Below are positions 1 through 64,000 of a stretch of DNA of 64,000 nucleotides, in pieces (within the stretch, counting starts at the first letter, position 1; every line of letters starts with the position of its first letter). Both the position numbers and the translations under genes were made by a program. This stretch comes from Lachnospiraceae bacterium (lineage in GTDB: Bacteria; Bacillota; Clostridia; Lachnospirales; Lachnospiraceae). The DNA is taken from assembly GCA_022483465.1 (NCBI GenBank), contig JAKVNF010000001.1, positions 1,426,001 through 1,490,000 of the forward strand, written 5' to 3'. The notes under the pieces were generated by a model that was not told the DNA's origin, made no database searches, and saw only the letters and a list, made by a program, of their open reading frames with translations.

Positions 1-620
1 ACGAGTCGCTCCCGAAGGAGGAGATCCGGGCGCGGGTGGAGAAGGCCCTGGCCGAGGTGGGTCTTCCCGACCCGAAGGCCCTGATGGACTGCTATCCCCA
101 CCAGCTCTCCGGCGGACAGCGCCAGCGGGTCATGATCGCCATGGCGACGATCTGCCGGCCGGATCTGATGATCGCCGACGAGCCCACCACCGCCCTGGAT
201 GTGACCGTGCAGGCAAAGATCCTGCGGCTCTTAAAGCACATCTCGGTGAAGCACCACATGTCCATCCTGTTCATCTCCCACGACCTCGCCGTGATCTCCC
301 AGATCTGCGACCGGGTCATGGTGATGTACGCGGGAAAGATCTGTGAGGTGGCGGGCACCGACGAGCTCATGCGCGCGCCCCTCCACCCCTACACCAAGGG
401 GCTTCTTCGCTCCATCCCGACCAGGGACTGCCGTGGGCAGGACCTGCCCGCCATCGGCGGCCACGTGCCCGCCGTCACCGAGCCCCGCACCCCCTGTCCC
501 TTCGCGGACCGGTGCCCGCTCGCCGTTCCCCTCTGCCGGGAACAGGCGCCGGTGCTCGCCGAGACGGCCCCGGGGCATTTCGTCAGCTGCCACGTCATCC
601 AGAAGGGAGGCAGGTTATGA
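1..620 (+). CDS. Oligopeptide/dipeptide ABC transporter ATP-binding protein, OppD/DppD type (5' end outside window)
   Basis: C-terminal two thirds of a peptide-importer ATPase that powers uptake from the cytoplasmic face. Visible are the ABC signature LSGGQRQR, Walker B (LMIADEP), the D-loop (ALDVTVQ), the switch histidine (FISHD) and the oligopeptide-transporter C-terminal region with a Cys-rich CPFADRCP motif. The Walker A motif lies before the window. The stop overlaps the next start by 4 bases (ATGA), so translation is coupled to the partner ATPase. The exact peptide or nickel substrate cannot be told from the ATPase. Confidence 0.9.
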
Positions 621-1627
621 GTCAGAAGGTTAGTGCGCCCGTCCCCGCAGCGACCGATATCCTGGAGGTGCGGCATGTGTCCGTCTCCTACCAGGACAAC
701 GGGCTTGGCATCTTCGGAAAGCGCAAAGAGCAGGAGGTGCTGCACGACGTGTCGTTTTCCGTGCACCGGGACGAGTTCTTCGGCCTTGTCGGAGAGTCGG
801 GCTGCGGCAAGTCGACCTTAGGCCGCGCCATCCTGGGGCTTCTCCCCTTCTCCGGGACCATCCTGGTGGACGGCATGGCGCACAAGACGGCAGGCCGGGA
901 AGCCTTCACCCGGAAGATCCAGGCGGTCTTTCAGGATCCGATGAGTGCCCTGGACCCCCGAAAGACCATCGGCTTTACCATGGAGGAGCCGCTGAAGGTC
1001 CACCACATGGGGGATAAGGCGGCGCGCAGGGCGGCGGTCAGCCGCATGCTCGAGCAGGTGGGCCTCGATGCCTCCTACGCAAGCCGCACCCCGGAGGAGC
1101 TCTCCGGCGGACAGCGCCAAAGGGTCTGCATCGGGGCAGCCCTTCTGGCAGAGCCGGAGCTTGTCATCGCGGACGAGTGCGTCTCCGCCCTGGATGTCTC
1201 CGTCGGCGCCCAGATCCTGAACCTGTTTCGGGAGATTGACGCGGCCAAGGACTTCGCCATGCTGTTCATCTCCCACAACCTGTCCGTGGTCTACTACCTC
1301 TGCGACCGGATCGGGGTGATGTACCGGGGGCGGATCGTGGAACTGGGGACCGCGGACGACATCTGCCTCCACCCGCTCCACCCCTACACCAAGCTCCTGC
1401 TCCACGCGATCCCGGACTTCTCCGCCAAGATCACCGGAGAGACGGATCCGAAGCAGGAGGCGGAATTTGAGACCCCGCGGGAGGACCCGCCGGGGGCCTG
1501 CTGCTTTTACCACCGCTGCCCCCACGCGGGGCCCTCGTGCCTCGCCCAGCCGGCGCTGCGGACCATTTCGGGAGAACACGCCTGTGCCTGCGTTCTTGCT
1601 GGCACCGGCAGGGAGGAAACACCATGA
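617..1627 (+). CDS. Oligopeptide/dipeptide ABC transporter ATP-binding protein, OppF/DppF type
   Basis: 336 aa. Second ATPase of a heterodimeric peptide importer. Walker A GESGCGKS is at residues 59-66, LSGGQRQR at 162-169, Walker B VIADE at 183-187 and the switch His near 220. The C-terminal oligopeptide-transporter extension has a CCFYHRCPHAGPSC cysteine cluster. The ATG at 617 was chosen because it overlaps the stop of the preceding ATPase gene and follows an AAGGGAGG ribosome binding site; the frame is open further upstream but without a site. Its own stop overlaps the coaX start (ATGA). Family assignment is firm, substrate unknown. Confidence 0.92.
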   Translation: MSQKVSAPVPAATDILEVRHVSVSYQDNGLGIFGKRKEQEVLHDVSFSVHRDEFFGLVGESGCGKSTLGRAILGLLPFSGTILVDGMAHKTAGREAFTRKIQAVFQDPMSALDPRKTIGFTMEEPLKVHHMGDKAARRAAVSRMLEQVGLDASYASRTPEELSGGQRQRVCIGAALLAEPELVIADECVSALDVSVGAQILNLFREIDAAKDFAMLFISHNLSVVYYLCDRIGVMYRGRIVELGTADDICLHPLHPYTKLLLHAIPDFSAKITGETDPKQEAEFETPREDPPGACCFYHRCPHAGPSCLAQPALRTISGEHACACVLAGTGREETP

Positions 1628-2442
1628 TACTTGCACTGGACACCGGAAACACCCATACCATCATGGGCTGCATTGAAAAGAAGGGGAGCGGGATCGAGGT
1701 CACGAAGACCGTGCAGATCAGCACCACGCCCACCAAGACCGCCTACGAGTACGCGGTGGAGATCAAGTCGATCATGGAGCTGGCGGGGATCGACCCCACC
1801 GGCTTTGAGGGGGCCATCATCTCCTCCGTGGTGCCGCAGATCAACATCGTGCTGCAGAAGGCGGTCCGCCTGGTCACCGGGTGCGACGCCTTGCTCTTAG
1901 GCGCGGGCGTTCGGACCGGCCTCAACATCCGCCTGGACGATCCCGGCACCATCGCCGGGGACCTGGTCGCCACGGCCGTCGCCGCCAAGATGGAGTATCC
2001 CCTTCCCTGCATCATCGTCGACATGGGCACCGCCACGACGATCACCGTGGTGGGCTCCGACGGCTCCTACCTGGGCGGCTCCATCATGCCGGGCACCGGC
2101 ATCTCCCTGGACGCCCTCACAAGGGAGACATCGCTTCTGCCCTCCATCGACTTCACGGCGCCAAAGAAGGTCATCGGCACCAACACGGTGGACGCCATGA
2201 AGGGCGGCGTCGTCTACGGCGCCGCGGGCTCCATCGACGGCATCATTGACCGCTTTGCCGCGGAGCTCGGCCAAGTAGGGAGCATCGTCGCAACGGGCGG
2301 CATGGGACGGCTCATCGCCCCCTACTGCCGGCACCAGATCACCATCGACAACCGGCTGCTCCTCAAGGGCCTCGGCTATATCTACCGGAAAAACGAGGAG
2401 ACCGGAAAGCTCCGGACCAGGAAGCGGGACGGCAGGGACTGA
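1624..2442 (+). CDS. coaX: Type III pantothenate kinase
   Basis: 272 aa. Phosphorylates pantothenate to 4'-phosphopantothenate in the first step of coenzyme A synthesis; type III enzymes belong to the ASKHA fold. The N-terminal phosphate-binding motif DTGNTHTIMG (residues 6-15), the GVRTGLNIR segment and the second motif DMGTATTITV are present, and length matches the family. The start overlaps the upstream ATPase stop by 4 bases, so it is translationally coupled to the peptide transporter operon although functionally unrelated. Its natural terminator has been split by an IS3 insertion just downstream. Confidence 0.93.
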   Translation: MILALDTGNTHTIMGCIEKKGSGIEVTKTVQISTTPTKTAYEYAVEIKSIMELAGIDPTGFEGAIISSVVPQINIVLQKAVRLVTGCDALLLGAGVRTGLNIRLDDPGTIAGDLVATAVAAKMEYPLPCIIVDMGTATTITVVGSDGSYLGGSIMPGTGISLDALTRETSLLPSIDFTAPKKVIGTNTVDAMKGGVVYGAAGSIDGIIDRFAAELGQVGSIVATGGMGRLIAPYCRHQITIDNRLLLKGLGYIYRKNEETGKLRTRKRDGRD

Positions 2443-2468
2443 TCCGCCTCCCAGAGCGCAAAAAAGAT

Positions 2469-2497
2469 CTTCCCCCGGGGAAACCCTTTTGCGGTTT
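2469..2497 (+). terminator. Left part of the coaX terminator hairpin, split by the IS3 insertion
   Basis: CTTCCCCCGGGGAAACC (2469-2485) followed by the loop and GGTTT (2493-2497). The rest of the right arm, CCCCGGGGGAAG, lies at 7845-7856, beyond the 5.3-kb insertion. Joined through the TTT duplication the two arms give a perfect 17-bp stem between convergent coaX and mrp. Confidence 0.8.
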
Positions 2498-2502
2498 TGA
2501 TA

Positions 2503-2546
2503 TGATCCCCCTCTGTAGGACACTGAAATATAAGTGTCCTACGGAG
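2503..2546. promoter_or_regulatory. Palindrome that can hide the IS3 orfA ribosome binding site
   Basis: An 18-bp stem (one mismatch) pairs CCCCCTCTGTAGGACACT with AGTGTCCTACGGAGGGGG around an 8-base loop. The right arm contains the GGAGGGGG ribosome binding site for the ATG at 2558. An mRNA entering from outside the element would fold here and block transposase translation, a control known for other insertion sequences such as IS10 and IS50. This role is inferred from structure only. Confidence 0.65.
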
Positions 2547-2557
2547 GGGGACATTTC

Positions 2558-3250
2558 ATGTCCAGAAAGGGAAAGATAGATCCGGTTATAAAGGTAAAAG
2601 CTGTAGAGGAGGTGATCTCAGGCAGGTCAAGCATATCGGCAGAAGCCAAAAAGGTAGGAGTAGATGATAAATCACTTTCAGCCTGGATCGCCATCTACAA
2701 ATCAGAAGGTCCCACCGGGCTCCTGGATCAAAAGCACAATAAGTATTACTCCAAGGAGACCAAGCTCATAGCGGTTGAGGACTACCTTGATGGAAAAGGC
2801 TCTATGGCAGAGATCGCCAGTAAATATGGTTTAAGGGATTGGACTCGGCTGCGCGATTGGATCAAGACGTATAATACTCAAGGGACAATCAGTTCTCGTG
2901 GAAGTGGAGGCGGAAGCTACATGAAGAAAGCGAGACAGACAACTCTTGAGGAGAGAATAGAGATCGTTCAGTACTGTCTTGATCACGACAGAAATTACGG
3001 TGAAGCTGCTATCCGGTATGAATGCTCCTACCAGCAGGTTCGAAACTGGGTCATAAAATACGACGCCATGGGCAAAAGCGGGCTTGAGGATAGGCGCGGC
3101 CACCGTGCCGGGACTGAGCCGAGCAGGACTCCGGAGGAAGAACTCCGGGACAGGATCGCCCAGCTGGAGCGTCAGAATAGAGACCTGCGGATGGAGAATG
3201 ATCTCCTAAAAAAACTAAGGGAACTGAAGATGAAAGATCGCTCTCTTTAG
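2558..3250 (+). CDS. IS3-family transposase OrfA (helix-turn-helix, leucine zipper)
   Basis: 230 aa from the ATG at 2558, chosen for the GGAGGGGG site 8 bases upstream. Contains two or three tandem helix-turn-helix units (around residues 10-50, 70-110 and 130-170) and a C-terminal coiled coil (EELRDRIAQLERQNRDL) typical of IS150-group OrfA. It binds the element ends. Near its end is a run of seven A (codons CTA AAA AAA, about 3206-3214). A -1 slip there enters the orfB frame and makes the OrfAB fusion transposase, as is usual in the family. Confidence 0.85.
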   Translation: MSRKGKIDPVIKVKAVEEVISGRSSISAEAKKVGVDDKSLSAWIAIYKSEGPTGLLDQKHNKYYSKETKLIAVEDYLDGKGSMAEIASKYGLRDWTRLRDWIKTYNTQGTISSRGSGGGSYMKKARQTTLEERIEIVQYCLDHDRNYGEAAIRYECSYQQVRNWVIKYDAMGKSGLEDRRGHRAGTEPSRTPEEELRDRIAQLERQNRDLRMENDLLKKLRELKMKDRSL

Positions 3251-4064
3251 TTCACAACCTAATCAAATACTGTGCGATCAGCGAGCTTGCGAAAACAAAG
3301 CATTATCCGGTACGCAGGCTCTGCAGATATGTTCATGTGGCCCCTTCTGCGTATTACAAATGGAGGAAACATTCCAAATCAGCCCGTGAGGCCGAGAATG
3401 AACGCATTGCAGCGCTTATGAAGAAGCACCATGAGGAACATCCGGAGAAAGGATATCGCCGTCTTCGGGACGATCTGGAAACGGAAGATCACATCCACAT
3501 CAATGACAAGAGGGCACATCGGATCTGCAGGAAGAAACACATACAGTCGACGATCAAGTGGAGACCGAAGGGATGCACCAGAAGTTCGGGAGATCCCATG
3601 TATGTCGCTGAGAATGTCCTGCATCGTGACTTTACGGCAGAGCGTCCCAATCAGAAGTGGCTGACGGACGTATCCGAGTTTAAGTACTACACTGGTATAG
3701 AGGTCCACAAGCTCTATCTGAGCGCGATTTTGGACCTGTATGACCGCAGGATCGTGGCCTATGAGATCAGCGATCATAATGACAAGCCCCTGGTGATGAA
3801 GACGTTTGATGAGGCCGTCGCAGCAGAGCCTGATGCTCACCCACTGTTTCATAGTGACAGAGGATTTCAATATACAAGCAGAGAGTTTCATCAGAGACTT
3901 GTTGAGCATAAGATGACGCAGAGTATGTCCAGGGTAGGCCACTGCATTGACAACGGGCCGATGGAAGGATTCTGGGGAATGCTCAAGCGCGAAAGTTACT
4001 ACGGCAGAAGATTTACAGATCGCAGTTCGCTGGAGTCCATGATCAGAAATTACATCTATTACTA
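3238..4064 (+). pseudogene. IS3-family transposase OrfB, 5' part (interrupted at 4064)
   Basis: DDE integrase-fold catalytic subunit, read in the -1 frame relative to OrfA. Visible are the HTH_21 region (HPEKGYRRLRDDL), the first catalytic Asp (KWLTDVSEF), the second (HSDRGFQYTS) and the Glu region (GPMEGFWGMLKRE). The frame is open from upstream of 3238, and no independent start is needed if made by frameshift. The coding sequence stops matching the family at IYYYS because an IS4-family element is inserted there. The missing end lies at 7449-7527 and reads on in frame when the insert and one TTACTA copy are removed. Confidence 0.85.
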
Positions 4065-4332
4065 CTCAAACTTCCCACTTGGTCCGACCCTCGAAAAACG
4101 TTGAAAATACGCCCAAAATCGAGCTTTCTACTATGAGTTTTTCGGCTTCTTGACAATTGAAAAAGCACTCTGTGCCTTCTATAATAAGATCGTCCAAAAT
4201 CAAAGGAAGGTACAGGTGCTCACATTGAGTATACATCAAAACAAGCCAATTGCAACTACTAATTTCGAGGACGAATGTGCGTTTGGAAACGTGTGAATTG
4301 CTAAACGAAGTTCCGCCAGCAAATTTTAAAAC

Positions 4333-5817
4333 CGGAAGTTAATCCTTCTGAAGGATGGCTGGAACTTAATCCTTCCGAAAAGTCTATAATAGCCCACGTT
4401 GGTCTCCACCTGTTGCTCCGACCAGAACAGGAGGACCATATGGACAAGTATAAGCATATGAGCAGTGAAGACCGGTTCAGCATAGAGGCCGGGCTTAACA
4501 ACGGGCAGAAATTCAAAGAGATCGGTGAAGCTCTTGGCAAGGACTGCACCACTATCTCCAAAGAGGTACGCTCTCACCTGGTATATAAAAAGACCGGTGC
4601 TTACGGGCGCCCCTTCAATGACTGTGCCAAACGCAGGAGCTGTCAGTTGTCCGCGGTGTGTGACAGCTGCCCGCAGACCAGACAGCGCTTCCGTTTCTGC
4701 TCGGTCTGCAGCAGATGTGTTGATCACTGCATCATGTACGAAAAAGAAACATGCCCCAGGCTTTCCAAACCGCCTTACGTCTGCAACGGCTGTAAGGACA
4801 AGCGTACCTGTACACTGGAAAAGCGCCTTTACGACGCTGCCGCAGCCCAGACAGAATACACCAGTGTTCTGCAGGAAGCCCGCCAGGGTATTGCTCTTTC
4901 TGACGATGAGAAGAAGCGGCTGGATGACATCATTTCGCCGCTGCTGAGGCAGGGACAGTCACTCCACCATATCTGCCTGAATCACAAGGCAGAGCTCATG
5001 GTCAGTGAAAGGACGCTCTACACATACATGGATGCCGGGATCTTCTCTGCCAGAAACATTGATATGCCCCGTAAAGTGAGGATGAGGCCCCGCCGTAAAC
5101 GTCCGGATACCATCAAGGTCGATCCGAAATGCCGTCAGGGACGCACTCTGGAGGATTACAAGCGGTACCTGGCAGAACACCCGGATACTCCTGTGGTCCA
5201 GCTTGATTCTGTAGAAGGCGTTAAAGGCGGAGCTGTGCTGCTCACCATTACCTTCACAGCATGCGGCCTTCAGCTGGCCATTCGCCGTGACCACAACGAT
5301 GCCCAATCAGTAGACGATATCTTCGACAAGCTCTATCTCGAGCTGCTGCCGGAGACCTTTATGAAACTGTTTCCCATACTGCTGGCAGATAACGGAAGCG
5401 AGTTCTCGGACCCTCATCATATCGAGTTTGATGCCAACGGGAACCAGCGCACGCATATGTTTTACTGTAATGCTTCTGCACCCTATCAGAAAGGAAGCTG
5501 TGAGGTGCGTCACGAAATGATCCGCCGCGTTATCCATAAGGGAGTCGATATAACTCCTTATACGCAGGAACAGATCTCGATGATGATGTCACACATCAAT
5601 TCTTACAAGAGACTGACTTTGGGGAACAAAAGTCCCTACGAAGTCTTTGAATTCATGTATGGGAAAGATGTACTGAACAAACTCGGGCTCAGGCAGATTC
5701 CTTCTGATGAAATCAACCTGAGCCCTGAGCTGTTGAAGTAATACGTATCGGTCGGAGCATCAGCCTGAAAGACCACTCCATGCACCAGAAGCAGGGGTGG
5801 AACTTAAAAGTTCCGAA
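4333..5817 (+). mobile_element. IS30-family element (limits approximate)
   Basis: Third layer of the nested insertions. The limits are approximate, taken from repeats that bracket the transposase gene. A 20-bp motif of the form GGAACTTAATCCTTCCGAA occurs twice on the left (4333-4352 and 4360-4379) and once, modified, on the right (5798-5817). They may be end or transposase-binding sequences. I could not define the exact tips or target duplication. Between 4105 and 4439 there is otherwise only the IS4 left end and promoter. Confidence 0.6.
4440..5741 (+). CDS. IS30-family transposase
   Basis: 433 aa. The start at 4440 follows AGGAGG with 6-base spacing. The N-terminal helix-turn-helix (residues 6-40, ending CTTISKEV) is typical of IS30. 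A Cys-rich zinc-binding-like segment (about residues 65-125, with CDSCP, CSVCSRC, CNGCKDKRTC) follows. The DDE catalytic core has VVQLDSVEG (first Asp), LADNGSEF (second Asp) and KGSCE (Glu). The gene is full length with no frameshift, so it could still be active. Confidence 0.9.
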   Translation: MDKYKHMSSEDRFSIEAGLNNGQKFKEIGEALGKDCTTISKEVRSHLVYKKTGAYGRPFNDCAKRRSCQLSAVCDSCPQTRQRFRFCSVCSRCVDHCIMYEKETCPRLSKPPYVCNGCKDKRTCTLEKRLYDAAAAQTEYTSVLQEARQGIALSDDEKKRLDDIISPLLRQGQSLHHICLNHKAELMVSERTLYTYMDAGIFSARNIDMPRKVRMRPRRKRPDTIKVDPKCRQGRTLEDYKRYLAEHPDTPVVQLDSVEGVKGGAVLLTITFTACGLQLAIRRDHNDAQSVDDIFDKLYLELLPETFMKLFPILLADNGSEFSDPHHIEFDANGNQRTHMFYCNASAPYQKGSCEVRHEMIRRVIHKGVDITPYTQEQISMMMSHINSYKRLTLGNKSPYEVFEFMYGKDVLNKLGLRQIPSDEINLSPELLK

Positions 5818-5905
5818 TTTCGGATTTCAGGTTCGACCTCTTTGGAAGATACGCATTTTTTTAGAAACGGTCGTTTCTATGCCCCAGTTATAGCCGTTTT
5901 CAGGT

Positions 5906-7363
5906 TTGCTGTACAGGGGCAGGCAGCAAAAATCTGAGGTTCCGGCTGCAAATCAGGAAAAAGCGGAAGTTACCTCTTCAAACTGGAACATCGGATTTCA
6001 ATCGACCGCGTTTGGAAACGCCATGAAAGAGCTTGGCGTAAGTGCTCTCCTGAAGGCCTCCAATATCACCAAGGCGAAGGGCGCCTCTGCATATGAGCTG
6101 TTTCAGTTTCTTGTAATCCTCGTGTTCCAGAGGTGCAACCTGTATCACTTCCTCAACTCCAAGAAGAAGAATACTGCCTATGACGATAACACCTACTACC
6201 GCTTCCTGAATGAAGGACGCTACAACTGGAGAAAGTTCATCCTGCTCCTCTCCGCCAGGATTGCCGCCTATTTCACTACTCTTACCCGCAAGAACAGGGC
6301 TCGATGCTTTGTGCTCGATGACTCTGTCATCGCCCGTAACCGTTCCAAAAAGGTGGAGCTGCTCTCCAATGTCTACAATCACGTGATCCACAGAACCGAG
6401 AGGGGATTTAATCTCCTTCTTCTTGGGTGGACCGATGGATACAGCTTCCTTCCGGTCCAGTACATCATGCTTGCTTCGGCCAAGGCTAAGAGCCGCATCT
6501 GCGACGTATACGACAAGCACCTGCGTCATAACACCAACGCGTATAAGAGACGGGTGGATGCAATTACGCAAAAGCCCAAGATTGCACTTCAGTTGCTTCG
6601 CTCCGCCATTGACGCTGATATCAAAGCCGAATACGTGCTCATGGATACCTGGTTCACGACAGAACCGTTCATCTGCAGCATCAAGGACCTCGGCCTTGAG
6701 GTGATCGGCATGCTCAAAGATACCAAGCAGCAGTATTGGTACAAAGGCAGGCTGTATAACCTGAAAGGCCTCGCGAAGATTGCCATCCGTCATTGCCCGC
6801 AGGGGAACCTGTTCGGGTCCATTGTTGTCAAAACGAAGTATCAGCAGCTTCCTGTCAAGCTGGTCTTTGTCCGCAATCGCAACAAGAAGGACGAGTACAT
6901 CATCCTTCTAACCACTGCGGTGACTCTGCCCGACAGTGAGGCAGTCAGAATCTATGGCTACAGGTGGGGCATCGAGGTATGCTTCAGGGCATGTAAGTCC
7001 CTTCTCAAGCTTGGCAAGGAGTTTCAAGGACTCAGCTACGACGTAACCGACAGCACAACTGCACTCGTGCTCACACGATTTCTCATTCTCGAGTATATCC
7101 GTCGCAGGAAGAATGATCCCAAGACCATCTGCGAGCTGTTCTTCGTCTGCTGTGATGACATTCAGGATATTTCCCTGAAGCAGTCGATTGACCATCTTAC
7201 TGCAATGCTGATCGAGGGGGTCAGAACAGGTGATGTCTCCATTCAGATCTCTGAAAAGATGCGTAGCGACCTGGAGAACTGGTTTTCGACACAGCCCGAG
7301 TTTATACAGAACCTGTTCCACGACTTCCTAAATTTGTTTCTAATGAGTGATAAAGCTGCATAA
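5906..7363 (+). CDS. IS4-family DDE transposase
   Basis: 485 aa from a TTG at 5906; an alternative ATG start is at 6024 (MKELGV). The frame is preceded by a poor ribosome binding site, probably because the IS30 element has displaced the original leader. Catalytic motifs include VLDDSVIARN (first Asp), LMDTWFTTEPF (second Asp) and the IS4 signature Y-x2-R-x3-E-x6-K (YGYRWGIEVCFRACK). No internal stop. Function is transposition of the 4065-7442 element. Confidence 0.88.
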   Translation: MLYRGRQQKSEVPAANQEKAEVTSSNWNIGFQSTAFGNAMKELGVSALLKASNITKAKGASAYELFQFLVILVFQRCNLYHFLNSKKKNTAYDDNTYYRFLNEGRYNWRKFILLLSARIAAYFTTLTRKNRARCFVLDDSVIARNRSKKVELLSNVYNHVIHRTERGFNLLLLGWTDGYSFLPVQYIMLASAKAKSRICDVYDKHLRHNTNAYKRRVDAITQKPKIALQLLRSAIDADIKAEYVLMDTWFTTEPFICSIKDLGLEVIGMLKDTKQQYWYKGRLYNLKGLAKIAIRHCPQGNLFGSIVVKTKYQQLPVKLVFVRNRNKKDEYIILLTTAVTLPDSEAVRIYGYRWGIEVCFRACKSLLKLGKEFQGLSYDVTDSTTALVLTRFLILEYIRRRKNDPKTICELFFVCCDDIQDISLKQSIDHLTAMLIEGVRTGDVSIQISEKMRSDLENWFSTQPEFIQNLFHDFLNLFLMSDKAA

Positions 7364-7448
7364 TGCTGTCAAGTTTCAAAAAATCACCTGTTGAGCAAGA
7401 AACCATCGGCTGTTACAGCATTTTTCAAGTGGGAAGTTTGAGTTACTA

Positions 7449-7527
7449 CAACACGGAGCGTACGCAGCGCAGGCTGCATCTTCTCACACCAATCTCATAC
7501 CACAAGAAATACTATGAGGCAGCGTAA
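7449..7527 (+). pseudogene. IS3-family transposase OrfB, 3' end
   Basis: Encodes the C-terminal tail YNTERTQRRLHLLTPISYH and onward to a stop at 7525-7527. This is the standard IS3 OrfB ending that is missing from the 5' piece ending at 4064. Joining 4064 to 7449 restores a continuous frame (IYYY followed by NTER), proving the order of insertion: IS3 first, IS4 second. Confidence 0.88.
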
Positions 7528-7844
7528 AAAATCGCCAGTCAGATCTACCTGGTGATAGACGGAAATTTTGCTTAAACCGGCAATACGACGTGTTGCACCA
7601 CATGAGAAAGCCTGTAACCACGGCAGTTGTTCAAGATAAAATTCACTATTTAGAACATTGCCGACCGGTAACGCAATAAACAGTGTGTTTATATCGATCA
7701 CAACCCAGTAAACACAAGGCTTTCATCGAAAAAACGCTTTACCGCTTGTTCGGTAATTACCGGTCTATTGTAAATTTCCGATAGATCCAACTGACGGTTG
7801 CATTATTATTTTTCAGTATCCACTTGACGGGGACCGGACCATTT

Positions 7845-7870
7845 CCCCGGGGGAAGGTTTGTCTCTTTTC
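7845..7870 (-). terminator. Right part of the coaX/mrp terminator hairpin
   Basis: CCCCGGGGGAAG at 7845-7856 completes the arm GGTTT left at 2493-2497. T-rich tracts flank the reconstructed hairpin on both outer sides, fitting a bidirectional terminator between two convergent genes. With the insertion in place, neither side alone keeps the full stem. Confidence 0.7.
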
Positions 7871-7881
7871 TTATTTTTGGA

Positions 7882-8709
7882 TCAGTCCAGTTTGGGCAGC
7901 ACGTCCGCGAGCCCGTCCAGGGAGAAGTCCTCAAAGTACTCCACCGTGCCCTGGTCCATCGCATCGGCAAGCTTGGGGTCAATCGGGAGCTTTGCCACCA
8001 CCTTGGTGTGCTCCTTCTCTGCGGTCTCCTCCACGTGGCTCTCGCCGAAGATGGCGATCTTCTCGCCGCAGTGGGGACACTGCACGTAGGACATGTTTTC
8101 GATCAGGCCCAGGATCGGCACGTTCATCTCCTCTGCCATCCGGCAGGCCTTCTGCACGATCATGGAGACCAGGTCCTGGGGCGTGGTCACGATCAGGATG
8201 CCGTCCAGCGGCAGGGACTGGAACACGGTCAGCGGCACGTCGCCGGTTCCCGGCGGCATGTCCACGAACATGTAGTCCACATCTCCCCACTTCACATTGG
8301 TCCAGAACTGCTTGACGACGCCGGCGACCACAGGTCCGCGCCAGATGACAGGCTGGGTCTCACTCTCCATCAACAGGTTCATCGACATGATCTGGATGCC
8401 GGTGGCGGACTGGGCCGGGATCAGAACCCCGCCCTCTCCGTTGGGATCCGACCCCTCCACGCCGACATCGGCGCTGGTCACCCCGAACATCCGCGGGATG
8501 CTGGGGCCGGTGATGTCGCAGTCCATGATGGCGGTGCGATAGCCCTGCTTCCTGCTCCAGAGGGCGCACAGGCCCGTCACGGAGGACTTGCCCACGCCGC
8601 CCTTGCCGCTGACGATGCCGATCATCTTTTTCACATGGCTGCCCGGGTTGGCCGGAACCTGAAAGTTCGGCTTCGGCATCGGGATTTTTTCTTTCTTCTC
8701 TTCGCTCAT
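7882..8709 (-). CDS. Mrp/NBP35-family P-loop ATPase, iron-sulfur carrier
   Basis: 275 aa. The deviant Walker A motif GKGGVGKS is at residues 35-42. Also present are the MDCDITGPSIPRMFG segment, the DMPPGTGD motif and a CPHCG CxxC pair about residue 210 that in family members bridges a [4Fe-4S] cluster between subunits. The role is transfer of iron-sulfur clusters to apoproteins in the cytoplasm. Convergent with coaX, whose shared terminator is split by the IS stack. Followed closely upstream by the exonuclease gene on the same strand. Confidence 0.92.
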   Translation of the reverse strand: MSEEKKEKIPMPKPNFQVPANPGSHVKKMIGIVSGKGGVGKSSVTGLCALWSRKQGYRTAIMDCDITGPSIPRMFGVTSADVGVEGSDPNGEGGVLIPAQSATGIQIMSMNLLMESETQPVIWRGPVVAGVVKQFWTNVKWGDVDYMFVDMPPGTGDVPLTVFQSLPLDGILIVTTPQDLVSMIVQKACRMAEEMNVPILGLIENMSYVQCPHCGEKIAIFGESHVEETAEKEHTKVVAKLPIDPKLADAMDQGTVEYFEDFSLDGLADVLPKLD

Positions 8710-8728
8710 TGCGCTTTCTGCTCCTTTG

Positions 8729-9490
8729 TCATTTCAGGATCAGTCCCACGGGGCAGTGGTCCGATCCGTACACATCTGTGTAGATCTTCGCGTCTTCCAG
8801 CGATCCCTCCAGCGCCTTCGACACGATGAAGTAGTCGATGCGCCAGCCTGCGTTCTTCTCCCTGGCATGAAAGCGGTAGGACCACCAGGAGTAGACGCCC
8901 TCCTTGTCCGGGTAGAAGTACCGCCAGGTGTCCACAAAGCCGTTGGATAGGAGCGTTGTCATCTTCTCCCGCTCCTCGTCCGTGAAGCCCGCATGGCCCC
9001 GATTCGGCTTGGGATTTTTCAGGTCGATCTCCTCGTGGGCGACGTTCAGGTCGCCGCAGAAGATCACCGGCTTTTTCTCCTCGAGCTTTTTCGCATAGGC
9101 GAGGAACGCATCCTCCCAGGTCATCCGGTAGGAGAGGCGCTCGAGCTTCTCCTTGGAGTTCGGGACGTACTCGGTGATCAGGTACCAGTCGGGATACTCC
9201 AGGGTGATCACCCGGCCCTCATGGTCGTGCTCCTCGATCCCGAGCCCCATGGTGACGGAGAGGGGCTCCTGCTTTGCAAACACCGCGGTGCCGGAATACC
9301 CCTTCTTCTCCGCGTAGTTCCAGTACTGGTGGTAGCCGGGAAGGTTGACCTCGATCTGTCCCTCCTGGAGCTTGGTCTCCTGGAGGCAGAGGATGTCCGG
9401 CTGTTCCCGCTCGACAAACGGATAAAATTCTCCCTTGGCCGTGCAGGCCCGCAGGCCGTTGACGTTCCAGGAGATCAGTTTCTGTGACAT
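8729..9490 (-). CDS. xth: Exodeoxyribonuclease III / AP endonuclease
   Basis: 253 aa, beginning [14 protein letters not shown]. The frame stays open 42 codons upstream, but the start at 9490 fits the family and follows GAGGAGGCC. Exo III signatures are present: [17 protein letters not shown] (metal-binding Glu), CGDLNVAH (Asp/Asn pair), WRIDYF and GSDHCPVG (catalytic Asp-His). Acts in base-excision repair at abasic sites. 20 bp from mrp on the same strand. Confidence 0.93.
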
Positions 9491-9569
9491 AGGCCTCCTC
9501 GCTGAAAATGCCCCGGCGGGGGCAGTGCCGCCCGCCGGGGTCCTTTCTCCAATCGCGATGCTCTGCGGT

Positions 9570-10097
9570 TTACTTTCCCTCGTAGGTGATGGCGGAATAC
9601 ACCGGAACCGGTGCAAGTGCCTCTCTGCCCTTGAGGCCTGCCAGCTCCATCAGGCAAAGAACGCCCACCGGCTCGCCGCCGAGCTTCTTCACCAGTCGCA
9701 GGATGGCCTCCACGGTGCCGCCGGTGGCGATCAGGTCATCGACCACCAGGACCTTCTGTCCGGGCTTGATGGCATCCGCATGGATCTCCAGCGTGGCGGT
9801 ACCGTACTCCAGGGAGTAGGTCTCCGAGACGGTCTTGCGCGGAAGCTTGCCCTTCTTTCTGGCCAGCACCAGGGACTTGTGCTGGTTGTAGGCGATCGGG
9901 GCGCCGAAGATAAAGCCCCGGGACTCGGCACCGATGATGACATCATAGTCCAGGTCCTTGACCAGGTCCTGCATCGTGTCGATCGCAAGCTGCAGCCCGT
10001 CCGGATCCTGAATCACGCTCGTGACATCACGGAACATGACGCCGGGTGCCGGGAAATCCGGAATGGTGACCACGTAATCTTTTAACTCTTTTGCCAT
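9570..10097 (-). CDS. apt: Adenine phosphoribosyltransferase
   Basis: 175 aa. Converts adenine and PRPP to AMP for purine salvage. The PRPP-binding motif [13 protein letters not shown] (about residues 119-131), an N-terminal [13 protein letters not shown] segment and the ESRGFIFG segment are characteristic. The ribosome binding site AGGAGG precedes the start. It lies in a run of minus-strand housekeeping genes with hypA upstream. Confidence 0.95.
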
Positions 10098-10129
10098 TGC
10101 AGTTATCCTCCTTAGGCAGGCAGCCTGCC

Positions 10130-10483
10130 CTACATGGTATCGTCTTCGCCGAGGAAGCGGATGATCTCCAGGCCCCCTCCGGTCCCCCTGACCAGGGTGG
10201 ATGCCCCGCCGCAGCGGGGACAGGTAAAGGATCGCTCGTGGGGGAAGGTGTATCCGCAGTCATTGCACCGCAGCAGCGCCGGGTTTCTGGAAAAGACCAG
10301 CGAGGCGCCCTCGCACACGGTGCCCTCGGAGGCCATGTCGAAGTAGAGCTGGATGCAGTCCTCCACCAGGTCCGAGAGTTCTCCGACCTTCAGGTCAATC
10401 TCGGTGATCCTGCGGATGTGGCTTGCCGCCGCTTTTTTCTCCATCGTATCCAGCAGGCTGAGCACGGCCGGCAGTTCGTGCAT
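10130..10483 (-). CDS. hypA: HypA-like hydrogenase/nickel maturation metallochaperone
   Basis: 117 aa starting MHELPAVLSLL. The MHE start gives the conserved His2 nickel ligand, so the ATG at 10483 was chosen over the longer frame. Two CxxC pairs (CNDCG and CPRCG, separated by about a dozen residues) form the structural zinc site. HypA delivers nickel to [NiFe] hydrogenase (or urease). No other hyp or hydrogenase gene is in the window, so this may be a displaced member of the set. Confidence 0.85.
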   Translation of the reverse strand: MHELPAVLSLLDTMEKKAAASHIRRITEIDLKVGELSDLVEDCIQLYFDMASEGTVCEGASLVFSRNPALLRCNDCGYTFPHERSFTCPRCGGASTLVRGTGGGLEIIRFLGEDDTM

Positions 10484-10620
10484 GGCTCCCTTCCCGGCCG
10501 CCCGGCGGCCTTCGCGAATCGTTCTTTCCCCTTTTCCCAAAATCCTTTATACTGAACTTAACGGTGCACATTATATCATATGTGCCCGGTGCCTTGTCAC
10601 CACAAAGAAAGGATTCTGGT

Positions 10621-11700
10621 ATGGAAGACATCAATATTGCGCTCCTCATCGATGCTGACAACATCAGCTCCCGGTATATTCCCACCATTCTGAGCGAGCT
10701 CTCCAAATACGGCAAGATCACCATCCGCCGCATGTACGGCGACTGGTCCCAGGAGCGGCTGCACTCCTGGTTTGCCTGCTCGGCCCGGTACTCCCTGACC
10801 CCGGTCATGCAGCCCAACAACACCCCCGGCAAGAACGCCTCCGACATCGGCCTGATTATCGATGCGATGGACATCCTCTACGGCGGGGACGTGCAGGGCT
10901 TCTGCATCGTCTCCAGCGATGGGGACTTCAACAAGCTGGCGACCCGGCTGCGGGAGGCGGGCAAGGTGGTCATCGGCATGGGCGAGAAGAAGACCCCCGA
11001 GTCCTTCCGGGTCTCCTGCGAGCGCTTCATCTTCCTCGATGTCATCGACAGCGGTGACGACGACACGGTGACCGAGAAGGCCCAGGAAAAGCCCGCAAAG
11101 GCCAAGACCGCCGCAAAGAAGAAGACCACCGCTGCCACCGCGAAGAAGAAGGAAAAGGAGGCGGAGCCCGCCCCGCTGCCCAAGACCACCGATGAGTTCC
11201 TGGGCTTTGTCCCCGCCGAGGATCCGGACAGCGCCGCAGAGGCCTCCTTCACCGACCGGGATGCCATCGAGCAGGCGATCGTCTCCATGATCACCGACAA
11301 CAACGCGGACGGCAAGGAGACCGGGCTCGGAGAGATCGGCTCCCGCCTGACCAAGCTCTATCCCGACTTCGACATCCGCAACTATCACTACAGCAAGCTC
11401 TCGGAGTTCCTGAAGGACTTCCCCTCCCTCTCCGTCAACACGCGGGACAACGCGGTCTGGGTCTCCCTGAAGATCACCCCGGACGCGGAGATCGAGAAGC
11501 AGATCCACCAGATCTTCGAAAAGCACGAGACCGACGACATGAACATCGCAACGCTCAAAAAGGAGCTGGAGGCGATCAACCCGAACCTCGACGCCTCGAT
11601 CCAGCGCTCCGGCGTCACCCGCTTCTCCGTCTACCTGAACCGAAAGATCCCCTCCGTGGAGGTCAACGGGCGGCACGTCACCCTGAAAAGCGCGCAGTAA
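10621..11700 (+). CDS. NYN-domain (PIN-like) ribonuclease-type protein with OST-HTH/LOTUS domain
   Basis: 359 aa. The N-terminal NYN domain (residues 6-145) keeps the acidic residues DADN (11-14), SDIG (74-77) and SSDGDF (98-103) expected of a metal-dependent RNase fold. A Lys/Ala-rich linker (about 150-190) leads to an OST-HTH/LOTUS-type winged helix (about 235-300) and a second similar unit to the end, both predicted RNA-binding. AAGAAAGGA precedes the start. Likely an RNA-processing or decay factor; the target is unknown. Ends in a strong terminator. Confidence 0.85.
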   Translation: MEDINIALLIDADNISSRYIPTILSELSKYGKITIRRMYGDWSQERLHSWFACSARYSLTPVMQPNNTPGKNASDIGLIIDAMDILYGGDVQGFCIVSSDGDFNKLATRLREAGKVVIGMGEKKTPESFRVSCERFIFLDVIDSGDDDTVTEKAQEKPAKAKTAAKKKTTAATAKKKEKEAEPAPLPKTTDEFLGFVPAEDPDSAAEASFTDRDAIEQAIVSMITDNNADGKETGLGEIGSRLTKLYPDFDIRNYHYSKLSEFLKDFPSLSVNTRDNAVWVSLKITPDAEIEKQIHQIFEKHETDDMNIATLKKELEAINPNLDASIQRSGVTRFSVYLNRKIPSVEVNGRHVTLKSAQ

Positions 11701-11702
11701 CA

Positions 11703-11746
11703 GAAAACCGGGAGAACCGCAGTGAAGCGGTTCTCCCGGTTTTTCA
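11703..11746 (+). terminator. Rho-independent terminator after the NYN gene (probably bidirectional)
   Basis: Perfect 13-bp stem CCGGGAGAACCGC (11708-11720) and GCGGTTCTCCCGG (11727-11739), 6-base loop, TTTTT on the right and AAAA on the left. It separates the convergent NYN gene and the DUF1667 gene. Confidence 0.93.
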
Positions 11747-11758
11747 TGAAGCAGCTGT

Positions 11759-12121
11759 TTACTGTTTCGGCACGTTCTTGGTCGCGATCACGCTGACCCC
11801 GGTGCCCGCAGCGTCCTGCAGCACCACATCGCCCATGGCGACGGGGGCCTGCACCGTCACGTCCTTCAATGCCCGGACGATGGCAAACATCTTTTCCTTG
11901 GGGATGTCCGAGGCGGTCTTCACCGAGACCTGGGGGATCACGCCGCCCTCCACACGCACCGAGGTGGTCACGATGCGGGTCGGGTGCGTCACCTCCTTGC
12001 GGGCATAGATGTCACCCCGGGAACAGGTGTTTCCGGTCACGCTGTGAATCGTCTCCCCGTCATAGTCCACGGTCACCTGGCAGCCCATCGGGCAGCCAAT
12101 GCACGTCAATGTTCTCTTCAT
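11759..12121 (-). CDS. DUF1667 family protein
   Basis: 120 aa, starting MKRTLTCIGCPMGC. Conserved cysteines CIGCPMGC at the N-terminus and a further Cys (NTCSRG) suggest metal or Fe-S binding. In Firmicutes this family is found next to glycerol-3-phosphate dehydrogenase-like flavoproteins, exactly as here. It follows the FAD oxidoreductase with a 2-base gap, so the two are in one transcript. Exact role unknown; possibly an electron-transfer subunit. Confidence 0.85.
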   Translation of the reverse strand: MKRTLTCIGCPMGCQVTVDYDGETIHSVTGNTCSRGDIYARKEVTHPTRIVTTSVRVEGGVIPQVSVKTASDIPKEKMFAIVRALKDVTVQAPVAMGDVVLQDAAGTGVSVIATKNVPKQ

Positions 12122-12123
12122 CT

Positions 12124-13392
12124 TCAGGCCTCCTCCAGACAAATGGTGATCTTCTTCAGATCCGGGTGCGCCAAAAGGTCCTTCTTCTGCAGGATCACCT
12201 GTTCCATCTCACCGGGCGCCACGATCTGCTTCTTCCTGTGCTGCACCCGCTCATCGTCAAAGTACACGCTGATGAAGTGGTTCTGGTACACGCCGCGGAC
12301 CCGGAAGCGGATGGTCAGAAGATCGCCCATGACGTTTGCCCGCACCGTCTCGGGCACCGTGTAGCCGATGCCATCGCCGGGCACGATCTCGACGCCGGGC
12401 ACGTTCTCCTCGCCGCGGCCTACGCCCTGCACATAGGCCGCCGCGTGGCGGCCTGCGTTGGCGGCCTCCTCGGAGACATAGTCCACCAGGTCGTGCACAT
12501 GCAGCACGTTCCCGCAGGCAAAGATTCCGGGGACGCTGGTCTCCAGGGACTCATTGACCACCGGTCCCTTGTGCCGGGGAGAGAGCTCGACTCCCGCCGA
12601 GAGGGAGAGCTCGTTCTCCGGGATGAGGCCGCAGGAGAGCAGGAGCGTATCACAGCGGTAGTGCTCCTCCGTGCCGGGGATCGGCTTTCCGTGGCCATCC
12701 ACGGCGGCGATGGTGACACCCTCCACCCGCTGCTTGCCCTCGATGTCCACCACCGTGTGGGAGAGCTTGAGCGGGATGCCGAAGTCGTCCAGGCACTGGA
12801 CGATGTTCCGCTTTAGGCCGCCGGAGTAGGGCATCAGCTCGGCAACCACCTTGACCTTCGCACCCTCCAGGGTCATGCGGCGCGCCATGATGAGACCGAT
12901 GTCGCCGGAGCCCAGGATCACCACCTCGCGGCCCGGCATAAAGCCCTCGATGTTGACGAGGCGCTGCGCCGTGCCCGCGGTGTAGATGCCGGCGGGACGG
13001 TAGCCCGGGATGTTCAGCGCGCCCCTCGGGCGCTCCCGGCAGCCCATGGCCAGGATGACCGCCCCGGCCTGTACCTGAAACATGCCGTCCCGGCGGTTCA
13101 TCGCCGTGACCACCCGGTCCCCGGAGATCGAGAGCACCATGGTGTCCAGGCGGTACTCAATGCCGAGGTCCTGGACCTCCTTGATAAAGCGCCCGGCGTA
13201 CTCGGGCCCCGTCAGCTCCTCCTTGAAGGTGTGCAGGCCGAAGCCGTTGTGAATGCACTGGTTGAGGATGCCGCCCAGCTCCCGGTCGCGCTCCAGGATC
13301 AGGATGCTGTCCTCCCCCGCCTTCTTTGCCGCTGCTGCGGCAGCCAGCCCCGCAGGGCCGCCGCCGATGATGACGATCTTGTAGTTTTCCAT
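12124..13392 (-). CDS. NAD(P)/FAD-dependent oxidoreductase (glycerol-3-phosphate dehydrogenase-associated)
   Basis: 422 aa. The N-terminal FAD Rossmann motif is GGGPAGLAAA (about residues 10-19), the NAD-binding motif is VVILGSGDIGLIMARR (about 160-175), and an ATG-like FAD motif and GIFACGNVLHVHD follow. The start at 13392 has GAGGAG upstream. Placed between the DUF1667 gene (2-base gap) and the GlpA-like flavoprotein (10-base gap). This trio is a known Firmicute arrangement thought to pass electrons from glycerol-3-phosphate to NAD or another carrier. The direct acceptor is not evident. Confidence 0.88.
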   Translation of the reverse strand: MENYKIVIIGGGPAGLAAAAAAKKAGEDSILILERDRELGGILNQCIHNGFGLHTFKEELTGPEYAGRFIKEVQDLGIEYRLDTMVLSISGDRVVTAMNRRDGMFQVQAGAVILAMGCRERPRGALNIPGYRPAGIYTAGTAQRLVNIEGFMPGREVVILGSGDIGLIMARRMTLEGAKVKVVAELMPYSGGLKRNIVQCLDDFGIPLKLSHTVVDIEGKQRVEGVTIAAVDGHGKPIPGTEEHYRCDTLLLSCGLIPENELSLSAGVELSPRHKGPVVNESLETSVPGIFACGNVLHVHDLVDYVSEEAANAGRHAAAYVQGVGRGEENVPGVEIVPGDGIGYTVPETVRANVMGDLLTIRFRVRGVYQNHFISVYFDDERVQHRKKQIVAPGEMEQVILQKKDLLAHPDLKKITICLEEA

Positions 13393-13402
13393 CTTCTCCT
13401 CC

Positions 13403-14875
13403 TCAGTTCCGGCGCTGCGTCTCATCCGGCATCGTATCGTAGGCGTCCTTGTCCAGGCCCACGATGAGCCGGGACGCGCCGCCCGCCTTGGTCACATTCC
13501 GCATGGTGATGCCGGGCACTTCCCGGGCCAGGATCTCCATGACACGGGGCGAGCAGAAGCCCGCCTGGCAGCGGCCCATGCCGGCCCTGGTGCGGCGCTT
13601 GACGCCGTCCAGGCTCTTTGCCCCGAGCGGCCGGTGAATGGCGTCGAGGATCTCGCCCTCGGAGACGGTCTCACACCGGCAGATGATCGTGCCGTAGGCG
13701 GGGTTTTTGCGGATCAGCTCATTCCGCTCCTCGAGGGAGAGCTTTCCGGGCTTGACCACGCCCTTTCTGGTCGCGACAAAGTGCGCCTTCTTCGCAAAGC
13801 CGTACTTTTTGACCACGATACCCGCTGCCATCTTTCCGATGGCGGGGCTGGAGGTCAGACCCGGGGACTCGATGCCGGCGACATCGATCCAGCCCTCGCA
13901 CTCCGGCGCCTCCTGGATGATGAACTCGTGGTGGTCCTCATGGGCGCGCAGGCCCGCAAAGCTGGTGATGACGGAGCGAAGGGGCACATCTTTGACGGTG
14001 AGGGCCGCCTTGGCCGCCACCTCGTCGAGGCCCTGCCGGGTCGTGTTAGTGCCCTCCCGGTCCTCCTGATCCGTCGCAGTGGGTCCCACCAGGAGATTTC
14101 CGTGGACCGTGGGCGTGACGAGGACGCCCTTGCCCATCTTCGTGGGCAGCATGAAGATCGTGTGGCGGACATGGTTTCCTGCGCTCTTGTCGAGCAGGTA
14201 GTACTCGCCCTTGCGGGGTGTGATGTGGATCGGCTCTTTGCAGACCATGTTGTGGAAGACATCGGCGTAGACGCCGGCGGCATTCACCACGCACTTCGAC
14301 AGCACGGTCCCGTTGTTCGTCTCGATCTCGAAGTGATCCCCGGTCTTTTGGATCCTTGTCACCTCGGTGTTGAAGCGGAACTCCACGCCGTTGACATTGG
14401 CGTTCTCCGCCATGCCGATGTTGAGCTCGAAGGGACACACGATGCCGGCGCTGGGGGCATAGAGTGCCGCCACCGCCTCATCGGAGATGTTGGGCTCCAT
14501 CTGCACCAGCTCATCCCGCTCCACGATCCGCAGATCCGGGACGCCGTTTTTGCGCCCCTTCTCCAGAAGCTTTTCCAGACCTTCGCGGGTATCCGGATCC
14601 GTGCAGACAACCAGGGAACCGATCCTTTGGAAGGGGATGTCCAGATCCCGGGAAAGGTCTGTCATCATCGCGTTGCCCTCGACGTTGAGCTTTGCCATCA
14701 GGGAGCCCGGCTCACAGTCGTAGCCCGCGTGGACGATGGCGCTGTTTGCCTTGGAGGTTCCGCAGCAGACGTCCTCCTCCCTCTCGAGGACGCAGATGCT
14801 GGCATCGTAACGGGAGAGCTCTCTCGCCGTCGCGCTGCCGCTGACACCGGCACCGATAATTACCACATCATACAT
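13403..14875 (-). CDS. GlpA/GlpO-like FAD-dependent glycerol-3-phosphate dehydrogenase with C-terminal [2Fe-2S] domain
   Basis: 490 aa. The N-terminal FAD motif GAGVSGSATARELS is followed by a DAO fold. The C-terminal bacterioferritin-associated-ferredoxin-like domain has CRCETVSEGEI and GRCQAGFC, likely ligands of a [2Fe-2S] cluster. Oxidises glycerol-3-phosphate to dihydroxyacetone phosphate. The start at 14875 follows AAAGGAG. The gene lies downstream of glpK on the same strand behind a leader terminator, fitting glycerol-dependent regulation. Confidence 0.87.
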   Translation of the reverse strand: MYDVVIIGAGVSGSATARELSRYDASICVLEREEDVCCGTSKANSAIVHAGYDCEPGSLMAKLNVEGNAMMTDLSRDLDIPFQRIGSLVVCTDPDTREGLEKLLEKGRKNGVPDLRIVERDELVQMEPNISDEAVAALYAPSAGIVCPFELNIGMAENANVNGVEFRFNTEVTRIQKTGDHFEIETNNGTVLSKCVVNAAGVYADVFHNMVCKEPIHITPRKGEYYLLDKSAGNHVRHTIFMLPTKMGKGVLVTPTVHGNLLVGPTATDQEDREGTNTTRQGLDEVAAKAALTVKDVPLRSVITSFAGLRAHEDHHEFIIQEAPECEGWIDVAGIESPGLTSSPAIGKMAAGIVVKKYGFAKKAHFVATRKGVVKPGKLSLEERNELIRKNPAYGTIICRCETVSEGEILDAIHRPLGAKSLDGVKRRTRAGMGRCQAGFCSPRVMEILAREVPGITMRNVTKAGGASRLIVGLDKDAYDTMPDETQRRN

Positions 14876-14899
14876 GTTCGCTTCTCCTTTTCCCTGCAC

Positions 14900-14975
14900 G
14901 CTTGCAGAAAAAAAAGAGAATGCGCCGCACACCGCGCTCCCGCGCGGTCTGTCTGCACATTCTCTTCTCTCATCT
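14900..14975 (-). terminator. Leader terminator upstream of the GlpA-like gene, candidate antitermination site
   Basis: On the minus strand AGAGAATG pairs with CATTCTCT around a GC-rich inner stem (CCGCGCGGGAGCGCGG), then T8. It lies about 30 bases before the GlpA-like start, between a possible promoter (-10 TACAAT, complement of 15020-15025) and the gene. It can also simply end the glpK transcript. A GlpP-type antitermination control is inferred because glpK has a similar leader. Confidence 0.75.
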
Positions 14976-15059
14976 GCGGGTTATTCAGTTCATGGACCCG
15001 CTCCTGCGGATCCGACCGTATTGTAGCACATCCCCCGGCCGCAAAAAACACCTAATTTC

Positions 15060-16568
<1,509 letters not shown>

Positions 16569-16639
16569 GTCTCCTCCTGTCCGGCGGCGGTCCGCGTCAT
16601 ATCCCTTTTGGAAGCTGGTTTCTTCTGATACAATCTTGG

Positions 16640-16695
16640 CCAGCAAAAAGCACAATCAGACGGCAGGGAATGACCCCGCCCCGGATTGTGCTCTC
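16640..16695 (-). terminator. glpK leader terminator, candidate antitermination site
   Basis: On the minus strand AGCACAATC pairs with GATTGTGCT, followed by TTTTTGC, about 80 bases before glpK. The leader begins with AGAGAGAAGAGA, nearly the same as the sequence before the GlpA-like leader terminator. This repeated layout suggests shared control by an antiterminator such as GlpP. A weak promoter (TTGAAT, 17 bp, TAGCGT) lies upstream, near 16750-16780. Confidence 0.65.
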
Positions 16696-16959
16696 TTCTC
16701 TCTGCACGCTTGTGAAATTTGCTTGTCAGTTCCGGTCTTTCACCCTGATACGCTAACATGATTGCCAAAAGAATTCAAGCCATTCTTTTTCTGTTCCGAC
16801 GATTTCACGTTACTATTCACGGGGTAAAGTGCCTCGTGCTGCAAAGTCACGACCTCCATGCCGGGAGATTGCAACAATCCCCCAGCTCTTATCAAGATGA
16901 TCATGAGAGGTGCGCGGCCTTTCGGCCAGCGCGCCTGCACTTTCTGCGTCTATTTTATC

Positions 16960-18789
16960 TCACCCTGACTCGGTCCCGTGGAACAGTTCCTTTACCGTTA
17001 CCGGATTCCCATCCGTCAGCCGTTTCAATGCATTCATCTCGTTCCATCCATTCCTCCTGCATGTCTCCACGTAGCTCCGCAGTGTTGCGTAGTACTGCGC
17101 ATACTCAACGCTTTCAAACTGACCGGATACCTTCATCTTGCTCTTTACGCCTCTGAGAGATCTCTCGGATAACGAGTTCGTTGTGGGTATGCTGAAGTCC
17201 TCAATCCAATGGAAATAGTTCCTGCGATACTTGCGGAGACGATTGAGCAGTGCTCCCTCAAACGCATATCCATAGTCCGCTCCCTTCATATTCCTGACCT
17301 TTTTGTACAGTTCTGCGTGTTCCTTGTCTCCCTTTGCCAGGCATTGATCCAATGAGGCATTGAACTGCCTGATTCTCTCCGGCGGAAATGATGTGCTTCC
17401 CTCTCTCTTCGCTTTGTTCCGATCATGAATGGTCTTCCCGATCAGATCTTTCAGATCTGCAGACCAGGTATGCCCGGTATCATTCGTATTCCGCTGTGCG
17501 TCACGCTCCAGATGCTGATTGCATTCAACGTTTCGGAATCGGAACTCCCTGTTGTAGTTGCCGGTGTAGTGATCATGCATTACCTTTTGGCTTTCGTTCA
17601 GTTCTGACAGGATGCCATCCTCCCTTACACCGTCAAGATTCTTCTTCTCGTGAGCCGTGTAATAAGCGATCCTGTCATCACCATAAAAGCGAAGGCATGC
17701 GCGCTTGGTATTCACAAAAATCACCGTATCATCCCAGTAAAGCAGGTCCTTCTTCAGCATCTCATTCCGAAGATCTTCTTTGAAATTCTGAAGATCCTTT
17801 GCCGCCCTTTTGATCTGCTTGGCGATATATCCCTCGCATGGTACAAACCTGCCGTCGAAAAGGCCGCAGAGAAACTGGCGGATCTTGTTGATCGGTACAT
17901 TCTCGGAGACAGCAAGGGACAGAATCAGATCCCGGGTATTGCTGCCGTACTGATTTTTTGCGGTGTGCCTTGCATCCACTGGAACCTTGACCTGAGTACC
18001 GCAGTTCGCACACTGGTAGATCTTGTACAGATGCCGGTGGTAAGTCCGGACGATTTTGAAATCGACCTCCTGATGTTCCTCATACCTTCCGGTATCTATG
18101 AGATCTCCGCCACATACGCTGCACTTTTTCTCATCTTCTTTCAGCTCATGTGTTGTGGTATCGGTAGCCTGTTCTGGATCAAAAGCCGGCATCTCTGATT
18201 TTGCGTGCCCCGGCTGTCCTCCTTTGTGATTCCCTGTTGTCGGGCGCAGGTTGGGAATTACTTTTTTCTTGTTCCTGGGCGTCTGTGATGTCGGCGTTCC
18301 GCTGTCCGTTCCATCCCGATTGATTTTGTCCTCGAGATGCCTGACCATAGCCCGCAGCTCATCGATTGTGTCCTGCTTTTCTCTCAGCTGTCTGTCCTTG
18401 TCCGCAATGACCTTTTTCAGTTCATTGTTGTGCGCCTGAAGCTCTTCAATTTTCTGACCTCGTCTGCTCAGAAGTTCCTGCAGGTTTGCGGCCTTTCTTT
18501 CCGCGGATTCCCGCTTCATCCCGATTGTTCTCAACTGCTCTGAGAGCTTGCGGTTTTCCCGTAATGACTGACTTAACCTGCTCTGCAGATTCTTTGCTGT
18601 TTCCAGTGCTTTCCGCCAGTTGGTCTCGGCTTTTTCCTGTCGGCTGTTTGCGAGTTTGACCTTTCGGTTGCAGTCAGCCCGGAAGGCAGCGTGCGGGTCT
18701 TCGGACTCATACATCGCAATGGTCTGTTTCAGTTTTGCGATTTCGCTGTTACGCGTGAGTGTTCCGTTGAATGAATACATCGCTGCCAT
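16960..18789 (-). CDS. IS66-family transposase
   Basis: 609 aa, longer than usual because of an N-terminal coiled coil (about residues 15-155). A zinc-finger IS66 domain follows (CSVCGGDLIDTG, then CANCGTQ). The DDE_Tnp_IS66 core includes LLYWDDTVIFVN (first Asp) and a C-terminal FHWIEDFSIPTTNSLSERSL segment that carries the conserved NN/SE motif region. No frameshift is visible. It is encoded 18 bp after the accessory gene and probably depends on the same promoter. Confidence 0.88.
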   Translation of the reverse strand: MAAMYSFNGTLTRNSEIAKLKQTIAMYESEDPHAAFRADCNRKVKLANSRQEKAETNWRKALETAKNLQSRLSQSLRENRKLSEQLRTIGMKRESAERKAANLQELLSRRGQKIEELQAHNNELKKVIADKDRQLREKQDTIDELRAMVRHLEDKINRDGTDSGTPTSQTPRNKKKVIPNLRPTTGNHKGGQPGHAKSEMPAFDPEQATDTTTHELKEDEKKCSVCGGDLIDTGRYEEHQEVDFKIVRTYHRHLYKIYQCANCGTQVKVPVDARHTAKNQYGSNTRDLILSLAVSENVPINKIRQFLCGLFDGRFVPCEGYIAKQIKRAAKDLQNFKEDLRNEMLKKDLLYWDDTVIFVNTKRACLRFYGDDRIAYYTAHEKKNLDGVREDGILSELNESQKVMHDHYTGNYNREFRFRNVECNQHLERDAQRNTNDTGHTWSADLKDLIGKTIHDRNKAKREGSTSFPPERIRQFNASLDQCLAKGDKEHAELYKKVRNMKGADYGYAFEGALLNRLRKYRRNYFHWIEDFSIPTTNSLSERSLRGVKSKMKVSGQFESVEYAQYYATLRSYVETCRRNGWNEMNALKRLTDGNPVTVKELFHGTESG

Positions 18790-18807
18790 CTCCGTGTCCG
18801 TCGGCTG

Positions 18808-19492
18808 TTATTCCCTCATGGTAAAGACTTCCGACATAGAAGCAATCAGTGCTTTCAGTCGTTCGAGCTGTCTTTCCTGCTGTTTGTTTTGATCCGTCAA
18901 ATCCTTGATCTGGAGCCTTAGTTGAATGATCTCCTGACGCAGTTCTGACGCTTCATCCACAGGCGGTTTTGCTGTCTCTGATGTGCAAGTCTGTGTTGTC
19001 TTCCTCCGCCGTGGGCCATGAGGCTCCGTCGGGATGATGTTCCCATTGGCATCCACTTTTCCAATGAGTTTTCGTTTGTTCTTCGGCTTGTGCGTGACCG
19101 GATCTCTGAACGATTCAGATTCATACGCGTATTTTATGCCGGTCGTCTTGTTTGTGAGATAAACGATGGCGTTAGTAAAGAACCGGGTTGATGGGTTCCA
19201 TACCACAACCTCCATGGTGAACTCTCGACGCGATAATGTCCGATGAAGATATAGAATCCCCATTTGGAGCTCTTTTCTTCTCCGCATAATGCCTATCTTG
19301 TTATTTATAGTCACATACTCGGCAAGTGAGTGTATGTGTTTAGGCAATCTAGGTGATGCTTTGTTACATGATGCAACACAGCACGGATAGGAGTGTACCC
19401 AGCTCGAGCTCAAAGTGAGGTATTAGTGGTCTCATGCTAGGCGATCGCTTATCAACCCGTTTCTTAACTAACGCCTAAACGATACTTGACAT
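18808..19492 (-). pseudogene. IS66-associated accessory protein, interrupted by a MITE after codon 5
   Basis: The original gene starts at 19492 (MSSIV) behind AAGGAGGTGCGCA and resumes at 19167 with YLTNKTTGIKYAYE. Excising the MITE (19168-19475) and one TAAACGAT copy gives an unbroken protein of about 124 aa with a C-terminal coiled coil. In its present form the MITE frame reads in frame into the accessory gene. A hybrid protein of up to 201 aa could therefore start inside the MITE. Confidence 0.82.
19168..19475 (-). mobile_element. 308-bp MITE with IS1595-type ends, copy 1 (in the IS66 accessory gene)
   Basis: Terminal inverted repeats of about 28 bp begin GGCGTTAGTAAAGAACCGGG on one side and GGCGTTAGTTAAGAAACGGG on the other. 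They are flanked by an 8-bp TAAACGAT duplication (19160-19167, 19476-19483). By eye the sequence is identical to the copies at 25133, 44627 and 58480. It has no transposase. It carries an 82-codon open frame running out of the right end. Confidence 0.92.
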
Positions 19493-19519
19493 TGCGCACC
19501 TCCTTAGTAGGTATACCTT

Positions 19520-19548
19520 AGTATATAACTTATATGGTGCAATGTCAA
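19520..19548 (-). promoter_or_regulatory. IS66 promoter
   Basis: Consensus sigma-A promoter on the minus strand: TTGACA (complement of 19543-19548), 17-bp spacer, TATACT (complement of 19520-19525). It drives the accessory gene start at 19492. The -35 region and the start-codon region form an 11-bp inverted repeat (CTTGACATTGC and GCAATGTCAAG). Confidence 0.85.
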
Positions 19549-19613
19549 GAGAAAATGTATATATTATATTACGAATATACCTACTTCAGTCTTGAGTTTT
19601 CACACAATACAAA

Positions 19614-19656
19614 ATAGAGCGGAGAACGCCGTAAAATCAGGCATTCTCCGCTCTGT
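19614..19656 (-). terminator. Hairpin upstream of the IS66 promoter, possible insulator terminator
   Basis: AGAGCGGAGAA pairs with TTCTCCGCTCT around a short loop, followed on the minus strand by ATTTTG. It lies between the element tip and its promoter and could stop transcription entering from outside. Confidence 0.6.
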
Positions 19657-19848
19657 GTCAATGGTAATGATGTTATTCAGATTTGGGTTTCACCCCTGTG
19701 AATAGTAACGATTTCACAGATCCTGCCGCCTGCCGTTTCCCGCTTTGTGACAGATTTGCGGATTCCGATTATGAGTAGACTGTTTCATCACTTTTTGCTT
19801 TTTGAAAAGCTGTCTCCTGAAATTTTCCTTAAATCTTCCCCTGTTCCC

Positions 19849-19877
19849 TTGTTCCGGTGCGGCGGCCGACTTATGAT
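19849..19877 (+). promoter_or_regulatory. Probable dnaK promoter
   Basis: TTGTTC (19849-19854), 17-bp spacer, TATGAT (19872-19877), 40 bp before the dnaK start. No CIRCE operator was seen, so heat-shock HrcA control is not evident. The rest of 19718-19848 shows nothing further that I can support. Confidence 0.6.
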
Positions 19878-19916
19878 CAACCCTGTTTCAAACCACACGA
19901 AAGGACCGGAACCCTC

Positions 19917-21674
19917 ATGAGCAGTATCATCGGCATTGATCTTGGAACCACCAACAGCTGCGCCGCAGTGGTGGAGAACGGGACGCCCGTCATCATCCCC
20001 TCTTCCACCGGCGCACGCACCACACCCTCTGTGGCAGCCTTCACCAAGCAGGGAGAGCACCTGGTGGGCGACATCGCCCGCCGCCAGGCGGCCGTCAACG
20101 CGGAGCGGACCATCTTCTCGGTCAAGCGCCACATGGGCACCGACTGGTCCGTCCGGATCGACGGGCAGGTCTACAAGGCCCCCGAGATCTCCGCGATGAT
20201 CCTCTCGCAGATCCGAAAGGACGCGGAGGCCTTTCTGGGCACCTCGGTCACCCAGGCCGTCATCACCGTTCCCGCCTACTTCAACGATTCCCAGCGCCAG
20301 GCCACCAAGGACGCGGGCACGATCGCGGGGCTGGAGGTGCTGCGCATCATCAATGAGCCCACCTCCGCGGCCCTGGCCTACGGCCTCGACCACGCAGAGC
20401 CCACCAAGGTCCTGGTCTACGACCTGGGCGGCGGCACCTTCGACGTCTCGGTGATCGGCATCAGCGAGGGCGTCATGGAGGTTCTCGCCACCTGCGGCGA
20501 CAACCACCTGGGCGGAGACGACTACGACAAGCGGGTGACGGACTGGATCGTCGACCGCTTCCAGCAGGAGCACCACATCAACCTCACCCGGGACCCGGTG
20601 GCCATGCAGCGCATCCGGGAGGCCGCGGAGGCCGCAAAGAAAGAGCTCTCCACCGCCCAGACGACCCGGATCTCCCTCCCCTACATCGCCGCCGCAGGGA
20701 AGGGCCCCCTGCACCTGGAGCTCGAACTGACGAGGGACAAATTTGTGGAGCTCACCAGGGACCTGACGGACCGCACCGAGGCGCCGGTCCTGCAGGCGCT
20801 CTCCGACGCGGGGCTCACCCCCAGGGATATCGGCAGGGTGCTTCTTGTCGGCGGCTCCACGCGCATGCCCGCGGTGCAGGAGAAGGTCCGCTCGCTCCTT
20901 GGGCGGGATCCCTCCCACAGCGTCAACCCGGATGAGTGCGTCGCCATCGGCGCCGCGATCCAGGCCAGCACCCTCGCCGGCAACGCCCTGGTGCCCCGGG
21001 GCGCCTCCGAGAGCCTGGTGCTCTTCGACGTGACGCCCATGACCCTCTCCATCGAGACCGTGGGCGGCGTCTCCACGCCCCTGATTGCGCGCAACACCAC
21101 GATTCCCACCCGCCTCTCCAAGACCTTCTACGCCACCTCCCCGATCCAGCGGGAGGCGGAGATCCGGGTCCTGCAGGGGGACCGGCCCCTGGCAAGGGAC
21201 AACAAGCTGATCGGCCACTTCCGGCTCCGGGGCCTTCGGAGCACCCAGGGCGGGGGGCCCCAGATCGATGTCACCTTCGACATCGACGCCAACGGCATCC
21301 TCACCGTCTCCGCCCAGGACCAGGCCAGCGGCAAGATGAAGTCCATCACGATCACTGCCTCGGACCGCATGTCCCAGGATGAGGTCATGGAGGCCAGGGC
21401 GAAGGCCCAGATCTACCAGGCCCAGGATGAACTCCGCCGCAAGGGTCTTGCCCTCTACCAGGACTGCCAGGAGGTCCTATCACGGTCCCAGGCGCTTTCC
21501 GGGGACAAGAAGCGCCTGCCGGGCAAGGCGGCGCGCAAGGAGCTCACCCGCCTCGAGAAGGAGCTCTCCCGGTCCATGTCGCGCTTTCGCGCGGACAAGA
21601 TCGCCCAGGAGATGCTCGACGACATGCAGCAGGCCAGGACGGCCCTGGAGACGGCCCTGACGCCCTACCAGTAA
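19917..21674 (+). CDS. DnaK/Hsp70-family chaperone (solitary paralogue)
   Basis: 585 aa. The nucleotide-binding domain has [31 protein letters not shown] and [11 protein letters not shown], and the substrate-binding domain has LLDVTP-like [16 protein letters not shown]. The C-terminal lid is shorter than in standard DnaK, and the DnaK-type EEVD-like acidic tail is absent. No grpE, dnaJ or hrcA is nearby and no CIRCE is seen, so this is likely a second, specialised Hsp70 rather than the housekeeping copy. ATP-dependent folding role is inferred from the family. Confidence 0.88.
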
Positions 21675-21686
21675 GACAAAACCAAC

Positions 21687-21757
21687 TGACAGGATCCCTC
21701 CTCACAGGACACGGAAGTGCAAAGTCCTGTGGAGGGGGACATTTCCTGTCCGGAAAA
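21687..21757. repeat. Solo left-end remnant related to the IS3 element
   Basis: About 70 bp resemble the first 80 bp of the IS3 element at 2498, from TGA..GGATCC through GGAGGGGGACATTTC and TGTCC.GAAA, with the same palindrome. The ATG of orfA is CTG here and nothing of the transposase follows. It is a decayed end or a deletion derivative. Confidence 0.7.
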
Positions 21758-21769
21758 ATCATGAAAAAA

Positions 21770-21815
21770 TCGTCAGCCGGGACAAGCCCAGCTGACGACG
21801 TCACGATCGTTTTTC
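21770..21815. terminator. Hairpin between dnaK and the convergent hydrolase
   Basis: CGTCAGC pairs with GCTGACG (about 21769-21798) and TTTTT follows 14 bases later. Likely a terminator for dnaK, though the T-run is displaced. Confidence 0.45.
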
Positions 21816-21890
21816 CGTTCCACGGACGGGCCCATGCCAAGCCGGCGAGAGTCCGTTCTTTTGTTTTGCCTGGATTTGGTCACCCGATGC

Positions 21891-22865
21891 TCACTGGGCG
21901 AACTGCTCCTCCACATTCTCCCGGTCCTTCAGAATCCAGGGGGAGAGCTTCTTGTAGAATTTCTCCACCCGCGTCCAGTAGGTGGCAGAGTCCTCCAGGA
22001 CCGCGCCCATGTGCCCGGCGTCGCCGATCCAGAGGAACTCCTTCTTGCAGCCCGCCGCCTCGAAGAGACGGGGCATCATGCTCGGCGGCACCACCTCGTC
22101 GTCCTCTCCGTGGACAAACAGGGTCGGGGTGACGGATTCCTCCACCGCCCGCACCGGAGAGGCCTTGGCGAGATCGTATTTCCCGCGCAGCCGGCAGACG
22201 ATCCGAAGCGCAAACAGCAGGACGGCGGCCGGGAAGAAGTGCTTTTTCCGCTCATAGAGGAAGTGCAGCTCGTCCTGGGCACTGGTGAAGGCGGAGTCGG
22301 CGACCACGCCCTTCACCTGTGAGGGCATCCGCTCTCCGGTGGCCTGCAGGATCGCGGCGGCCCCTAAGGAGACGCCGTGCAGCACGATCACCGCATCCCG
22401 GTCCTGCTGCACGATCCAGCGGACCCAGCGGAGCAGGTCCTGGCTGTCCGGAAGGCCCATGCCCACCACGTGGCCCTCGCTGGCGCCATGGCCCCGAAGG
22501 TCCGGCAGCAACACGTGCATGCCGTAGGTCTCATAATAGCGCTGTGCAAACAGCCCCGCGCCGTCCGCGCTGTCGCCGTAGCCGTGCACGCAGACCGCGT
22601 ACCGGTGGCAGGACTCGTCCTCCTGGGGGATGAAGTTGGCGTGCAGCTGCAGGCCGTCCTCCGAGGAGAGGAAGATGTCCTCGCGCTTTGCGTGCTCGTT
22701 CATCCAGCGGCGACCCTCCGCCCAGGGATCCTCCGGGCCGGCGGGGCACTTCTTCGGCACGAGCAGCTGATCGTAGTAGAAATTTGCCGTTCCGAACAGG
22801 GCGCCGACGGCGGCCCAAGCCACCATATCCAGCAGAAACTCCGCATTCTTCTTTGCTGATGACAT
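21891..22865 (-). CDS. Alpha/beta hydrolase with N-terminal membrane segment
   Basis: 324 aa. One hydrophobic helix (about residues 10-28) may anchor it to the membrane. The core shows the oxyanion VHGYGDS, the nucleophile elbow HGVSLGAA (GxSxG), the acid HGEDDEVVPP and the His GDAGHMG, so the triad is complete. The family includes bacterial acylglycerol lipases and BAAT-like thioesterases; the substrate is unknown. The stop-to-start gap to the upstream sensor gene is only 14 bp, so the two are probably co-transcribed. Confidence 0.82.
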   Translation of the reverse strand: MSSAKKNAEFLLDMVAWAAVGALFGTANFYYDQLLVPKKCPAGPEDPWAEGRRWMNEHAKREDIFLSSEDGLQLHANFIPQEDESCHRYAVCVHGYGDSADGAGLFAQRYYETYGMHVLLPDLRGHGASEGHVVGMGLPDSQDLLRWVRWIVQQDRDAVIVLHGVSLGAAAILQATGERMPSQVKGVVADSAFTSAQDELHFLYERKKHFFPAAVLLFALRIVCRLRGKYDLAKASPVRAVEESVTPTLFVHGEDDEVVPPSMMPRLFEAAGCKKEFLWIGDAGHMGAVLEDSATYWTRVEKFYKKLSPWILKDRENVEEQFAQ

Positions 22866-22879
22866 CTGAAAAACCTCCC

Positions 22880-25042
22880 TTACTCTGCTGGCTCTCCCAG
22901 CTGCAGGCTGACACTGATCTCAAACCGGGAGCCGCTTCCGAAGCTGCTCCGCACCTGTATGCTGCCCCCCATGGAGCTGATCACCCGCCTGGCGATCGAG
23001 AGCTCCCCGGAGGGATCATCGAAGAGCACCGGGAGTTTGGCATCCGGGATGCCGCTCCCCGTGTCCTGAATCGTGAAGTGAAAGTAGGCACTGTCCCGCA
23101 CCGGGGCATCTGCCACCGCAGTCAGGATGATTTTACCCCCGCTTGCCGTATTCTGCACTGCATTCTCCAGAATTCCGAGAAAGGCGAGCTGGAGGCCGGG
23201 CTTGCTGCCCACGACCCGGTCCGGCACCGTCCCGTTGGTCTCGCAGGAGAAGATGATGCCCTTCTCCCGGCACTGGGGCCGGATCACCTTGCGCACCGTA
23301 GCAAGGCACTCGGACAGAAGAAACGGCGCCGTGACGATGCTGCGCTCGGCGGGATCGATCTTCGCGATCTCCTCCAGGTCCGTGAGCATGCCGGGCACCG
23401 CGCCGGCCAGCGCCTGGATTCGTTCGTCGATCTTGATCAGCCGGTCGGCGGTCTCGTGCTTTTGGGCCTCCGCCGCCAGGCTCTGGATCGCGTTCATCTG
23501 GCCGCCGACGAGATGGCGCACCCGCCCCACGGTCTTTCCCTTTTCCTTCTCCCGGACCCGGCTGTCGGTGTCCTGCTTCTGCAGGCCCAGCTCCTTCTGC
23601 TGGATCTCCTCCTTCAGGTGTCCGATCTGGGTCAGATACCCCTGGCGGTTGCCCTCCTGCTCGGCGCGGATGGCCTCGATCTGCTCCTGGCTCTGCGCCT
23701 TCGTCTCGTCGTTCTCCTTGCGCAGGGCTGCGATCTTCTCCTCACTCTCCTGCCGCAGGGCCTCGACCTTCACATCGCACTCGGCGGTCAGGTGGCGGCG
23801 AAGCTCCTCCTCGTTCTTTTCGGCCTCGCTCTTCTCGTCGGCCAGGGCCTGCTTTTCGGCGGCAAGGCTCTCCTCGAGCTCCTGGATGCGCTGGCTCTGG
23901 GCATTTTGGGTCTCCCGGAGCGCTGCCAGCTCCTCATTGGCCTTCTCCAGGGAGGCCTTTGCCTCGTCCCGCTCCTTTTCCAGCGACTCCCGCTCTCCAA
24001 CGGCCTCCTGCAGGGCCTCCTTGCGGGCGGCATCCGCCGCGGACTGCAGCTTTTCGTCCGCCTCCTTGTGAGCCAGCTTCACCGCATCCTGCGCCGCCTG
24101 GATCAGGCGGCCGGTCTCCTCGATCTTCTTTTTGGCCTCTTCGGTCTGCCGCTTGGCCTCCTCCTGCTCCCGCACGGTGTCCGCGTCGAGCTGACGGATC
24201 CGGTCCTGGATCTCCTCCTCCCGGATGGTCTTGAGCTCCTCCTCCACCTTCTGGTGCTGCTTTGCAAGGTCCTCCAAAATCGAGGTCATGTCGGCAAACA
24301 AGAGGTAGAGGATCACTCGGTTCCCCTTCTTCTCCCGGTAGGCGCACCTTGCGGTGATCTCCACGGGGACCTTCTTCTCCTCCTTCGTGAGGGCGGTGAG
24401 GCGAAGGGAGGCAGGGGCCGTCCCCTCCTCCTTCATCAGCCTGCCGCAGAGGGCGCGCAAAAGCTTTTGATCCGCCGCCTCCAGCGCAAAGAACGGGTTC
24501 AGATCGGCCCGGTCGTAGAACGCATCCAGCGGATAGCCCAGGGCGTCGGCCAGACAGGTGTTGGCATAGAGCTCCCGAAGGGTGCCGGGATTCGTGCCGT
24601 TCCCCGCAAGGACCATGAGGCCCGCCGGGACGTTCTCGATGAACTCCCGGATCTGGTCCGCCTCGGAGGGCTCATACCTGCGGGACATGCCCACGTAGAT
24701 CAGGCGGTAGTCCGCCCCCTGCCGGCAGATCGAGAGGGAGCAGCGCAGGTTGACCGTCTCCTGCTCCCGCTTGGGGATCAGGTTGACGTCATAGACCACG
24801 GTATTGGTCTCTCCCGGCACCAGGGCAGACTTGATTGAGGCGATGTCCACGGCGTAGGGCTGGGGATCCCGGCCGATCAGGCTGTCGATGAAGTCCAGGA
24901 CCTCCTTCCGGGTCTTCAGGTGAAAGATCCCGTCCGGCGTCACCCAGACCAGGTCATCGGCGAGCACCGCGGCCGCCGCGGCCGCATCCCGCTCCTGGTA
25001 CAGGCTGTAAATGAAGTTTTTACCAAAATCAATAGGGGTCAT
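22880..25042 (-). CDS. Soluble sensor histidine kinase-like protein: NTF2-like, PAS, long coiled coil, HATPase
   Basis: 720 aa with no membrane helix. Residues 1-130 look like an NTF2/SnoaL-like fold. About 135-260 is a PAS-like domain (FIENVPAGLMVLAG and the repeat Y-x-N-T). About 265-480 is a highly charged Glu/Lys-rich coiled coil. The C-terminus has a GHKL ATPase with N box (GILENAVQNT), G1 (IQDTGSGIP) and G2 (FGSGSRFEI). The expected H-box is degenerate: VRHLVGGQMNAIQSL is the only candidate phospho-acceptor region. No response regulator is adjacent. Cytosolic signalling protein; input unknown. Confidence 0.75.
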   Translation of the reverse strand: MTPIDFGKNFIYSLYQERDAAAAAAVLADDLVWVTPDGIFHLKTRKEVLDFIDSLIGRDPQPYAVDIASIKSALVPGETNTVVYDVNLIPKREQETVNLRCSLSICRQGADYRLIYVGMSRRYEPSEADQIREFIENVPAGLMVLAGNGTNPGTLRELYANTCLADALGYPLDAFYDRADLNPFFALEAADQKLLRALCGRLMKEEGTAPASLRLTALTKEEKKVPVEITARCAYREKKGNRVILYLLFADMTSILEDLAKQHQKVEEELKTIREEEIQDRIRQLDADTVREQEEAKRQTEEAKKKIEETGRLIQAAQDAVKLAHKEADEKLQSAADAARKEALQEAVGERESLEKERDEAKASLEKANEELAALRETQNAQSQRIQELEESLAAEKQALADEKSEAEKNEEELRRHLTAECDVKVEALRQESEEKIAALRKENDETKAQSQEQIEAIRAEQEGNRQGYLTQIGHLKEEIQQKELGLQKQDTDSRVREKEKGKTVGRVRHLVGGQMNAIQSLAAEAQKHETADRLIKIDERIQALAGAVPGMLTDLEEIAKIDPAERSIVTAPFLLSECLATVRKVIRPQCREKGIIFSCETNGTVPDRVVGSKPGLQLAFLGILENAVQNTASGGKIILTAVADAPVRDSAYFHFTIQDTGSGIPDAKLPVLFDDPSGELSIARRVISSMGGSIQVRSSFGSGSRFEISVSLQLGEPAE

Positions 25043-25132
25043 AACGCGTTTATTATACCATCCCTTTCCCGGGGATTCCGCTCCCTGCGGGCTTTTTTCC
25101 CCGCCCCGGCGGTAGTGGTGTTATACTCAGAA

Positions 25133-25440
25133 GGCGTTAGTTAAGAAACGGGTTGATAAGCGATCGCCTAGCATGAGACCACTAATACCTCACTTTGAGC
25201 TCGAGCTGGGTACACTCCTATCCGTGCTGTGTTGCATCATGTAACAAAGCATCACCTAGATTGCCTAAACACATACACTCACTTGCCGAGTATGTGACTA
25301 TAAATAACAAGATAGGCATTATGCGGAGAAGAAAAGAGCTCCAAATGGGGATTCTATATCTTCATCGGACATTATCGCGTCGAGAGTTCACCATGGAGGT
25401 TGTGGTATGGAACCCATCAACCCGGTTCTTTACTAACGCC
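25133..25440 (+). mobile_element. 308-bp MITE with IS1595-type ends, copy 2 (5' leader of the DUF1292 gene)
   Basis: Left end GGCGTTAGTTAAGAAACGGG, right end reading CCGGTTCTTTACTAACGCC. Flanked by a 9-bp TACTCAGAA duplication (25124-25132, 25441-25449). It lies between a possible -10 (TATACT, 25123-25128, overlapping the duplication) and the ribosome binding site of the DUF1292 gene, so it may now be transcribed as that gene's leader. Its internal frame runs out but is not in frame with DUF1292. Confidence 0.92.
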
Positions 25441-25481
25441 TACTCAGAAAAAAACAAAGCACCCCGAAAGGAGGCTCACCC

Positions 25482-25796
25482 ATGCCAGACCAGAACAACA
25501 TCCATCCCGATGCCCCGTCCGAAGACGAGGGCAGCGACCGCATCACCCTGACAGACGAAAACGGCCAGAAGCAGGAATTCGAATTCCTGGATTTCATTGA
25601 CTACTCCGACAAACAGTACGCCGTACTCGCGCCCCTCGAGGGCGAGGCGGACGACGACCAGGTGCTGATCTTTGAGGTGGAGAACGCAGACCAGGAGAAC
25701 AACACCCTGATCCCCGTCGCCGACGAAGGTCTCGCCAACGCGATCTTTGAGCTGTTCCGCAACCGGAACGCGGACCGCTTCGAATTTGAGTCCTGA
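25482..25796 (+). CDS. DUF1292 family protein
   Basis: 104 aa, very acidic (rich in Asp and Glu). The core LTDENGQKQEFEFLDFIDY and YAVLAPLE with a VLIFEVE strand is typical of DUF1292, a small Firmicute family of unknown function. AAAGGAGG precedes the ATG. A MITE has been inserted immediately upstream of its leader. A plus-strand terminator lies 29 bp past the stop, inside the convergent GH13 gene. Confidence 0.85.
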   Translation: MPDQNNIHPDAPSEDEGSDRITLTDENGQKQEFEFLDFIDYSDKQYAVLAPLEGEADDDQVLIFEVENADQENNTLIPVADEGLANAIFELFRNRNADRFEFES

Positions 25797-25804
25797 CCCG
25801 CTTC

Positions 25805-27709
25805 TCAGCGGCAGGCAAACAGGTAGGCATCCTGCGGCGAAAGCGTGAGCAGGATGCCTTTTTCCATCCGCTCATAGGTAAGCGCTTCCCCGAGAAGGTC
25901 CGTGTCCGAGACGGGCTCTGTAACGCCCAGAAGGGCAAGGGGAAGGAAGACCTGGGTGGGCTCCTCCTCCGCAGAGATCACCGCAACGAAGGTGCTCTCC
26001 CCGTCCTGCCTTGCCAGGGCCAGGGTCTGGCCCTGGGCATACAAAAACTGCATGCCGCCCTTGGAAAAGGCCGGGTTCTGCCGCCGCACCTCGATCAGAC
26101 GGTGGTACAGGGCATACTCCTTGGTGCCCGTGATGTCCCGGCTCCAGGGCATGGGATAGCGGCAGCCCTCGTTGGTCTGCGGCAGGCCGTCAATCCCCGC
26201 CTCATCGCCGTAGTAGACGCTGGGGCAGCCGATCAGCGTAAACAGAAAGATCGCCATCCCGCGGACCATCTTCCAGGTGATGGAAGGGTCGTTGTGGAAG
26301 CGCGGCACGTCGTGGCTGTCCACCAGGTTGAACTGGTTCTGCCAGAACACGTAGGGCATCTTTGCCAGGTAGGAGAGGATCACGTTCTTCACGTCCCCAG
26401 CAGAAAGGCGCCGGGTGTTGTCCCGCATGACCGGATTGCGGGAGAGGAAGAGATCCGGCTGGCCGTAGAAGTCCCGGATCACCCGGCTGCAGCCGTAGTA
26501 GTTCATCGGGGAATCCCAGGCATCGCCCTGCTGCCGCTCCGAGCACTCGTCCCAGTCCTCTGCGAGGATGTACGCCTGGGGGTTCACCGAGCGGATGGCC
26601 TTTCGGATCTCCGGCCAGACCTCGTCCGCGTACTGGTACTTCCCGTTGCGGGCCATCACGTCCGCCACATCAAAGCGCCAGCCGTCGATGGAATAGGGGG
26701 GCTTGAGCCACTTCTTCAGGACCGAGTCCTCCGCCTTGTAGAGCCTCTCCCGGAGCTTCTCGCTCCCGTAGTTCAAGGTGGGCAGGGTGTCCAGGTTCCA
26801 CCAGCCCTTGTAATGGTTGGTGCCCTTCTCAAAGAAGTAGTAGCTGCGCTCCTCAGAGTCCGGGTTGTGGTAGGCCCCGACGGAGGTGTCGAAGAAAGCG
26901 CCGTCCCGGTTGAACCACTTGTGGTTTGCCCCGGTGTGATTGATGGAGATGTCCAGGATCAGGCGCATGCCGTTCTCGTGGAGTGCTTTCGAGAGCGAGG
27001 CCAGGGCCGCATCCCCGCCGAAGTGCTCGTCCACGTGAAAGTAGTCGATGCAGTCGTACTTGTGCACCGAGGGGCCACGGAAGATCGGGTTGATGTAGAG
27101 TGCCGTGACGCCCAGCTGCTTCAGGTAGGGGATCTTCTGCTCAATGCCCTTCAGGTCGCCGCCGTGAAAGTCCAGGCAGTGTCCCTCCTCATAGGTAAGC
27201 GGCACATCCTCCCAGTGGTCCCGGTGGATCGACGGGTACCCGTAGGCGGTGTACTCCCCGCTTTTCACGTCGTTGGACGGATCCCCGTTGGCAAACCGCT
27301 CCGGAAAGATCTGGTAGAACACGGCGGACTTGACCCAGGCCGGCTGCTCGTAGTCCGCAAGCAGCACAAAGCTGGTGCTGTGATCCGGCATGTAGTCCTG
27401 GATGCCCCGCTGGGTGTAGTAAAAGATCCTGTCCGCGCAGATCAGATAGAAGCGGTACTCGCACCGGGGATCCTCCATGGCAAACGAGCCTTTGTACCAG
27501 GCAAGGCCGTTCTGCTCTTTTTCTTTTTGCATCTCCTGAATGAGCTGGGCGCCGTTTTGCCTCGTCCAGAGCATCACGTGCTCCACCGGGGCGTCTGCAA
27601 ACATGCGCAGCCGCACCGATACCGTATCCCCCAGTTGGGGCCTCTGGCAGGAGACATAGTTTCTGGTCCCGTCGCTGTATACGCTGTCCTTCCAGTCTGC
27701 TGTTCTCAT
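25805..27709 (-). CDS. GH13 alpha-glucan hydrolase (neopullulanase/cyclomaltodextrinase-like)
   Basis: 634 aa. An N-terminal carbohydrate-binding beta domain (about 1-130) precedes the TIM barrel. Catalytic motifs include DISINHTGANH, the nucleophile in IDGWRFDVADV, the acid in ILAEDWDE and the transition-state Asp in NLVDSHDVPR. No signal peptide, so it works on imported maltodextrins in the cytoplasm. It is upstream-linked to a lipid-kinase gene and close to malQ, giving an alpha-glucan set. Confidence 0.9.
   Translation of the reverse strand: MRTADWKDSVYSDGTRNYVSCQRPQLGDTVSVRLRMFADAPVEHVMLWTRQNGAQLIQEMQKEKEQNGLAWYKGSFAMEDPRCEYRFYLICADRIFYYTQRGIQDYMPDHSTSFVLLADYEQPAWVKSAVFYQIFPERFANGDPSNDVKSGEYTAYGYPSIHRDHWEDVPLTYEEGHCLDFHGGDLKGIEQKIPYLKQLGVTALYINPIFRGPSVHKYDCIDYFHVDEHFGGDAALASLSKALHENGMRLILDISINHTGANHKWFNRDGAFFDTSVGAYHNPDSEERSYYFFEKGTNHYKGWWNLDTLPTLNYGSEKLRERLYKAEDSVLKKWLKPPYSIDGWRFDVADVMARNGKYQYADEVWPEIRKAIRSVNPQAYILAEDWDECSERQQGDAWDSPMNYYGCSRVIRDFYGQPDLFLSRNPVMRDNTRRLSAGDVKNVILSYLAKMPYVFWQNQFNLVDSHDVPRFHNDPSITWKMVRGMAIFLFTLIGCPSVYYGDEAGIDGLPQTNEGCRYPMPWSRDITGTKEYALYHRLIEVRRQNPAFSKGGMQFLYAQGQTLALARQDGESTFVAVISAEEEPTQVFLPLALLGVTEPVSDTDLLGEALTYERMEKGILLTLSPQDAYLFACR
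25825..25864 (+). terminator. DUF1292 terminator embedded in the GH13 coding region
   Basis: AGGCATCCTGC (25825-25835) and GCAGGATGCCT (25849-25859) form an 11-bp perfect stem followed by TTTTT on the plus strand. It overlaps the last 20 codons of the convergent GH13 gene. Confidence 0.85.
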
Positions 27710-27747
27710 CGTTTTCTCCTGATTTTCTCTGTATTCCTGTTACAACA

Positions 27748-27780
27748 AAGCGGCAGGTACCCTGGTATCTGCCGCATTTT
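27748..27780 (-). terminator. Hairpin between the lipid kinase and GH13 genes
   Basis: GCGGCAG.TACC pairs with GGTA.CTGCCGC, followed on the minus strand by TTTGTTG. Could weaken read-through from the lipid kinase gene into the GH13 gene. Confidence 0.5.
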
Positions 27781-27782
27781 CC

Positions 27783-28751
27783 TCACATGAGCAGCCGGAT
27801 CTTCTGCGCTCCGACCCGGACCGTGATGTCGGAGGATTTGCCCTCCACCTCGCCGTCGGTGTGCACCCAGAGCGGCCGGTCCGCCTGCAGGCGGATCTGC
27901 CGGCCCCGCTCCATCCAGAACACGTCCCGAAGCTTGACGTGGGCGCCCTTGTAGGCCATCGGGAACGCGCGGAAGAACACCATCTTGCTGTGCAGCGGGT
28001 TGGAGATGCACACGTCCATCACCCCGTCGTCCCCGTCCGCCTCCGGGCAGAAGCGAAAGCCGCCGCCCTCATAGGCGGTGTTCATGCAGACCGCAAAGAG
28101 GCCCCGGTGATAGGCCTGCTGCCTTCCGTCGATGTCCAGCCGAAGCTCCGCGAGCTTTGTGGTAAAGATGAGCCGGATAGCCACGCAGATGTAGATCAGC
28201 TTGCCCAGGTGCAGGTGGTTCAGGACCGGCTTGAACCGGGAGATCTCGACCCCCTGGCAGATGGCGGCGTCATAGCCAAAGCCGCAGCTGACCGCAAAGC
28301 GGCGCACGTCCCCGGCTTTGCGCCCCCGTCCCACCGGCTGGATGTCGGAGAGGTTGTGGTAGACCACCTCGCCGAAGTCGAGGGTGCGCTGCACCTTGCC
28401 CTGCAGGATCACGCGGAGCACCTCCTCCGGCCGCTGGGCAAGGCCCAGGGCCCGCGCGAGATCGTTCCCCGATCCCGCGGGCACCAGGCCGAGCCGCACC
28501 CGGGAGAAGTCCTCCACCGCGTTCACGGCCCGATTGAAGGTGCCGTCCCCGCCCACGATGACAAGGTTGATCTCCTCCCCTTGCGTCTCCCGGAGCACCT
28601 CTTTGCAGACCGCCTCGATGTCCCGCTCCGGGGTGGACTGATGGACGCGGATGTCCGCGCCGCTGGCATCGAGCAGGGGCTTCAGGGCCGCGAACTGCTT
28701 TCCGGTCCTTCCGGATGCCCCGGCCGGATTCACCACGAAATGAAATACCAT
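27783..28751 (-). CDS. Diacylglycerol kinase-family lipid kinase (DagK/YegS type)
   Basis: 322 aa. The N-terminal catalytic domain has NPAGASGRTGK, the VGGDGTFNRAVN nucleotide motif and PAGSGNDLARAL. The C-terminal beta-sandwich includes NTAYEGGGFRFCPEA and DGVMDVCI. Phosphorylates diacylglycerol or a related lipid at the membrane inner face. Sits between GH13 and GH2 genes on the same strand (9-bp gap to the GH2 stop); the link to sugar metabolism is positional only. Confidence 0.88.
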   Translation of the reverse strand: MVFHFVVNPAGASGRTGKQFAALKPLLDASGADIRVHQSTPERDIEAVCKEVLRETQGEEINLVIVGGDGTFNRAVNAVEDFSRVRLGLVPAGSGNDLARALGLAQRPEEVLRVILQGKVQRTLDFGEVVYHNLSDIQPVGRGRKAGDVRRFAVSCGFGYDAAICQGVEISRFKPVLNHLHLGKLIYICVAIRLIFTTKLAELRLDIDGRQQAYHRGLFAVCMNTAYEGGGFRFCPEADGDDGVMDVCISNPLHSKMVFFRAFPMAYKGAHVKLRDVFWMERGRQIRLQADRPLWVHTDGEVEGKSSDITVRVGAQKIRLLM

Positions 28752-28760
28752 ATCTGCCCC

Positions 28761-30509
28761 TTATCCGTCGATCTTGCGCATCGCCCGGTCATAGGTGAAA
28801 ACGCCGTTGACCTCATCCTCCACGTCGGTCCACTGGGTGTAGACGCTGCCGCAGAGCCCCTTGGGGATCAGCGCCGTCATCTCGCTGTTCTTCTGCCGGT
28901 AGGTCCTATTCAGCGCTTCCCGGCTCTCGCACACACCGTACCCGTAGACCTTCTTTCCGAAGCTGTGGCCCGGCACGTACCAGACGGCGCCGCCGAACTC
29001 GGTGAGCACGTTGGCCCGCTCCTTTTCCGGGTGGACAAAGAGCGGGAAAAAGTAGTTGTGGATGCTGACGAAGTCACCGCCCCGCTGGTCATACCAGCCG
29101 CTGGCCTCGTCCACGAGGCGCGTAGGGTCCAACACCCTCGCCCGCCGCACCATCTCGTTGGTGTCAAACTGCCCCCAGCCCTCGTTGAAGAGGACCCAGG
29201 TGCAGATCGAGGGGTGGTTGCGAAGGAGCCGAATCGTCTCTCCCAGCTCCCGAACGTATTCCTGCCGCCCCTCCTTGCTGGAGCGGGCCAGCAGGAAATG
29301 CACCCGGTCCGTGGTCGGGAGCCCCAGGAGCGATACCGGCGTTGCCAGGTAGGTCACCATCCAGTGCCGGTACTTCCCGCCGCCGTTGACCATGTCCTGC
29401 CAGACGATCAGCCCGAGACGGTCGCAGTGGTAGTACCACCGCTCCGGCTCGATCTTCAGGTGCTTGCGGACCATGTTGAAACCGGTCTTCTTCATCTCCG
29501 TGAGGTCAAAGATCATGGCCTCGTCCGACGGCGCGGTCAGGATGCCGTCAGGCCAGTAGCCCTGATCCAGGACGCCCTTCTGAAAGAGCACCTCGTGGTT
29601 GAGGCAAAGGCGCGGGATCTCCCGCCCGTTCTCGCTTCTCTTCTCCACCGTGAAGGTGCGCAGGGCAAAATAGGAGCGGACCGTGTCCTCTCCCATCTGC
29701 ACGTCGAAGTAGTACAGGTAGGGCGCATCCGGCGTCCAGGCCTTCTTCTCCGGGATGGGGATCTTCGCCATCCGGTTCACCGGCACCGTGACACTCGTCA
29801 GCGTCATGCCCGGGGAATTCTCCTTCTCGTAGATCGCCGGCACGTAGACCGTGACGAAGGCGCTTCCCTTCTCCTCCCCGTTTGTGTGCACGCAAAGGTG
29901 CAGCACCGAGGTGTCAAAGTCCGGGCGGATGTCCAGCGAGGTGATGTAGCGATCCGGCACCTCCTCGAGCCAGACGCTCTGCCAGATGCCGCTGGTTGCG
30001 GTGTAGAACATCCTGCCCCGCTCGAGCTTCTGCTTGCCCCGGGCGTGGTAGGAGGTGTCGCTTCTGTCCGTCACCCGGACCGCGATCTCATTGCGGCCCG
30101 GGTGCACAAGACCCGTGATCTCACAGGAAAAGGGCAGGTACCCGCCGGTGTGGGAGACGGCCGGGTGGCCGTTCACCAACACGTCCGCCGTCTGGTCCAC
30201 CGCCCCGAAGTGGAGCAGAATCCGGCCGTGAATTTCGCCCAGGGAAAAGGTCCTGTCATACCAGAGGACCTCGTCGGGCCCTAGCTGCCGCCCCACGCCG
30301 GAGAGCGCACTCTCCGGGGAGAAGGGCACCTGAATGATCCCGTCAAAGCAGCTGGGGATGCGGCCAAGCTTTCCCGCCCTGCCGATGGCATAGGACCAGG
30401 CTCCGTTCAGAGAGCGGTACCCGCCCCGCACCATCTGCGGGCGCGGATACTCCGGCAGGATGTTCCTGGGGTCCAGGGCCCGTCCCCACTTCGTGTACAG
30501 CTGATGCAC
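28761..30509 (-). CDS. Glycoside hydrolase family 2 (beta-galactosidase/glucuronidase-like)
   Basis: 582 aa. N-terminal sugar-binding jelly roll (about 1-175), Ig-like domain (about 180-290), then a TIM barrel. The acid/base Glu is in LFNEGWGQFD and the nucleophile Glu in NVLTEFGGAV. No signal peptide, so cytoplasmic. Substrate cannot be set from sequence; GH2 of this short length are often beta-glucuronidase, beta-galactosidase or exo-beta-mannanase-like. 18 bp downstream of malQ, same strand. Confidence 0.87.
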   Translation of the reverse strand: MHQLYTKWGRALDPRNILPEYPRPQMVRGGYRSLNGAWSYAIGRAGKLGRIPSCFDGIIQVPFSPESALSGVGRQLGPDEVLWYDRTFSLGEIHGRILLHFGAVDQTADVLVNGHPAVSHTGGYLPFSCEITGLVHPGRNEIAVRVTDRSDTSYHARGKQKLERGRMFYTATSGIWQSVWLEEVPDRYITSLDIRPDFDTSVLHLCVHTNGEEKGSAFVTVYVPAIYEKENSPGMTLTSVTVPVNRMAKIPIPEKKAWTPDAPYLYYFDVQMGEDTVRSYFALRTFTVEKRSENGREIPRLCLNHEVLFQKGVLDQGYWPDGILTAPSDEAMIFDLTEMKKTGFNMVRKHLKIEPERWYYHCDRLGLIVWQDMVNGGGKYRHWMVTYLATPVSLLGLPTTDRVHFLLARSSKEGRQEYVRELGETIRLLRNHPSICTWVLFNEGWGQFDTNEMVRRARVLDPTRLVDEASGWYDQRGGDFVSIHNYFFPLFVHPEKERANVLTEFGGAVWYVPGHSFGKKVYGYGVCESREALNRTYRQKNSEMTALIPKGLCGSVYTQWTDVEDEVNGVFTYDRAMRKIDG

Positions 30510-30527
30510 GTCTTTGCTCCTTCTTGC

Positions 30528-32072
30528 TTACGCCTTTTTGGTCTTTTCCTTCTTCTCCTTTGCCGGCTCCTCCTTCGGGGGAATCCTGCAGTAGAGCTTT
30601 GCCAGGGCGTGAATGCTCTGGGCCAGCGCGTCGGAGAGGACGTTGGGCAGAAGCCTCCACTGCCAGTTGCCGCCCTGGGTGCCGGGGGTGTTGATCCGCG
30701 CCTCCTTCCCCAGAACCAGGTAGTCATGGAGCGGCACGATGCAAAGATCCGCCACCGACCGGTAGGCCTCGCGGATGAAATCCCAGACGAAGGCGCCGTA
30801 GTCAGTGTTCTCCGAGTGGATGTAGCGGCGGGCCAGATCCCGGTCGTGGTCGCTGCACTCCTCAATCCACTCCAGCGTCGTCTTGTTGTCGTGGGTTCCG
30901 GTGTAGACCACACAGTTGCGGATGTGGTTGTGGGTCATGTAGTAGCTGTACTCCGTCCAGTCAAAGGCGTACTGCAGCACCTTCATGCCCGGGAAGCCGG
31001 TCTGGGCCAGGAGCTTCTCCGTGCTGGGGGTGATGGTCCCCAGGTCCTCGGCGATGATGCGGACGTCGCCGAGCTGCTTCTTCACCTCGCGGAAAAAGGC
31101 GATGCCGGGTCCCTTCTTCAGCTCGCCGTTCTCGGCGGTCTCCTCCTGGGCTGGGACTGCGTAGTAGCTGTCGAAGCCGTTGAAGTGATCGATGCGGATC
31201 ACGTCCATCAGCTCGTAGTTGCGCTGGAGCCGGCGGATCCACCAGGCGTACCGGTCCTGCTTCATGCCGGTCCAGTTGTAGACCGGATTTCCCCAGAGCT
31301 GGCCGGTGGGGGAGAAGGCATCCGGCGGACATCCGGCCACCCGCACCGGCTGGTGGTCCTCGTCGAAGTCAAAGCACTCGGGGTGCGCCCAGGCATCGGC
31401 GCTGTCCAGGGCGACGTAGTAGGGCATGTCGCCCACGATCTCGACGCCCTTCTCCCGCGCATAGGCGTGGAGACGGTCCCACTGCTTCTGGAACTCGTAC
31501 TGGACGAACAGGTGCAGGTCCAGCTCCTCCGCGTGCTGGGTCTCCATCGTCCGCAGCACCTCCCGGTCGCGCTCTAAGTACGGGGTCTCCCACTCGGTCC
31601 AGCACTTCTGATCATTGACCTTTTTGAGCATCTGAAACATGGCGTAGTCGTCCAGCCAGTACCACTGTTTCTTGAGAAAGGCCCGATACGCCTCCCGCTC
31701 CTTCGGATCATCCGCGGCAAAAAAGCGCCGCGCCGCCAGGGAAAGGAGCTTCATCCGATTCTCATAGAGGGCGCCGTAGTCCACCCGTGAGGGATCCGTG
31801 CCGAAGGAGAGGGAATTTGCCTCGTCCCAGGTCAGGTATCCCTCCTCGATCAGCGTGACGGGATCGACAAAGTAGGGGTTGCCCGCAAAAGCCGAGACGG
31901 ACTGGTAGGGGCTGTCCCCAAAGCCCGTGGGACCCAGGGGCAGGATCTGCCAGACGCTCTGCCCGGCCTTTGCGAGGAAGTCCACGAAATCATAGGCCTC
32001 CTTCGAAAAGCAGCCGATGCCGAAGCGGGATGGAAGCGAAGAGATCGGAAACAAAATGCCGGCTTTTCTCAT
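30528..32072 (-). CDS. malQ: 4-alpha-glucanotransferase (amylomaltase)
   Basis: 514 aa, GH77. Transfers alpha-1,4-glucan chains during maltodextrin use. Catalytic features: nucleophile in VIRIDHFNGFDSYY, acid in RIIAEDLGTI and TGTHDNKTTLEW. N-terminal GILFPISSLPSRFGIGCF is characteristic. The Lys-rich C-terminus (EEPAKEKKEKTKKA) is unusual. First gene of a malQ-GH2-lipid kinase-GH13 run; a cre-like site lies in the divergent region upstream. Confidence 0.95.
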   Translation of the reverse strand: MRKAGILFPISSLPSRFGIGCFSKEAYDFVDFLAKAGQSVWQILPLGPTGFGDSPYQSVSAFAGNPYFVDPVTLIEEGYLTWDEANSLSFGTDPSRVDYGALYENRMKLLSLAARRFFAADDPKEREAYRAFLKKQWYWLDDYAMFQMLKKVNDQKCWTEWETPYLERDREVLRTMETQHAEELDLHLFVQYEFQKQWDRLHAYAREKGVEIVGDMPYYVALDSADAWAHPECFDFDEDHQPVRVAGCPPDAFSPTGQLWGNPVYNWTGMKQDRYAWWIRRLQRNYELMDVIRIDHFNGFDSYYAVPAQEETAENGELKKGPGIAFFREVKKQLGDVRIIAEDLGTITPSTEKLLAQTGFPGMKVLQYAFDWTEYSYYMTHNHIRNCVVYTGTHDNKTTLEWIEECSDHDRDLARRYIHSENTDYGAFVWDFIREAYRSVADLCIVPLHDYLVLGKEARINTPGTQGGNWQWRLLPNVLSDALAQSIHALAKLYCRIPPKEEPAKEKKEKTKKA

Positions 32073-32190
32073 GTGTGATGACCTCCAACAAGACGTAAAT
32101 CTTTCCCTTCATGATACCACAGGAACGCCTCCGGGGGCCGGTGTTTTGGCGCCAGGTCTCCCGGTGAACGGACGGATTCAAGCCGCTTTT

Positions 32191-32204
32191 TGTAAGCGCT
32201 TTCA
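32191..32204. promoter_or_regulatory. cre-like catabolite control site
   Basis: TGTAAGCGCTTTCA fits the CcpA consensus TGNAANCGNTNNCA perfectly. It lies between divergent malQ and the MFS gene, about 20 bp upstream of the MFS -35. A LacI-family repressor could bind the same sequence. Confidence 0.7.
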
Positions 32205-32224
32205 ACCCGTCAAAAACTTACCCT

Positions 32225-32252
32225 TTGCCCCCGCCGCCCGGCCTTTTATACT
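32225..32252 (+). promoter_or_regulatory. Probable MFS gene promoter
   Basis: TTGCCC (32225-32230), 16-bp spacer, TATACT (32247-32252), 36 bp before the ATG at 32289. Confidence 0.65.
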
Positions 32253-32288
32253 GGAGATAGCAAACATCAGGGGACAGGGGGACTTATC

Positions 32289-33434
32289 ATGACAAGTTTG
32301 GATTCTCATCTGCAGCGCACAGGATTTTTTGCGTTCTTTCTCAGCGGCATCTGCGCCATCTCCAGCGGCGTTGTGGTCTCTCTCTTGCAGGAGCGGTTCG
32401 GCTTTTCCTTCGCGGTGACCGGGACCCTGCTCTCTCTTCTCTCCATCGGAAACATGCTGGCAGGGCTGCTCTCGGGGGTCCTCGGGGAAAAGGCCGGCAT
32501 GCGAAAGACGGTTCTTCTCCTCTCCATCGGATATCCATTGGGGTACGGCCTCATGTGCCGCTTCGGCGCCGTCGGCATCCTGATGGCAGCCTTCTTTCTC
32601 GTGGGCATCGCCAAGGGCAATGCGCTCAACACCTGCACGGTGCTGGTGGGCAACCACTCGGATGACCGGCCGAAGAGCCTGACCAAGATGCACTGCTTCT
32701 ACGCGGCGGGGGCGCTCCTATGCCCGTTTCTGCTCTCCGCCCTCTCTGCGGTCTCCCCGGTCCTTCCGGAGGCGGGGATCGCCCTGCTGGGCCTTGTGCT
32801 CTGGCTCCTCTTTCTTCTGGCAAAGCTCCCCACGGACAACGGCGGGCGCGCCGGCAGCACCGGCCGCACGGATCTTGCCTTTCTGCGGGATCCCGGCTTC
32901 TGGATTCTGACCGCGCTCCTGTTTTGCCAGAACGCGGCGGAGCAGAGCGTCAACGGCTGGCTCGTCACCTACTTCCGCAGTGAGGGGATCCTCACCGGAA
33001 CCCTCTCCGCCTACACCATCACGATCATGTGGGGCGCGACCCTCCTCGGGCGGCTCCTCGTCGCCTTCGTCCTGCGGATCCGCAACCTCTTCCGGGTGAT
33101 CGCCGTCATGGGCCTTGGCTGCACCGTGCTGTACCTGTTTCTCGTCCAGGCAAAGACCCCTGTAGCCGCCGTCCTTGCGCTGTTTGCCTTCGCCTTTGCG
33201 ATGAGCGGCGTGAACCCGCTCGCCGTCGCCGGGGTCGGGGAGCAGATGAGTGCAGTCAGCATGGGCGTCATGCTTCCCCTCTCCGGGATCGGCGCCATCG
33301 TGATGCCGCTTTTCATCGGTGTTCTGGCAGATAAGATCGGCCTTCGTGCCGGCATGGCAGCAAACCTTGCCCCCTGCCTTGGAATTCTCCTCTTCTCCCT
33401 CCTCATGGTGCGCCGAAGCCGCGCCGCGTCCTGA
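32289..33434 (+). CDS. MFS transporter, probable sugar permease
   Basis: 381 aa with about 12 hydrophobic helices. The loop between helices 2 and 3 reads GEKAGMRK, a variant of the MFS motif A. The start at 32289 follows AGGGGG. Position beside malQ and a cre site suggests a carbohydrate or glycoside substrate, but the sequence does not identify it. Ends in a strong terminator. Confidence 0.8.
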   Translation: MTSLDSHLQRTGFFAFFLSGICAISSGVVVSLLQERFGFSFAVTGTLLSLLSIGNMLAGLLSGVLGEKAGMRKTVLLLSIGYPLGYGLMCRFGAVGILMAAFFLVGIAKGNALNTCTVLVGNHSDDRPKSLTKMHCFYAAGALLCPFLLSALSAVSPVLPEAGIALLGLVLWLLFLLAKLPTDNGGRAGSTGRTDLAFLRDPGFWILTALLFCQNAAEQSVNGWLVTYFRSEGILTGTLSAYTITIMWGATLLGRLLVAFVLRIRNLFRVIAVMGLGCTVLYLFLVQAKTPVAAVLALFAFAFAMSGVNPLAVAGVGEQMSAVSMGVMLPLSGIGAIVMPLFIGVLADKIGLRAGMAANLAPCLGILLFSLLMVRRSRAAS

Positions 33435-33446
33435 GAGAACAGGCAA

Positions 33447-33506
33447 AAACCTGCCGCGCCGTGCAGCTGCTTTGTTCCGCAGCCGCGCCGTGCGGCAGGT
33501 TTTTTG
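33447..33506 (+). terminator. Terminator after the MFS gene
   Basis: AAAAACCTGCCGC pairs with GCGGCAGGTTTTTT across a GC-rich inner stem; probably bidirectional. Confidence 0.88.
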
Positions 33507-33524
33507 ATTTCTCATTTCCTGCAG

Positions 33525-33809
33525 TCAAATCACCTGAAAGGTTTTCCACTTTCCGCCCCGGTACCGCGTCCAGATCAGCCCCGCCTTCACCGCCCAGTCC
33601 GCCACCATGGCGAAGGCGATTCCGATGACCCCCAGATTCATCCAGATCGCAAACAGCGCGGCGAGGGACCAGAAGCTCTGCGCGACCCCGTTTGCCGCGA
33701 TCTGGCTGGTGCCAAGCAGCGCGACAATGCTGAAGAGCGCCGCCTTCGTGATCTGGAAGAGGCCGTTCTCCACGCCATTGGGGACCGAGACATGGAGAAT
33801 GCGCCGGAG
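33525..33809 (-). pseudogene. MATE-family efflux pump remnant
   Basis: The minus strand reads LRRILHVSVPNGVENGLFQ followed by KAALFSIVALLGTSQIAANG, a well-known MATE segment, then jumps to a C-terminal piece (FAMVADWAVKAGLIW) about 60 residues before the stop. Both the N-terminal half and the stretch between these pieces are missing. The frame extends upstream but no longer resembles MATE. An internally and N-terminally deleted gene. Confidence 0.75.
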
Positions 33810-33818
33810 GGACCGTCG

Positions 33819-34254
33819 GGGATTATGCCAGGACGCATAAGCTCTCTGTGTTTTCCTTTCCGGAGCGCACCTGCAACGTCGTCCTGCGCAAAGAGCATCC
33901 CCCTGCTGCGGGACGGCTTTTCCCGGGAGCGCCTGTGGAATGATCCGTTTGTGGATTACCTCAACCAGTACGCAGATGCGTACGGAGCGCTGCAGAAGTA
34001 TATCAACCCCCACACCATCATCCGCGTGGATGACAGGACATTTCGGGAGCGGATCCTTCTCCTGACGGATGCCTACAGCATCAGCATGCTGTGCAGGGTG
34101 GAGAAGGGGGGATTCCCCATTTTCCTCCCTGCCCCTTCCGGAGCTGAAGATGCACCTTGCGGTGGTCCGCCGGGAGGACGACCGGAAAAACCGCATTTAT
34201 GATGCCATCCGGTCCGGGGTGAAGGAACAGGCGGAGGGTGGGACCCTCCACTGA
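33819..34254 (+). pseudogene. Unrecognised frameshifted gene remnant
   Basis: Plausible protein sequence is spread over three plus-strand frames: VGDYARTHKLSVFSFPERTC (from about 33819), then LRDGFSRERLWNDPFVDYLN (from about 33905), then LPELKMHLAVVRREDDRKNR to a stop at 34252-34254. Two frameshifts and no convincing start, so it is broken. I do not recognise the family. It is fused end to end with the MATE remnant, marking a deletion scar. Confidence 0.5.
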
Positions 34255-34568
34255 ATTTCTGCTGCTGCGACGGCAGCGCAAAGCCGGTTTCCTCCTGCGC
34301 GGCACTTTCTGCAATATCGTCAGGCATAAAAAGGCCTCCTTTGGCACATCATGGATTTGACAGACGCAAATCCAATCGCCAAAGAAGGCTTCTTTGTCAC
34401 GCACCGCGGGGAGGCACCAATACCATGTCATCTCCCTGTCGCGTCATTTGCCGAAAGGGTTCCGGACCACTGCCTGTACGGGTATGGTTCCCGGCGCAGC
34501 ACAGGGCAGTCCCAAAGCGGCAGAGTAAAGAGCCTTCCATCTGCCGCCGCCCACGGACAGCTTTCTGA
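34255..34568. other. Intergenic stretch without a gene; contains a GH78 terminator
   Basis: About 314 bp. No supported gene. The only clear structure is an imperfect stem at 34328-34394 (AAGGCCTCCTTTGGC with GCCAAAGAAGGCTT) enclosing a smaller hairpin (GGATTTG/CAAATCC). Confidence 0.6.
34328..34394 (-). terminator. Probable terminator of the polysaccharide-utilisation operon
   Basis: On the minus strand GCCAAAGGAGGCC ends the stem and is followed by TTTTTATG, about 180 bp past the GH78 stop. Confidence 0.6.
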
Positions 34569-37277
34569 TCAATCCGCAAACTGCCCCCGGATCTCATACG
34601 TGCCCGCGGTAAAGATGCGGCTGCGTAGCATCTCCTCCGTGAGAGGTTCGCCGTTGCAGGTCAGATTCTTCAGTTTCCGATCCGGCAGAAAAGCAGCCTC
34701 TGCGTCAAAAGGAACGGCAAAGCGGTATATCACCGTCTTGTCCTTCGCTGCGACCTCCCAACCCGAGGTAAAGAGGCCCTTCGGGAAGCGGATGGAAGCA
34801 CTGGCCCGAACCAGCCGCTCGTCCGTATGCGGACTGATCCGAATAAAGGACCCACCGACTCCCTCTTCTGTCACGCCCAGTCCACAGATGTCCTCGTAGA
34901 TCCAGCCGCAGACACAGCCGTAAGCGTAGTGATTCAGGGAATTCATCCCTGTCCCGGAGATTCTTCCATCTTCCAGCAGGGAGTTCCACCGCTCCCATAT
35001 CGTGGTCGCACCCAGGTTGACCTCATACAGCCAGCTTGGATAGTCCTCATTGAGAAGAAGCGTGACCGCCTCTCTCTGGTGTCCGGTTTTTGTCAATGCC
35101 CGGCAGAGATACGCCGTGCCCACAAAGCCCGTGGATAAATGGTCATTCCACTCATGCACAAGCTCTGCCAGGTGATCTCCGGCGCGCAGGTTGCCTTCCT
35201 CTGTGTCAAACAGATCAAAGCAGATTGCAAGTGCGTAGGCTGTCTGGGTATCGATGGTAAGGGAACCCTCGCCGGTTACGTACTTCTTCCGCACCGCCGC
35301 CAGAACCTCGCGGGAAAGAGTTGCGTATTCTTCCGCCTCCTCCGGCTTTCCCAGAACCGCTGCTGCCTTTGACACGAGCTCTGCGGAGTAGTGGTAAAAG
35401 ACCGAGGCCACGAAGTGTTTATCCGTTCCACCTTCCCGGTTGTTCATGCCGGCGGTGTCACCTTCCACATCCAGACTCAACCAATCCCCGAAATGAAATC
35501 CACAGGTCCAGAGCCGTGATCCGCCACAGAACGTATCATCCATTGAGCGGATAAAATCCACCCACTGGCGCATACCATCATAGGCCTCTGCAAGGTGCTT
35601 GCGGTTTCCGTAGTGCAGATACAGCGTCCAGGGTATGATCGTTGCCGCATCGCCCCAGACCGCAGCGCCAGCTTCGCCCCATTGATCTTTTTGCGGCGCA
35701 AACGGCGGCTCCTGGAGCTTCTCCCGCCCAACTGTCAGTACATCCGGAACCACGTAGGGAACCGCACCGTCCTTTTCCCGCTGTTCAAGATTCATATCCC
35801 GCAGGTACTTTCGGAAAAAGCGCGGCGTCTCCATATGGCAGGAGGCGGTATCCGCAAAGATCTCGGCATCTCCTGTCCAGCCCAGGCGCTCATCCCGCTG
35901 CGGGCAGTCTGTCGGGATGTCCAGGAAGTTATCCTTCTGGCTCCATTTGGTATTGGCGATCAGGCGATTCACCTTGGGAATATCCGTCGTGACTTTCCCG
36001 GTTTCCTCCAGATTCGAATACAGGCAGACTGCCGAAAAGTCGCCGAGGTTCTCCTCTGTGACTTCCATTCCGGTGACCCGAACGTACCGGAAGCCGTAGA
36101 ACGTAAAGTGCGGCCGCACACTGCGCTTGCCGCCACCGGCAAAAATACAGGTAAATGCCGCCGTTGCTGTGCGGAGATTGTCCCGATAGAAGTTCCCCTC
36201 CTGCAGCACCTCGCCGCATTCCAGGGTCACCCTCGTCTCGGCGGGGAGATCGGCTGAAAATTCTACCCAGCCGGTGACCTCCTGCCCAAAGTCCAGAACC
36301 GTCTCGCCCTTCGGCGTGTGAATAAGAGCGGACGGTTTCAGGATCTCGTGGGAAGTGACCGGTACGCCCACCATGGCATGAAGCTGTGCCATGGGCGGTG
36401 TCACCGTTTCCACCCCGCTTACATCTCGGTCCGTAGGATGAAGGAGCGACGCCTCCTTTCGAAGGTCCAGCATTTCCCCATCGTAGATTCCGGAGGAGAT
36501 CACGGGGGATTTCAGGCAGACCCAGCTCCCGTCGGAACAAATTCTGCGGGTCTTCTCACCGACGAGATCAAGGTCTGCAATCATTTTGAACGTATCGCCG
36601 TAATACTCCTGCATCTGTGCATTCGCAAGATATCCAAACCGTCCCTTGTACCAGCCATTTCCCAGCGCGACGTCCAGGGTGTTCTCTCCCTCGACAAGAA
36701 GCGGTGCGATGTCATAGGTCTGGTACTGGACCCAGTACCGGTAATCCGTAAAATATGGCGTCAGGTACTGATCTCCGATCTTCTTTCCGTTCAGATACGC
36801 CTCGTATAAGCCAAGGCCGCAGATGTAAAGTCTTGCCCGCCGGAGGGATTGGAGTTCCTCCTTCGTGACGGAAAATGTCTTCCGCATCACCGGGTGGAGC
36901 TCATGTGTAAAGGAAGGAGCAATCCAGCAGCCGCTCCAGGCACCCGCAGGATGTCCGCCCTCAAAGGTCTGTACGGGGCTCTCTCCAACGTCTCCCGCAT
37001 CATCCGAAACCGTGACTTTCCAATAGTAGGACACCCCGGGCTGTACCTTCACCGCAGGGGTATAGCAGCCGGAGGGGAGAATGCCCTTCTTGTCCTGGTC
37101 ATCCCGGTCGCTGTCAAATAGCAGGTCCGCAAAATCCGGATTCTCCGCGATCACCAGTCTGCTGTGTGCCTGACGTATCCCCCTGGCCTCTTCCACCTGC
37201 CAGGAAAAAGTCAGATCCGCCAGATCGATGCCAAGCGGATTGATCTGATAGCAAGTTTTCATTCCCCTGATTTTCAT
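34569..37277 (-). CDS. GH78 alpha-L-rhamnosidase
   Basis: 902 aa. N-terminal Ig-like and rhamnosidase N domains (YYWKVTVSDDAG, ARLYICGLGLYEAYLNGKK), central (alpha/alpha)6 barrel with DIPTDCPQRDERLGWTGDAE, which holds the catalytic acid region, and WERWNSLLEDG, then a C-terminal beta domain. No signal peptide, so it acts on imported rhamnosides (e.g. pectin fragments or plant glycosides). Last gene of the SBP-permease-GH operon; 31 bp after GH127. Confidence 0.93.
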   Translation of the reverse strand: MKIRGMKTCYQINPLGIDLADLTFSWQVEEARGIRQAHSRLVIAENPDFADLLFDSDRDDQDKKGILPSGCYTPAVKVQPGVSYYWKVTVSDDAGDVGESPVQTFEGGHPAGAWSGCWIAPSFTHELHPVMRKTFSVTKEELQSLRRARLYICGLGLYEAYLNGKKIGDQYLTPYFTDYRYWVQYQTYDIAPLLVEGENTLDVALGNGWYKGRFGYLANAQMQEYYGDTFKMIADLDLVGEKTRRICSDGSWVCLKSPVISSGIYDGEMLDLRKEASLLHPTDRDVSGVETVTPPMAQLHAMVGVPVTSHEILKPSALIHTPKGETVLDFGQEVTGWVEFSADLPAETRVTLECGEVLQEGNFYRDNLRTATAAFTCIFAGGGKRSVRPHFTFYGFRYVRVTGMEVTEENLGDFSAVCLYSNLEETGKVTTDIPKVNRLIANTKWSQKDNFLDIPTDCPQRDERLGWTGDAEIFADTASCHMETPRFFRKYLRDMNLEQREKDGAVPYVVPDVLTVGREKLQEPPFAPQKDQWGEAGAAVWGDAATIIPWTLYLHYGNRKHLAEAYDGMRQWVDFIRSMDDTFCGGSRLWTCGFHFGDWLSLDVEGDTAGMNNREGGTDKHFVASVFYHYSAELVSKAAAVLGKPEEAEEYATLSREVLAAVRKKYVTGEGSLTIDTQTAYALAICFDLFDTEEGNLRAGDHLAELVHEWNDHLSTGFVGTAYLCRALTKTGHQREAVTLLLNEDYPSWLYEVNLGATTIWERWNSLLEDGRISGTGMNSLNHYAYGCVCGWIYEDICGLGVTEEGVGGSFIRISPHTDERLVRASASIRFPKGLFTSGWEVAAKDKTVIYRFAVPFDAEAAFLPDRKLKNLTCNGEPLTEEMLRSRIFTAGTYEIRGQFAD

Positions 37278-37308
37278 TTTCTTTTCTCCCTTGTTACTCC
37301 CTTTTGAC

Positions 37309-39333
37309 TCAGCGCACCACCGGAAACCAGATCTTCATCTGGGCATCTTCTTCCGGATTTTCATCCTGTATGCTGCTTCGGTTGTCCCAGGCGAAATAAG
37401 GGACAAACTGCACCGGAACTTCTTCACGGGTACTGGGTCGCATTTCTGCATAGAGGCGCTCGTCTCTCTCTCCCTGGATCCGCAGCATACTCCCCTCCAG
37501 GGCAAGGACATCCCGTCCTCCGATCTGGATCATCCGGGGTACAAAGCGCTTTGGTCCCTCCCCATTTTCAAAGAGAAGTGTCAATTCATCGAGAGATCCG
37601 GTATCCGGGTTCTGAAGATCCGCATCTTCCATACAGTACACCAGAGGGCCGCGCTCGAGAGCTGCCTTCCCCTCGTCTTCCTCCACCATCGGATTGGCTG
37701 TGGTGAAGCGGACCGGCATTGGAAGAACCAGGGTGATCTCGGTATCCGTCGAGGGCAGACAGGAGACGATCTGATACGTTCCCGCTGCGCGATTCGGCAG
37801 ATTCATCGATGTGACATTTTCCCCCTGCCGGAGTGTGACCTTTGCCTCTCTTGCCCAGACGGGAATGCGCAGGGCAAGCTCAAAGGGACTGTTTCCGTGC
37901 ACCTCCTCAAAGGAAAACGAGACAGTTCCATCATACGGATAATCGGTCTTCTGCACCAGTACGAAGGAGGCGCCGGAAGACAGGGTGATCTTTGCGCGGG
38001 ATGCCCCATAAAGGCCGGAGTAGATCCGATTCTCGTGCTCCCCTCTTCCTCTCGCATAAGCATACTCAGATGCCTCTGCGAGATTTCTCGCCAGGTTCGG
38101 CGGGCAGCAATAGCTGGTGATATAGCTGGTCCGGTGAAGATCCCACACCAGCTTCATCTCAAGCTTTTTCTTGCGCTCCAGCATGTTTTCATAAAAGAAC
38201 CTGGTCCCATCGAGGGAGACAGCGGCCATGTTGTTGTTCAGCATAACACGCTCGATGACATCAAAATATTGTGCCTTCGGATCCGCCAGAAACATCCGGT
38301 ACGCCCACATAACAAGGCCCACCCCTGCACAGGTCTCATTGTACGCTGTCACATTGGGGAGCTGATAGGCGTAGCCATAGGCCTGATGGATCAGCTGGTG
38401 GTCAAAGAAATTCCCGTAGGGGGATGCTCCGTTGTAAAGCGCACCGCAACCTCCGGTCAGGTAGATCTTGTGCCGCAGAAGATCCGAGAACGTGCTCCCG
38501 GCAACCGTCTGAAAATCCGGATCTCCCGATTCCAGATAAAGATCCATGATCCCGGCATACAGGTAATTCGCACGCACCGCATGACCCTGGATTTTTCGCT
38601 GTTGACGAAGCGGAATGCGGTCCTGATTGTCATCGAGGCCGTGTGAGACCGCATCCCGAAGACGGACCGCCTGTGCAGCAAGACGAAGGTACCGCTCCTC
38701 TCCGGTTGCCCGATAGAGTTCCACAAGTCCCATGTAGTGAGAGGGGCAGACCGCCGTCTGCACCTCTTTCGTCCGCTCGGCCTCATCATACATTCTTCCC
38801 AGATAGTCTGCCGTCCGAGAGGCAATGGATAAAAGTCGGTCCTTTCCCGTCAGTCGGTAGTACAAAGCCGCCGCTGTGAAGAGATGCCCAAAGTTGTAGA
38901 CCTCAAAGTCATTGATGTCTCCCATCCGCTTCACGCCGTTATGCGCTTTCTCCCCGATGATCTGTTTTGTGGAGAGATATCCGTCTGGCTGCTGAGCCCG
39001 GCCGATGAGGTCAATATAGGCATCCAGATCGGCCAAAAGCGCCTGATTTCCCGTTTTGACCGCATCGTACATGCCGGCTTCCATCCACTTGTAGAAATCC
39101 CCATCTCCAAAGACAGTACCGGCGAACTCGCCCTCTTTTTCTCCCGCCGCGATGCGGAAGTTCTCCACCACATGGCTCACATCCGCACGATCAAACATCT
39201 GCCGCAGGACCGGCACGGTGTGCTGAAACACCATGTTCTCCACATCACGCCAAAAGCCTTCCGTCCAGGTGACGTCGCGGCTGCCCAGAGGAACCGCCTT
39301 TGCATAAGGTGATTTTCTCGTATCTGTCAGCAT
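37309..39333 (-). CDS. GH127 beta-L-arabinofuranosidase
   Basis: 674 aa. The (alpha/alpha)6 barrel shows the metal and catalytic residues of HypBA1-type enzymes: Glu and Cys in AYNETCAGVG and the Cys pair in SYCCPPNLAR (one of which is the nucleophilic Cys in this family). No signal peptide. Releases L-arabinose from beta-arabinofuranosides such as extensin or pectic side chains. Its start overlaps the previous stop by one base, showing tight coupling. Confidence 0.92.
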   Translation of the reverse strand: MLTDTRKSPYAKAVPLGSRDVTWTEGFWRDVENMVFQHTVPVLRQMFDRADVSHVVENFRIAAGEKEGEFAGTVFGDGDFYKWMEAGMYDAVKTGNQALLADLDAYIDLIGRAQQPDGYLSTKQIIGEKAHNGVKRMGDINDFEVYNFGHLFTAAALYYRLTGKDRLLSIASRTADYLGRMYDEAERTKEVQTAVCPSHYMGLVELYRATGEERYLRLAAQAVRLRDAVSHGLDDNQDRIPLRQQRKIQGHAVRANYLYAGIMDLYLESGDPDFQTVAGSTFSDLLRHKIYLTGGCGALYNGASPYGNFFDHQLIHQAYGYAYQLPNVTAYNETCAGVGLVMWAYRMFLADPKAQYFDVIERVMLNNNMAAVSLDGTRFFYENMLERKKKLEMKLVWDLHRTSYITSYCCPPNLARNLAEASEYAYARGRGEHENRIYSGLYGASRAKITLSSGASFVLVQKTDYPYDGTVSFSFEEVHGNSPFELALRIPVWAREAKVTLRQGENVTSMNLPNRAAGTYQIVSCLPSTDTEITLVLPMPVRFTTANPMVEEDEGKAALERGPLVYCMEDADLQNPDTGSLDELTLLFENGEGPKRFVPRMIQIGGRDVLALEGSMLRIQGERDERLYAEMRPSTREEVPVQFVPYFAWDNRSSIQDENPEEDAQMKIWFPVVR

Positions 39334-40646
39334 TATGAAACTCCTTTCCGGCTATCCACCAGGTCATGGCACTCCTCGGCCATGTTCAGGGCGAGCAGGT
39401 TCCAATTCAGGAATCCTCCATTCATGACGGGTTTTCCGCTGTCCGGATCGTAGTACTCATGGAGACACTCAGAAGAAGTAAGATCCTCCGCAAGGAGACG
39501 GAGCGTCTTATCTGCGAGTTCCATAGCCTCCTTTTGGTACCCATAGCGCTTCATTCCCGCAAAAACACAGTAGTTGGCCACCACCCAGATGGGACCAAGC
39601 CAGTCGGAAGGATTGTTCGTCGCCTCGATCCGGAACATCTTTTCACGGCGATCCAGGGTGGTAATTCCATAGTCAGATCCAAAGGCAGCCTGATTGTGAT
39701 ACCAGGACACCAGGTGCTCTGCCTCTTCATCCGTGGCAAATCCCGCCAGCATCGGCAGGAAGCCGCTCCATACCGCAATACGTATCGGGAGGCACTTCCA
39801 AAAGACCCCGAGTCCCTGGTGGAACCAGTCATATTTTCTTGTCTTGATGTCCACATCAACTGAGTAGTAAAAACCGTCCCGCGGATCGTACATCCGTGTC
39901 TCGATGCTGCGGATCAGTTCCTCACGCTCCCGCTGCACGCACTGTTCGCGCTCCTTTGCGTGACTGACAAGTTCCTCCTCTTTCCTCTCTGCCGCTTCCT
40001 CTCCGACCTTGTGATAGAACTCCTGCGCAGCTTCCAATTCCATGACCATGAAGCTGTTTAAAAAAATGTTCGCAGTGGAAAAGCCAGGCCGACCGAAGGA
40101 GGCGGGATCATTGTCCATGCCGATCATGATGTCATCCCGCCAGACAAAGAGGCCTGTGTTCTCATGAAAGTAGTACTTCCAATAGCAGGCAAAGTAGCGA
40201 TCAATCTGCTCCCAATGCCCGGTGATCCAACTCCAGTCCCCCTGATACCGGGAGATCAGGCAGATCTGCTGGCATAAAAAGGGCTTGTGCATATTCATGA
40301 GGTGTCCATTTTTGTGCTGCAGGTTGAGATATGGTTCCTTCCATTGTCCGACTTCAATCATCATCGGAATGTATCCGTCCTCCAGCTGCCAATCGAGAAA
40401 GTTCAAGACATTTCCCCTGGCGTGGCACAGGATCGCATCACGCAGCGCTCCGCCCCGAAACCGCTCTGCCAGAGGGAGCAGGCTGTAAACGCTCCAGTAT
40501 GTATCCCAGTCCCAGACATTGCCATCGTAGACGGAGCCCGGATCAATGAATGGATAGCGGATAAAGCTGCGGGGTTCTTTCAGCACACTGTCGATATGCT
40601 GTTCCGCATACCGATAGATCTGCTCTGCCGGTGTCATGGTCATCAT
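39333..40646 (-). CDS. GH63/trehalase-like (alpha/alpha)6 glycoside hydrolase
   Basis: 437 aa from the ATG at 40646, chosen for the upstream AAAGGAAAAGG site; the longer frame has none. The fold signature is VWDWDTYWSVYSL near the N-terminus and NNPSDWLGPIWVVANYCV in the C-terminal half. Family members remove glucose or mannosylglycerate-type sugars, so the exact substrate is uncertain. A Glu/Arg-rich insertion (EEAAERKEEELVSHAKERE) is unusual. Cytoplasmic, in the arabinose/rhamnose operon. Confidence 0.75.
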   Translation of the reverse strand: MMTMTPAEQIYRYAEQHIDSVLKEPRSFIRYPFIDPGSVYDGNVWDWDTYWSVYSLLPLAERFRGGALRDAILCHARGNVLNFLDWQLEDGYIPMMIEVGQWKEPYLNLQHKNGHLMNMHKPFLCQQICLISRYQGDWSWITGHWEQIDRYFACYWKYYFHENTGLFVWRDDIMIGMDNDPASFGRPGFSTANIFLNSFMVMELEAAQEFYHKVGEEAAERKEEELVSHAKEREQCVQREREELIRSIETRMYDPRDGFYYSVDVDIKTRKYDWFHQGLGVFWKCLPIRIAVWSGFLPMLAGFATDEEAEHLVSWYHNQAAFGSDYGITTLDRREKMFRIEATNNPSDWLGPIWVVANYCVFAGMKRYGYQKEAMELADKTLRLLAEDLTSSECLHEYYDPDSGKPVMNGGFLNWNLLALNMAEECHDLVDSRKGVS

Positions 40647-40677
40647 GATCCTTTTCCTTTCCGAGAAACCAAAAGCA

Positions 40678-40700
40678 GCCGGCGGCAGATTGCCGCCGGC
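40678..40700 (-). repeat. Intercistronic hairpin before the GH63-like gene
   Basis: Perfect 10-bp stem GCCGGCGGCA/TGCCGCCGGC with a 3-base loop, followed on the minus strand by TGCTTTTGG. May trim expression of the hydrolases relative to the transporter or protect the 3' end of transporter mRNA. Confidence 0.65.
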
Positions 40701-40752
40701 GCTGAATTTTTGCCATGGGAGGTTCTTCGACTTTTCTTCCTCTGTCGTCGGC

Positions 40753-41634
40753 TCAGCCCTTGACCGCACCTGCCGTCATGCCCTCGATGATGAACTTGTT
40801 GAGCACGGAGTACAGGATCAGCATGGGGATGATGCTCATGGAGATGGAAGCAAAGATAGCACCCCAGTTTTTGGATCCGAATTCATCTGAGAAGTACATC
40901 AGTCCTGTCTGAATCGTCTTGAGCTTGGTATCAGAGACGAAGGTCATCGAGAACAGCAGGTCATTCCATTTGAAGAAGAACTGCAGCACCAGGACGGTCA
41001 CGATCGCGTTCTTCATCAGCGGTACCACGATAAAGCGCATCAGCTTGTAGATGTCACATCCGTCGATGACTGCGGCCTCCATGATCTCGTCGGGAAAACT
41101 GCGCAGATATCCGGTCACCAGGTAGATCGACAGAGAGAGGCCAAATGCGATGTAGGTCAGGATCAGAGCCCATCTGGTGTTGTAGATGTTCATCCCCTTG
41201 TAGATCTGGAACAGCGGGATCAGTGCCGTGGCCACGGGGACCATAATGCCGAGCTGGAAGTAGCGGTTAATAAAATCCCGGCCCTTCCATTGCATCTTGG
41301 TGACGGCAAAACCGACTGTCACGGAGAAAATCACAATGAATACCAGGGAGATCAGGGTATAAGTCATGGAGTTCATAAAGAACGTAGACATATGCCCACG
41401 ATTCCAGGCATCAATATAGTTTTGAAAATACAGCCCGTCCGGAAGGGAGTATGCCGGTTTTGCGCTCCACTCATAGGACTGCTTGAAGGATGCGGTAATC
41501 ATCCAAAAGATCGGATAGATATCGATAAAGCAGATCAGAACCACAATGATCTTGATCAAGACGGAGGAGACCACCTTCCCGGTTCTGTTCTTCTTGCGGG
41601 TGCTGCCCTGTGCTGCCACTGCTGCTTGTGCCAT
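40753..41634 (-). CDS. Carbohydrate ABC transporter permease, MalG type
   Basis: 293 aa with about six membrane helices. The conserved EAA-loop reads EIMEAAVIDGCDIYKLMRFIV (docks to the ATPase). C-terminal GAVKG ending is typical of CUT1 permeases. Downstream of the MalF-type permease with a 17-bp gap. No ATPase gene is in the operon, so a shared MsmX-like ATPase elsewhere is expected. Confidence 0.92.
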   Translation of the reverse strand: MAQAAVAAQGSTRKKNRTGKVVSSVLIKIIVVLICFIDIYPIFWMITASFKQSYEWSAKPAYSLPDGLYFQNYIDAWNRGHMSTFFMNSMTYTLISLVFIVIFSVTVGFAVTKMQWKGRDFINRYFQLGIMVPVATALIPLFQIYKGMNIYNTRWALILTYIAFGLSLSIYLVTGYLRSFPDEIMEAAVIDGCDIYKLMRFIVVPLMKNAIVTVLVLQFFFKWNDLLFSMTFVSDTKLKTIQTGLMYFSDEFGSKNWGAIFASISMSIIPMLILYSVLNKFIIEGMTAGAVKG

Positions 41635-41651
41635 AATACTCTCCCCCTTTC

Positions 41652-42539
41652 TCAGTAGTAGCTCTCCTTGACGTCAAAGCGGTTGATGACAAATGAACCC
41701 GCGATGCACATCAGGAAGATAAAGATTGCGATGACCGAACCATAACCCACTTTGTTGTAGGTGAAGGAGACCGAGTACATGTACATGGAGAGGGATCTCG
41801 TCGCATTTCCGGGGCCGCCATTGGTCAATGCCAGTGCGGACTCGAACATCTTCACAGTACCGGAGAAAGAGAACACGCAGGAGCTGATGATCATCGGGCG
41901 AAGGAGCGGTGCCAGGATGTTCTTAAAAAGCTGCCAGCCGCCGCATCCGTCGATGCGGCCTGCCTCGATGATGTCCTCCGGGATATCCAGAAGAGCTCCG
42001 TACAGGATCACCGAGTGGAATCCGATGCCCGTCCAGATATCCATCAGGATCAGGCAGGGAAGTGCGGTGGACGCTTGTCCGAGCCAGGGCTGTACCCACT
42101 TCTGCAGACCCACGTTGGACAGGAAGGAGTTCAACAGTCCGTAATTGGGCTGGATCTCATAGATCTTCTGAAACAGCTGGCCGACTGCAACTGTGGGGAG
42201 CACTGTCGGAAAGAATACAATGGTTCGGACCGCATTGCGTCCTCCCTTGACCCAGAATCGGAACATCAGGGCCATCAGAAGGCCGCCTCCAACCTGTCCC
42301 AGCATTGTAAATCCGATATACTTCAGGTTGACGACCAGCGCGTCGATAAAGTTCTTGTCCCGAAACAGCTTTCCGTAATTCGCCAGTCCTACAAACTTCC
42401 ATTTGAGTCCCGGAGATCCGGAGTACATCGAGTAATAAAATGACCACACCACCGGCAATGCCACAATGATTGTGTAAATGATGAGAGCCGGGATCACAAA
42501 GAGTGCGATCGCCTTTTTGTTTCCAAGTACTTTTTTCAT
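41652..42539 (-). CDS. Carbohydrate ABC transporter permease, MalF type
   Basis: 295 aa from the ATG at 42539, which has GGAGGACGT upstream; the frame is open further but without a site. About six helices; EAA loop EDIIEAGRIDGCGGWQLFKNI. CUT1-family sugar importer inner-membrane subunit pairing with the MalG-type protein. Likely imports oligosaccharides released from pectin or arabinan. Confidence 0.92.
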   Translation of the reverse strand: MKKVLGNKKAIALFVIPALIIYTIIVALPVVWSFYYSMYSGSPGLKWKFVGLANYGKLFRDKNFIDALVVNLKYIGFTMLGQVGGGLLMALMFRFWVKGGRNAVRTIVFFPTVLPTVAVGQLFQKIYEIQPNYGLLNSFLSNVGLQKWVQPWLGQASTALPCLILMDIWTGIGFHSVILYGALLDIPEDIIEAGRIDGCGGWQLFKNILAPLLRPMIISSCVFSFSGTVKMFESALALTNGGPGNATRSLSMYMYSVSFTYNKVGYGSVIAIFIFLMCIAGSFVINRFDVKESYY

Positions 42540-42578
42540 ACGTCCTCCAGCTGCCTCCCTGCGCCCTTGGAGAGAATA

Positions 42579-42608
42579 AGCGGGCGGTAAGGGGTACTTA
42601 CCGCCCGC
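42579..42608 (-). repeat. Intercistronic hairpin between binding-protein and permease genes
   Basis: GCGGGCGGTAAG pairs with CTTACCGCCCGC around a 4-5 base loop. Commonly such stems keep binding-protein mRNA more abundant than permease mRNA. Confidence 0.75.
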
Positions 42609-42662
42609 CCATCGCACATGCATGGCGGCATTCAAATTGCCCGCCTGCATATTCCATTGCTG

Positions 42663-44108
42663 TTACATATCTGACATGTCCTTGGCATCCTGGATTGACT
42701 GCATGTAATCCTGTGCGGACATCTCACCAGAGAGAAGGGTCTGAACGTTCTGCTGTGCGGCATCGGAGACCTCGGAATTCATGGTCGCCTCATACCAAGT
42801 GAAAGCACTCTTTGCCTTGTCGATCTCGTCCAGTACCAGCTGCGTGTATCCGCTCATGTCCGATGCTTCCGTTGTGTAGGTATATCCCTTGACGGAACCC
42901 TGCATCTCCATGGCCACATCTCCGATGTGCTCCACGAAATACTTGACGAACCACTTCGTTGCCTCGTCCGTCTTGTCCTGAGACAGGCAAAGGATGTTGC
43001 CGCAGTTCATAGAGTAGGAATCTGCCGGGCTGATGGAGGGATCTACAACCGGGACGTTGAAGAAGCCGATGCCATCCGGGCCTGCCTGGTTTGCAGTGGT
43101 GTCATTGAGGTTGGAAGTGAACCAGGAGCCGTTGTAGAAGATGGCTGCCTTTCCAGTCATCAGCATGGATCCTGCTGTGTTCATGTCGACCGTGTTGACG
43201 CCCTCTCCGAAGTATCCGGCATTTGCCCAATCCTGAATCTTCTGAGCTGCTGCGACATAGCCGTCATCCGTGTAGTTGGTATCTCCGTCTGCCGCCTTCT
43301 GCATGGCGTCCGCGCCCATCGTGCGCACCGTGTAGGCGTTGATGAGTCTCGTGGCGCCCCACTTATCCGCTGCACCGCAGGAGAGCGGCTGAATGCCTGC
43401 ATCCTTCAGCGTCTTCAGATCCTCTTCAAACTCATCCCAGGTGTCCGGAGTCTTGGTGATACCCGCCTGCTCAAACAGGGCCTTGTTGTACCAGAAACCC
43501 TCGACATTGAGTCCGAGAGGCAGATCATAAATCGTATCCGTTCCAGAGAGCGTCTCCAGAAGAGATGTAGCTGCCGGTGTCACATAGTCGGAAGATCCGG
43601 TCTCTTTGAGGAGTGCCCCGATATCCGTGATCTGGCCTGCATCGATCAGATCTACGATGGGCTTGCCGGACTCATAGACGAACATATCCGGCAGGTCATT
43701 GGATGCAGCCAATGTAGAGATCTTCTGGCGCAGATCATCCGAGGAGACCAGCTCATACTCATAGGTGAAGTTCGGATTGACCTTCTGGTAATCCTTGCAG
43801 ATCTGGTTGATCAGGACGCCGTTGTCGTTGTCCTCAGCCCAGATGGAGAGGATGTGGAAGTCCTTGGTCAGCTGCGGGTCCTCCCCTGAGAAATCTCCGG
43901 ACCCGGTATCTGCTGCTGCTTCGGTCGTGGCCGCCTCTGTGGTCTCAGCTGCTGCGGTCTCCGCTGCTGCCGAAGTCTCTGCCGCTGCAGTCGTCTCAGC
44001 GCTTCCGGTGCTTCCAGAGCTGCTGGAGCTGGAACTGCTTCCGCATCCTGCCAGAACCCCTGCGAGCATCACAGTGCTCATGAATGCCGCCAATACTTTC
44101 TTTTTCAT
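42663..44108 (-). CDS. Sugar ABC transporter substrate-binding lipoprotein
   Basis: 481 aa. Signal peptide with lipobox LAGCG (Cys near residue 22), then a low-complexity Ser/Thr/Ala/Glu tether (about 23-70) that spaces the domain from the membrane. The SBP_bac_1 fold follows (FHILSIWAEDNDNG, VNVPV-type strands, GKAAIFYNGSWF). It catches extracellular oligosaccharides for the MalFG-type permeases. First gene of the operon, 177 bp below the response regulator; that gap has a GTACAAAATGTAC inverted repeat just before the start. Confidence 0.92.
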   Translation of the reverse strand: MKKKVLAAFMSTVMLAGVLAGCGSSSSSSSSGSTGSAETTAAAETSAAAETAAAETTEAATTEAAADTGSGDFSGEDPQLTKDFHILSIWAEDNDNGVLINQICKDYQKVNPNFTYEYELVSSDDLRQKISTLAASNDLPDMFVYESGKPIVDLIDAGQITDIGALLKETGSSDYVTPAATSLLETLSGTDTIYDLPLGLNVEGFWYNKALFEQAGITKTPDTWDEFEEDLKTLKDAGIQPLSCGAADKWGATRLINAYTVRTMGADAMQKAADGDTNYTDDGYVAAAQKIQDWANAGYFGEGVNTVDMNTAGSMLMTGKAAIFYNGSWFTSNLNDTTANQAGPDGIGFFNVPVVDPSISPADSYSMNCGNILCLSQDKTDEATKWFVKYFVEHIGDVAMEMQGSVKGYTYTTEASDMSGYTQLVLDEIDKAKSAFTWYEATMNSEVSDAAQQNVQTLLSGEMSAQDYMQSIQDAKDMSDM

Positions 44109-44284
44109 TTGGTACCCCCTTGTTTCATACTTGGCCGTTTTGTACATTTTGTACCTTCCCTCACGGCTGATCCTCTTGCTATCTGTACGTTATCATCTCG
44201 CTTGGTGCGATGAAATGTAGCATTTTTTATATTTGAGTCGGTATTTTTTAGGTTCCGTTGTGCATATATTGTGCCGAATCTGGT

Positions 44285-45395
44285 TTACGCACCTTTCGAA
44301 GTGGACTCCTGCCGGAGTGCATCCCGATATGCGCCCGGCGTCTGGCCAGTCTTTTTCTTGAAGATCTCATAGAAGTAGTGCGGATCGTTGTACCCCACCG
44401 CCTCTGCAATGTCTGCGGCACGCAAATCCGAGTGTGCAAGGAGCTCCTTTGCCCGCTCGATTCGAAGGTTGGTCAGGTACTTCACAAAAGAAGTCCCAAC
44501 GGTTTCCTTGAACAGCACAGAGAGATAAGCAGGATTGAGTCCGGTATAGGATGCCAGCTCAGTGAGGCCGATATCCCGCTGATAGTTTTCCTGCAGGTAT
44601 GCAAGGATCCCGGAAATATTGTCATTGGCGTTAGTAAAGAACCGGGTTGATGGGTTCCATACCACAACCTCCATGGTGAACTCTCGACGCGATAATGTCC
44701 GATGAAGATATAGAATCCCCATTTGGAGCTCTTTTCTTCTCCGCATAATGCCTATCTTGTTATTTATAGTCACATACTCGGCAAGTGAGTGTATGTGTTT
44801 AGGCAATCTAGGTGATGCTTTGTTACATGATGCAACACAGCACGGATAGGAGTGTACCCAGCTCGAGCTCAAAGTGAGGTATTAGTGGTCTCATGCTAGG
44901 CGATCGCTTATCAACCCGTTTCTTAACTAACGCCTTGTCATTCTTTGCGGTCTCCCGGCTATCTGAAACCGCTGTATCTTCCTGCTGCGGCACCGGATCC
45001 TTTTCCGCAGGAGGGATTTCCCCCTCACGCCTTTTTTGCAGCCTCTCAAACGCCATCCGGAGCTTGTCCCGGGTCACCGGCTTGTCGATATAGTCCAGCG
45101 CCCCCAGGACCAGCGCTTTTCTTGCATAGGAGAATTCCTGGTAGGCACTGATGATGATATAGTCACAGTTCCGGTTAAACTCCTGGGCGCTCTCGATCAG
45201 AGAGAGTCCGTCCAGATAGGGAATCCGAATGTCCGTGATGACCACGTCCGGATGGGTGCGCCGAATCACCTCCAGTGCTTCCCGCCCGTCCCAGGCGGTT
45301 CCCACGACCTCACAGTCGATGTTCATCTTCGCCAGCAGCACCTGAATGCCGCGGATCACAATCTTCTCATCATCTACAATGACCAGTCGGTACAT
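44285..45395 (-). pseudogene. YesN-like response regulator (REC + AraC HTH) split by a MITE
   Basis: REC domain from 45395 (VIVDDEKIVIRGIQ, VITDIRIPYLDGLSL with the phospho-Asp, YIDKPV with the Lys) and, after the insert, the AraC-type HTH (ISGILAYLQENYQRDIGLTE to FKKKTGQTPGAYRDA) ending at 44285. The MITE at 44627-44934 with TTGTCATT duplication separates them. Removing it restores an in-frame 264-aa protein. Today the REC half ends inside the MITE; the DNA-binding half could be made from a start in the MITE, whose open frame fuses in frame to it. Confidence 0.9.
44627..44934 (-). mobile_element. 308-bp MITE with IS1595-type ends, copy 3 (in the response regulator)
   Basis: Inverted ends as in the other copies, 8-bp TTGTCATT duplication at 44619-44626 and 44935-44942. 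Inserted in the linker between REC and HTH domains. Orientation places the open MITE frame on the same strand and frame as the HTH part. Confidence 0.93.
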
Positions 45396-46915
45396 CTTCT
45401 CCTCCTGATTTTTTCTCTTTGCGTTCCGGCATTTCTTTCTCCTCCGACGGGTGCAGGATGGCGCTTACCTCCTCTTGGGAAAGCACCGGAATCCGAATCT
45501 CAGCCCGGGTGCCTCCCTTTGTTCCCTCAGAAAATTCAATGCCGTATTCTTCTCCGTAAAAGAGCCGGATCCGCTCCCGAATGTTTCGAATGCCGTATCC
45601 CCCATTCAACACAGCAGGGTCCTGAATGCCAATCCCATCGTCCTCCACCACAAAGGTCAGGATGCCGCCCTCCCGGCTTCCCGTCAGAGAGATGGTCCCC
45701 GGCCCGGTCTTCGGCTCCAGGCCATGGTATACGGAATTCTCCACCAGTGGCTGCAGCAGAAAGGTCAGCAGATACTCCCCCATCATCGCTTCGGGAACAT
45801 CGATGACCAGCTGAAACCTTCCTTCAAACCGGTAATTCTGGATCTTCATGTAGGCACGGATCCGCTCCAATTCCCTGGAGACCAGGATCAGCTTGTCTCC
45901 TCCATTCAGGCTCAGCCGGAAATTCTCGGACAGTGCCTGCACGAAGTCCGCAATCTCCTCCTCTCCCCGGATCTCCGCCATGAAGTAAAGGGTATCCAGG
46001 GTGTTGTAGAGGTAGTGCGGATTGATCTGCGTCTGCAAAAGCAGAAGCTGCTGCTCCCGCTCACGGATCTGGGAATTGAGAAGTCGGTTCTTGAGATCGA
46101 TGTTGTTGTTCACGAGATCCTTGAACTGATTTCCTATGCGGCCGACCTCGCTTTCGTCGAACTGCTCCTCTACGTGGCTGCTGCCCTCTGCGACCTGCCG
46201 CATGGTCTTTTCCAGTGTATTGAGCGGGCGTGTGATTCTGCCCGCGATGATGCTCGAGAGCCACACGCTGATCATAATGATGCCCACCGCCAGGATCGCT
46301 GCAACGTATCCCACCGAGGCACTCTTTCCCGAGAGAGCCTGCTTGGAGATCACTGCGGCGATCTTCCAGCCGGTACTCTCATCGGTCACCGCAGTGGTGA
46401 GATAGTTCCCATCCTCATCATCGGATCCCTGAAAGATCGAGCTGATCTCCTCTTTCTGCGTATCTGTCAGCGTATCCTGGCCGGCGGTGTAAAGGACACC
46501 GCCGTCTCCATCCAGGACGAAGTAGTGCGTGACATTCTGACTTTCTCCGCTCTTCATGGGAAAAGCGACATCCAGCGCGGATTTTCTCACGTTGAATACC
46601 ACATATCCAATCGGTTTTCTTGTCCTGGTAGAGTACAGACGTTTGGCAATCGAAAAAGTTTCATCCTTCCCGTCGTCAAACAAGACGTTGGTTCCCAGAA
46701 AGACTTCCTTTCCCTTTGCCTTGTCGGCAAGGGCAATCCAGTCACCGGAGAGGATGTCCTGTGCACCAGTATAGTAGGGGACCATGTAGTGCTGGTTGTA
46801 GTCATTCTGGGTGGTAAAGATCAGATTCCCCGCGTTGTTGACGCAGAGGATTTCTCGAAGGCGTTAGTAAAGAAACGGGTTGATAAGTAACGATCCCAAA
46901 AGTTTTTCCGGATTT

Positions 46916-46959
46916 GTACATTTAAATGTACGACGCCCTTTTAGGACTTGACCTATAAT
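46916..46959 (+). promoter_or_regulatory. IS1595 copy A promoter region with palindrome
   Basis: Perfect 16-bp palindrome GTACATTTAAATGTAC (46916-46931) and -10 TATAAT (46954-46959). Copy B has the same arrangement with the same 38-base offset. No good -35, so the palindrome may be an operator or activator site. Confidence 0.65.
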
Positions 46960-46982
46960 AGTCGTGTCAGGAGGGCACGACT

Positions 46983-47993
46983 ATGGGTAACATCGAACGC
47001 ATACTGGCTGCAGGAAACAACCTCTCTGATTCGGATCTTAAGATTCTCGTTAACAAGATCATGGACCGTCTGAACCATGAGAAGGCGTTTGCTTCTTCGG
47101 TGAAGATCGTTCCCCGGATGGAATGTCCGGTCTGCCATACCAGTTCACATGTTGTTAGGAACGGTCACAAGCATGGCAAGCAGGCATTTCTGTGCCGGGC
47201 ATGCGGAAAGTCGTATGTTACAACAAGTAACACACTTCTGTCTGGCTCACATTACAGCAGTGATGTCTGGAAGACCGTCCTTGCTGACACACTGATGGGC
47301 GTATCCCTTGATGATGATCTTCAGCATATCCGGATCAGCCATACCAGCCTCTTCTTTATGAGGCATAAGATCATGCTGGCGCTTGAGGATCTTCAGGAGG
47401 TCAGTCCTGCAATGGTCGAGGAAGTTGTCGAGGCTGATGAAACCTACATACCAGAGCCGGAGAAAGGGACAAAATTCGGGCCCGACGCCAAGAGAAAGCC
47501 CCGTAAGCGCGGTACTCCGGCATCCAAGCGCGGCCTTTCGGACGAGCAGATCTGCATCTGCACTGCAGTTCAGCGCAAAAGCGGCGATCTGGTTGTAAAG
47601 TCAGAGAACCGGGCAAGACCTTCCACAGAGGATGTCGTTGACATCTACACAGGTCATGTTAAGAAGGGGACCCTCTTCCTTACGGACGGAATGAACGTAT
47701 ATCCGAAGCTGGGCAAGGTACTGGGACTCAGCGTTATGAATGTGAAGAAGGAGACAGGCAGCTTCTTCAGCCTGAACACGGTTAACAATCTGCACAGCTT
47801 CATCAAGAACCGCTACTACGACTACCGCGGTGTGGCTACCAAGTACCTGAACCGCTACAACATGGTATTCCGTGCAGCATACCGGATGAGGATGTCGGTG
47901 GATGAACTTGCAGAGAAGCTCTTCCTGGTGCGTGATCCGAAGAGAGTGCATCACTATGATGATGTCAAGGAACTGAATATGTTTGCTGTATAA
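46983..47993 (+). CDS. IS1595-family transposase (ISXO2-like DDE)
   Basis: 336 aa. N-terminal zinc ribbon CPVCHTSSHVVRNG ... CRACGKSY (about residues 48-78), then the ISXO2-like DDE domain with VVEADETYIPEPEKG (first Asp/Glu), FLTDGMNVYP and NTVNNLHSFIKNRY. AGGAGG precedes the ATG at 46983. Full length. Acts on TIRs shared with the 308-bp MITEs, so it may mobilise them. Confidence 0.92.
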   Translation: MGNIERILAAGNNLSDSDLKILVNKIMDRLNHEKAFASSVKIVPRMECPVCHTSSHVVRNGHKHGKQAFLCRACGKSYVTTSNTLLSGSHYSSDVWKTVLADTLMGVSLDDDLQHIRISHTSLFFMRHKIMLALEDLQEVSPAMVEEVVEADETYIPEPEKGTKFGPDAKRKPRKRGTPASKRGLSDEQICICTAVQRKSGDLVVKSENRARPSTEDVVDIYTGHVKKGTLFLTDGMNVYPKLGKVLGLSVMNVKKETGSFFSLNTVNNLHSFIKNRYYDYRGVATKYLNRYNMVFRAAYRMRMSVDELAEKLFLVRDPKRVHHYDDVKELNMFAV

Positions 47994-48498
47994 ATATGTT
48001 CCTACGAATTTTATATTGCTTATCACCCCGGATCCTTACTAACGCCTTCTCGAATCTCCGAGTTGGAGAACAGAATCCGGTCGAGCTGCTGTGTGATCTG
48101 CCTGCTTGCTGCCGCACTGAAATACCTGGTGCCCTCCTGTCCCTTCGTGAACTCACTGAGAAAGGCCTCGTTCGTAAGGAGATTCCGCTCCTCATCTACG
48201 ATCGAATTCATGGAGAGTTCCAGGATGTTGCGGGCGACCTGCAGACTGTCCCGGTTGGCCGTCTGGTATTCCTTCTCCACCGTACTCCGGGAGATCTCAA
48301 ACAGCACAAAAGCAGGGATCATCGTGGAGACCATGGTGATGATGACCAGGGCCAGGAAGATCTGTTTTCGGAGGGATAAGAGATTTCTCCTCTCTATTCC
48401 TCTCTTCATCCTGTCGATGAATTTTGGTGTCTCTCCCATGCCAAACAAGCCCTCTCCCCTTTTGTTCCCGCCGGGCAGCGGCGGGTCTGTCTTTCTCT

Positions 48499-49281
48499 TC
48501 AGCCCCTGGCGATCCGCCCCGCAGCGTAGATGCCCTCATAGCGCTGGATCTTTCCAGCAGCATCCGCAATGAGTCTGCCGTCCGGTGCCAGTGCTTCCGG
48601 CAGGCTGACAATAACGTCTCCCGGACGGTCTAATTCCAGCCGCGACACGTACAGATCACAGGGAACTTCTCCCTGTCTGGTCAGAAGCCTACTCACAAAG
48701 ATATTGCCCTCAAATCCCATGATGGAATCCTTCGGAGAAAGCACTGTGACGTCCTTTCCCCCGGCCCGCAGTGCCGTGGCCAGTGCCTGCGCCGTGTCAT
48801 CCTCCCCATGCACCACGATATTCCGGATAAACCGCGACTTCGTGAACTCTTTCAGGAATAGCAGGTCCTCCAGGTTCTCGAGCGTCATCACCCCCTGCAG
48901 GGTGCTGCCGGGCACATCCGGGATGCTTCCGGTCCTTCCCGTGGCGAGAATGAGAAGATCATAGGGAAGCTGTTCCGGCGTGTCGGATTCCCTTTTCTGT
49001 ACGGTCACCACCCGATTGACCGGATCCACAAGCCGAGCCGCAGTCAGAAGCCGGAGCGACGCGCGCTCCCCTTTCAGAAGTGTCTCCTGATTTCCATAGG
49101 CCGTTGCGATCTCCTCCTGGGATTTTGCACAGCATTCTCTCAAAAAGCTCTGTCCGAAGGAGGCAAGGCAGGTTTTCTCGCAGATCACAATCTTTCTCTC
49201 CTCCGGTATCATGCCGCAGGACTGAAGCTTCTGCACCTGCATGAGGCCGCTCTTTGCGCTTCCGATGATCACAACCTTCAT
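48499..49281 (-). CDS. Truncated/degenerate pyridine nucleotide-disulfide oxidoreductase-like protein
   Basis: 260 aa, much shorter than the about 450 aa of NADH oxidase or CoA-disulfide reductase relatives. It has an N-terminal VVIIGSAKSG in place of GxGxxG, a CLASFGQSFLRECC segment, ILATGRTGSIPDVPG, a second nucleotide region NIVVHGEDDTAQALATALRA lacking the glycine triad, and a C-terminal GIYAAGRIA. The dimerisation domain is absent. Cofactor binding is doubtful, so it may have a new role or be decaying. Downstream of the small protein below, 59 bp before the kinase. Confidence 0.6.
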   Translation of the reverse strand: MKVVIIGSAKSGLMQVQKLQSCGMIPEERKIVICEKTCLASFGQSFLRECCAKSQEEIATAYGNQETLLKGERASLRLLTAARLVDPVNRVVTVQKRESDTPEQLPYDLLILATGRTGSIPDVPGSTLQGVMTLENLEDLLFLKEFTKSRFIRNIVVHGEDDTAQALATALRAGGKDVTVLSPKDSIMGFEGNIFVSRLLTRQGEVPCDLYVSRLELDRPGDVIVSLPEALAPDGRLIADAAGKIQRYEGIYAAGRIARG

Positions 49282-49298
49282 TTTTGTTTGTTCCTCCC

Positions 49299-49658
49299 TC
49301 ACGAAAACAGCCGAAGAATGATTCGGCGCACGGCCTCCTCCTGCATTGCCTCCCGGGAGACTTTTGTCACATCATGTGTCGGTGCCAGCACAGGAAACCG
49401 CATTGCCGCTTCCCGAGGCGTTTCCACTGCTCCGTCCGACATGGAATGTTTCTGCAGAGGAGCTCCTGTCGTTTCTTTGCCGCTTATCTGGTTTCCTGTC
49501 TTTACAGGTTCCTCCCTGATCCACTGCGCCTCCATTGCCCAAAGGTCGGATTCCGTGATCTCCGGATCCTGCAGGAGTGCCTGCCGGATGGCAAGAATCT
49601 CCTCTTTGGCGTGCCGAAGTTTCTCCTCTTTTCCCTGTTTGCTTTCGCACTCAGACAT
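49299..49658 (-). CDS. Small protein of unknown function in the BKACE operon
   Basis: 119 aa from the ATG at 49658, which overlaps the BKACE stop by 8 bases. Charged N-terminal helix (KEEKLRHAKEEILAIRQALL), then AMEAQWIREEP and a C-terminal EAVRRIILRLFS. No cysteines beyond Cys4, no membrane helix, no family recognised. Translational coupling and conserved-looking codon use suggest a real gene; function unknown. Confidence 0.6.
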   Translation of the reverse strand: MSECESKQGKEEKLRHAKEEILAIRQALLQDPEITESDLWAMEAQWIREEPVKTGNQISGKETTGAPLQKHSMSDGAVETPREAAMRFPVLAPTHDVTKVSREAMQEEAVRRIILRLFS

Positions 49659-50490
49659 AATCTGTTTCTCCCCTCTGTGCCGGAAGATGCAGAAGCGTTC
49701 TGCACTCTTTGGCCGACATCGGCTCCATTCCCATGGAGCGGACGATCTGTGCCGCCCGTCCGATGAGATCCTCATTGGCATCTGTCCTGGTGTCCGGATT
49801 CAGATAGTCGGAATCCTCAAATCCAAGGCGCAGCGTTCTGGCTCCGCATTCCAAAGCATAGCGGACCATCTCCCAGTCTCTGCGGCCTGCCTGGGTGTAG
49901 CCCCAGATCACTTCCTCCGGGGCAAAGTTATCATAGAGTGCCGTCACAAGGTGCTTCAACCCCGCTTTCGTCGCCGGCATTTCCCCACCATGACCGAAGA
50001 CCAGCGCAATCAACAGAGGTTTGGGAATGTGATAGGTGTCCGCCAGTTCCCGGAGCGTCTTTGCCATGCCGACCTCAAAGAGTTCGGTCTCGGGAACTTT
50101 GTGCTGCCGCACGATCTCCTGTACACAGGTTCTGACATCCGCAATCGGATTTTGATACACTGCATCCCCCAGATTTACGGATCCCACGTTCAGGCTGACA
50201 CACTCCACCCACGGAGCATAAACCGGCTGAATGCGCTGCCAGATATTGAGATCGGACACCCCTCCTGTGGAGATCTCCACCACGATATCACAGCTTTTCC
50301 GGATGCAGGCAACGGTTTCCCCCAAAAGGGAGAGATCCGGGGTCAGATGTCCGTTCAGATCCCGGACGTGCAGGTGCACCATACACGCCCCCTGTTCATA
50401 ACATCTCTTCACATCCTCTGCGATGGCCCGAGGATGGATGATGGCATCCGCACCGGAAACCGGTGCGACACAGATCATGACTTTTTTCAT
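49651..50490 (-). CDS. BKACE family (DUF849) beta-keto acid cleavage enzyme
   Basis: 279 aa. TIM barrel with the zinc-binding motif MVHLHVRD near residue 38-45 and the conserved Glu/Arg positions in VEISTGG and GFEDSDYL. Family enzymes condense a beta-keto acid with acetyl-CoA to give acetoacetate and a new CoA thioester (Kce in lysine fermentation). Substrate here is unknown. In an operon with an acid-sugar kinase and a racemase-family protein, which is not the lysine pathway. Confidence 0.88.
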   Translation of the reverse strand: MKKVMICVAPVSGADAIIHPRAIAEDVKRCYEQGACMVHLHVRDLNGHLTPDLSLLGETVACIRKSCDIVVEISTGGVSDLNIWQRIQPVYAPWVECVSLNVGSVNLGDAVYQNPIADVRTCVQEIVRQHKVPETELFEVGMAKTLRELADTYHIPKPLLIALVFGHGGEMPATKAGLKHLVTALYDNFAPEEVIWGYTQAGRRDWEMVRYALECGARTLRLGFEDSDYLNPDTRTDANEDLIGRAAQIVRSMGMEPMSAKECRTLLHLPAQRGETDYV

Positions 50491-50502
50491 TTGTGTTTCC
50501 CC

Positions 50503-51207
50503 TCACGTCCTGCGCCAGTAGACATAGTGGGCGCGGACGACCTGTTCAATTGACGACGTATTTCCCGCTTCGATGGTCTCTGCGATCTGTCGGTGCAGGT
50601 TCAAAAACAAATCCATGTTCTGGTGGGCAATCCATTTCTCGATGGAAGTCCGCCTGCTCGGCACCGAAATCCGGGTTATGTACTCGTACACAGTGGACAC
50701 CTGCGGATTGTGAATCGCATCCGTGATGGCCAGATGAAATGCAAGATCCAACTCCAGAATCCGGTCCACATTCGGCGGCGTCTCCCCGGCGGCCTCCTGC
50801 ATCCCGAGAATGTATCCGTTCAGGGCGGGGACGATCTCCCGGATCTTTCCATCGGTCATCGCCTCATGGAGGACACCAATTTCAATCACCTCCCGCAGCT
50901 GCACGAAGTCCTGCCAGTCCCGCTTTTGCAGGATCAAGCTGTACAGCAGAGGATTCAGCATTCTTTGACTGCTCCCCTCCGCCACATAGGTTCCATCCGC
51001 CCGACGGATGTTCAGAATGCCAAAGGCCTGGAGCTGCTTGATCGCTTCCCGGACCGAATTGCGCCCTACGTGATATGCCTCTGCCAGCTCCGGCTCCGTT
51101 GGGATCTGATCCCCGGGGTGCAGCGTCTCCTCGATGATTGACTGGATAATGCCGTTGGCAACTTTGTCCACTGCCGAGGGCTTTGATTCTCCTTTTCGCC
51201 TTGCCAT
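50503..51207 (-). CDS. GntR-family (FadR subfamily) transcriptional regulator
   Basis: 234 aa. Winged helix (LHPGDQIPTEPELAEAYHVG and NSVREAIKQLQAFG) followed by an all-helical FCD effector domain with metal-type residues (RELxE, LDLAFHLAITDA, NLHRQIAETI). Likely represses its own operon; a 29-bp perfect palindrome at 53524-53552 in front of the operon is a good operator candidate. Effector unknown, probably an organic or sugar acid. Confidence 0.9.
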   Translation of the reverse strand: MARRKGESKPSAVDKVANGIIQSIIEETLHPGDQIPTEPELAEAYHVGRNSVREAIKQLQAFGILNIRRADGTYVAEGSSQRMLNPLLYSLILQKRDWQDFVQLREVIEIGVLHEAMTDGKIREIVPALNGYILGMQEAAGETPPNVDRILELDLAFHLAITDAIHNPQVSTVYEYITRISVPSRRTSIEKWIAHQNMDLFLNLHRQIAETIEAGNTSSIEQVVRAHYVYWRRT

Positions 51208-51250
51208 GGTACGCCTCCCGGATGCAGGCGGCCGCCTGCCGTCTGTTCGT

Positions 51251-51946
51251 TTACGCCTTCAGGAGTCCCTTGGAGACCAGTGCCGCGCGGAGGGCCGCTG
51301 CGCCAAAGCGCGGGCTCCCGAGCACCGGTTTGTGGAACCGCTCTGTCAGGTCTTTCTCCGCATACGCCATACTGCCCTGGGCGAGGACAATGACATCCAC
51401 CTGATCGATGATCTCCTCCGCCGCTTTCTGGAGGCGCTCCTTAAACTGCTTTTGATCCAGGCCAAAGGCGCCATCCACCAGGATGTCGGTCACGGTGATC
51501 TTTCGATTCATCTCCCGGGCCACGCGCCGCACCGTGTTCTTGGTGGGCTCAAGGGTGGTCTTCAGGGTGGCCATCACGCCGATTCTGGTGCCGCGGCGCA
51601 CCGCCTCCCGGCACATCTCCTCATCGATCCGCACAATCGGAACGCCCAGATACTTTGCCAGATCCTGGGACGCATCTGCCACCTCACCAACACTGGAGCA
51701 GATGTTCAAAATCGCATCACAGCCCTCCTCGGCCGCCTTCATGTAGTTTGCAACGAGGCGCGCGGCCGGTGCCGTGGTGACGTATCCGGCATCCCGCACC
51801 TGCTGGAGAATGCTGGGATCCTGCAGGCTGAAAAGCTCCAGCGTCTCCCCCGGCTGCAGGCTGCCACCAATGGCAGTCTTCACTTCCCGTTCCACATCCT
51901 GAATGAGTTCCGGTGTTGTGCTGGTATAGACAAGTCCGATTTTCAT
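51251..51946 (-). CDS. Aspartate/glutamate/hydantoin racemase-family protein
   Basis: 231 aa from the ATG at 51946 behind GGAGAGGAGAA. Two catalytic cysteines are expected in racemases; a first lies in ILNICSSVGE, but the second position reads IVLAQGSMAY with no Cys. A single-cysteine member may not racemise and could be an isomerase, decarboxylase or lyase instead. Between the acid-sugar kinase and the GntR gene in the operon. Confidence 0.75.
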   Translation of the reverse strand: MKIGLVYTSTTPELIQDVEREVKTAIGGSLQPGETLELFSLQDPSILQQVRDAGYVTTAPAARLVANYMKAAEEGCDAILNICSSVGEVADASQDLAKYLGVPIVRIDEEMCREAVRRGTRIGVMATLKTTLEPTKNTVRRVAREMNRKITVTDILVDGAFGLDQKQFKERLQKAAEEIIDQVDVIVLAQGSMAYAEKDLTERFHKPVLGSPRFGAAALRAALVSKGLLKA

Positions 51947-52019
51947 ATGTTCTCCTCTCCTGGCCGCTTTGCGGCAATCTTGAAAAAACAAAATGGATAT
52001 TTGGTCAGTGACGGCGCGA

Positions 52020-53504
52020 TCAGTCGCCGCGCCCTGTGCCTTCCATGTTCCGGCTGCTGCCCCGGTCCAGCAGTATGGATACCGCATCTTTCAGCGTGGC
52101 ATCCTCTCCCACATTTCCCGGGAAGATCACGTAGGGGATCCCGGGGAAGCGGCTCTCTTCTCCCGTCTGCCACACGGGTACTCCCGGCGCGATCTGCCCC
52201 AGCACCAGGGCTCTGTGGACGCGGAGCGCCTTGGTCCCCACATCGGAGGATGTGATGCCGCCCTTTGCCACCACAAAGGAAGGTGCAATTGCAAGCTCCC
52301 CCACGCAGCGCTGCACTGCATCGGAGATCGCAACACTCCGCATCAGTGCCTGTTCCGGTGTGTCATTCGGAACCTTCAGTTCCGCCCGCTGGGTGTACAC
52401 AAGGGCTGTGATGCCCTTTTCAATGCAGGCATCCGCTTCTGCCAAAATGCGCGCCACTTCCCGATCCAGTGCCCCCTCCTGCAGCACCAGATCGGACGCC
52501 ATCGGAATGCTCTTGATCCCATCCAGCTCCTGGAGCTTTCGAAGCTGCCTTGTTGTCTTGTCCGTGTGACTTCCCACGACGATCATTCCGCCATGAGACA
52601 GCAGCTTCTCCGGGACACCGGCAAACAGCTCTGCCGCCGTAAGGAGCGGTCTGGCTGGGATCGCACCGACTGCCTTGGCAATCGCCGCGGCACCCCGGAT
52701 CAGGTAGTGCTTCCCCTGTTCCATCGCGCGGTACAGGCAAACCGCAAAGGCCCTGACATCATAGTCGTCCTGGGCATTGACAATGATCTTCTGAAAGTGC
52801 GAAGCCTGCAGGAGTTTTGGAACCGCTCCCCCGAAGGAGGATCCCCGAAGATCCTCTTGGGTGACCACAATGCAGTCCTCCTTTTTGCAGGCACCTCCCG
52901 TCTTCTCCTCGACGTACTCACAGAGATTGCTGGCGCGATAGCCGAAGGTGGCATCTTTCGCAAACTCCGTCTGACCGGCAGGCACCAGGGTGTCACCGTA
53001 GCGGACATAGTGGACATTTCCGACGGTATAGCGCCCTCCTTCCCGGAAATACGGGCAGAGAATCTCTCCGTCAATGGTGGGATATCCTCCCTCTTCCAGG
53101 GTGGTGCGCAGCACCTCGGTCTCGAGGGGATAGTGGCCGCGAAGCGTTGAATCGCTCCGGGAGATCAGGAGAAAGTCTTTTCCCGTACTCTGAGAGACAG
53201 ACAGGACATTTGCCGCAATCTCCCGATGGCAGGAGGTGGTCTCGTCCCTCGTCATTCCCCTTGAATTGGTCAGGACAAAGAACATCGGATTTGTCTCGGC
53301 AAATCCCTCAGCAATGCTCTCTCTGCTCCAGTCCGTATAGACATGGATGCCGGATACCGTCTGTACCCCGGTGGGGTCATCATCCAGCACGACGATCTTT
53401 CGATGGCTCTTCTGCGACGCCTCCAAAAGCGCCTGATCGACTTCCTTCTTTCTCTCCTCTGGGAATGGCGTCAGGATATCGGTGCTTTGTATTGTCTCGT
53501 TCAT
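52020..53504 (-). CDS. Four-carbon acid sugar kinase family protein (OtnK-like, DUF1537)
   Basis: 494 aa from the ATG at 53504. N-terminal substrate domain with VVLDDDPTGVQTV and LTNSRGM; C-terminal nucleotide-binding domain with FVVAKGGITSSDVG and FPGNVGED. Characterised relatives phosphorylate 3-dehydro-threonate, -erythronate or similar C4 acid sugars. The usual partners OtnC and PdxA2/Dhk are missing; instead a racemase-family protein and BKACE follow. First gene of the operon behind the palindrome. Confidence 0.88.
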   Translation of the reverse strand: MNETIQSTDILTPFPEERKKEVDQALLEASQKSHRKIVVLDDDPTGVQTVSGIHVYTDWSRESIAEGFAETNPMFFVLTNSRGMTRDETTSCHREIAANVLSVSQSTGKDFLLISRSDSTLRGHYPLETEVLRTTLEEGGYPTIDGEILCPYFREGGRYTVGNVHYVRYGDTLVPAGQTEFAKDATFGYRASNLCEYVEEKTGGACKKEDCIVVTQEDLRGSSFGGAVPKLLQASHFQKIIVNAQDDYDVRAFAVCLYRAMEQGKHYLIRGAAAIAKAVGAIPARPLLTAAELFAGVPEKLLSHGGMIVVGSHTDKTTRQLRKLQELDGIKSIPMASDLVLQEGALDREVARILAEADACIEKGITALVYTQRAELKVPNDTPEQALMRSVAISDAVQRCVGELAIAPSFVVAKGGITSSDVGTKALRVHRALVLGQIAPGVPVWQTGEESRFPGIPYVIFPGNVGEDATLKDAVSILLDRGSSRNMEGTGRGD

Positions 53505-53523
53505 TTTCCCTCCCTGTAGGTTC

Positions 53524-53552
53524 AAACATAGGATGTTAAACATCCTATGTTT
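53524..53552. promoter_or_regulatory. Perfect palindrome, probable operator of the GntR regulator
   Basis: AAACATAGGATGT, TAA, ACATCCTATGTTT: 13-bp arms and a 3-base centre. It sits just before the acid-sugar kinase start, overlapping the probable transcription start (a -10 TATGAT on the minus strand lies beside it). FadR-type regulators bind such sites. Confidence 0.8.
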
Positions 53553-53836
53553 ATCATAGCGGTTTTTTCTCCAAATGCCAGTACTACTTTTATGGTTTCC
53601 AAAGAGGGGGAAACACGGTTGGCAAAGCAGCTGCTGCCTGCAGTCTCCGGGCCGGCTCATCTGGTGAACCAAAATGTTTCACCTTGAAGGCGTTGCAGGC
53701 GCCCACTATGATGAAAAAGGATGCTGCAAATCCACACGTATAATTCGAATCGGAGCGCAGCATATCCGGATTGAACTGCTGTGCGCTTTCGCTGGCAGCT
53801 GATCCGATACCGGGGATGAAAACGGAAGGATGAGAA
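53553..53836. other. Intergenic region with no supported gene
   Basis: Between divergent operon and GH43. A short hairpin (GGTGA/TCACC near 53670) and degenerate open frames only. It presumably holds the GH43 promoter, but no convincing -35/-10 pair was found. A 113-codon minus-strand frame has no site and overlaps the GH43 gene. Confidence 0.5.
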
Positions 53837-54380
53837 ATGTTACACAGCTTCACACCGGGCAGAGTTTGGCTTGATACCAATGGACACCGCATCCAGGCGC
53901 ACGGCGGCTCTGTGCTGTATGTTTCCGGCAAGTATTACTGGTACGGGGAAAACAAGGATGCGGCAGATGGGCGAAATGGCAGACAGACCTTCGGTGTTCG
54001 CTGCTATCGGTCAGAGGATCTCTACAACTGGGATGATATGGGGCTGATCATCCCGCCAGATCTGGAAGACGCAAGTTCCTCTCTGAATCCCTATTACGCC
54101 AGGCTGGACCATCCTCACATCATTTACAACAGATGGACCAAAAAGTACGTCTGTTGGGCAAAGGTCATGAACCGGGACGGATCGCAGACCGAGATCGTGC
54201 TGACAGGAGATGATATTCTGGGGCCCTATCAGATTGTGCGGGATCACGTCCGGCCTCTGGGGATGAATGCCGGTGACTTTGACCTCGCCGTGGTGCCCGA
54301 TGGAAAGGCATAGGCGTTAGTAAGAAAACGGGTTGATAAGCTCCAAAGCATTTTAGCAGAAGTATAAAATATGCCGTTTT

Positions 54381-54424
54381 GTACATTCTGCTGTACAACG
54401 GCCTTCTCTAACTTGAACTACAAT
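54381..54424 (+). promoter_or_regulatory. IS1595 copy B promoter region with inverted repeat
   Basis: GTACATTCTGCTGTAC (54381-54396) and -10 TACAAT (54419-54424), same 38-base offset as in copy A although the flanking bases differ. Confidence 0.6.
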
Positions 54425-54447
54425 AGTCTTGCCAGGAGGGCAAGACT

Positions 54448-55476
54448 ATGAGCTGCATTGAGCGCATACTGACCGAAGCCAGAGATCTTTCCAGGGACGA
54501 CCTGATTCTTCTTGTTAACAAGCTCATGGAGGGCTTCTCCCATGAGAGTGCAACCTCTTCTCCGAAGAAGATGATTGCTCCCCGTTTGGATTGTCCGATC
54601 TGCCATTCCAATGCTCATGTTGTTAGGAATGGACACAAACATGGAAAACAGGCATACATCTGCAGGCAATGTGGAACGTCATTTGTTACAACGAGCAACA
54701 CTTTGCTCTCAGGCTCACACTTTGGTACTGAGATCTGGACCAAGGTTCTGGAAGAGACGCTCAGGGGGACCTCTCTGGATAAGACGGTCAAGTCACTTGC
54801 CAGCCATGGATGCAAGATCAGCCATAGCAGTCTGTTCTTCATGCGGCATAAGATCATGCTTGCTCTCGAGGACATGCAGGTGGAGCAGCCAGCCACGGTG
54901 GAAGATGTCGTGGAAGCGGATGAAACCTACGTTCCGGAGTCCAAAAAAGGTACGAAATTTGGCCCTGATGCCAGTCGAAAGCCCCGCAAGCGTGGCACTC
55001 CCGCATCCAAACGCGGCCTTTCAGACGAGCAGATCTGTATCTGCACCGCAGTACAGCGCAAGACTGGCGATCTGATCGTGAAATCCGAGAACCGGGCAAG
55101 GCCTTCCAGTGCGGATGTTGTTGATATCTATACTGGTCATGTCCAGAAGGGAACACTTTTCCTGACGGACGGCATGAATGTGTATCCAAGACTGGGCAAG
55201 ATCCTGGGAATCACGGTCATGAATGTGAAGAAGGAGTCGGCAAGTTTCTTCAATCTGAACACTGTGAACAACCTTCACTCCTTTATCAAGCACCGCTATA
55301 TCGAATATCGCGGCGTGGCTACCAAGTATTTGAACCGTTACAACCTCGTATTCCGGGCAGCGTACAGGCAGAGGACCACGATTGGGGAACTTGCGGACGC
55401 TCTCTTTGCATCCAGGAATCCCAAGAAGGTACACCATTATGGAGATGTTAAGGAGCTCAATCTGCTTGCAATTTGA
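54448..55476 (+). CDS. IS1595-family transposase (ISXO2-like DDE)
   Basis: 342 aa. Zinc ribbon CPICHSNAHVVRNG ... CRQCGTSF, DDE domain with VVEADETYVPESKKG, FLTDGMNVYP and NTVNNLHSFIKHRY. About six residues longer than copy A because of an insertion (TVKSLASHGC) before the helix ISHSSLFFM. AGGAGG precedes the ATG. Apparently intact. Copy B has the best-matched TIR pair, so it is a candidate driver for the MITEs. Confidence 0.92.
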   Translation: MSCIERILTEARDLSRDDLILLVNKLMEGFSHESATSSPKKMIAPRLDCPICHSNAHVVRNGHKHGKQAYICRQCGTSFVTTSNTLLSGSHFGTEIWTKVLEETLRGTSLDKTVKSLASHGCKISHSSLFFMRHKIMLALEDMQVEQPATVEDVVEADETYVPESKKGTKFGPDASRKPRKRGTPASKRGLSDEQICICTAVQRKTGDLIVKSENRARPSSADVVDIYTGHVQKGTLFLTDGMNVYPRLGKILGITVMNVKKESASFFNLNTVNNLHSFIKHRYIEYRGVATKYLNRYNLVFRAAYRQRTTIGELADALFASRNPKKVHHYGDVKELNLLAI

Positions 55477-55657
55477 TGACTACAAGATGCACTTATTGCT
55501 TATCAACCCGTTTTCTTACTAACGCCAAGGCATATTACTACTTTGAGCGTGTGCACAGTGAGCTGATCTGTGCCGATCTGACGGATGACGATACAGATCT
55601 GACGGGATATTATTCCACCCATTGTACTAAGGAATTGACACATAATAAATTAATCAG

Positions 55658-55686
55658 TTGGCACGTAATAAATCGACTGCTATAAT
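55658..55686 (+). promoter_or_regulatory. ISAzo13-type transposase promoter
   Basis: TTGGCA (55658-55663), 17-bp spacer, TATAAT (55681-55686). Preceded by a direct repeat of ACATAATAAAT / GCACGTAATAAAT type near the element tip. Confidence 0.8.
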
Positions 55687-55719
55687 AGCCTTATATCTCG
55701 GATCGGAGGCAGTCGATTC

Positions 55720-57120
55720 ATGGCTTCACCAATATATGATAGCGACCACGTTGATCATATTTTATCCAATATTTCCGTCATTTTGCCCTATGTCAATGAG
55801 CGCCAGAGACGGCTGATTATAGGAGCTCTTTCTGATGCACTGGGTTATGGCGGCAAGTCTGCGATCAGTGAAAAATGCGGTGTGGCACGTAATACCGTGC
55901 GCAAGTCCGACGAAGAGTTCAAGCTCATTATCGCTGATGCTGCCGGCGAGACTTCTACTTCCACAGAGACAGAAACCAAAAGTGACGAAGCAGAAGACTC
56001 TGGCACTACGGATACCGATAAGGATTCTGAAATGTTGCTGGAAGCAACTCCAGAGCAGATTGTCGGGCTTTATGATGGCTCCGTCAGCCTTTCTTCACTT
56101 GAAAGCAGACAGCGCCGCGCGGGTGGTGGCAGAAAAAGTGAAGCTGCGAAAAATCCGGAACTGATTCCGGCATTGATGGAGATCCTTGACGACTACACCT
56201 ATGGTAATCCGGAATCCGTGCTGCTTTATACAAACCTGAGTGATCGCAAGCTCTCAGCTATGCTCGCTGAGAAGGGCTATTCAGTTGGGAGAAATGTCGT
56301 CAACCGAATGCTGAAGGCACTCGGTTGGAGCAAACAACAGAACAAGAAGCTGAAGCAGGTCGGTAAGGAACATCCAGACAGAAATGTGCAGTTTGAATTC
56401 ATCAATGCAACGGGTAAAGAGGTTTTAGCTGCAGGGAATCCCATGATTTCCATCGATTGCAAAAAGAAGGAAAACATAGGAGACTATGCCAACAAAGGCA
56501 AGGAGTACAGACATAGCAAAGATCCTCGAGCGGTGCTTGACCACGATTTTCTGGATAAGGAACTTGGTCAGGTTGCACCATATGGTGTTTACGTCGTCAA
56601 CAATAATACCGGGTTTGTAAATCTTGGAACCACACATGACACCTCCCAGTTCGCAGTCGCCAGTATACGTGCCTGGTGGTACACCGTTGGCAAGAACACG
56701 TTTCCTGACGCGACCATGATTTATATCACGTGTGATGGAGGCGGAAGCAATTCCAGCCGTGTGCGAATGTTCAAGACGGAACTGGCAAAGCTGGTTGAGG
56801 AAATCGGGATTCCGATTCAGATCTCTCATTTCCCGCCGGGAACATCAAAGTGGAACAAGGTGGAGCATCGCCTTTTCTCTGAGATATCAAAAAGTTGGGC
56901 AGGTAAACCGCTAATCAGTGTTGAAACTGTAGTTCAGTTGATCGGATCAACAACTACAACAACTGGTCTGAAGGTAACCTGTCAGCCTGATTACAATGAC
57001 TATAAAACAGGTCTGAAGGCTTCTGAGGAAGAGTACGATAAAGTTGATATTGAATGGATCAATATCGGGACATCTAACAAATGGAACTACATCATTCATG
57101 GGCTGAAAAAGGACTCGTGA
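55720..57120 (+). CDS. ISAzo13-family transposase
   Basis: 466 aa. N-terminal HTH (RQRRLIIGALSDALGYGG, CGVARNTVRK), a Glu/Thr/Ser-rich linker (about 75-105), then the DDE core: SIDCKKKENIGDYAN (first Asp), TCDGGGSNSSR (second Asp), PPGTSKWNKVEHRLF (Glu). Matches the ISAzo13 layout. CGGAGGC upstream of the ATG. Intact. Confidence 0.9.
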   Translation: MASPIYDSDHVDHILSNISVILPYVNERQRRLIIGALSDALGYGGKSAISEKCGVARNTVRKSDEEFKLIIADAAGETSTSTETETKSDEAEDSGTTDTDKDSEMLLEATPEQIVGLYDGSVSLSSLESRQRRAGGGRKSEAAKNPELIPALMEILDDYTYGNPESVLLYTNLSDRKLSAMLAEKGYSVGRNVVNRMLKALGWSKQQNKKLKQVGKEHPDRNVQFEFINATGKEVLAAGNPMISIDCKKKENIGDYANKGKEYRHSKDPRAVLDHDFLDKELGQVAPYGVYVVNNNTGFVNLGTTHDTSQFAVASIRAWWYTVGKNTFPDATMIYITCDGGGSNSSRVRMFKTELAKLVEEIGIPIQISHFPPGTSKWNKVEHRLFSEISKSWAGKPLISVETVVQLIGSTTTTTGLKVTCQPDYNDYKTGLKASEEEYDKVDIEWINIGTSNKWNYIIHGLKKDS

Positions 57121-57387
57121 ATTGATCAATTTAAAGGATGACACACCCTAAGCCGCTTCGCGGCGGCGTTGCTACCTCAAGTCTTCGGCTAAAGATTTAC
57201 ATTTTCGCTGCATCAAAAAAAGCAGCCCTTGATGGCTGTGGTAAAGTTAAGTTACGACACAAAACAAACCCAGCGCAGAAGAACTGCCGGGGTTTATATT
57301 ACCACACTCGATCATTACCAACAATGGCATATCCTCCTGTCGGGTTTGCTTTCTGCCAGCAAATTTACTCATGCAGGAGGCTTTACC
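57121..57387. other. Spacer between ISAzo13-type and recombinase genes
   Basis: No supported gene. A GCCGCTTCGCGGC hairpin near 57152 may end the ISAzo13 transcript or mark its right tip. A smaller stem (AAACCC/GGGGTTT near 57265-57297) precedes the recombinase and could be an attenuator. Confidence 0.45.
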
Positions 57388-58248
57388 ATGGACGATTACC
57401 TTGCTCAATTCAAAAAGATGCTTGATTGCAGGAACCTGTCACCACACACTCGTGATCAGTATGCATCTACAATTACCCAGTTTCTGGACTACTTCGATAC
57501 TCAGCTTCATAAGGATCCTGCCAGTTTTGAATGGGGCGAAATACGCGCCTTTTTTGACCGGCTTAAAGCTACAAAAAATCTGAGCGACCGTACCATCAAC
57601 AGCGACATTGCACATCTGGAAAACTTCATAATCTATGTTCTCCATAAGCATTGGGATCCAACTCAGGTTCCCAAGCGCAAGTTCGATAAATATATCCCGT
57701 TTGTTCCTACAAAAGAACAGTTCCGCACTTTGCTCAATGCAGCAGATAACATCAGATACAAAACCATGCTGATTATCATGTATTCTGCTGGTCTGCGCTG
57801 TCAGGAGACCTGTAATCTCAGATACTGTGACATCCATGTGAAAGAGCATCGTATTTATGTTTCGGTATCCAAGAACAGATCTGATCGTTATGCAATTCTT
57901 GGGAAAGCGACCGTTCAGGCTCTTACTGACTACTGGAAATCTCTTGGCAGTCCGGAGATAGAGGATAAGACCGAGTATCTGTTTCCGTCTCCGATGATCC
58001 CTTCGATGCCGATCTCTACAACCAGTGTCCAGACCTATGTCCGTAAGATCGCAGATTCAATTGGACTGGATAAGCTGACCTGCCACAGTCTGCGGCACGC
58101 CTTTGGAACGGAATGCTATCGCTCTGGCGTAGATATTTTCCGTCTGAAGGAGCTCATGGGGCATAACAGTATTACTTCAACCCTGATTTACATTACTCTG
58201 GCACATCAGGATTTCAATGGAATCACAAGCCCTATCGATACTCTTTGA
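57388..58248 (+). CDS. Tyrosine recombinase / phage-type integrase
   Basis: 286 aa from the ATG at 57388 behind AGGAGG. N-terminal SAM-like core-binding domain (LDCRNLSPHTRDQYASTITQ) and catalytic domain with Arg in SAGLRCQETCNLR, His-x-x-Arg in HSLRHAFGTE, the His in LMGHNSITST and a Tyr in LIYITLA, so the active site is complete. It ends 10 bp before the IS91-type transposase and is co-transcribed. Recombinase genes of this type often accompany IS91 relatives. Confidence 0.9.
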   Translation: MDDYLAQFKKMLDCRNLSPHTRDQYASTITQFLDYFDTQLHKDPASFEWGEIRAFFDRLKATKNLSDRTINSDIAHLENFIIYVLHKHWDPTQVPKRKFDKYIPFVPTKEQFRTLLNAADNIRYKTMLIIMYSAGLRCQETCNLRYCDIHVKEHRIYVSVSKNRSDRYAILGKATVQALTDYWKSLGSPEIEDKTEYLFPSPMIPSMPISTTSVQTYVRKIADSIGLDKLTCHSLRHAFGTECYRSGVDIFRLKELMGHNSITSTLIYITLAHQDFNGITSPIDTL

Positions 58249-58258
58249 GGTACCGATC

Positions 58259-59796
58259 ATGAGTATAAAGATCGTATCACGAGAGCAGGCAAAGGCTGCC
58301 AATAAGAAGACTCACCCCATTCAGAAGATCTTTCAGCTCGGATGGCCGCAGTATCAGAAAGACTATGCAGGACACATCACTTCCGAACAGTACAAAGCTG
58401 CCGATTGTATTTCCAAGTGTCGGACGGAAGCAATGGGCTATAACAAAGTAGAATGCCCCCGCTGTGGTTATACCGAAATGGCGTTAGTAAAGAACCGGGT
58501 TGATGGGTTCCATACCACAACCTCCATGGTGAACTCTCGACGCGATAATGTCCGATGAAGATATAGAATCCCCATTTGGAGCTCTTTTCTTCTCCGCATA
58601 ATGCCTATCTTGTTATTTATAGTCACATACTCGGCAAGTGAGTGTATGTGTTTAGGCAATCTAGGTGATGCTTTGTTACATGATGCAACACAGCACGGAT
58701 AGGAGTGTACCCAGCTCGAGCTCAAAGTGAGGTATTAGTGGTCTCATGCTAGGCGATCGCTTATCAACCCGTTTCTTAACTAACGCCTACCGAAATTCAC
58801 TACAACTCATGTGGTAACCGTAACTGCCCAATGGATCAGTATGTCAACAAGGAAATCTGGGTTGATGAACGCCAGTCTGAGCTTGTGGATTGCTCATACT
58901 TTCATGTCGTCTTTACCACTCCATGTGAGCTGAATCCTCTGATCTTTGCCAACAAGAGTCTGCTCTATGATCTGCTGCATAAGGCTTCAGGACAGACACT
59001 TGTGGAACTGATGCAGAATAAAAAGTTTCTCGGTGCAACACCCGGTGTCATTCAGGTGCTTCATACATGGGGAAACAACATGATGTTCCATCCGCATATC
59101 CACTGCATTGTTTCCGGAGGCGGGCTGAAGGGAAAGCCAAAGCGATTTGTTAAAGGGAAAAAGAAACACTTCTGTCTCCCTGTAAATGTCCTGAAATCAA
59201 AGTTCAGAGGTAAGTTCATGGCCGGCCTGCAAGAGCTTTATGATGCCGGGAAACTGATCATGCCCGGTGATGACAGCATCAGAACTCCTCAGGACTGGCA
59301 GGCTTTCAAGGACAGCATGTATAAAAAATCCTGGGACATTGATATCAAAGAGACACTATGCGGCAAGGGCAATGCCATCCAGTATCTCGGCAGATATGTT
59401 AATCGTGTCGCAATCAGTGAGGGCAGGATTCTCAGCTATGACAGAGAAACAGTAACGTTCAAAGCCAAAGACAATAAGCAGGGTGGAAAATGGGTAGTTA
59501 TCAAAGTCCGCTTACAGGAATTCATTCGCAGATTTCTTCTTCATATCCTACCTAAGGGCTTCCAGAAGATCCGATACTATGGGTATCTGAGTAATTCTCA
59601 AAGGAAGAAGAATGTAGCCCGTATTCAGAAACAGCAAAAGAAGCAGAGGTTTGTCTCACGTTTTGCTGGCATGGGTAAAAGCGAGATACTCCTTGAGCTA
59701 TTTTCGGATGATTATCATATTTGTCCAAGGTGTGGCGCTGATATGGTGAAAGTAGATTTCAAGCCAAGGCCTGAAGCTAAATCCAACAGCGCATAA
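58259..59796 (+). pseudogene. IS91-family (Y2/HUH) transposase split by a MITE
   Basis: N-terminal part 58259-58479 includes CPRCGYTE; the rest from 58797 has YNSCGNRNCPMDQY (second half of the zinc finger), the Y2_Tnp domain with VVFTTPCELNPL, HTWGNNMMFHPHIHCIVSGGG carrying the HUH motif, and YLGRYVNRVAISEG with a candidate Tyr. Removing the MITE and one TACCGAAAT copy gives one frame of about 406 aa, a normal size. Usual RHCPKCQ is RNCPMDQ here. A restart at 58831 would lack the zinc finger. Confidence 0.88.
58480..58787 (-). mobile_element. 308-bp MITE with IS1595-type ends, copy 4 (in the IS91-type transposase)
   Basis: Same ends and interior as the other three. 9-bp TACCGAAAT duplication at 58471-58479 and 58788-58796. 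Its open frame faces the opposite strand to the transposase gene. Confidence 0.93.
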
Positions 59797-59979
59797 AAAG
59801 CAAAGCCGAATATCTTTTATCGGCTCCTAACCATGGGGCCTTTTTGTTGTACTCATTTTTAATTCGAAGATGCAGATACTATGCCTCTAAGCAGTTGATT
59901 TCCAGGATTTTAGAAACATCAGCATTGCATCTACGATGTTACATTTGAATACAATCTACATACGAAAAACTGAGTTTCA

Positions 59980-60104
59980 CCGTCTCCGGGAGCTCGCTCC
60001 CGGAGACGGAAAGCGGGGGCCGCCCGCTCAGCGTCTTACCACAAACGCGAAGTATGAGGTTCGTCCATCCTGGGCTACGCCCAGCTCCTCACCTCATACT
60101 TCGC
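59980..60104. repeat. Cluster of strong hairpins at the right end of the compound insertion
   Basis: Three perfect stems in 125 bp: 14 bp with 2-base loop (59980-59993/59996-60009), GCGGG/CCCGC (60013-60027), and 14 bp GCGAAGTATGAGGT (60047-60060/60091-60104) enclosing CTGGGC/GCCCAG (60070-60084). IS91-type elements use end hairpins for rolling-circle start or stop, so this is a candidate end. The rest of 59797-60279 shows no gene beyond the GH43 remnant. Confidence 0.75.
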
Positions 60105-60203
60105 TTAGGTATTTTCCTCAGCCCTATCCGCCCTATGTCAGAGAAGCGCCTGCCCACTTCGTGCGAAACCACAAGCACTATCTCATCACCTTCGCGCCAT
60201 CAA

Positions 60204-60238
60204 AAAAGAGATCTCATCCTGCGGATGAGATCTCTTTT
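60204..60238 (-). terminator. Terminator of the transketolase operon
   Basis: 16-bp perfect stem AAAAGAGATCTCATCC/GGATGAGATCTCTTTT with a 3-base loop and T-run on both strands. Confidence 0.92.
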
Positions 60239-60279
60239 GCTGTTCTATAGAGGATGTCAGATTTCTTTCTGATTTGGCG

Positions 60280-61221
60280 TTATGCCCGCACGAACTCCCT
60301 TGTCACCGCGGCGATGCCGGCTCCGTCGAGGCCGTACTTAGCCACAAGCTCTGCGGCCGTGCCGGACTCTCCGAAACGGTCCTTCATGCCGATCCGGCGC
60401 ATCCTGGTCGGGCACTTCTCCGAGAGCACCTCTGCCACCGCAGAGCCGAGGCCTCCGGTGATCCAGTGCTCCTCGCAGGTGACCACCTTCCCGGTCTTTG
60501 CCGCGGAGGCCACCAGCAGGTCCTCGTCGATGGGCTTGATCGTGCAGATGTCGATGACCTCTGCGTCGATCCCCTCTCCGGCAAGGGCCGCTGCCGCATC
60601 CAGGGCGCCTGCCACGCAGATGCCGGTGGCAACGATCGTCACATCGTTTCCGGGGCGCAGGATCCTGCCCTTTCCGATCTCGAACTTCAGGTCCTCGTCA
60701 AACACCACCGGCACCGCGTACCGGCCAAAGCGCATGTACACCGGCCCCTCGTGGGCAGCCGCTGCCCGCACGCAGGCCCTTGCCTCCACGTCGTCTGCCG
60801 GGTTTAACACCACCATCCCCGGGATTCCCCGCATCAGCGAGATGTCCTCGAGGCACTGGTGGCTCGCGCCGTCCTCGCCCACCGTGATGCCGGCGTGGGT
60901 GGCGCCGATCTTCACGTTCAGATGCGGATAGCCGATGGAATTGCGCACCTGCTCATAGGCGCGGCCCGAGGCAAACATCGCAAACGTCGAGGCAAAGGGG
61001 ATCTTCCCGCAGGTGGCAAGGCCCGCCGCCACGGCCATCATGTTCCCCTCCGCGATGCCGCAGTCGAAGAACCGCTCCGGGAACTTCTTTGCAAAGTACG
61101 AGGTCCTGGTGGACTCCTTCAGGTCCGCGTCCAGCACCACGATGTTGGGATTCTCCGCCCCCAGCTCCTCGAGGGCGTGTCCGTAGCTCTCTCTTGTTGC
61201 AATCTTTTTCGTCTCTGCCAT
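60280..61221 (-). CDS. Transketolase, C-terminal (pyrimidine-binding) subunit
   Basis: 313 aa. Carries the pyrimidine-binding domain (ADLKESTRTS, ERFFDCGIAEGNM with the catalytic Glu of TPP activation, THAGITVGEDGASHQ) and the C-terminal domain (TCEEHWITGGLGSA). The ATG at 61221 follows GGAGGCG. Works with the N-terminal subunit to make a split transketolase of the pentose phosphate pathway. Two-base gap to the N-terminal subunit gene. Confidence 0.95.
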   Translation of the reverse strand: MAETKKIATRESYGHALEELGAENPNIVVLDADLKESTRTSYFAKKFPERFFDCGIAEGNMMAVAAGLATCGKIPFASTFAMFASGRAYEQVRNSIGYPHLNVKIGATHAGITVGEDGASHQCLEDISLMRGIPGMVVLNPADDVEARACVRAAAAHEGPVYMRFGRYAVPVVFDEDLKFEIGKGRILRPGNDVTIVATGICVAGALDAAAALAGEGIDAEVIDICTIKPIDEDLLVASAAKTGKVVTCEEHWITGGLGSAVAEVLSEKCPTRMRRIGMKDRFGESGTAAELVAKYGLDGAGIAAVTREFVRA

Positions 61222-61223
61222 GG

Positions 61224-62063
61224 TCACGCCTCCTTCGCAAGCTCTTCGTCAATCCGGTCCAGGTCCTGCATGGCCGTCTCGTACTGCTCCGCATTCGGTG
61301 CCTTGCCGTGCCATCCCGCCTGGTTCTCCATGTAGGAGACGCCCTTGCCCTTGATGGTGGAGGCGAGGATCAGCGTCGGCTGTCCCTTGGTATTTTTTGC
61401 CTCCTGGAAGGCAGCACGGATCTCGTCGAAGTCATGCCCGTTGATCTTGATCACATGGAACTTGAACGCCGCAAACTTCTCGTCGATCGGCTTGGGGCTG
61501 TTCACATCGTCGATCCTGCCGTCGATCTGCAGGTTGTTGTTGTCCACGATCACGCACAGGTTGTCCAGGTGCTGGTTGCCCGCAAACATCGCGGCCTCCC
61601 AGACTTCGCCCTCCTCCAGCTCGCCGTCGCCAAGGAGCGTGTAGACCCGGTAGTTCTTTCCGTCAATCTTCCCGGCAAGGGCCATGCCGCAGGCCGCGGA
61701 GATTCCCTGTCCCAGGGAGCCGGAGCTCATGTCCAGGCCCGGCAGATACTGCATAGAGGGGTGTCCCTGGAGTCTTGCGCCCAGATGGCGGAAGGTGGGA
61801 AGCTCCTCCTTCGGGAAGTACCCCCGCTCTGCCATGGCGGCGTAGAGGCCGGGGCAGGTGTGGCCCTTGGAGAGCACAAACCGGTCCCTGTCCGGATCCT
61901 TCGGGTTCTTCGGATCAATGTGCATCTCCTCGAAATAGAGGAAGGTGAACAGATCCGCCGCGGAGAGGGATCCGCCGGGGTGTCCCGCCTTGGCGGAGTA
62001 GACCTCTGTCACGATGTCCCGCCGTACTGCATTTGCCGTCTTTTTCAGCTGTAAGTTGTCCAT
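61224..62063 (-). CDS. Transketolase, N-terminal (TPP-binding) subunit
   Basis: 279 aa. TPP/Mg motif GDGELEEGEVWEAAMFAGN to NLCVIVDNNN, plus GHPGGSLSAADL and LSKGHTCPGLY near the N-terminus. Partner of the downstream C-terminal subunit; together they move two-carbon units between sugar phosphates. Between xylB (12-bp gap) and its partner, indicating a pentose (xylulose) catabolic operon. Confidence 0.95.
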   Translation of the reverse strand: MDNLQLKKTANAVRRDIVTEVYSAKAGHPGGSLSAADLFTFLYFEEMHIDPKNPKDPDRDRFVLSKGHTCPGLYAAMAERGYFPKEELPTFRHLGARLQGHPSMQYLPGLDMSSGSLGQGISAACGMALAGKIDGKNYRVYTLLGDGELEEGEVWEAAMFAGNQHLDNLCVIVDNNNLQIDGRIDDVNSPKPIDEKFAAFKFHVIKINGHDFDEIRAAFQEAKNTKGQPTLILASTIKGKGVSYMENQAGWHGKAPNAEQYETAMQDLDRIDEELAKEA

Positions 62064-62075
62064 CGTCCTCTCCTT

Positions 62076-63548
62076 TCAAAGCTCCGGGAAGATTCCCTTG
62101 AGTGCCGGGTACAGCTTCCGGAACGTCTGATACCGCTTCTCATAGCGCGCAGCAAGCTCTGGGTCGGGCTCGGTCTTCGCCGTGACCTTCACAAGCTTTT
62201 TGCAGGCAGCCTCCACAGAGGTGTACGCCCCGCAGGCAACCGCTGCGAGGATCGCGCCGCCGTAGCCCGGTCCCTGCTCGGTCTCCGGGGTGGTGAGCTC
62301 AATGTTCAGGACGTTGGCAAAGATCTTCTTCCAGAGCGGGCTCTTTGCCCCGCCGCCGCAGATCATGCTGGTCTGGATGTGGATGCCGAGGGCCTTGGCG
62401 GCCTCCAGGGAATCCCGGATGCCGAAGGCAACGCCCTCGAGCACCGCCTGGGTCATGTCCGCCCGGGTGGTGTCCATGGTCATGCCGATAAAGCAGCTTC
62501 TTGCAGACGGATCGTTGTGCGGTGCCCGCTCTCCCATGAGATAGGGCAGGTAATAGACGTGGTTGCAGCCGAGGCGGTCCTTTGCGATGCCCTTCTGCTC
62601 CCCCGCATAGTCTGTGGTCTTCAGGATGTCATCCATGAACCACTTGTTGCAGGAGGCCGCGGAGAGCATGCAGCCCATCAGGTGGTACTTTCCGTCCGCA
62701 TGGTCGAAGGCGTGCAGGCTGTTGCCGCTGTCCACCCGGAAGGTATCGCTGGAGATGAAGATCGTGCCGGAGGTGCCCAGGGAGATGTTGCAGGCACCGT
62801 TTCCGACGGTCCCCGTCCCGATGGCGGCTGCCGCGTTGTCCCCGGCGCCTGCTGCCACCTTCACGCTCTGCGGAAGGCCAAGCTCCTTGGCCGCCTCTTT
62901 GGTCAGGGTGCCGACCGTCTCATAGGACTCGAAGAGCTTCGGCATCTGCTCCTCGCGGATGCCGCAGATGTCCAGCATCGGCTGGGACCACTTCTTGTTC
63001 TTCACGTCCAGAAGGAGCATGCCCGAGGCATCGGAGTAGTCCGTGCAGTGGACGCCGGTCAGGCAGTAATTGACATAGTCCTTCGGGAGCATGATCTTTG
63101 CGATTCTCGCAAACAGCTCCGGCTCGTGCTTTTTCATCCAGAGGATCTTCGGCGCCGTGAAGCCGGCAAAGGCGATGTTGCCGGTGTACGCCGTGAGCGT
63201 CTCCCTGCCGATCACGTTGTTGAGATAGTCCGTCTCCTCCTGGGTTCTGCCGTCGTTCCAGAGGATGGCGGGGCGGAGCACCCTGTCGTTCTCATCGAGA
63301 ACGACGAGGCCGTGCATCTGGCCGCCTGCGCCGATGCCCGCCACCTGGCTCTTGTCAATGTCCGCTGTCAGCTCCTGGATGCCCGCCTTCACCGCGGCGA
63401 TCCAGTCCTCGGGCTTTTGCTCGGACCAGCCCGGGTGCGGGAAGTAGAGCGGATACTCCTTCGTCACTATCTTTTTGATGCTGCCCTCGCCGTCCATCAG
63501 AAGGAGCTTGACGGCAGAGGTGCCCAGATCCACGCCGATATAAAACAT
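62076..63548 (-). CDS. xylB: Xylulokinase
   Basis: 490 aa, FGGY kinase. N-terminal YIGVDLGTSAVKLLLMD, substrate region AGIGAGGQMHGLV and ILWNDGRT, ATP-binding GAGDNAAAAIGTGTV and CGGGAKSPLWKKIFA. Forms D-xylulose-5-phosphate, the substrate of the transketolase encoded just downstream. Clear full-length gene. Confidence 0.94.
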   Translation of the reverse strand: MFYIGVDLGTSAVKLLLMDGEGSIKKIVTKEYPLYFPHPGWSEQKPEDWIAAVKAGIQELTADIDKSQVAGIGAGGQMHGLVVLDENDRVLRPAILWNDGRTQEETDYLNNVIGRETLTAYTGNIAFAGFTAPKILWMKKHEPELFARIAKIMLPKDYVNYCLTGVHCTDYSDASGMLLLDVKNKKWSQPMLDICGIREEQMPKLFESYETVGTLTKEAAKELGLPQSVKVAAGAGDNAAAAIGTGTVGNGACNISLGTSGTIFISSDTFRVDSGNSLHAFDHADGKYHLMGCMLSAASCNKWFMDDILKTTDYAGEQKGIAKDRLGCNHVYYLPYLMGERAPHNDPSARSCFIGMTMDTTRADMTQAVLEGVAFGIRDSLEAAKALGIHIQTSMICGGGAKSPLWKKIFANVLNIELTTPETEQGPGYGGAILAAVACGAYTSVEAACKKLVKVTAKTEPDPELAARYEKRYQTFRKLYPALKGIFPEL

Positions 63549-63565
63549 GGTCTTCCCCTTTCCTG

Positions 63566-63604
63566 AAAAGAGCCCGAAAGCAATGGATCACTTCCGGGCT
63601 CTTG
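63566..63604 (-). terminator. Hairpin between DUF4867 gene and xylB
   Basis: AAGAGCCCG pairs with CGGGCTCTT around a 20-base loop, followed by TTTC on the minus strand. It may end the DUF4867 transcript or attenuate xylB. Confidence 0.6.
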
Positions 63605-63623
63605 CTTGTCTTTGCTGCAGGAA

Positions 63624-64000
63624 TTATTCGAGCTCTCCTGCGATGTCAATGTTCTCACCGGTGATGCCGACAAAGGCGCCATTCTTTGCTTCCGCCGCAT
63701 CCTTGTGGGCAATCAGCCACTTGTTGGATGCGAACAGGAGGCGGTCCTCCGGGCACTTGCCGGGTGTCTTCGCGGTTCCGACGTTCGTCCCCTTCGGGAG
63801 AACGACGAGGACCTGGAAGCCCTTGTCTCTTGCTGCCTGGCAGGGTGCGTAGTGAAGTGTGGTCGCATAGACCTCCACCATGACGCCCGCCGGCACGCGG
63901 AATGCCTTCACGCAGGAGGAATCCAGAACCCAGTCTGTCATCTCGTCCTGCTTTGCGAGCAGGAGAATGAAGTCCTCCGTGCCGAGATTGAACTCACTGT
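63624..64000 (-). CDS. DUF4867 family protein (5' end outside window)
   Basis: At least 125 C-terminal residues are visible; the frame is open to the window edge (SEFNLGTEDFILLLAKQDE upstream of Met at 63941). Cupin-like pattern (VPAGVMVEVYATTLHYAPCQA, then VLVVLPKGTN). In Firmicutes this family sits beside xylulokinase and transketolase genes, so a role as sugar isomerase or sugar-binding protein is plausible but unproven. Confidence 0.8.
   Translation of the reverse strand, partial: SEFNLGTEDFILLLAKQDEMTDWVLDSSCVKAFRVPAGVMVEVYATTLHYAPCQAARDKGFQVLVVLPKGTNVGTAKTPGKCPEDRLLFASNKWLIAHKDAAEAKNGAFVGITGENIDIAGELE

Follow-up and report, generated by a model that had tools for sequence, protein, structure and literature searches.

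The 64,000-nt window (i.e., the whole stretch of DNA analyzed here) contains four copies of a 308-bp MITE that lacks a transposase gene, together with two elements of the IS1595 family, denoted IS-T and IS-A, whose transposases both score above the cut-off for PF12762 and NF033547 (Table 1). The three MITE copies in the forward orientation show 0 differences from one another, and the inverted copy at 25133-25440 is 100% identical to them, as had been read from the sequence by eye in the first-pass annotation, which listed four apparently identical 308-bp copies at these positions. Copy 1 adjoins an IS66-type transposase gene (16960-18789) within a repeated unit, and its flanks are found again at six places in the genome. 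Copy 2 is located between the ORFs 22880-25042 and 25805-27709 (in a list of ORFs of at least 120 aa). Copy 3 is situated between the receiver-domain part and the AraC-type HTH part of a response-regulator gene on the minus strand (Pfam), and copy 4 resides within an IS91-type transposase gene (Pfam, NCBIfam).

Table 1. MITE copies and IS1595-family elements in the window, with target duplications (TSD) and profile matches
Feature	Coordinates	Strand	TSD or profile match
MITE copy 1, subfamily A	19168..19475	+	TSD TAAACGAT at 19160-19167 and 19476-19483
MITE copy 2, subfamily A	25133..25440	-	TSD TACTCAGAA at 25124-25132 and 25441-25449
MITE copy 3, subfamily A	44627..44934	+	TSD TTGTCATT at 44619-44626 and 44935-44942
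IS-T, IS1595-family, 1187 bp	46860..48046	+	TSD TTCTCGAA
IS-T transposase, 336 aa	46983..47993	+	PF12762, 46.4 bits (cut-off 27); NF033547, 110.6 bits (cut-off 75)
IS-A, IS1595-family, 1214 bp	54313..55526	+	TSD AAGGCATA
IS-A transposase, 342 aa	54448..55476	+	PF12762, NF033547
MITE copy 4, subfamily A	58480..58787	+	TSD TACCGAAAT at 58471-58479 and 58788-58796

The ends of the MITE and of the IS1595 elements begin with GGCGTTAGT. The match between the two ends of the MITE extends over 25 bp and includes 2 mismatches, which gives an inverted repeat of about 25 bp, not 28 bp as originally estimated; a match of 28 bp with 1 mismatch does exist, between the right end of the MITE and the left end of IS-T. 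Similarity of these ends to those of the IS1595 elements at 46860 and 54313, the other part of that estimate, is present. The nearest end is the left one of IS-T, which has a single mismatch in 25 to either end of the MITE, whereas both ends of IS-A have 3 mismatches in 25, and the right end of IS-T is diverged, with 5 mismatches to the MITE end. Full-length transposase copies in the genome number 24 for IS-A (about 100% identity), 20 for IS-B (98% identity to IS-A) and 2 for IS-T.

Besides the ends, a blastn comparison of the MITE with the two ISs gives chance 9-mers and a weak match of 21 bp (E 0.25), with no significant match of the interior to IS-A or IS-T, which bears out the initial impression that the interior is unrelated to the transposase gene. 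MITEs of type I are derivatives of an IS that arise by internal deletion (type I/II wording as in the available text of PMC6382973). Given that its interior is absent from IS-A and IS-T, the 308-bp element does not appear to be of type I and would be either of type II or of an origin that has been lost.

The 4.30-Mb host genome contains 115 MITE places, as against the four visible in the window. Of these, 112 are uninterrupted copies of 308 bp and 3 are interrupted; by simple arithmetic, the former add up to about 35 kb, or 0.8% of the genome. The pattern searches from which the total is derived yield 68 places for the A-type core, 45 for the B/C core and 113 for any of the three subfamily cores, whereas stretches near each end of the element (a 48-mer and a 50-mer) have 115 occurrences each. 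The latter counts equal the number of MITE places, and the idea that the MITE is a part of a larger gene-bearing element is rejected on this ground. Neither numerous differences between copies, nor a missing end match, nor a gene-bearing parent, the three findings that the first-pass annotation had named as incompatible with its reading, came to light.

The copies fall not into one but into three subfamilies, each of which is nearly uniform, with B differing from A at 10 of the 308 positions and C from A at 8. Among the uninterrupted copies, 66 are exact A and 22 are exact C; subfamily B accounts for 16, plus 4 that have one additional change, and the last 4 are rare variants (two A copies with the right end of IS-A, one C variant, and one divergent copy at 94%). 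As for the interrupted copies, two of subfamily B are split by an A copy and one of subfamily C, the long split copy C1:1119223-1121051, by another transposable element, of the ISAzo13-like type, which was matched by eye to the ISAzo13-like transposase gene at 55720-57120 of the window. The notion of a fixed-length cassette with changing interiors, based on end pairs that are 308 bp apart and lack the A core, was discarded because alignment assigns these sequences to subfamilies B and C.

Perfect TSDs flank 108 of the 111 evaluable copies (the fetched DNA does not include the left flank of the 112th copy; copies carried inside larger repeats are counted); 98 of these duplications are 8 bp long and 10 are 9 bp long. 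The three exceptions are the copy at C2:244186, in which one base is different, the copy at C3:522849, which is contained in a 340-bp unit discussed below, and the copy at C4:754958, which has none. The same lengths are found for the 34 IS copies in the fetched DNA, of which 27 have an 8-bp TSD, 5 a 9-bp TSD and 2, adjacent to each other, none (five further candidate rows that turned out to be pairs of MITE ends were left out). The pattern WWNNNNWW is observed at 85 of the 87 independent 8-bp MITE sites, the remaining 2 targets breaking it, and WWNNNNNWW at all 9 of the 9-bp sites; for the IS1595 copies, the respective rules hold at 27 of 27 and 5 of 5 sites. When all 90 8-bp sites with distinct flanks are considered, inner array units included, A/T is found at the four outer positions in 100, 98, 100 and 100% of the sites, and at the four middle positions in 48 to 64%. 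The target preference and TSD length of the MITE are thus those of its partner IS copies. The bases immediately outside the TSD are also A/T-rich, but the flanks of the MITE sites are 48.6% AT, i.e., only about half A/T, and against this background each position in the target rule of an IS1595-type transposase becomes legible.

These observations are best explained, with high confidence, if the 308-bp repeat is a non-autonomous MITE that was amplified very recently and was mobilised in trans by a co-resident IS1595 transposase. Under this scenario, the inverted ends of about 25 bp would be recognised by the transposase of IS-A/IS-B, and perhaps that of IS-T, which would insert the MITE at WWNNNNWW with duplication of 8 or sometimes 9 bases; A, B and C would be three founder sequences that were amplified very recently in this lineage, A most of all, and we infer that all of them were served by the same enzyme. 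The young MITE burst proposed in the first-pass annotation is supported by the many identical copies, the near-perfect duplications and the target rule of the resident IS1595 copies. Action of the IS transposase in trans, the other part of that proposal, appears probable to judge from the sequence and fits all the findings, including a unit that combines an IS end with a MITE end.

In this unit of 340 bp (C3:522817-523156), a B MITE is joined to the outer 32 bp of an IS-A end; TTTTTATA on both sides is an 8-bp duplication of the unit itself, and the same junction of an IS-A end with a B MITE is also present at the array C1:1014650. This is most simply read as pairing of the IS-A end and the far MITE end by a single transposase, which would then have moved the unit as a whole. 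The IS-A end of this mixed unit and the 24 and 20 transposase copies of IS-A and IS-B, compared to 2 of IS-T, favour IS-A/IS-B as the probable helper. That the helper is instead IS-T, with IS-A/IS-B inactive on the MITE, is a less probable but serious variant of the same explanation: the left end of IS-T is only 1 base in 25 away from each MITE end, as opposed to 3 in 25 for the ends of IS-A, but its transposase would then also have to accept the IS-A end of the 340-bp unit and would have to be supplied by two full-length copies.

A 624-bp unit in which an A copy is inserted into a B copy is found with 0 differences at C1:1610334-1610957 and C3:596878-597501. In both units, TTGTTATT surrounds the inner copy, and the outer duplications are different, TTCAAAAA and TTTTCGAAA. 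Most likely, the 624-bp sequence moved as one unit; two independent insertions at one base are the less likely possibility. Over 29 bp, the right end of two A copies is that of IS-A, and one of these copies has its own 9-bp duplication; such end swaps could have resulted from recombination rather than from transposase action.

Tandem arrays occur at two places: C1:1014650-1015905 has four B units and C2:928411-929034 has two A units. Both arrays have a period of 316 bp, which corresponds to 308 bp plus an 8-bp duplication. In the array at C1:1014650, one change is present in units 1 and 3 and absent from units 2 and 4, as expected from a dimer doubled by recombination; this change is also found at two other sites. 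The first dimer may go back to a second insertion at the site, to slippage at the 8-bp repeat, or to a re-integrated circle such as that reported for ISApl4. The same array is located in the right end of an IS-A copy; the fetched DNA contains 31 distinct right ends of IS-A/B that are uninterrupted at this position and so represent the empty state of the site. A more speculative and rather doubtful extension of the preferred explanation holds that the transposase reads a two-sided WW-N4-WW code and pairs the ends of different elements freely, and that circles of 316 bp, consisting of the MITE plus the duplication, re-integrate to give rise to the arrays. If this is the case, re-integration of circles would add to simple transposition a second route by which a bacterial MITE is amplified.

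The absence of any difference over 308 bp in 66 copies suggests that the family is young. An alternative, that the copies are old and have been kept identical by gene conversion between them, is compatible with three mosaic-like copies (the two A copies that end like IS-A on the right, and a C copy that has the A state at position 254) and with the four-unit array, which shows that recombination between copies occurs. Mosaics, however, account for only 3 of the 112 copies despite the presence of three subfamilies side by side. Furthermore, conversion between copies would be unable to repair the TSDs, which are external to the element and vary from site to site, and yet the 785 duplicated bp at 96 independent sites (without inner array units; 99 with them) plus one imperfect site contain a single difference. 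With mosaics so rare and TSDs nearly unmutated, gene conversion is rejected as the main cause of the identity and seems very improbable altogether; very recent amplification of the MITE in this lineage is what the duplications suggest.

Hardly any more credible is a selected function of the interior, such as a small RNA, a promoter or an outward frame, as the cause of the spread. A frame of 85 codons is open outward through the left end, but there is no excess of in-frame fusions: in the three frames that leave the left end, 17, 16 and 14 of 94 sites have flanks that stay open for 100 codons or more. The whole element folds better than shuffled sequences (z of -3.8 and -4.7), but this value includes pairing of the inverted ends; the four interior pieces give z of 0.0, 2.0, -0.1 and -2.2, i.e., one of the four is suggestive and there is no consistent interior fold. 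A simple scan limited to sigma-70-type sites detects 0 sigma-70-like promoters, the terminator-like sites are also 0, and an Rfam search of the window finds no family at the gathering threshold, with one chance-level match in the element (E 0.95).

Beyond the host genome, the MITE is present in 0 of 61 other genomes of the same genus, and a search for the end pattern that tolerates as many as 3 mismatches likewise gives 0 of the 61. In a sample of the family, scored for at most 2 candidates per genome, there is no MITE in 396 other genomes, and one 24-bp match (E 6.8e-4) is taken as chance. Viral contigs contain no match to one exact 21-mer, and there is no match among plasmids and phages; records from the host genome itself, or from one very close to it, may be missing from these sets. 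Among three genomes with related transposases, two match the MITE at the ends only and one not at all. The MAG UW_Xyl_LCO2, reportedly assigned to Eubacterium_H, contains IS-A at 99.9% DNA identity, and its match to the MITE is confined to the ends; the same is true of Fusobacterium naviforme ATCC 25832, which has a 75% relative of the IS-A transposase and an IS-T-like left end. The Eubacterium sp. MAG UW_Xyl_LCO2 also contains a gene related to the one at C2:169420 that is free of the MITE present there (the flanks are about 89% alike, and the gene might be mobile).

Among the closest known counterparts is the MITE linked to ISHwa6 in Haloquadratum walsbyi (PMC3852290), which likewise has an IS1595 partner, 25-bp inverted ends and 8-bp duplications, but is 165 bp long and is present in 7 copies in an archaeon, whereas the present MITE, in a bacterium, measures 308 bp and occupies 115 places. 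MITEAba12 of Acinetobacter (PMC6382973) resembles the 308-bp MITE in that its ends are similar to those of a co-resident IS, a recent burst was inferred from duplications, targets are A/T-rich and there is no orientation preference; it differs in its partner (ISAba12), its length (113 bp), its 9-bp duplications, which were found in 40% of 90 copies, its copy number of at most 22 per genome, and its targets, in which the study detected no base pattern. ISApl4 from Actinobacillus pleuropneumoniae (PMC12561309) belongs to the IS1595 family and, as is the case here, generates 8-bp A/T-rich duplications; 32 of the 35 published repeats, when scored here, fit WWNNNNWW. In contrast to the MITE, ISApl4 is autonomous, with a length of 712 bp and 14-bp ends, and its repeats are A/T-rich throughout, not only at the two outer bases of each side and in the nearby flank; a circular form has been reported (PMC12561309). 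The Tn3-derived TIMEs (PMC4133298) are also miniature elements that can move larger mosaic units, but they have Tn3-family ends and 5-6 bp duplications, and the units described here are of the MITE-in-MITE and IS-end-plus-MITE kinds. The MITE of PMC11578231 is tied to IS1182, not to IS1595, and no mention of the 308-bp MITE was found in the titles and abstract openings of the literature searched. Hence IS1595-linked MITEs are already known, and the 308-bp element is new and far more abundant. It represents an unusually clean record of a bacterial MITE burst, with more than 100 copies, three founders, intact duplications and products that join an IS end with a MITE end, and provides a ready system for the study of how MITEs become more numerous than the ISs that help them.

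The MITE sites also show a deficit in long stop-free stretches, which could be explained by the A/T target rule alone and gives no evidence of selection. Stop-free stretches of at least 600 nt are found at 34 of 93 MITE sites versus 231 of 321 positions drawn at random from the same flanks (6 of the 99 sites were left out as their flanks are too short); the corresponding values are 68 of 93 versus 280 of 321 for stretches of at least 450 nt and 18 of 93 versus 171 of 321 for those of at least 750 nt.

Six places in the genome share identical flanks around the MITE, a 308-bp non-autonomous element with IS1595-type ends, and are repeats of a MITE-bearing IS66-type element; therefore, hitch-hiking on this element is an additional source of MITE copies. 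The IS1595-family element IS-A has a counterpart in Eubacterium sp. UW_Xyl_LCO2, a MAG from a bioreactor, and the DNA of the two copies is 99.9% identical; such closeness points to recent passage of the IS between lineages.

Two neighbouring insertions, a copy of the IS-A/B type (IS-B being a 98% relative of IS-A) and a copy of IS-T, another IS1595-family element, are separated by 7 bases (TTCTGAT), and both lack a duplication of their own. Near the nested MITE unit (a 624-bp A-in-B MITE), the IS-A transposase has a remote relative (37%); within 1301 bases of this region, GGCGTTAGT ends could not be recognised. Elsewhere, a C-type MITE is split by an element that, judged by eye, resembles the ISAzo13-type one of the window.

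Locations of the elements discussed (C1, contig of the same genome)
Feature	Location	Locus	Remark
MITE-bearing IS66-type element	window 16960-19475		
IS-A	window 54313-55526		
ISAzo13-type transposase gene	window 55720-57120		PF07592; immediately after IS-A
Adjacent IS copies	C1:634516-636923	L144, L024	
Split C-type MITE	C1:1119223-1121051		
IS-A transposase relative	C1:1611131-1611865	L129
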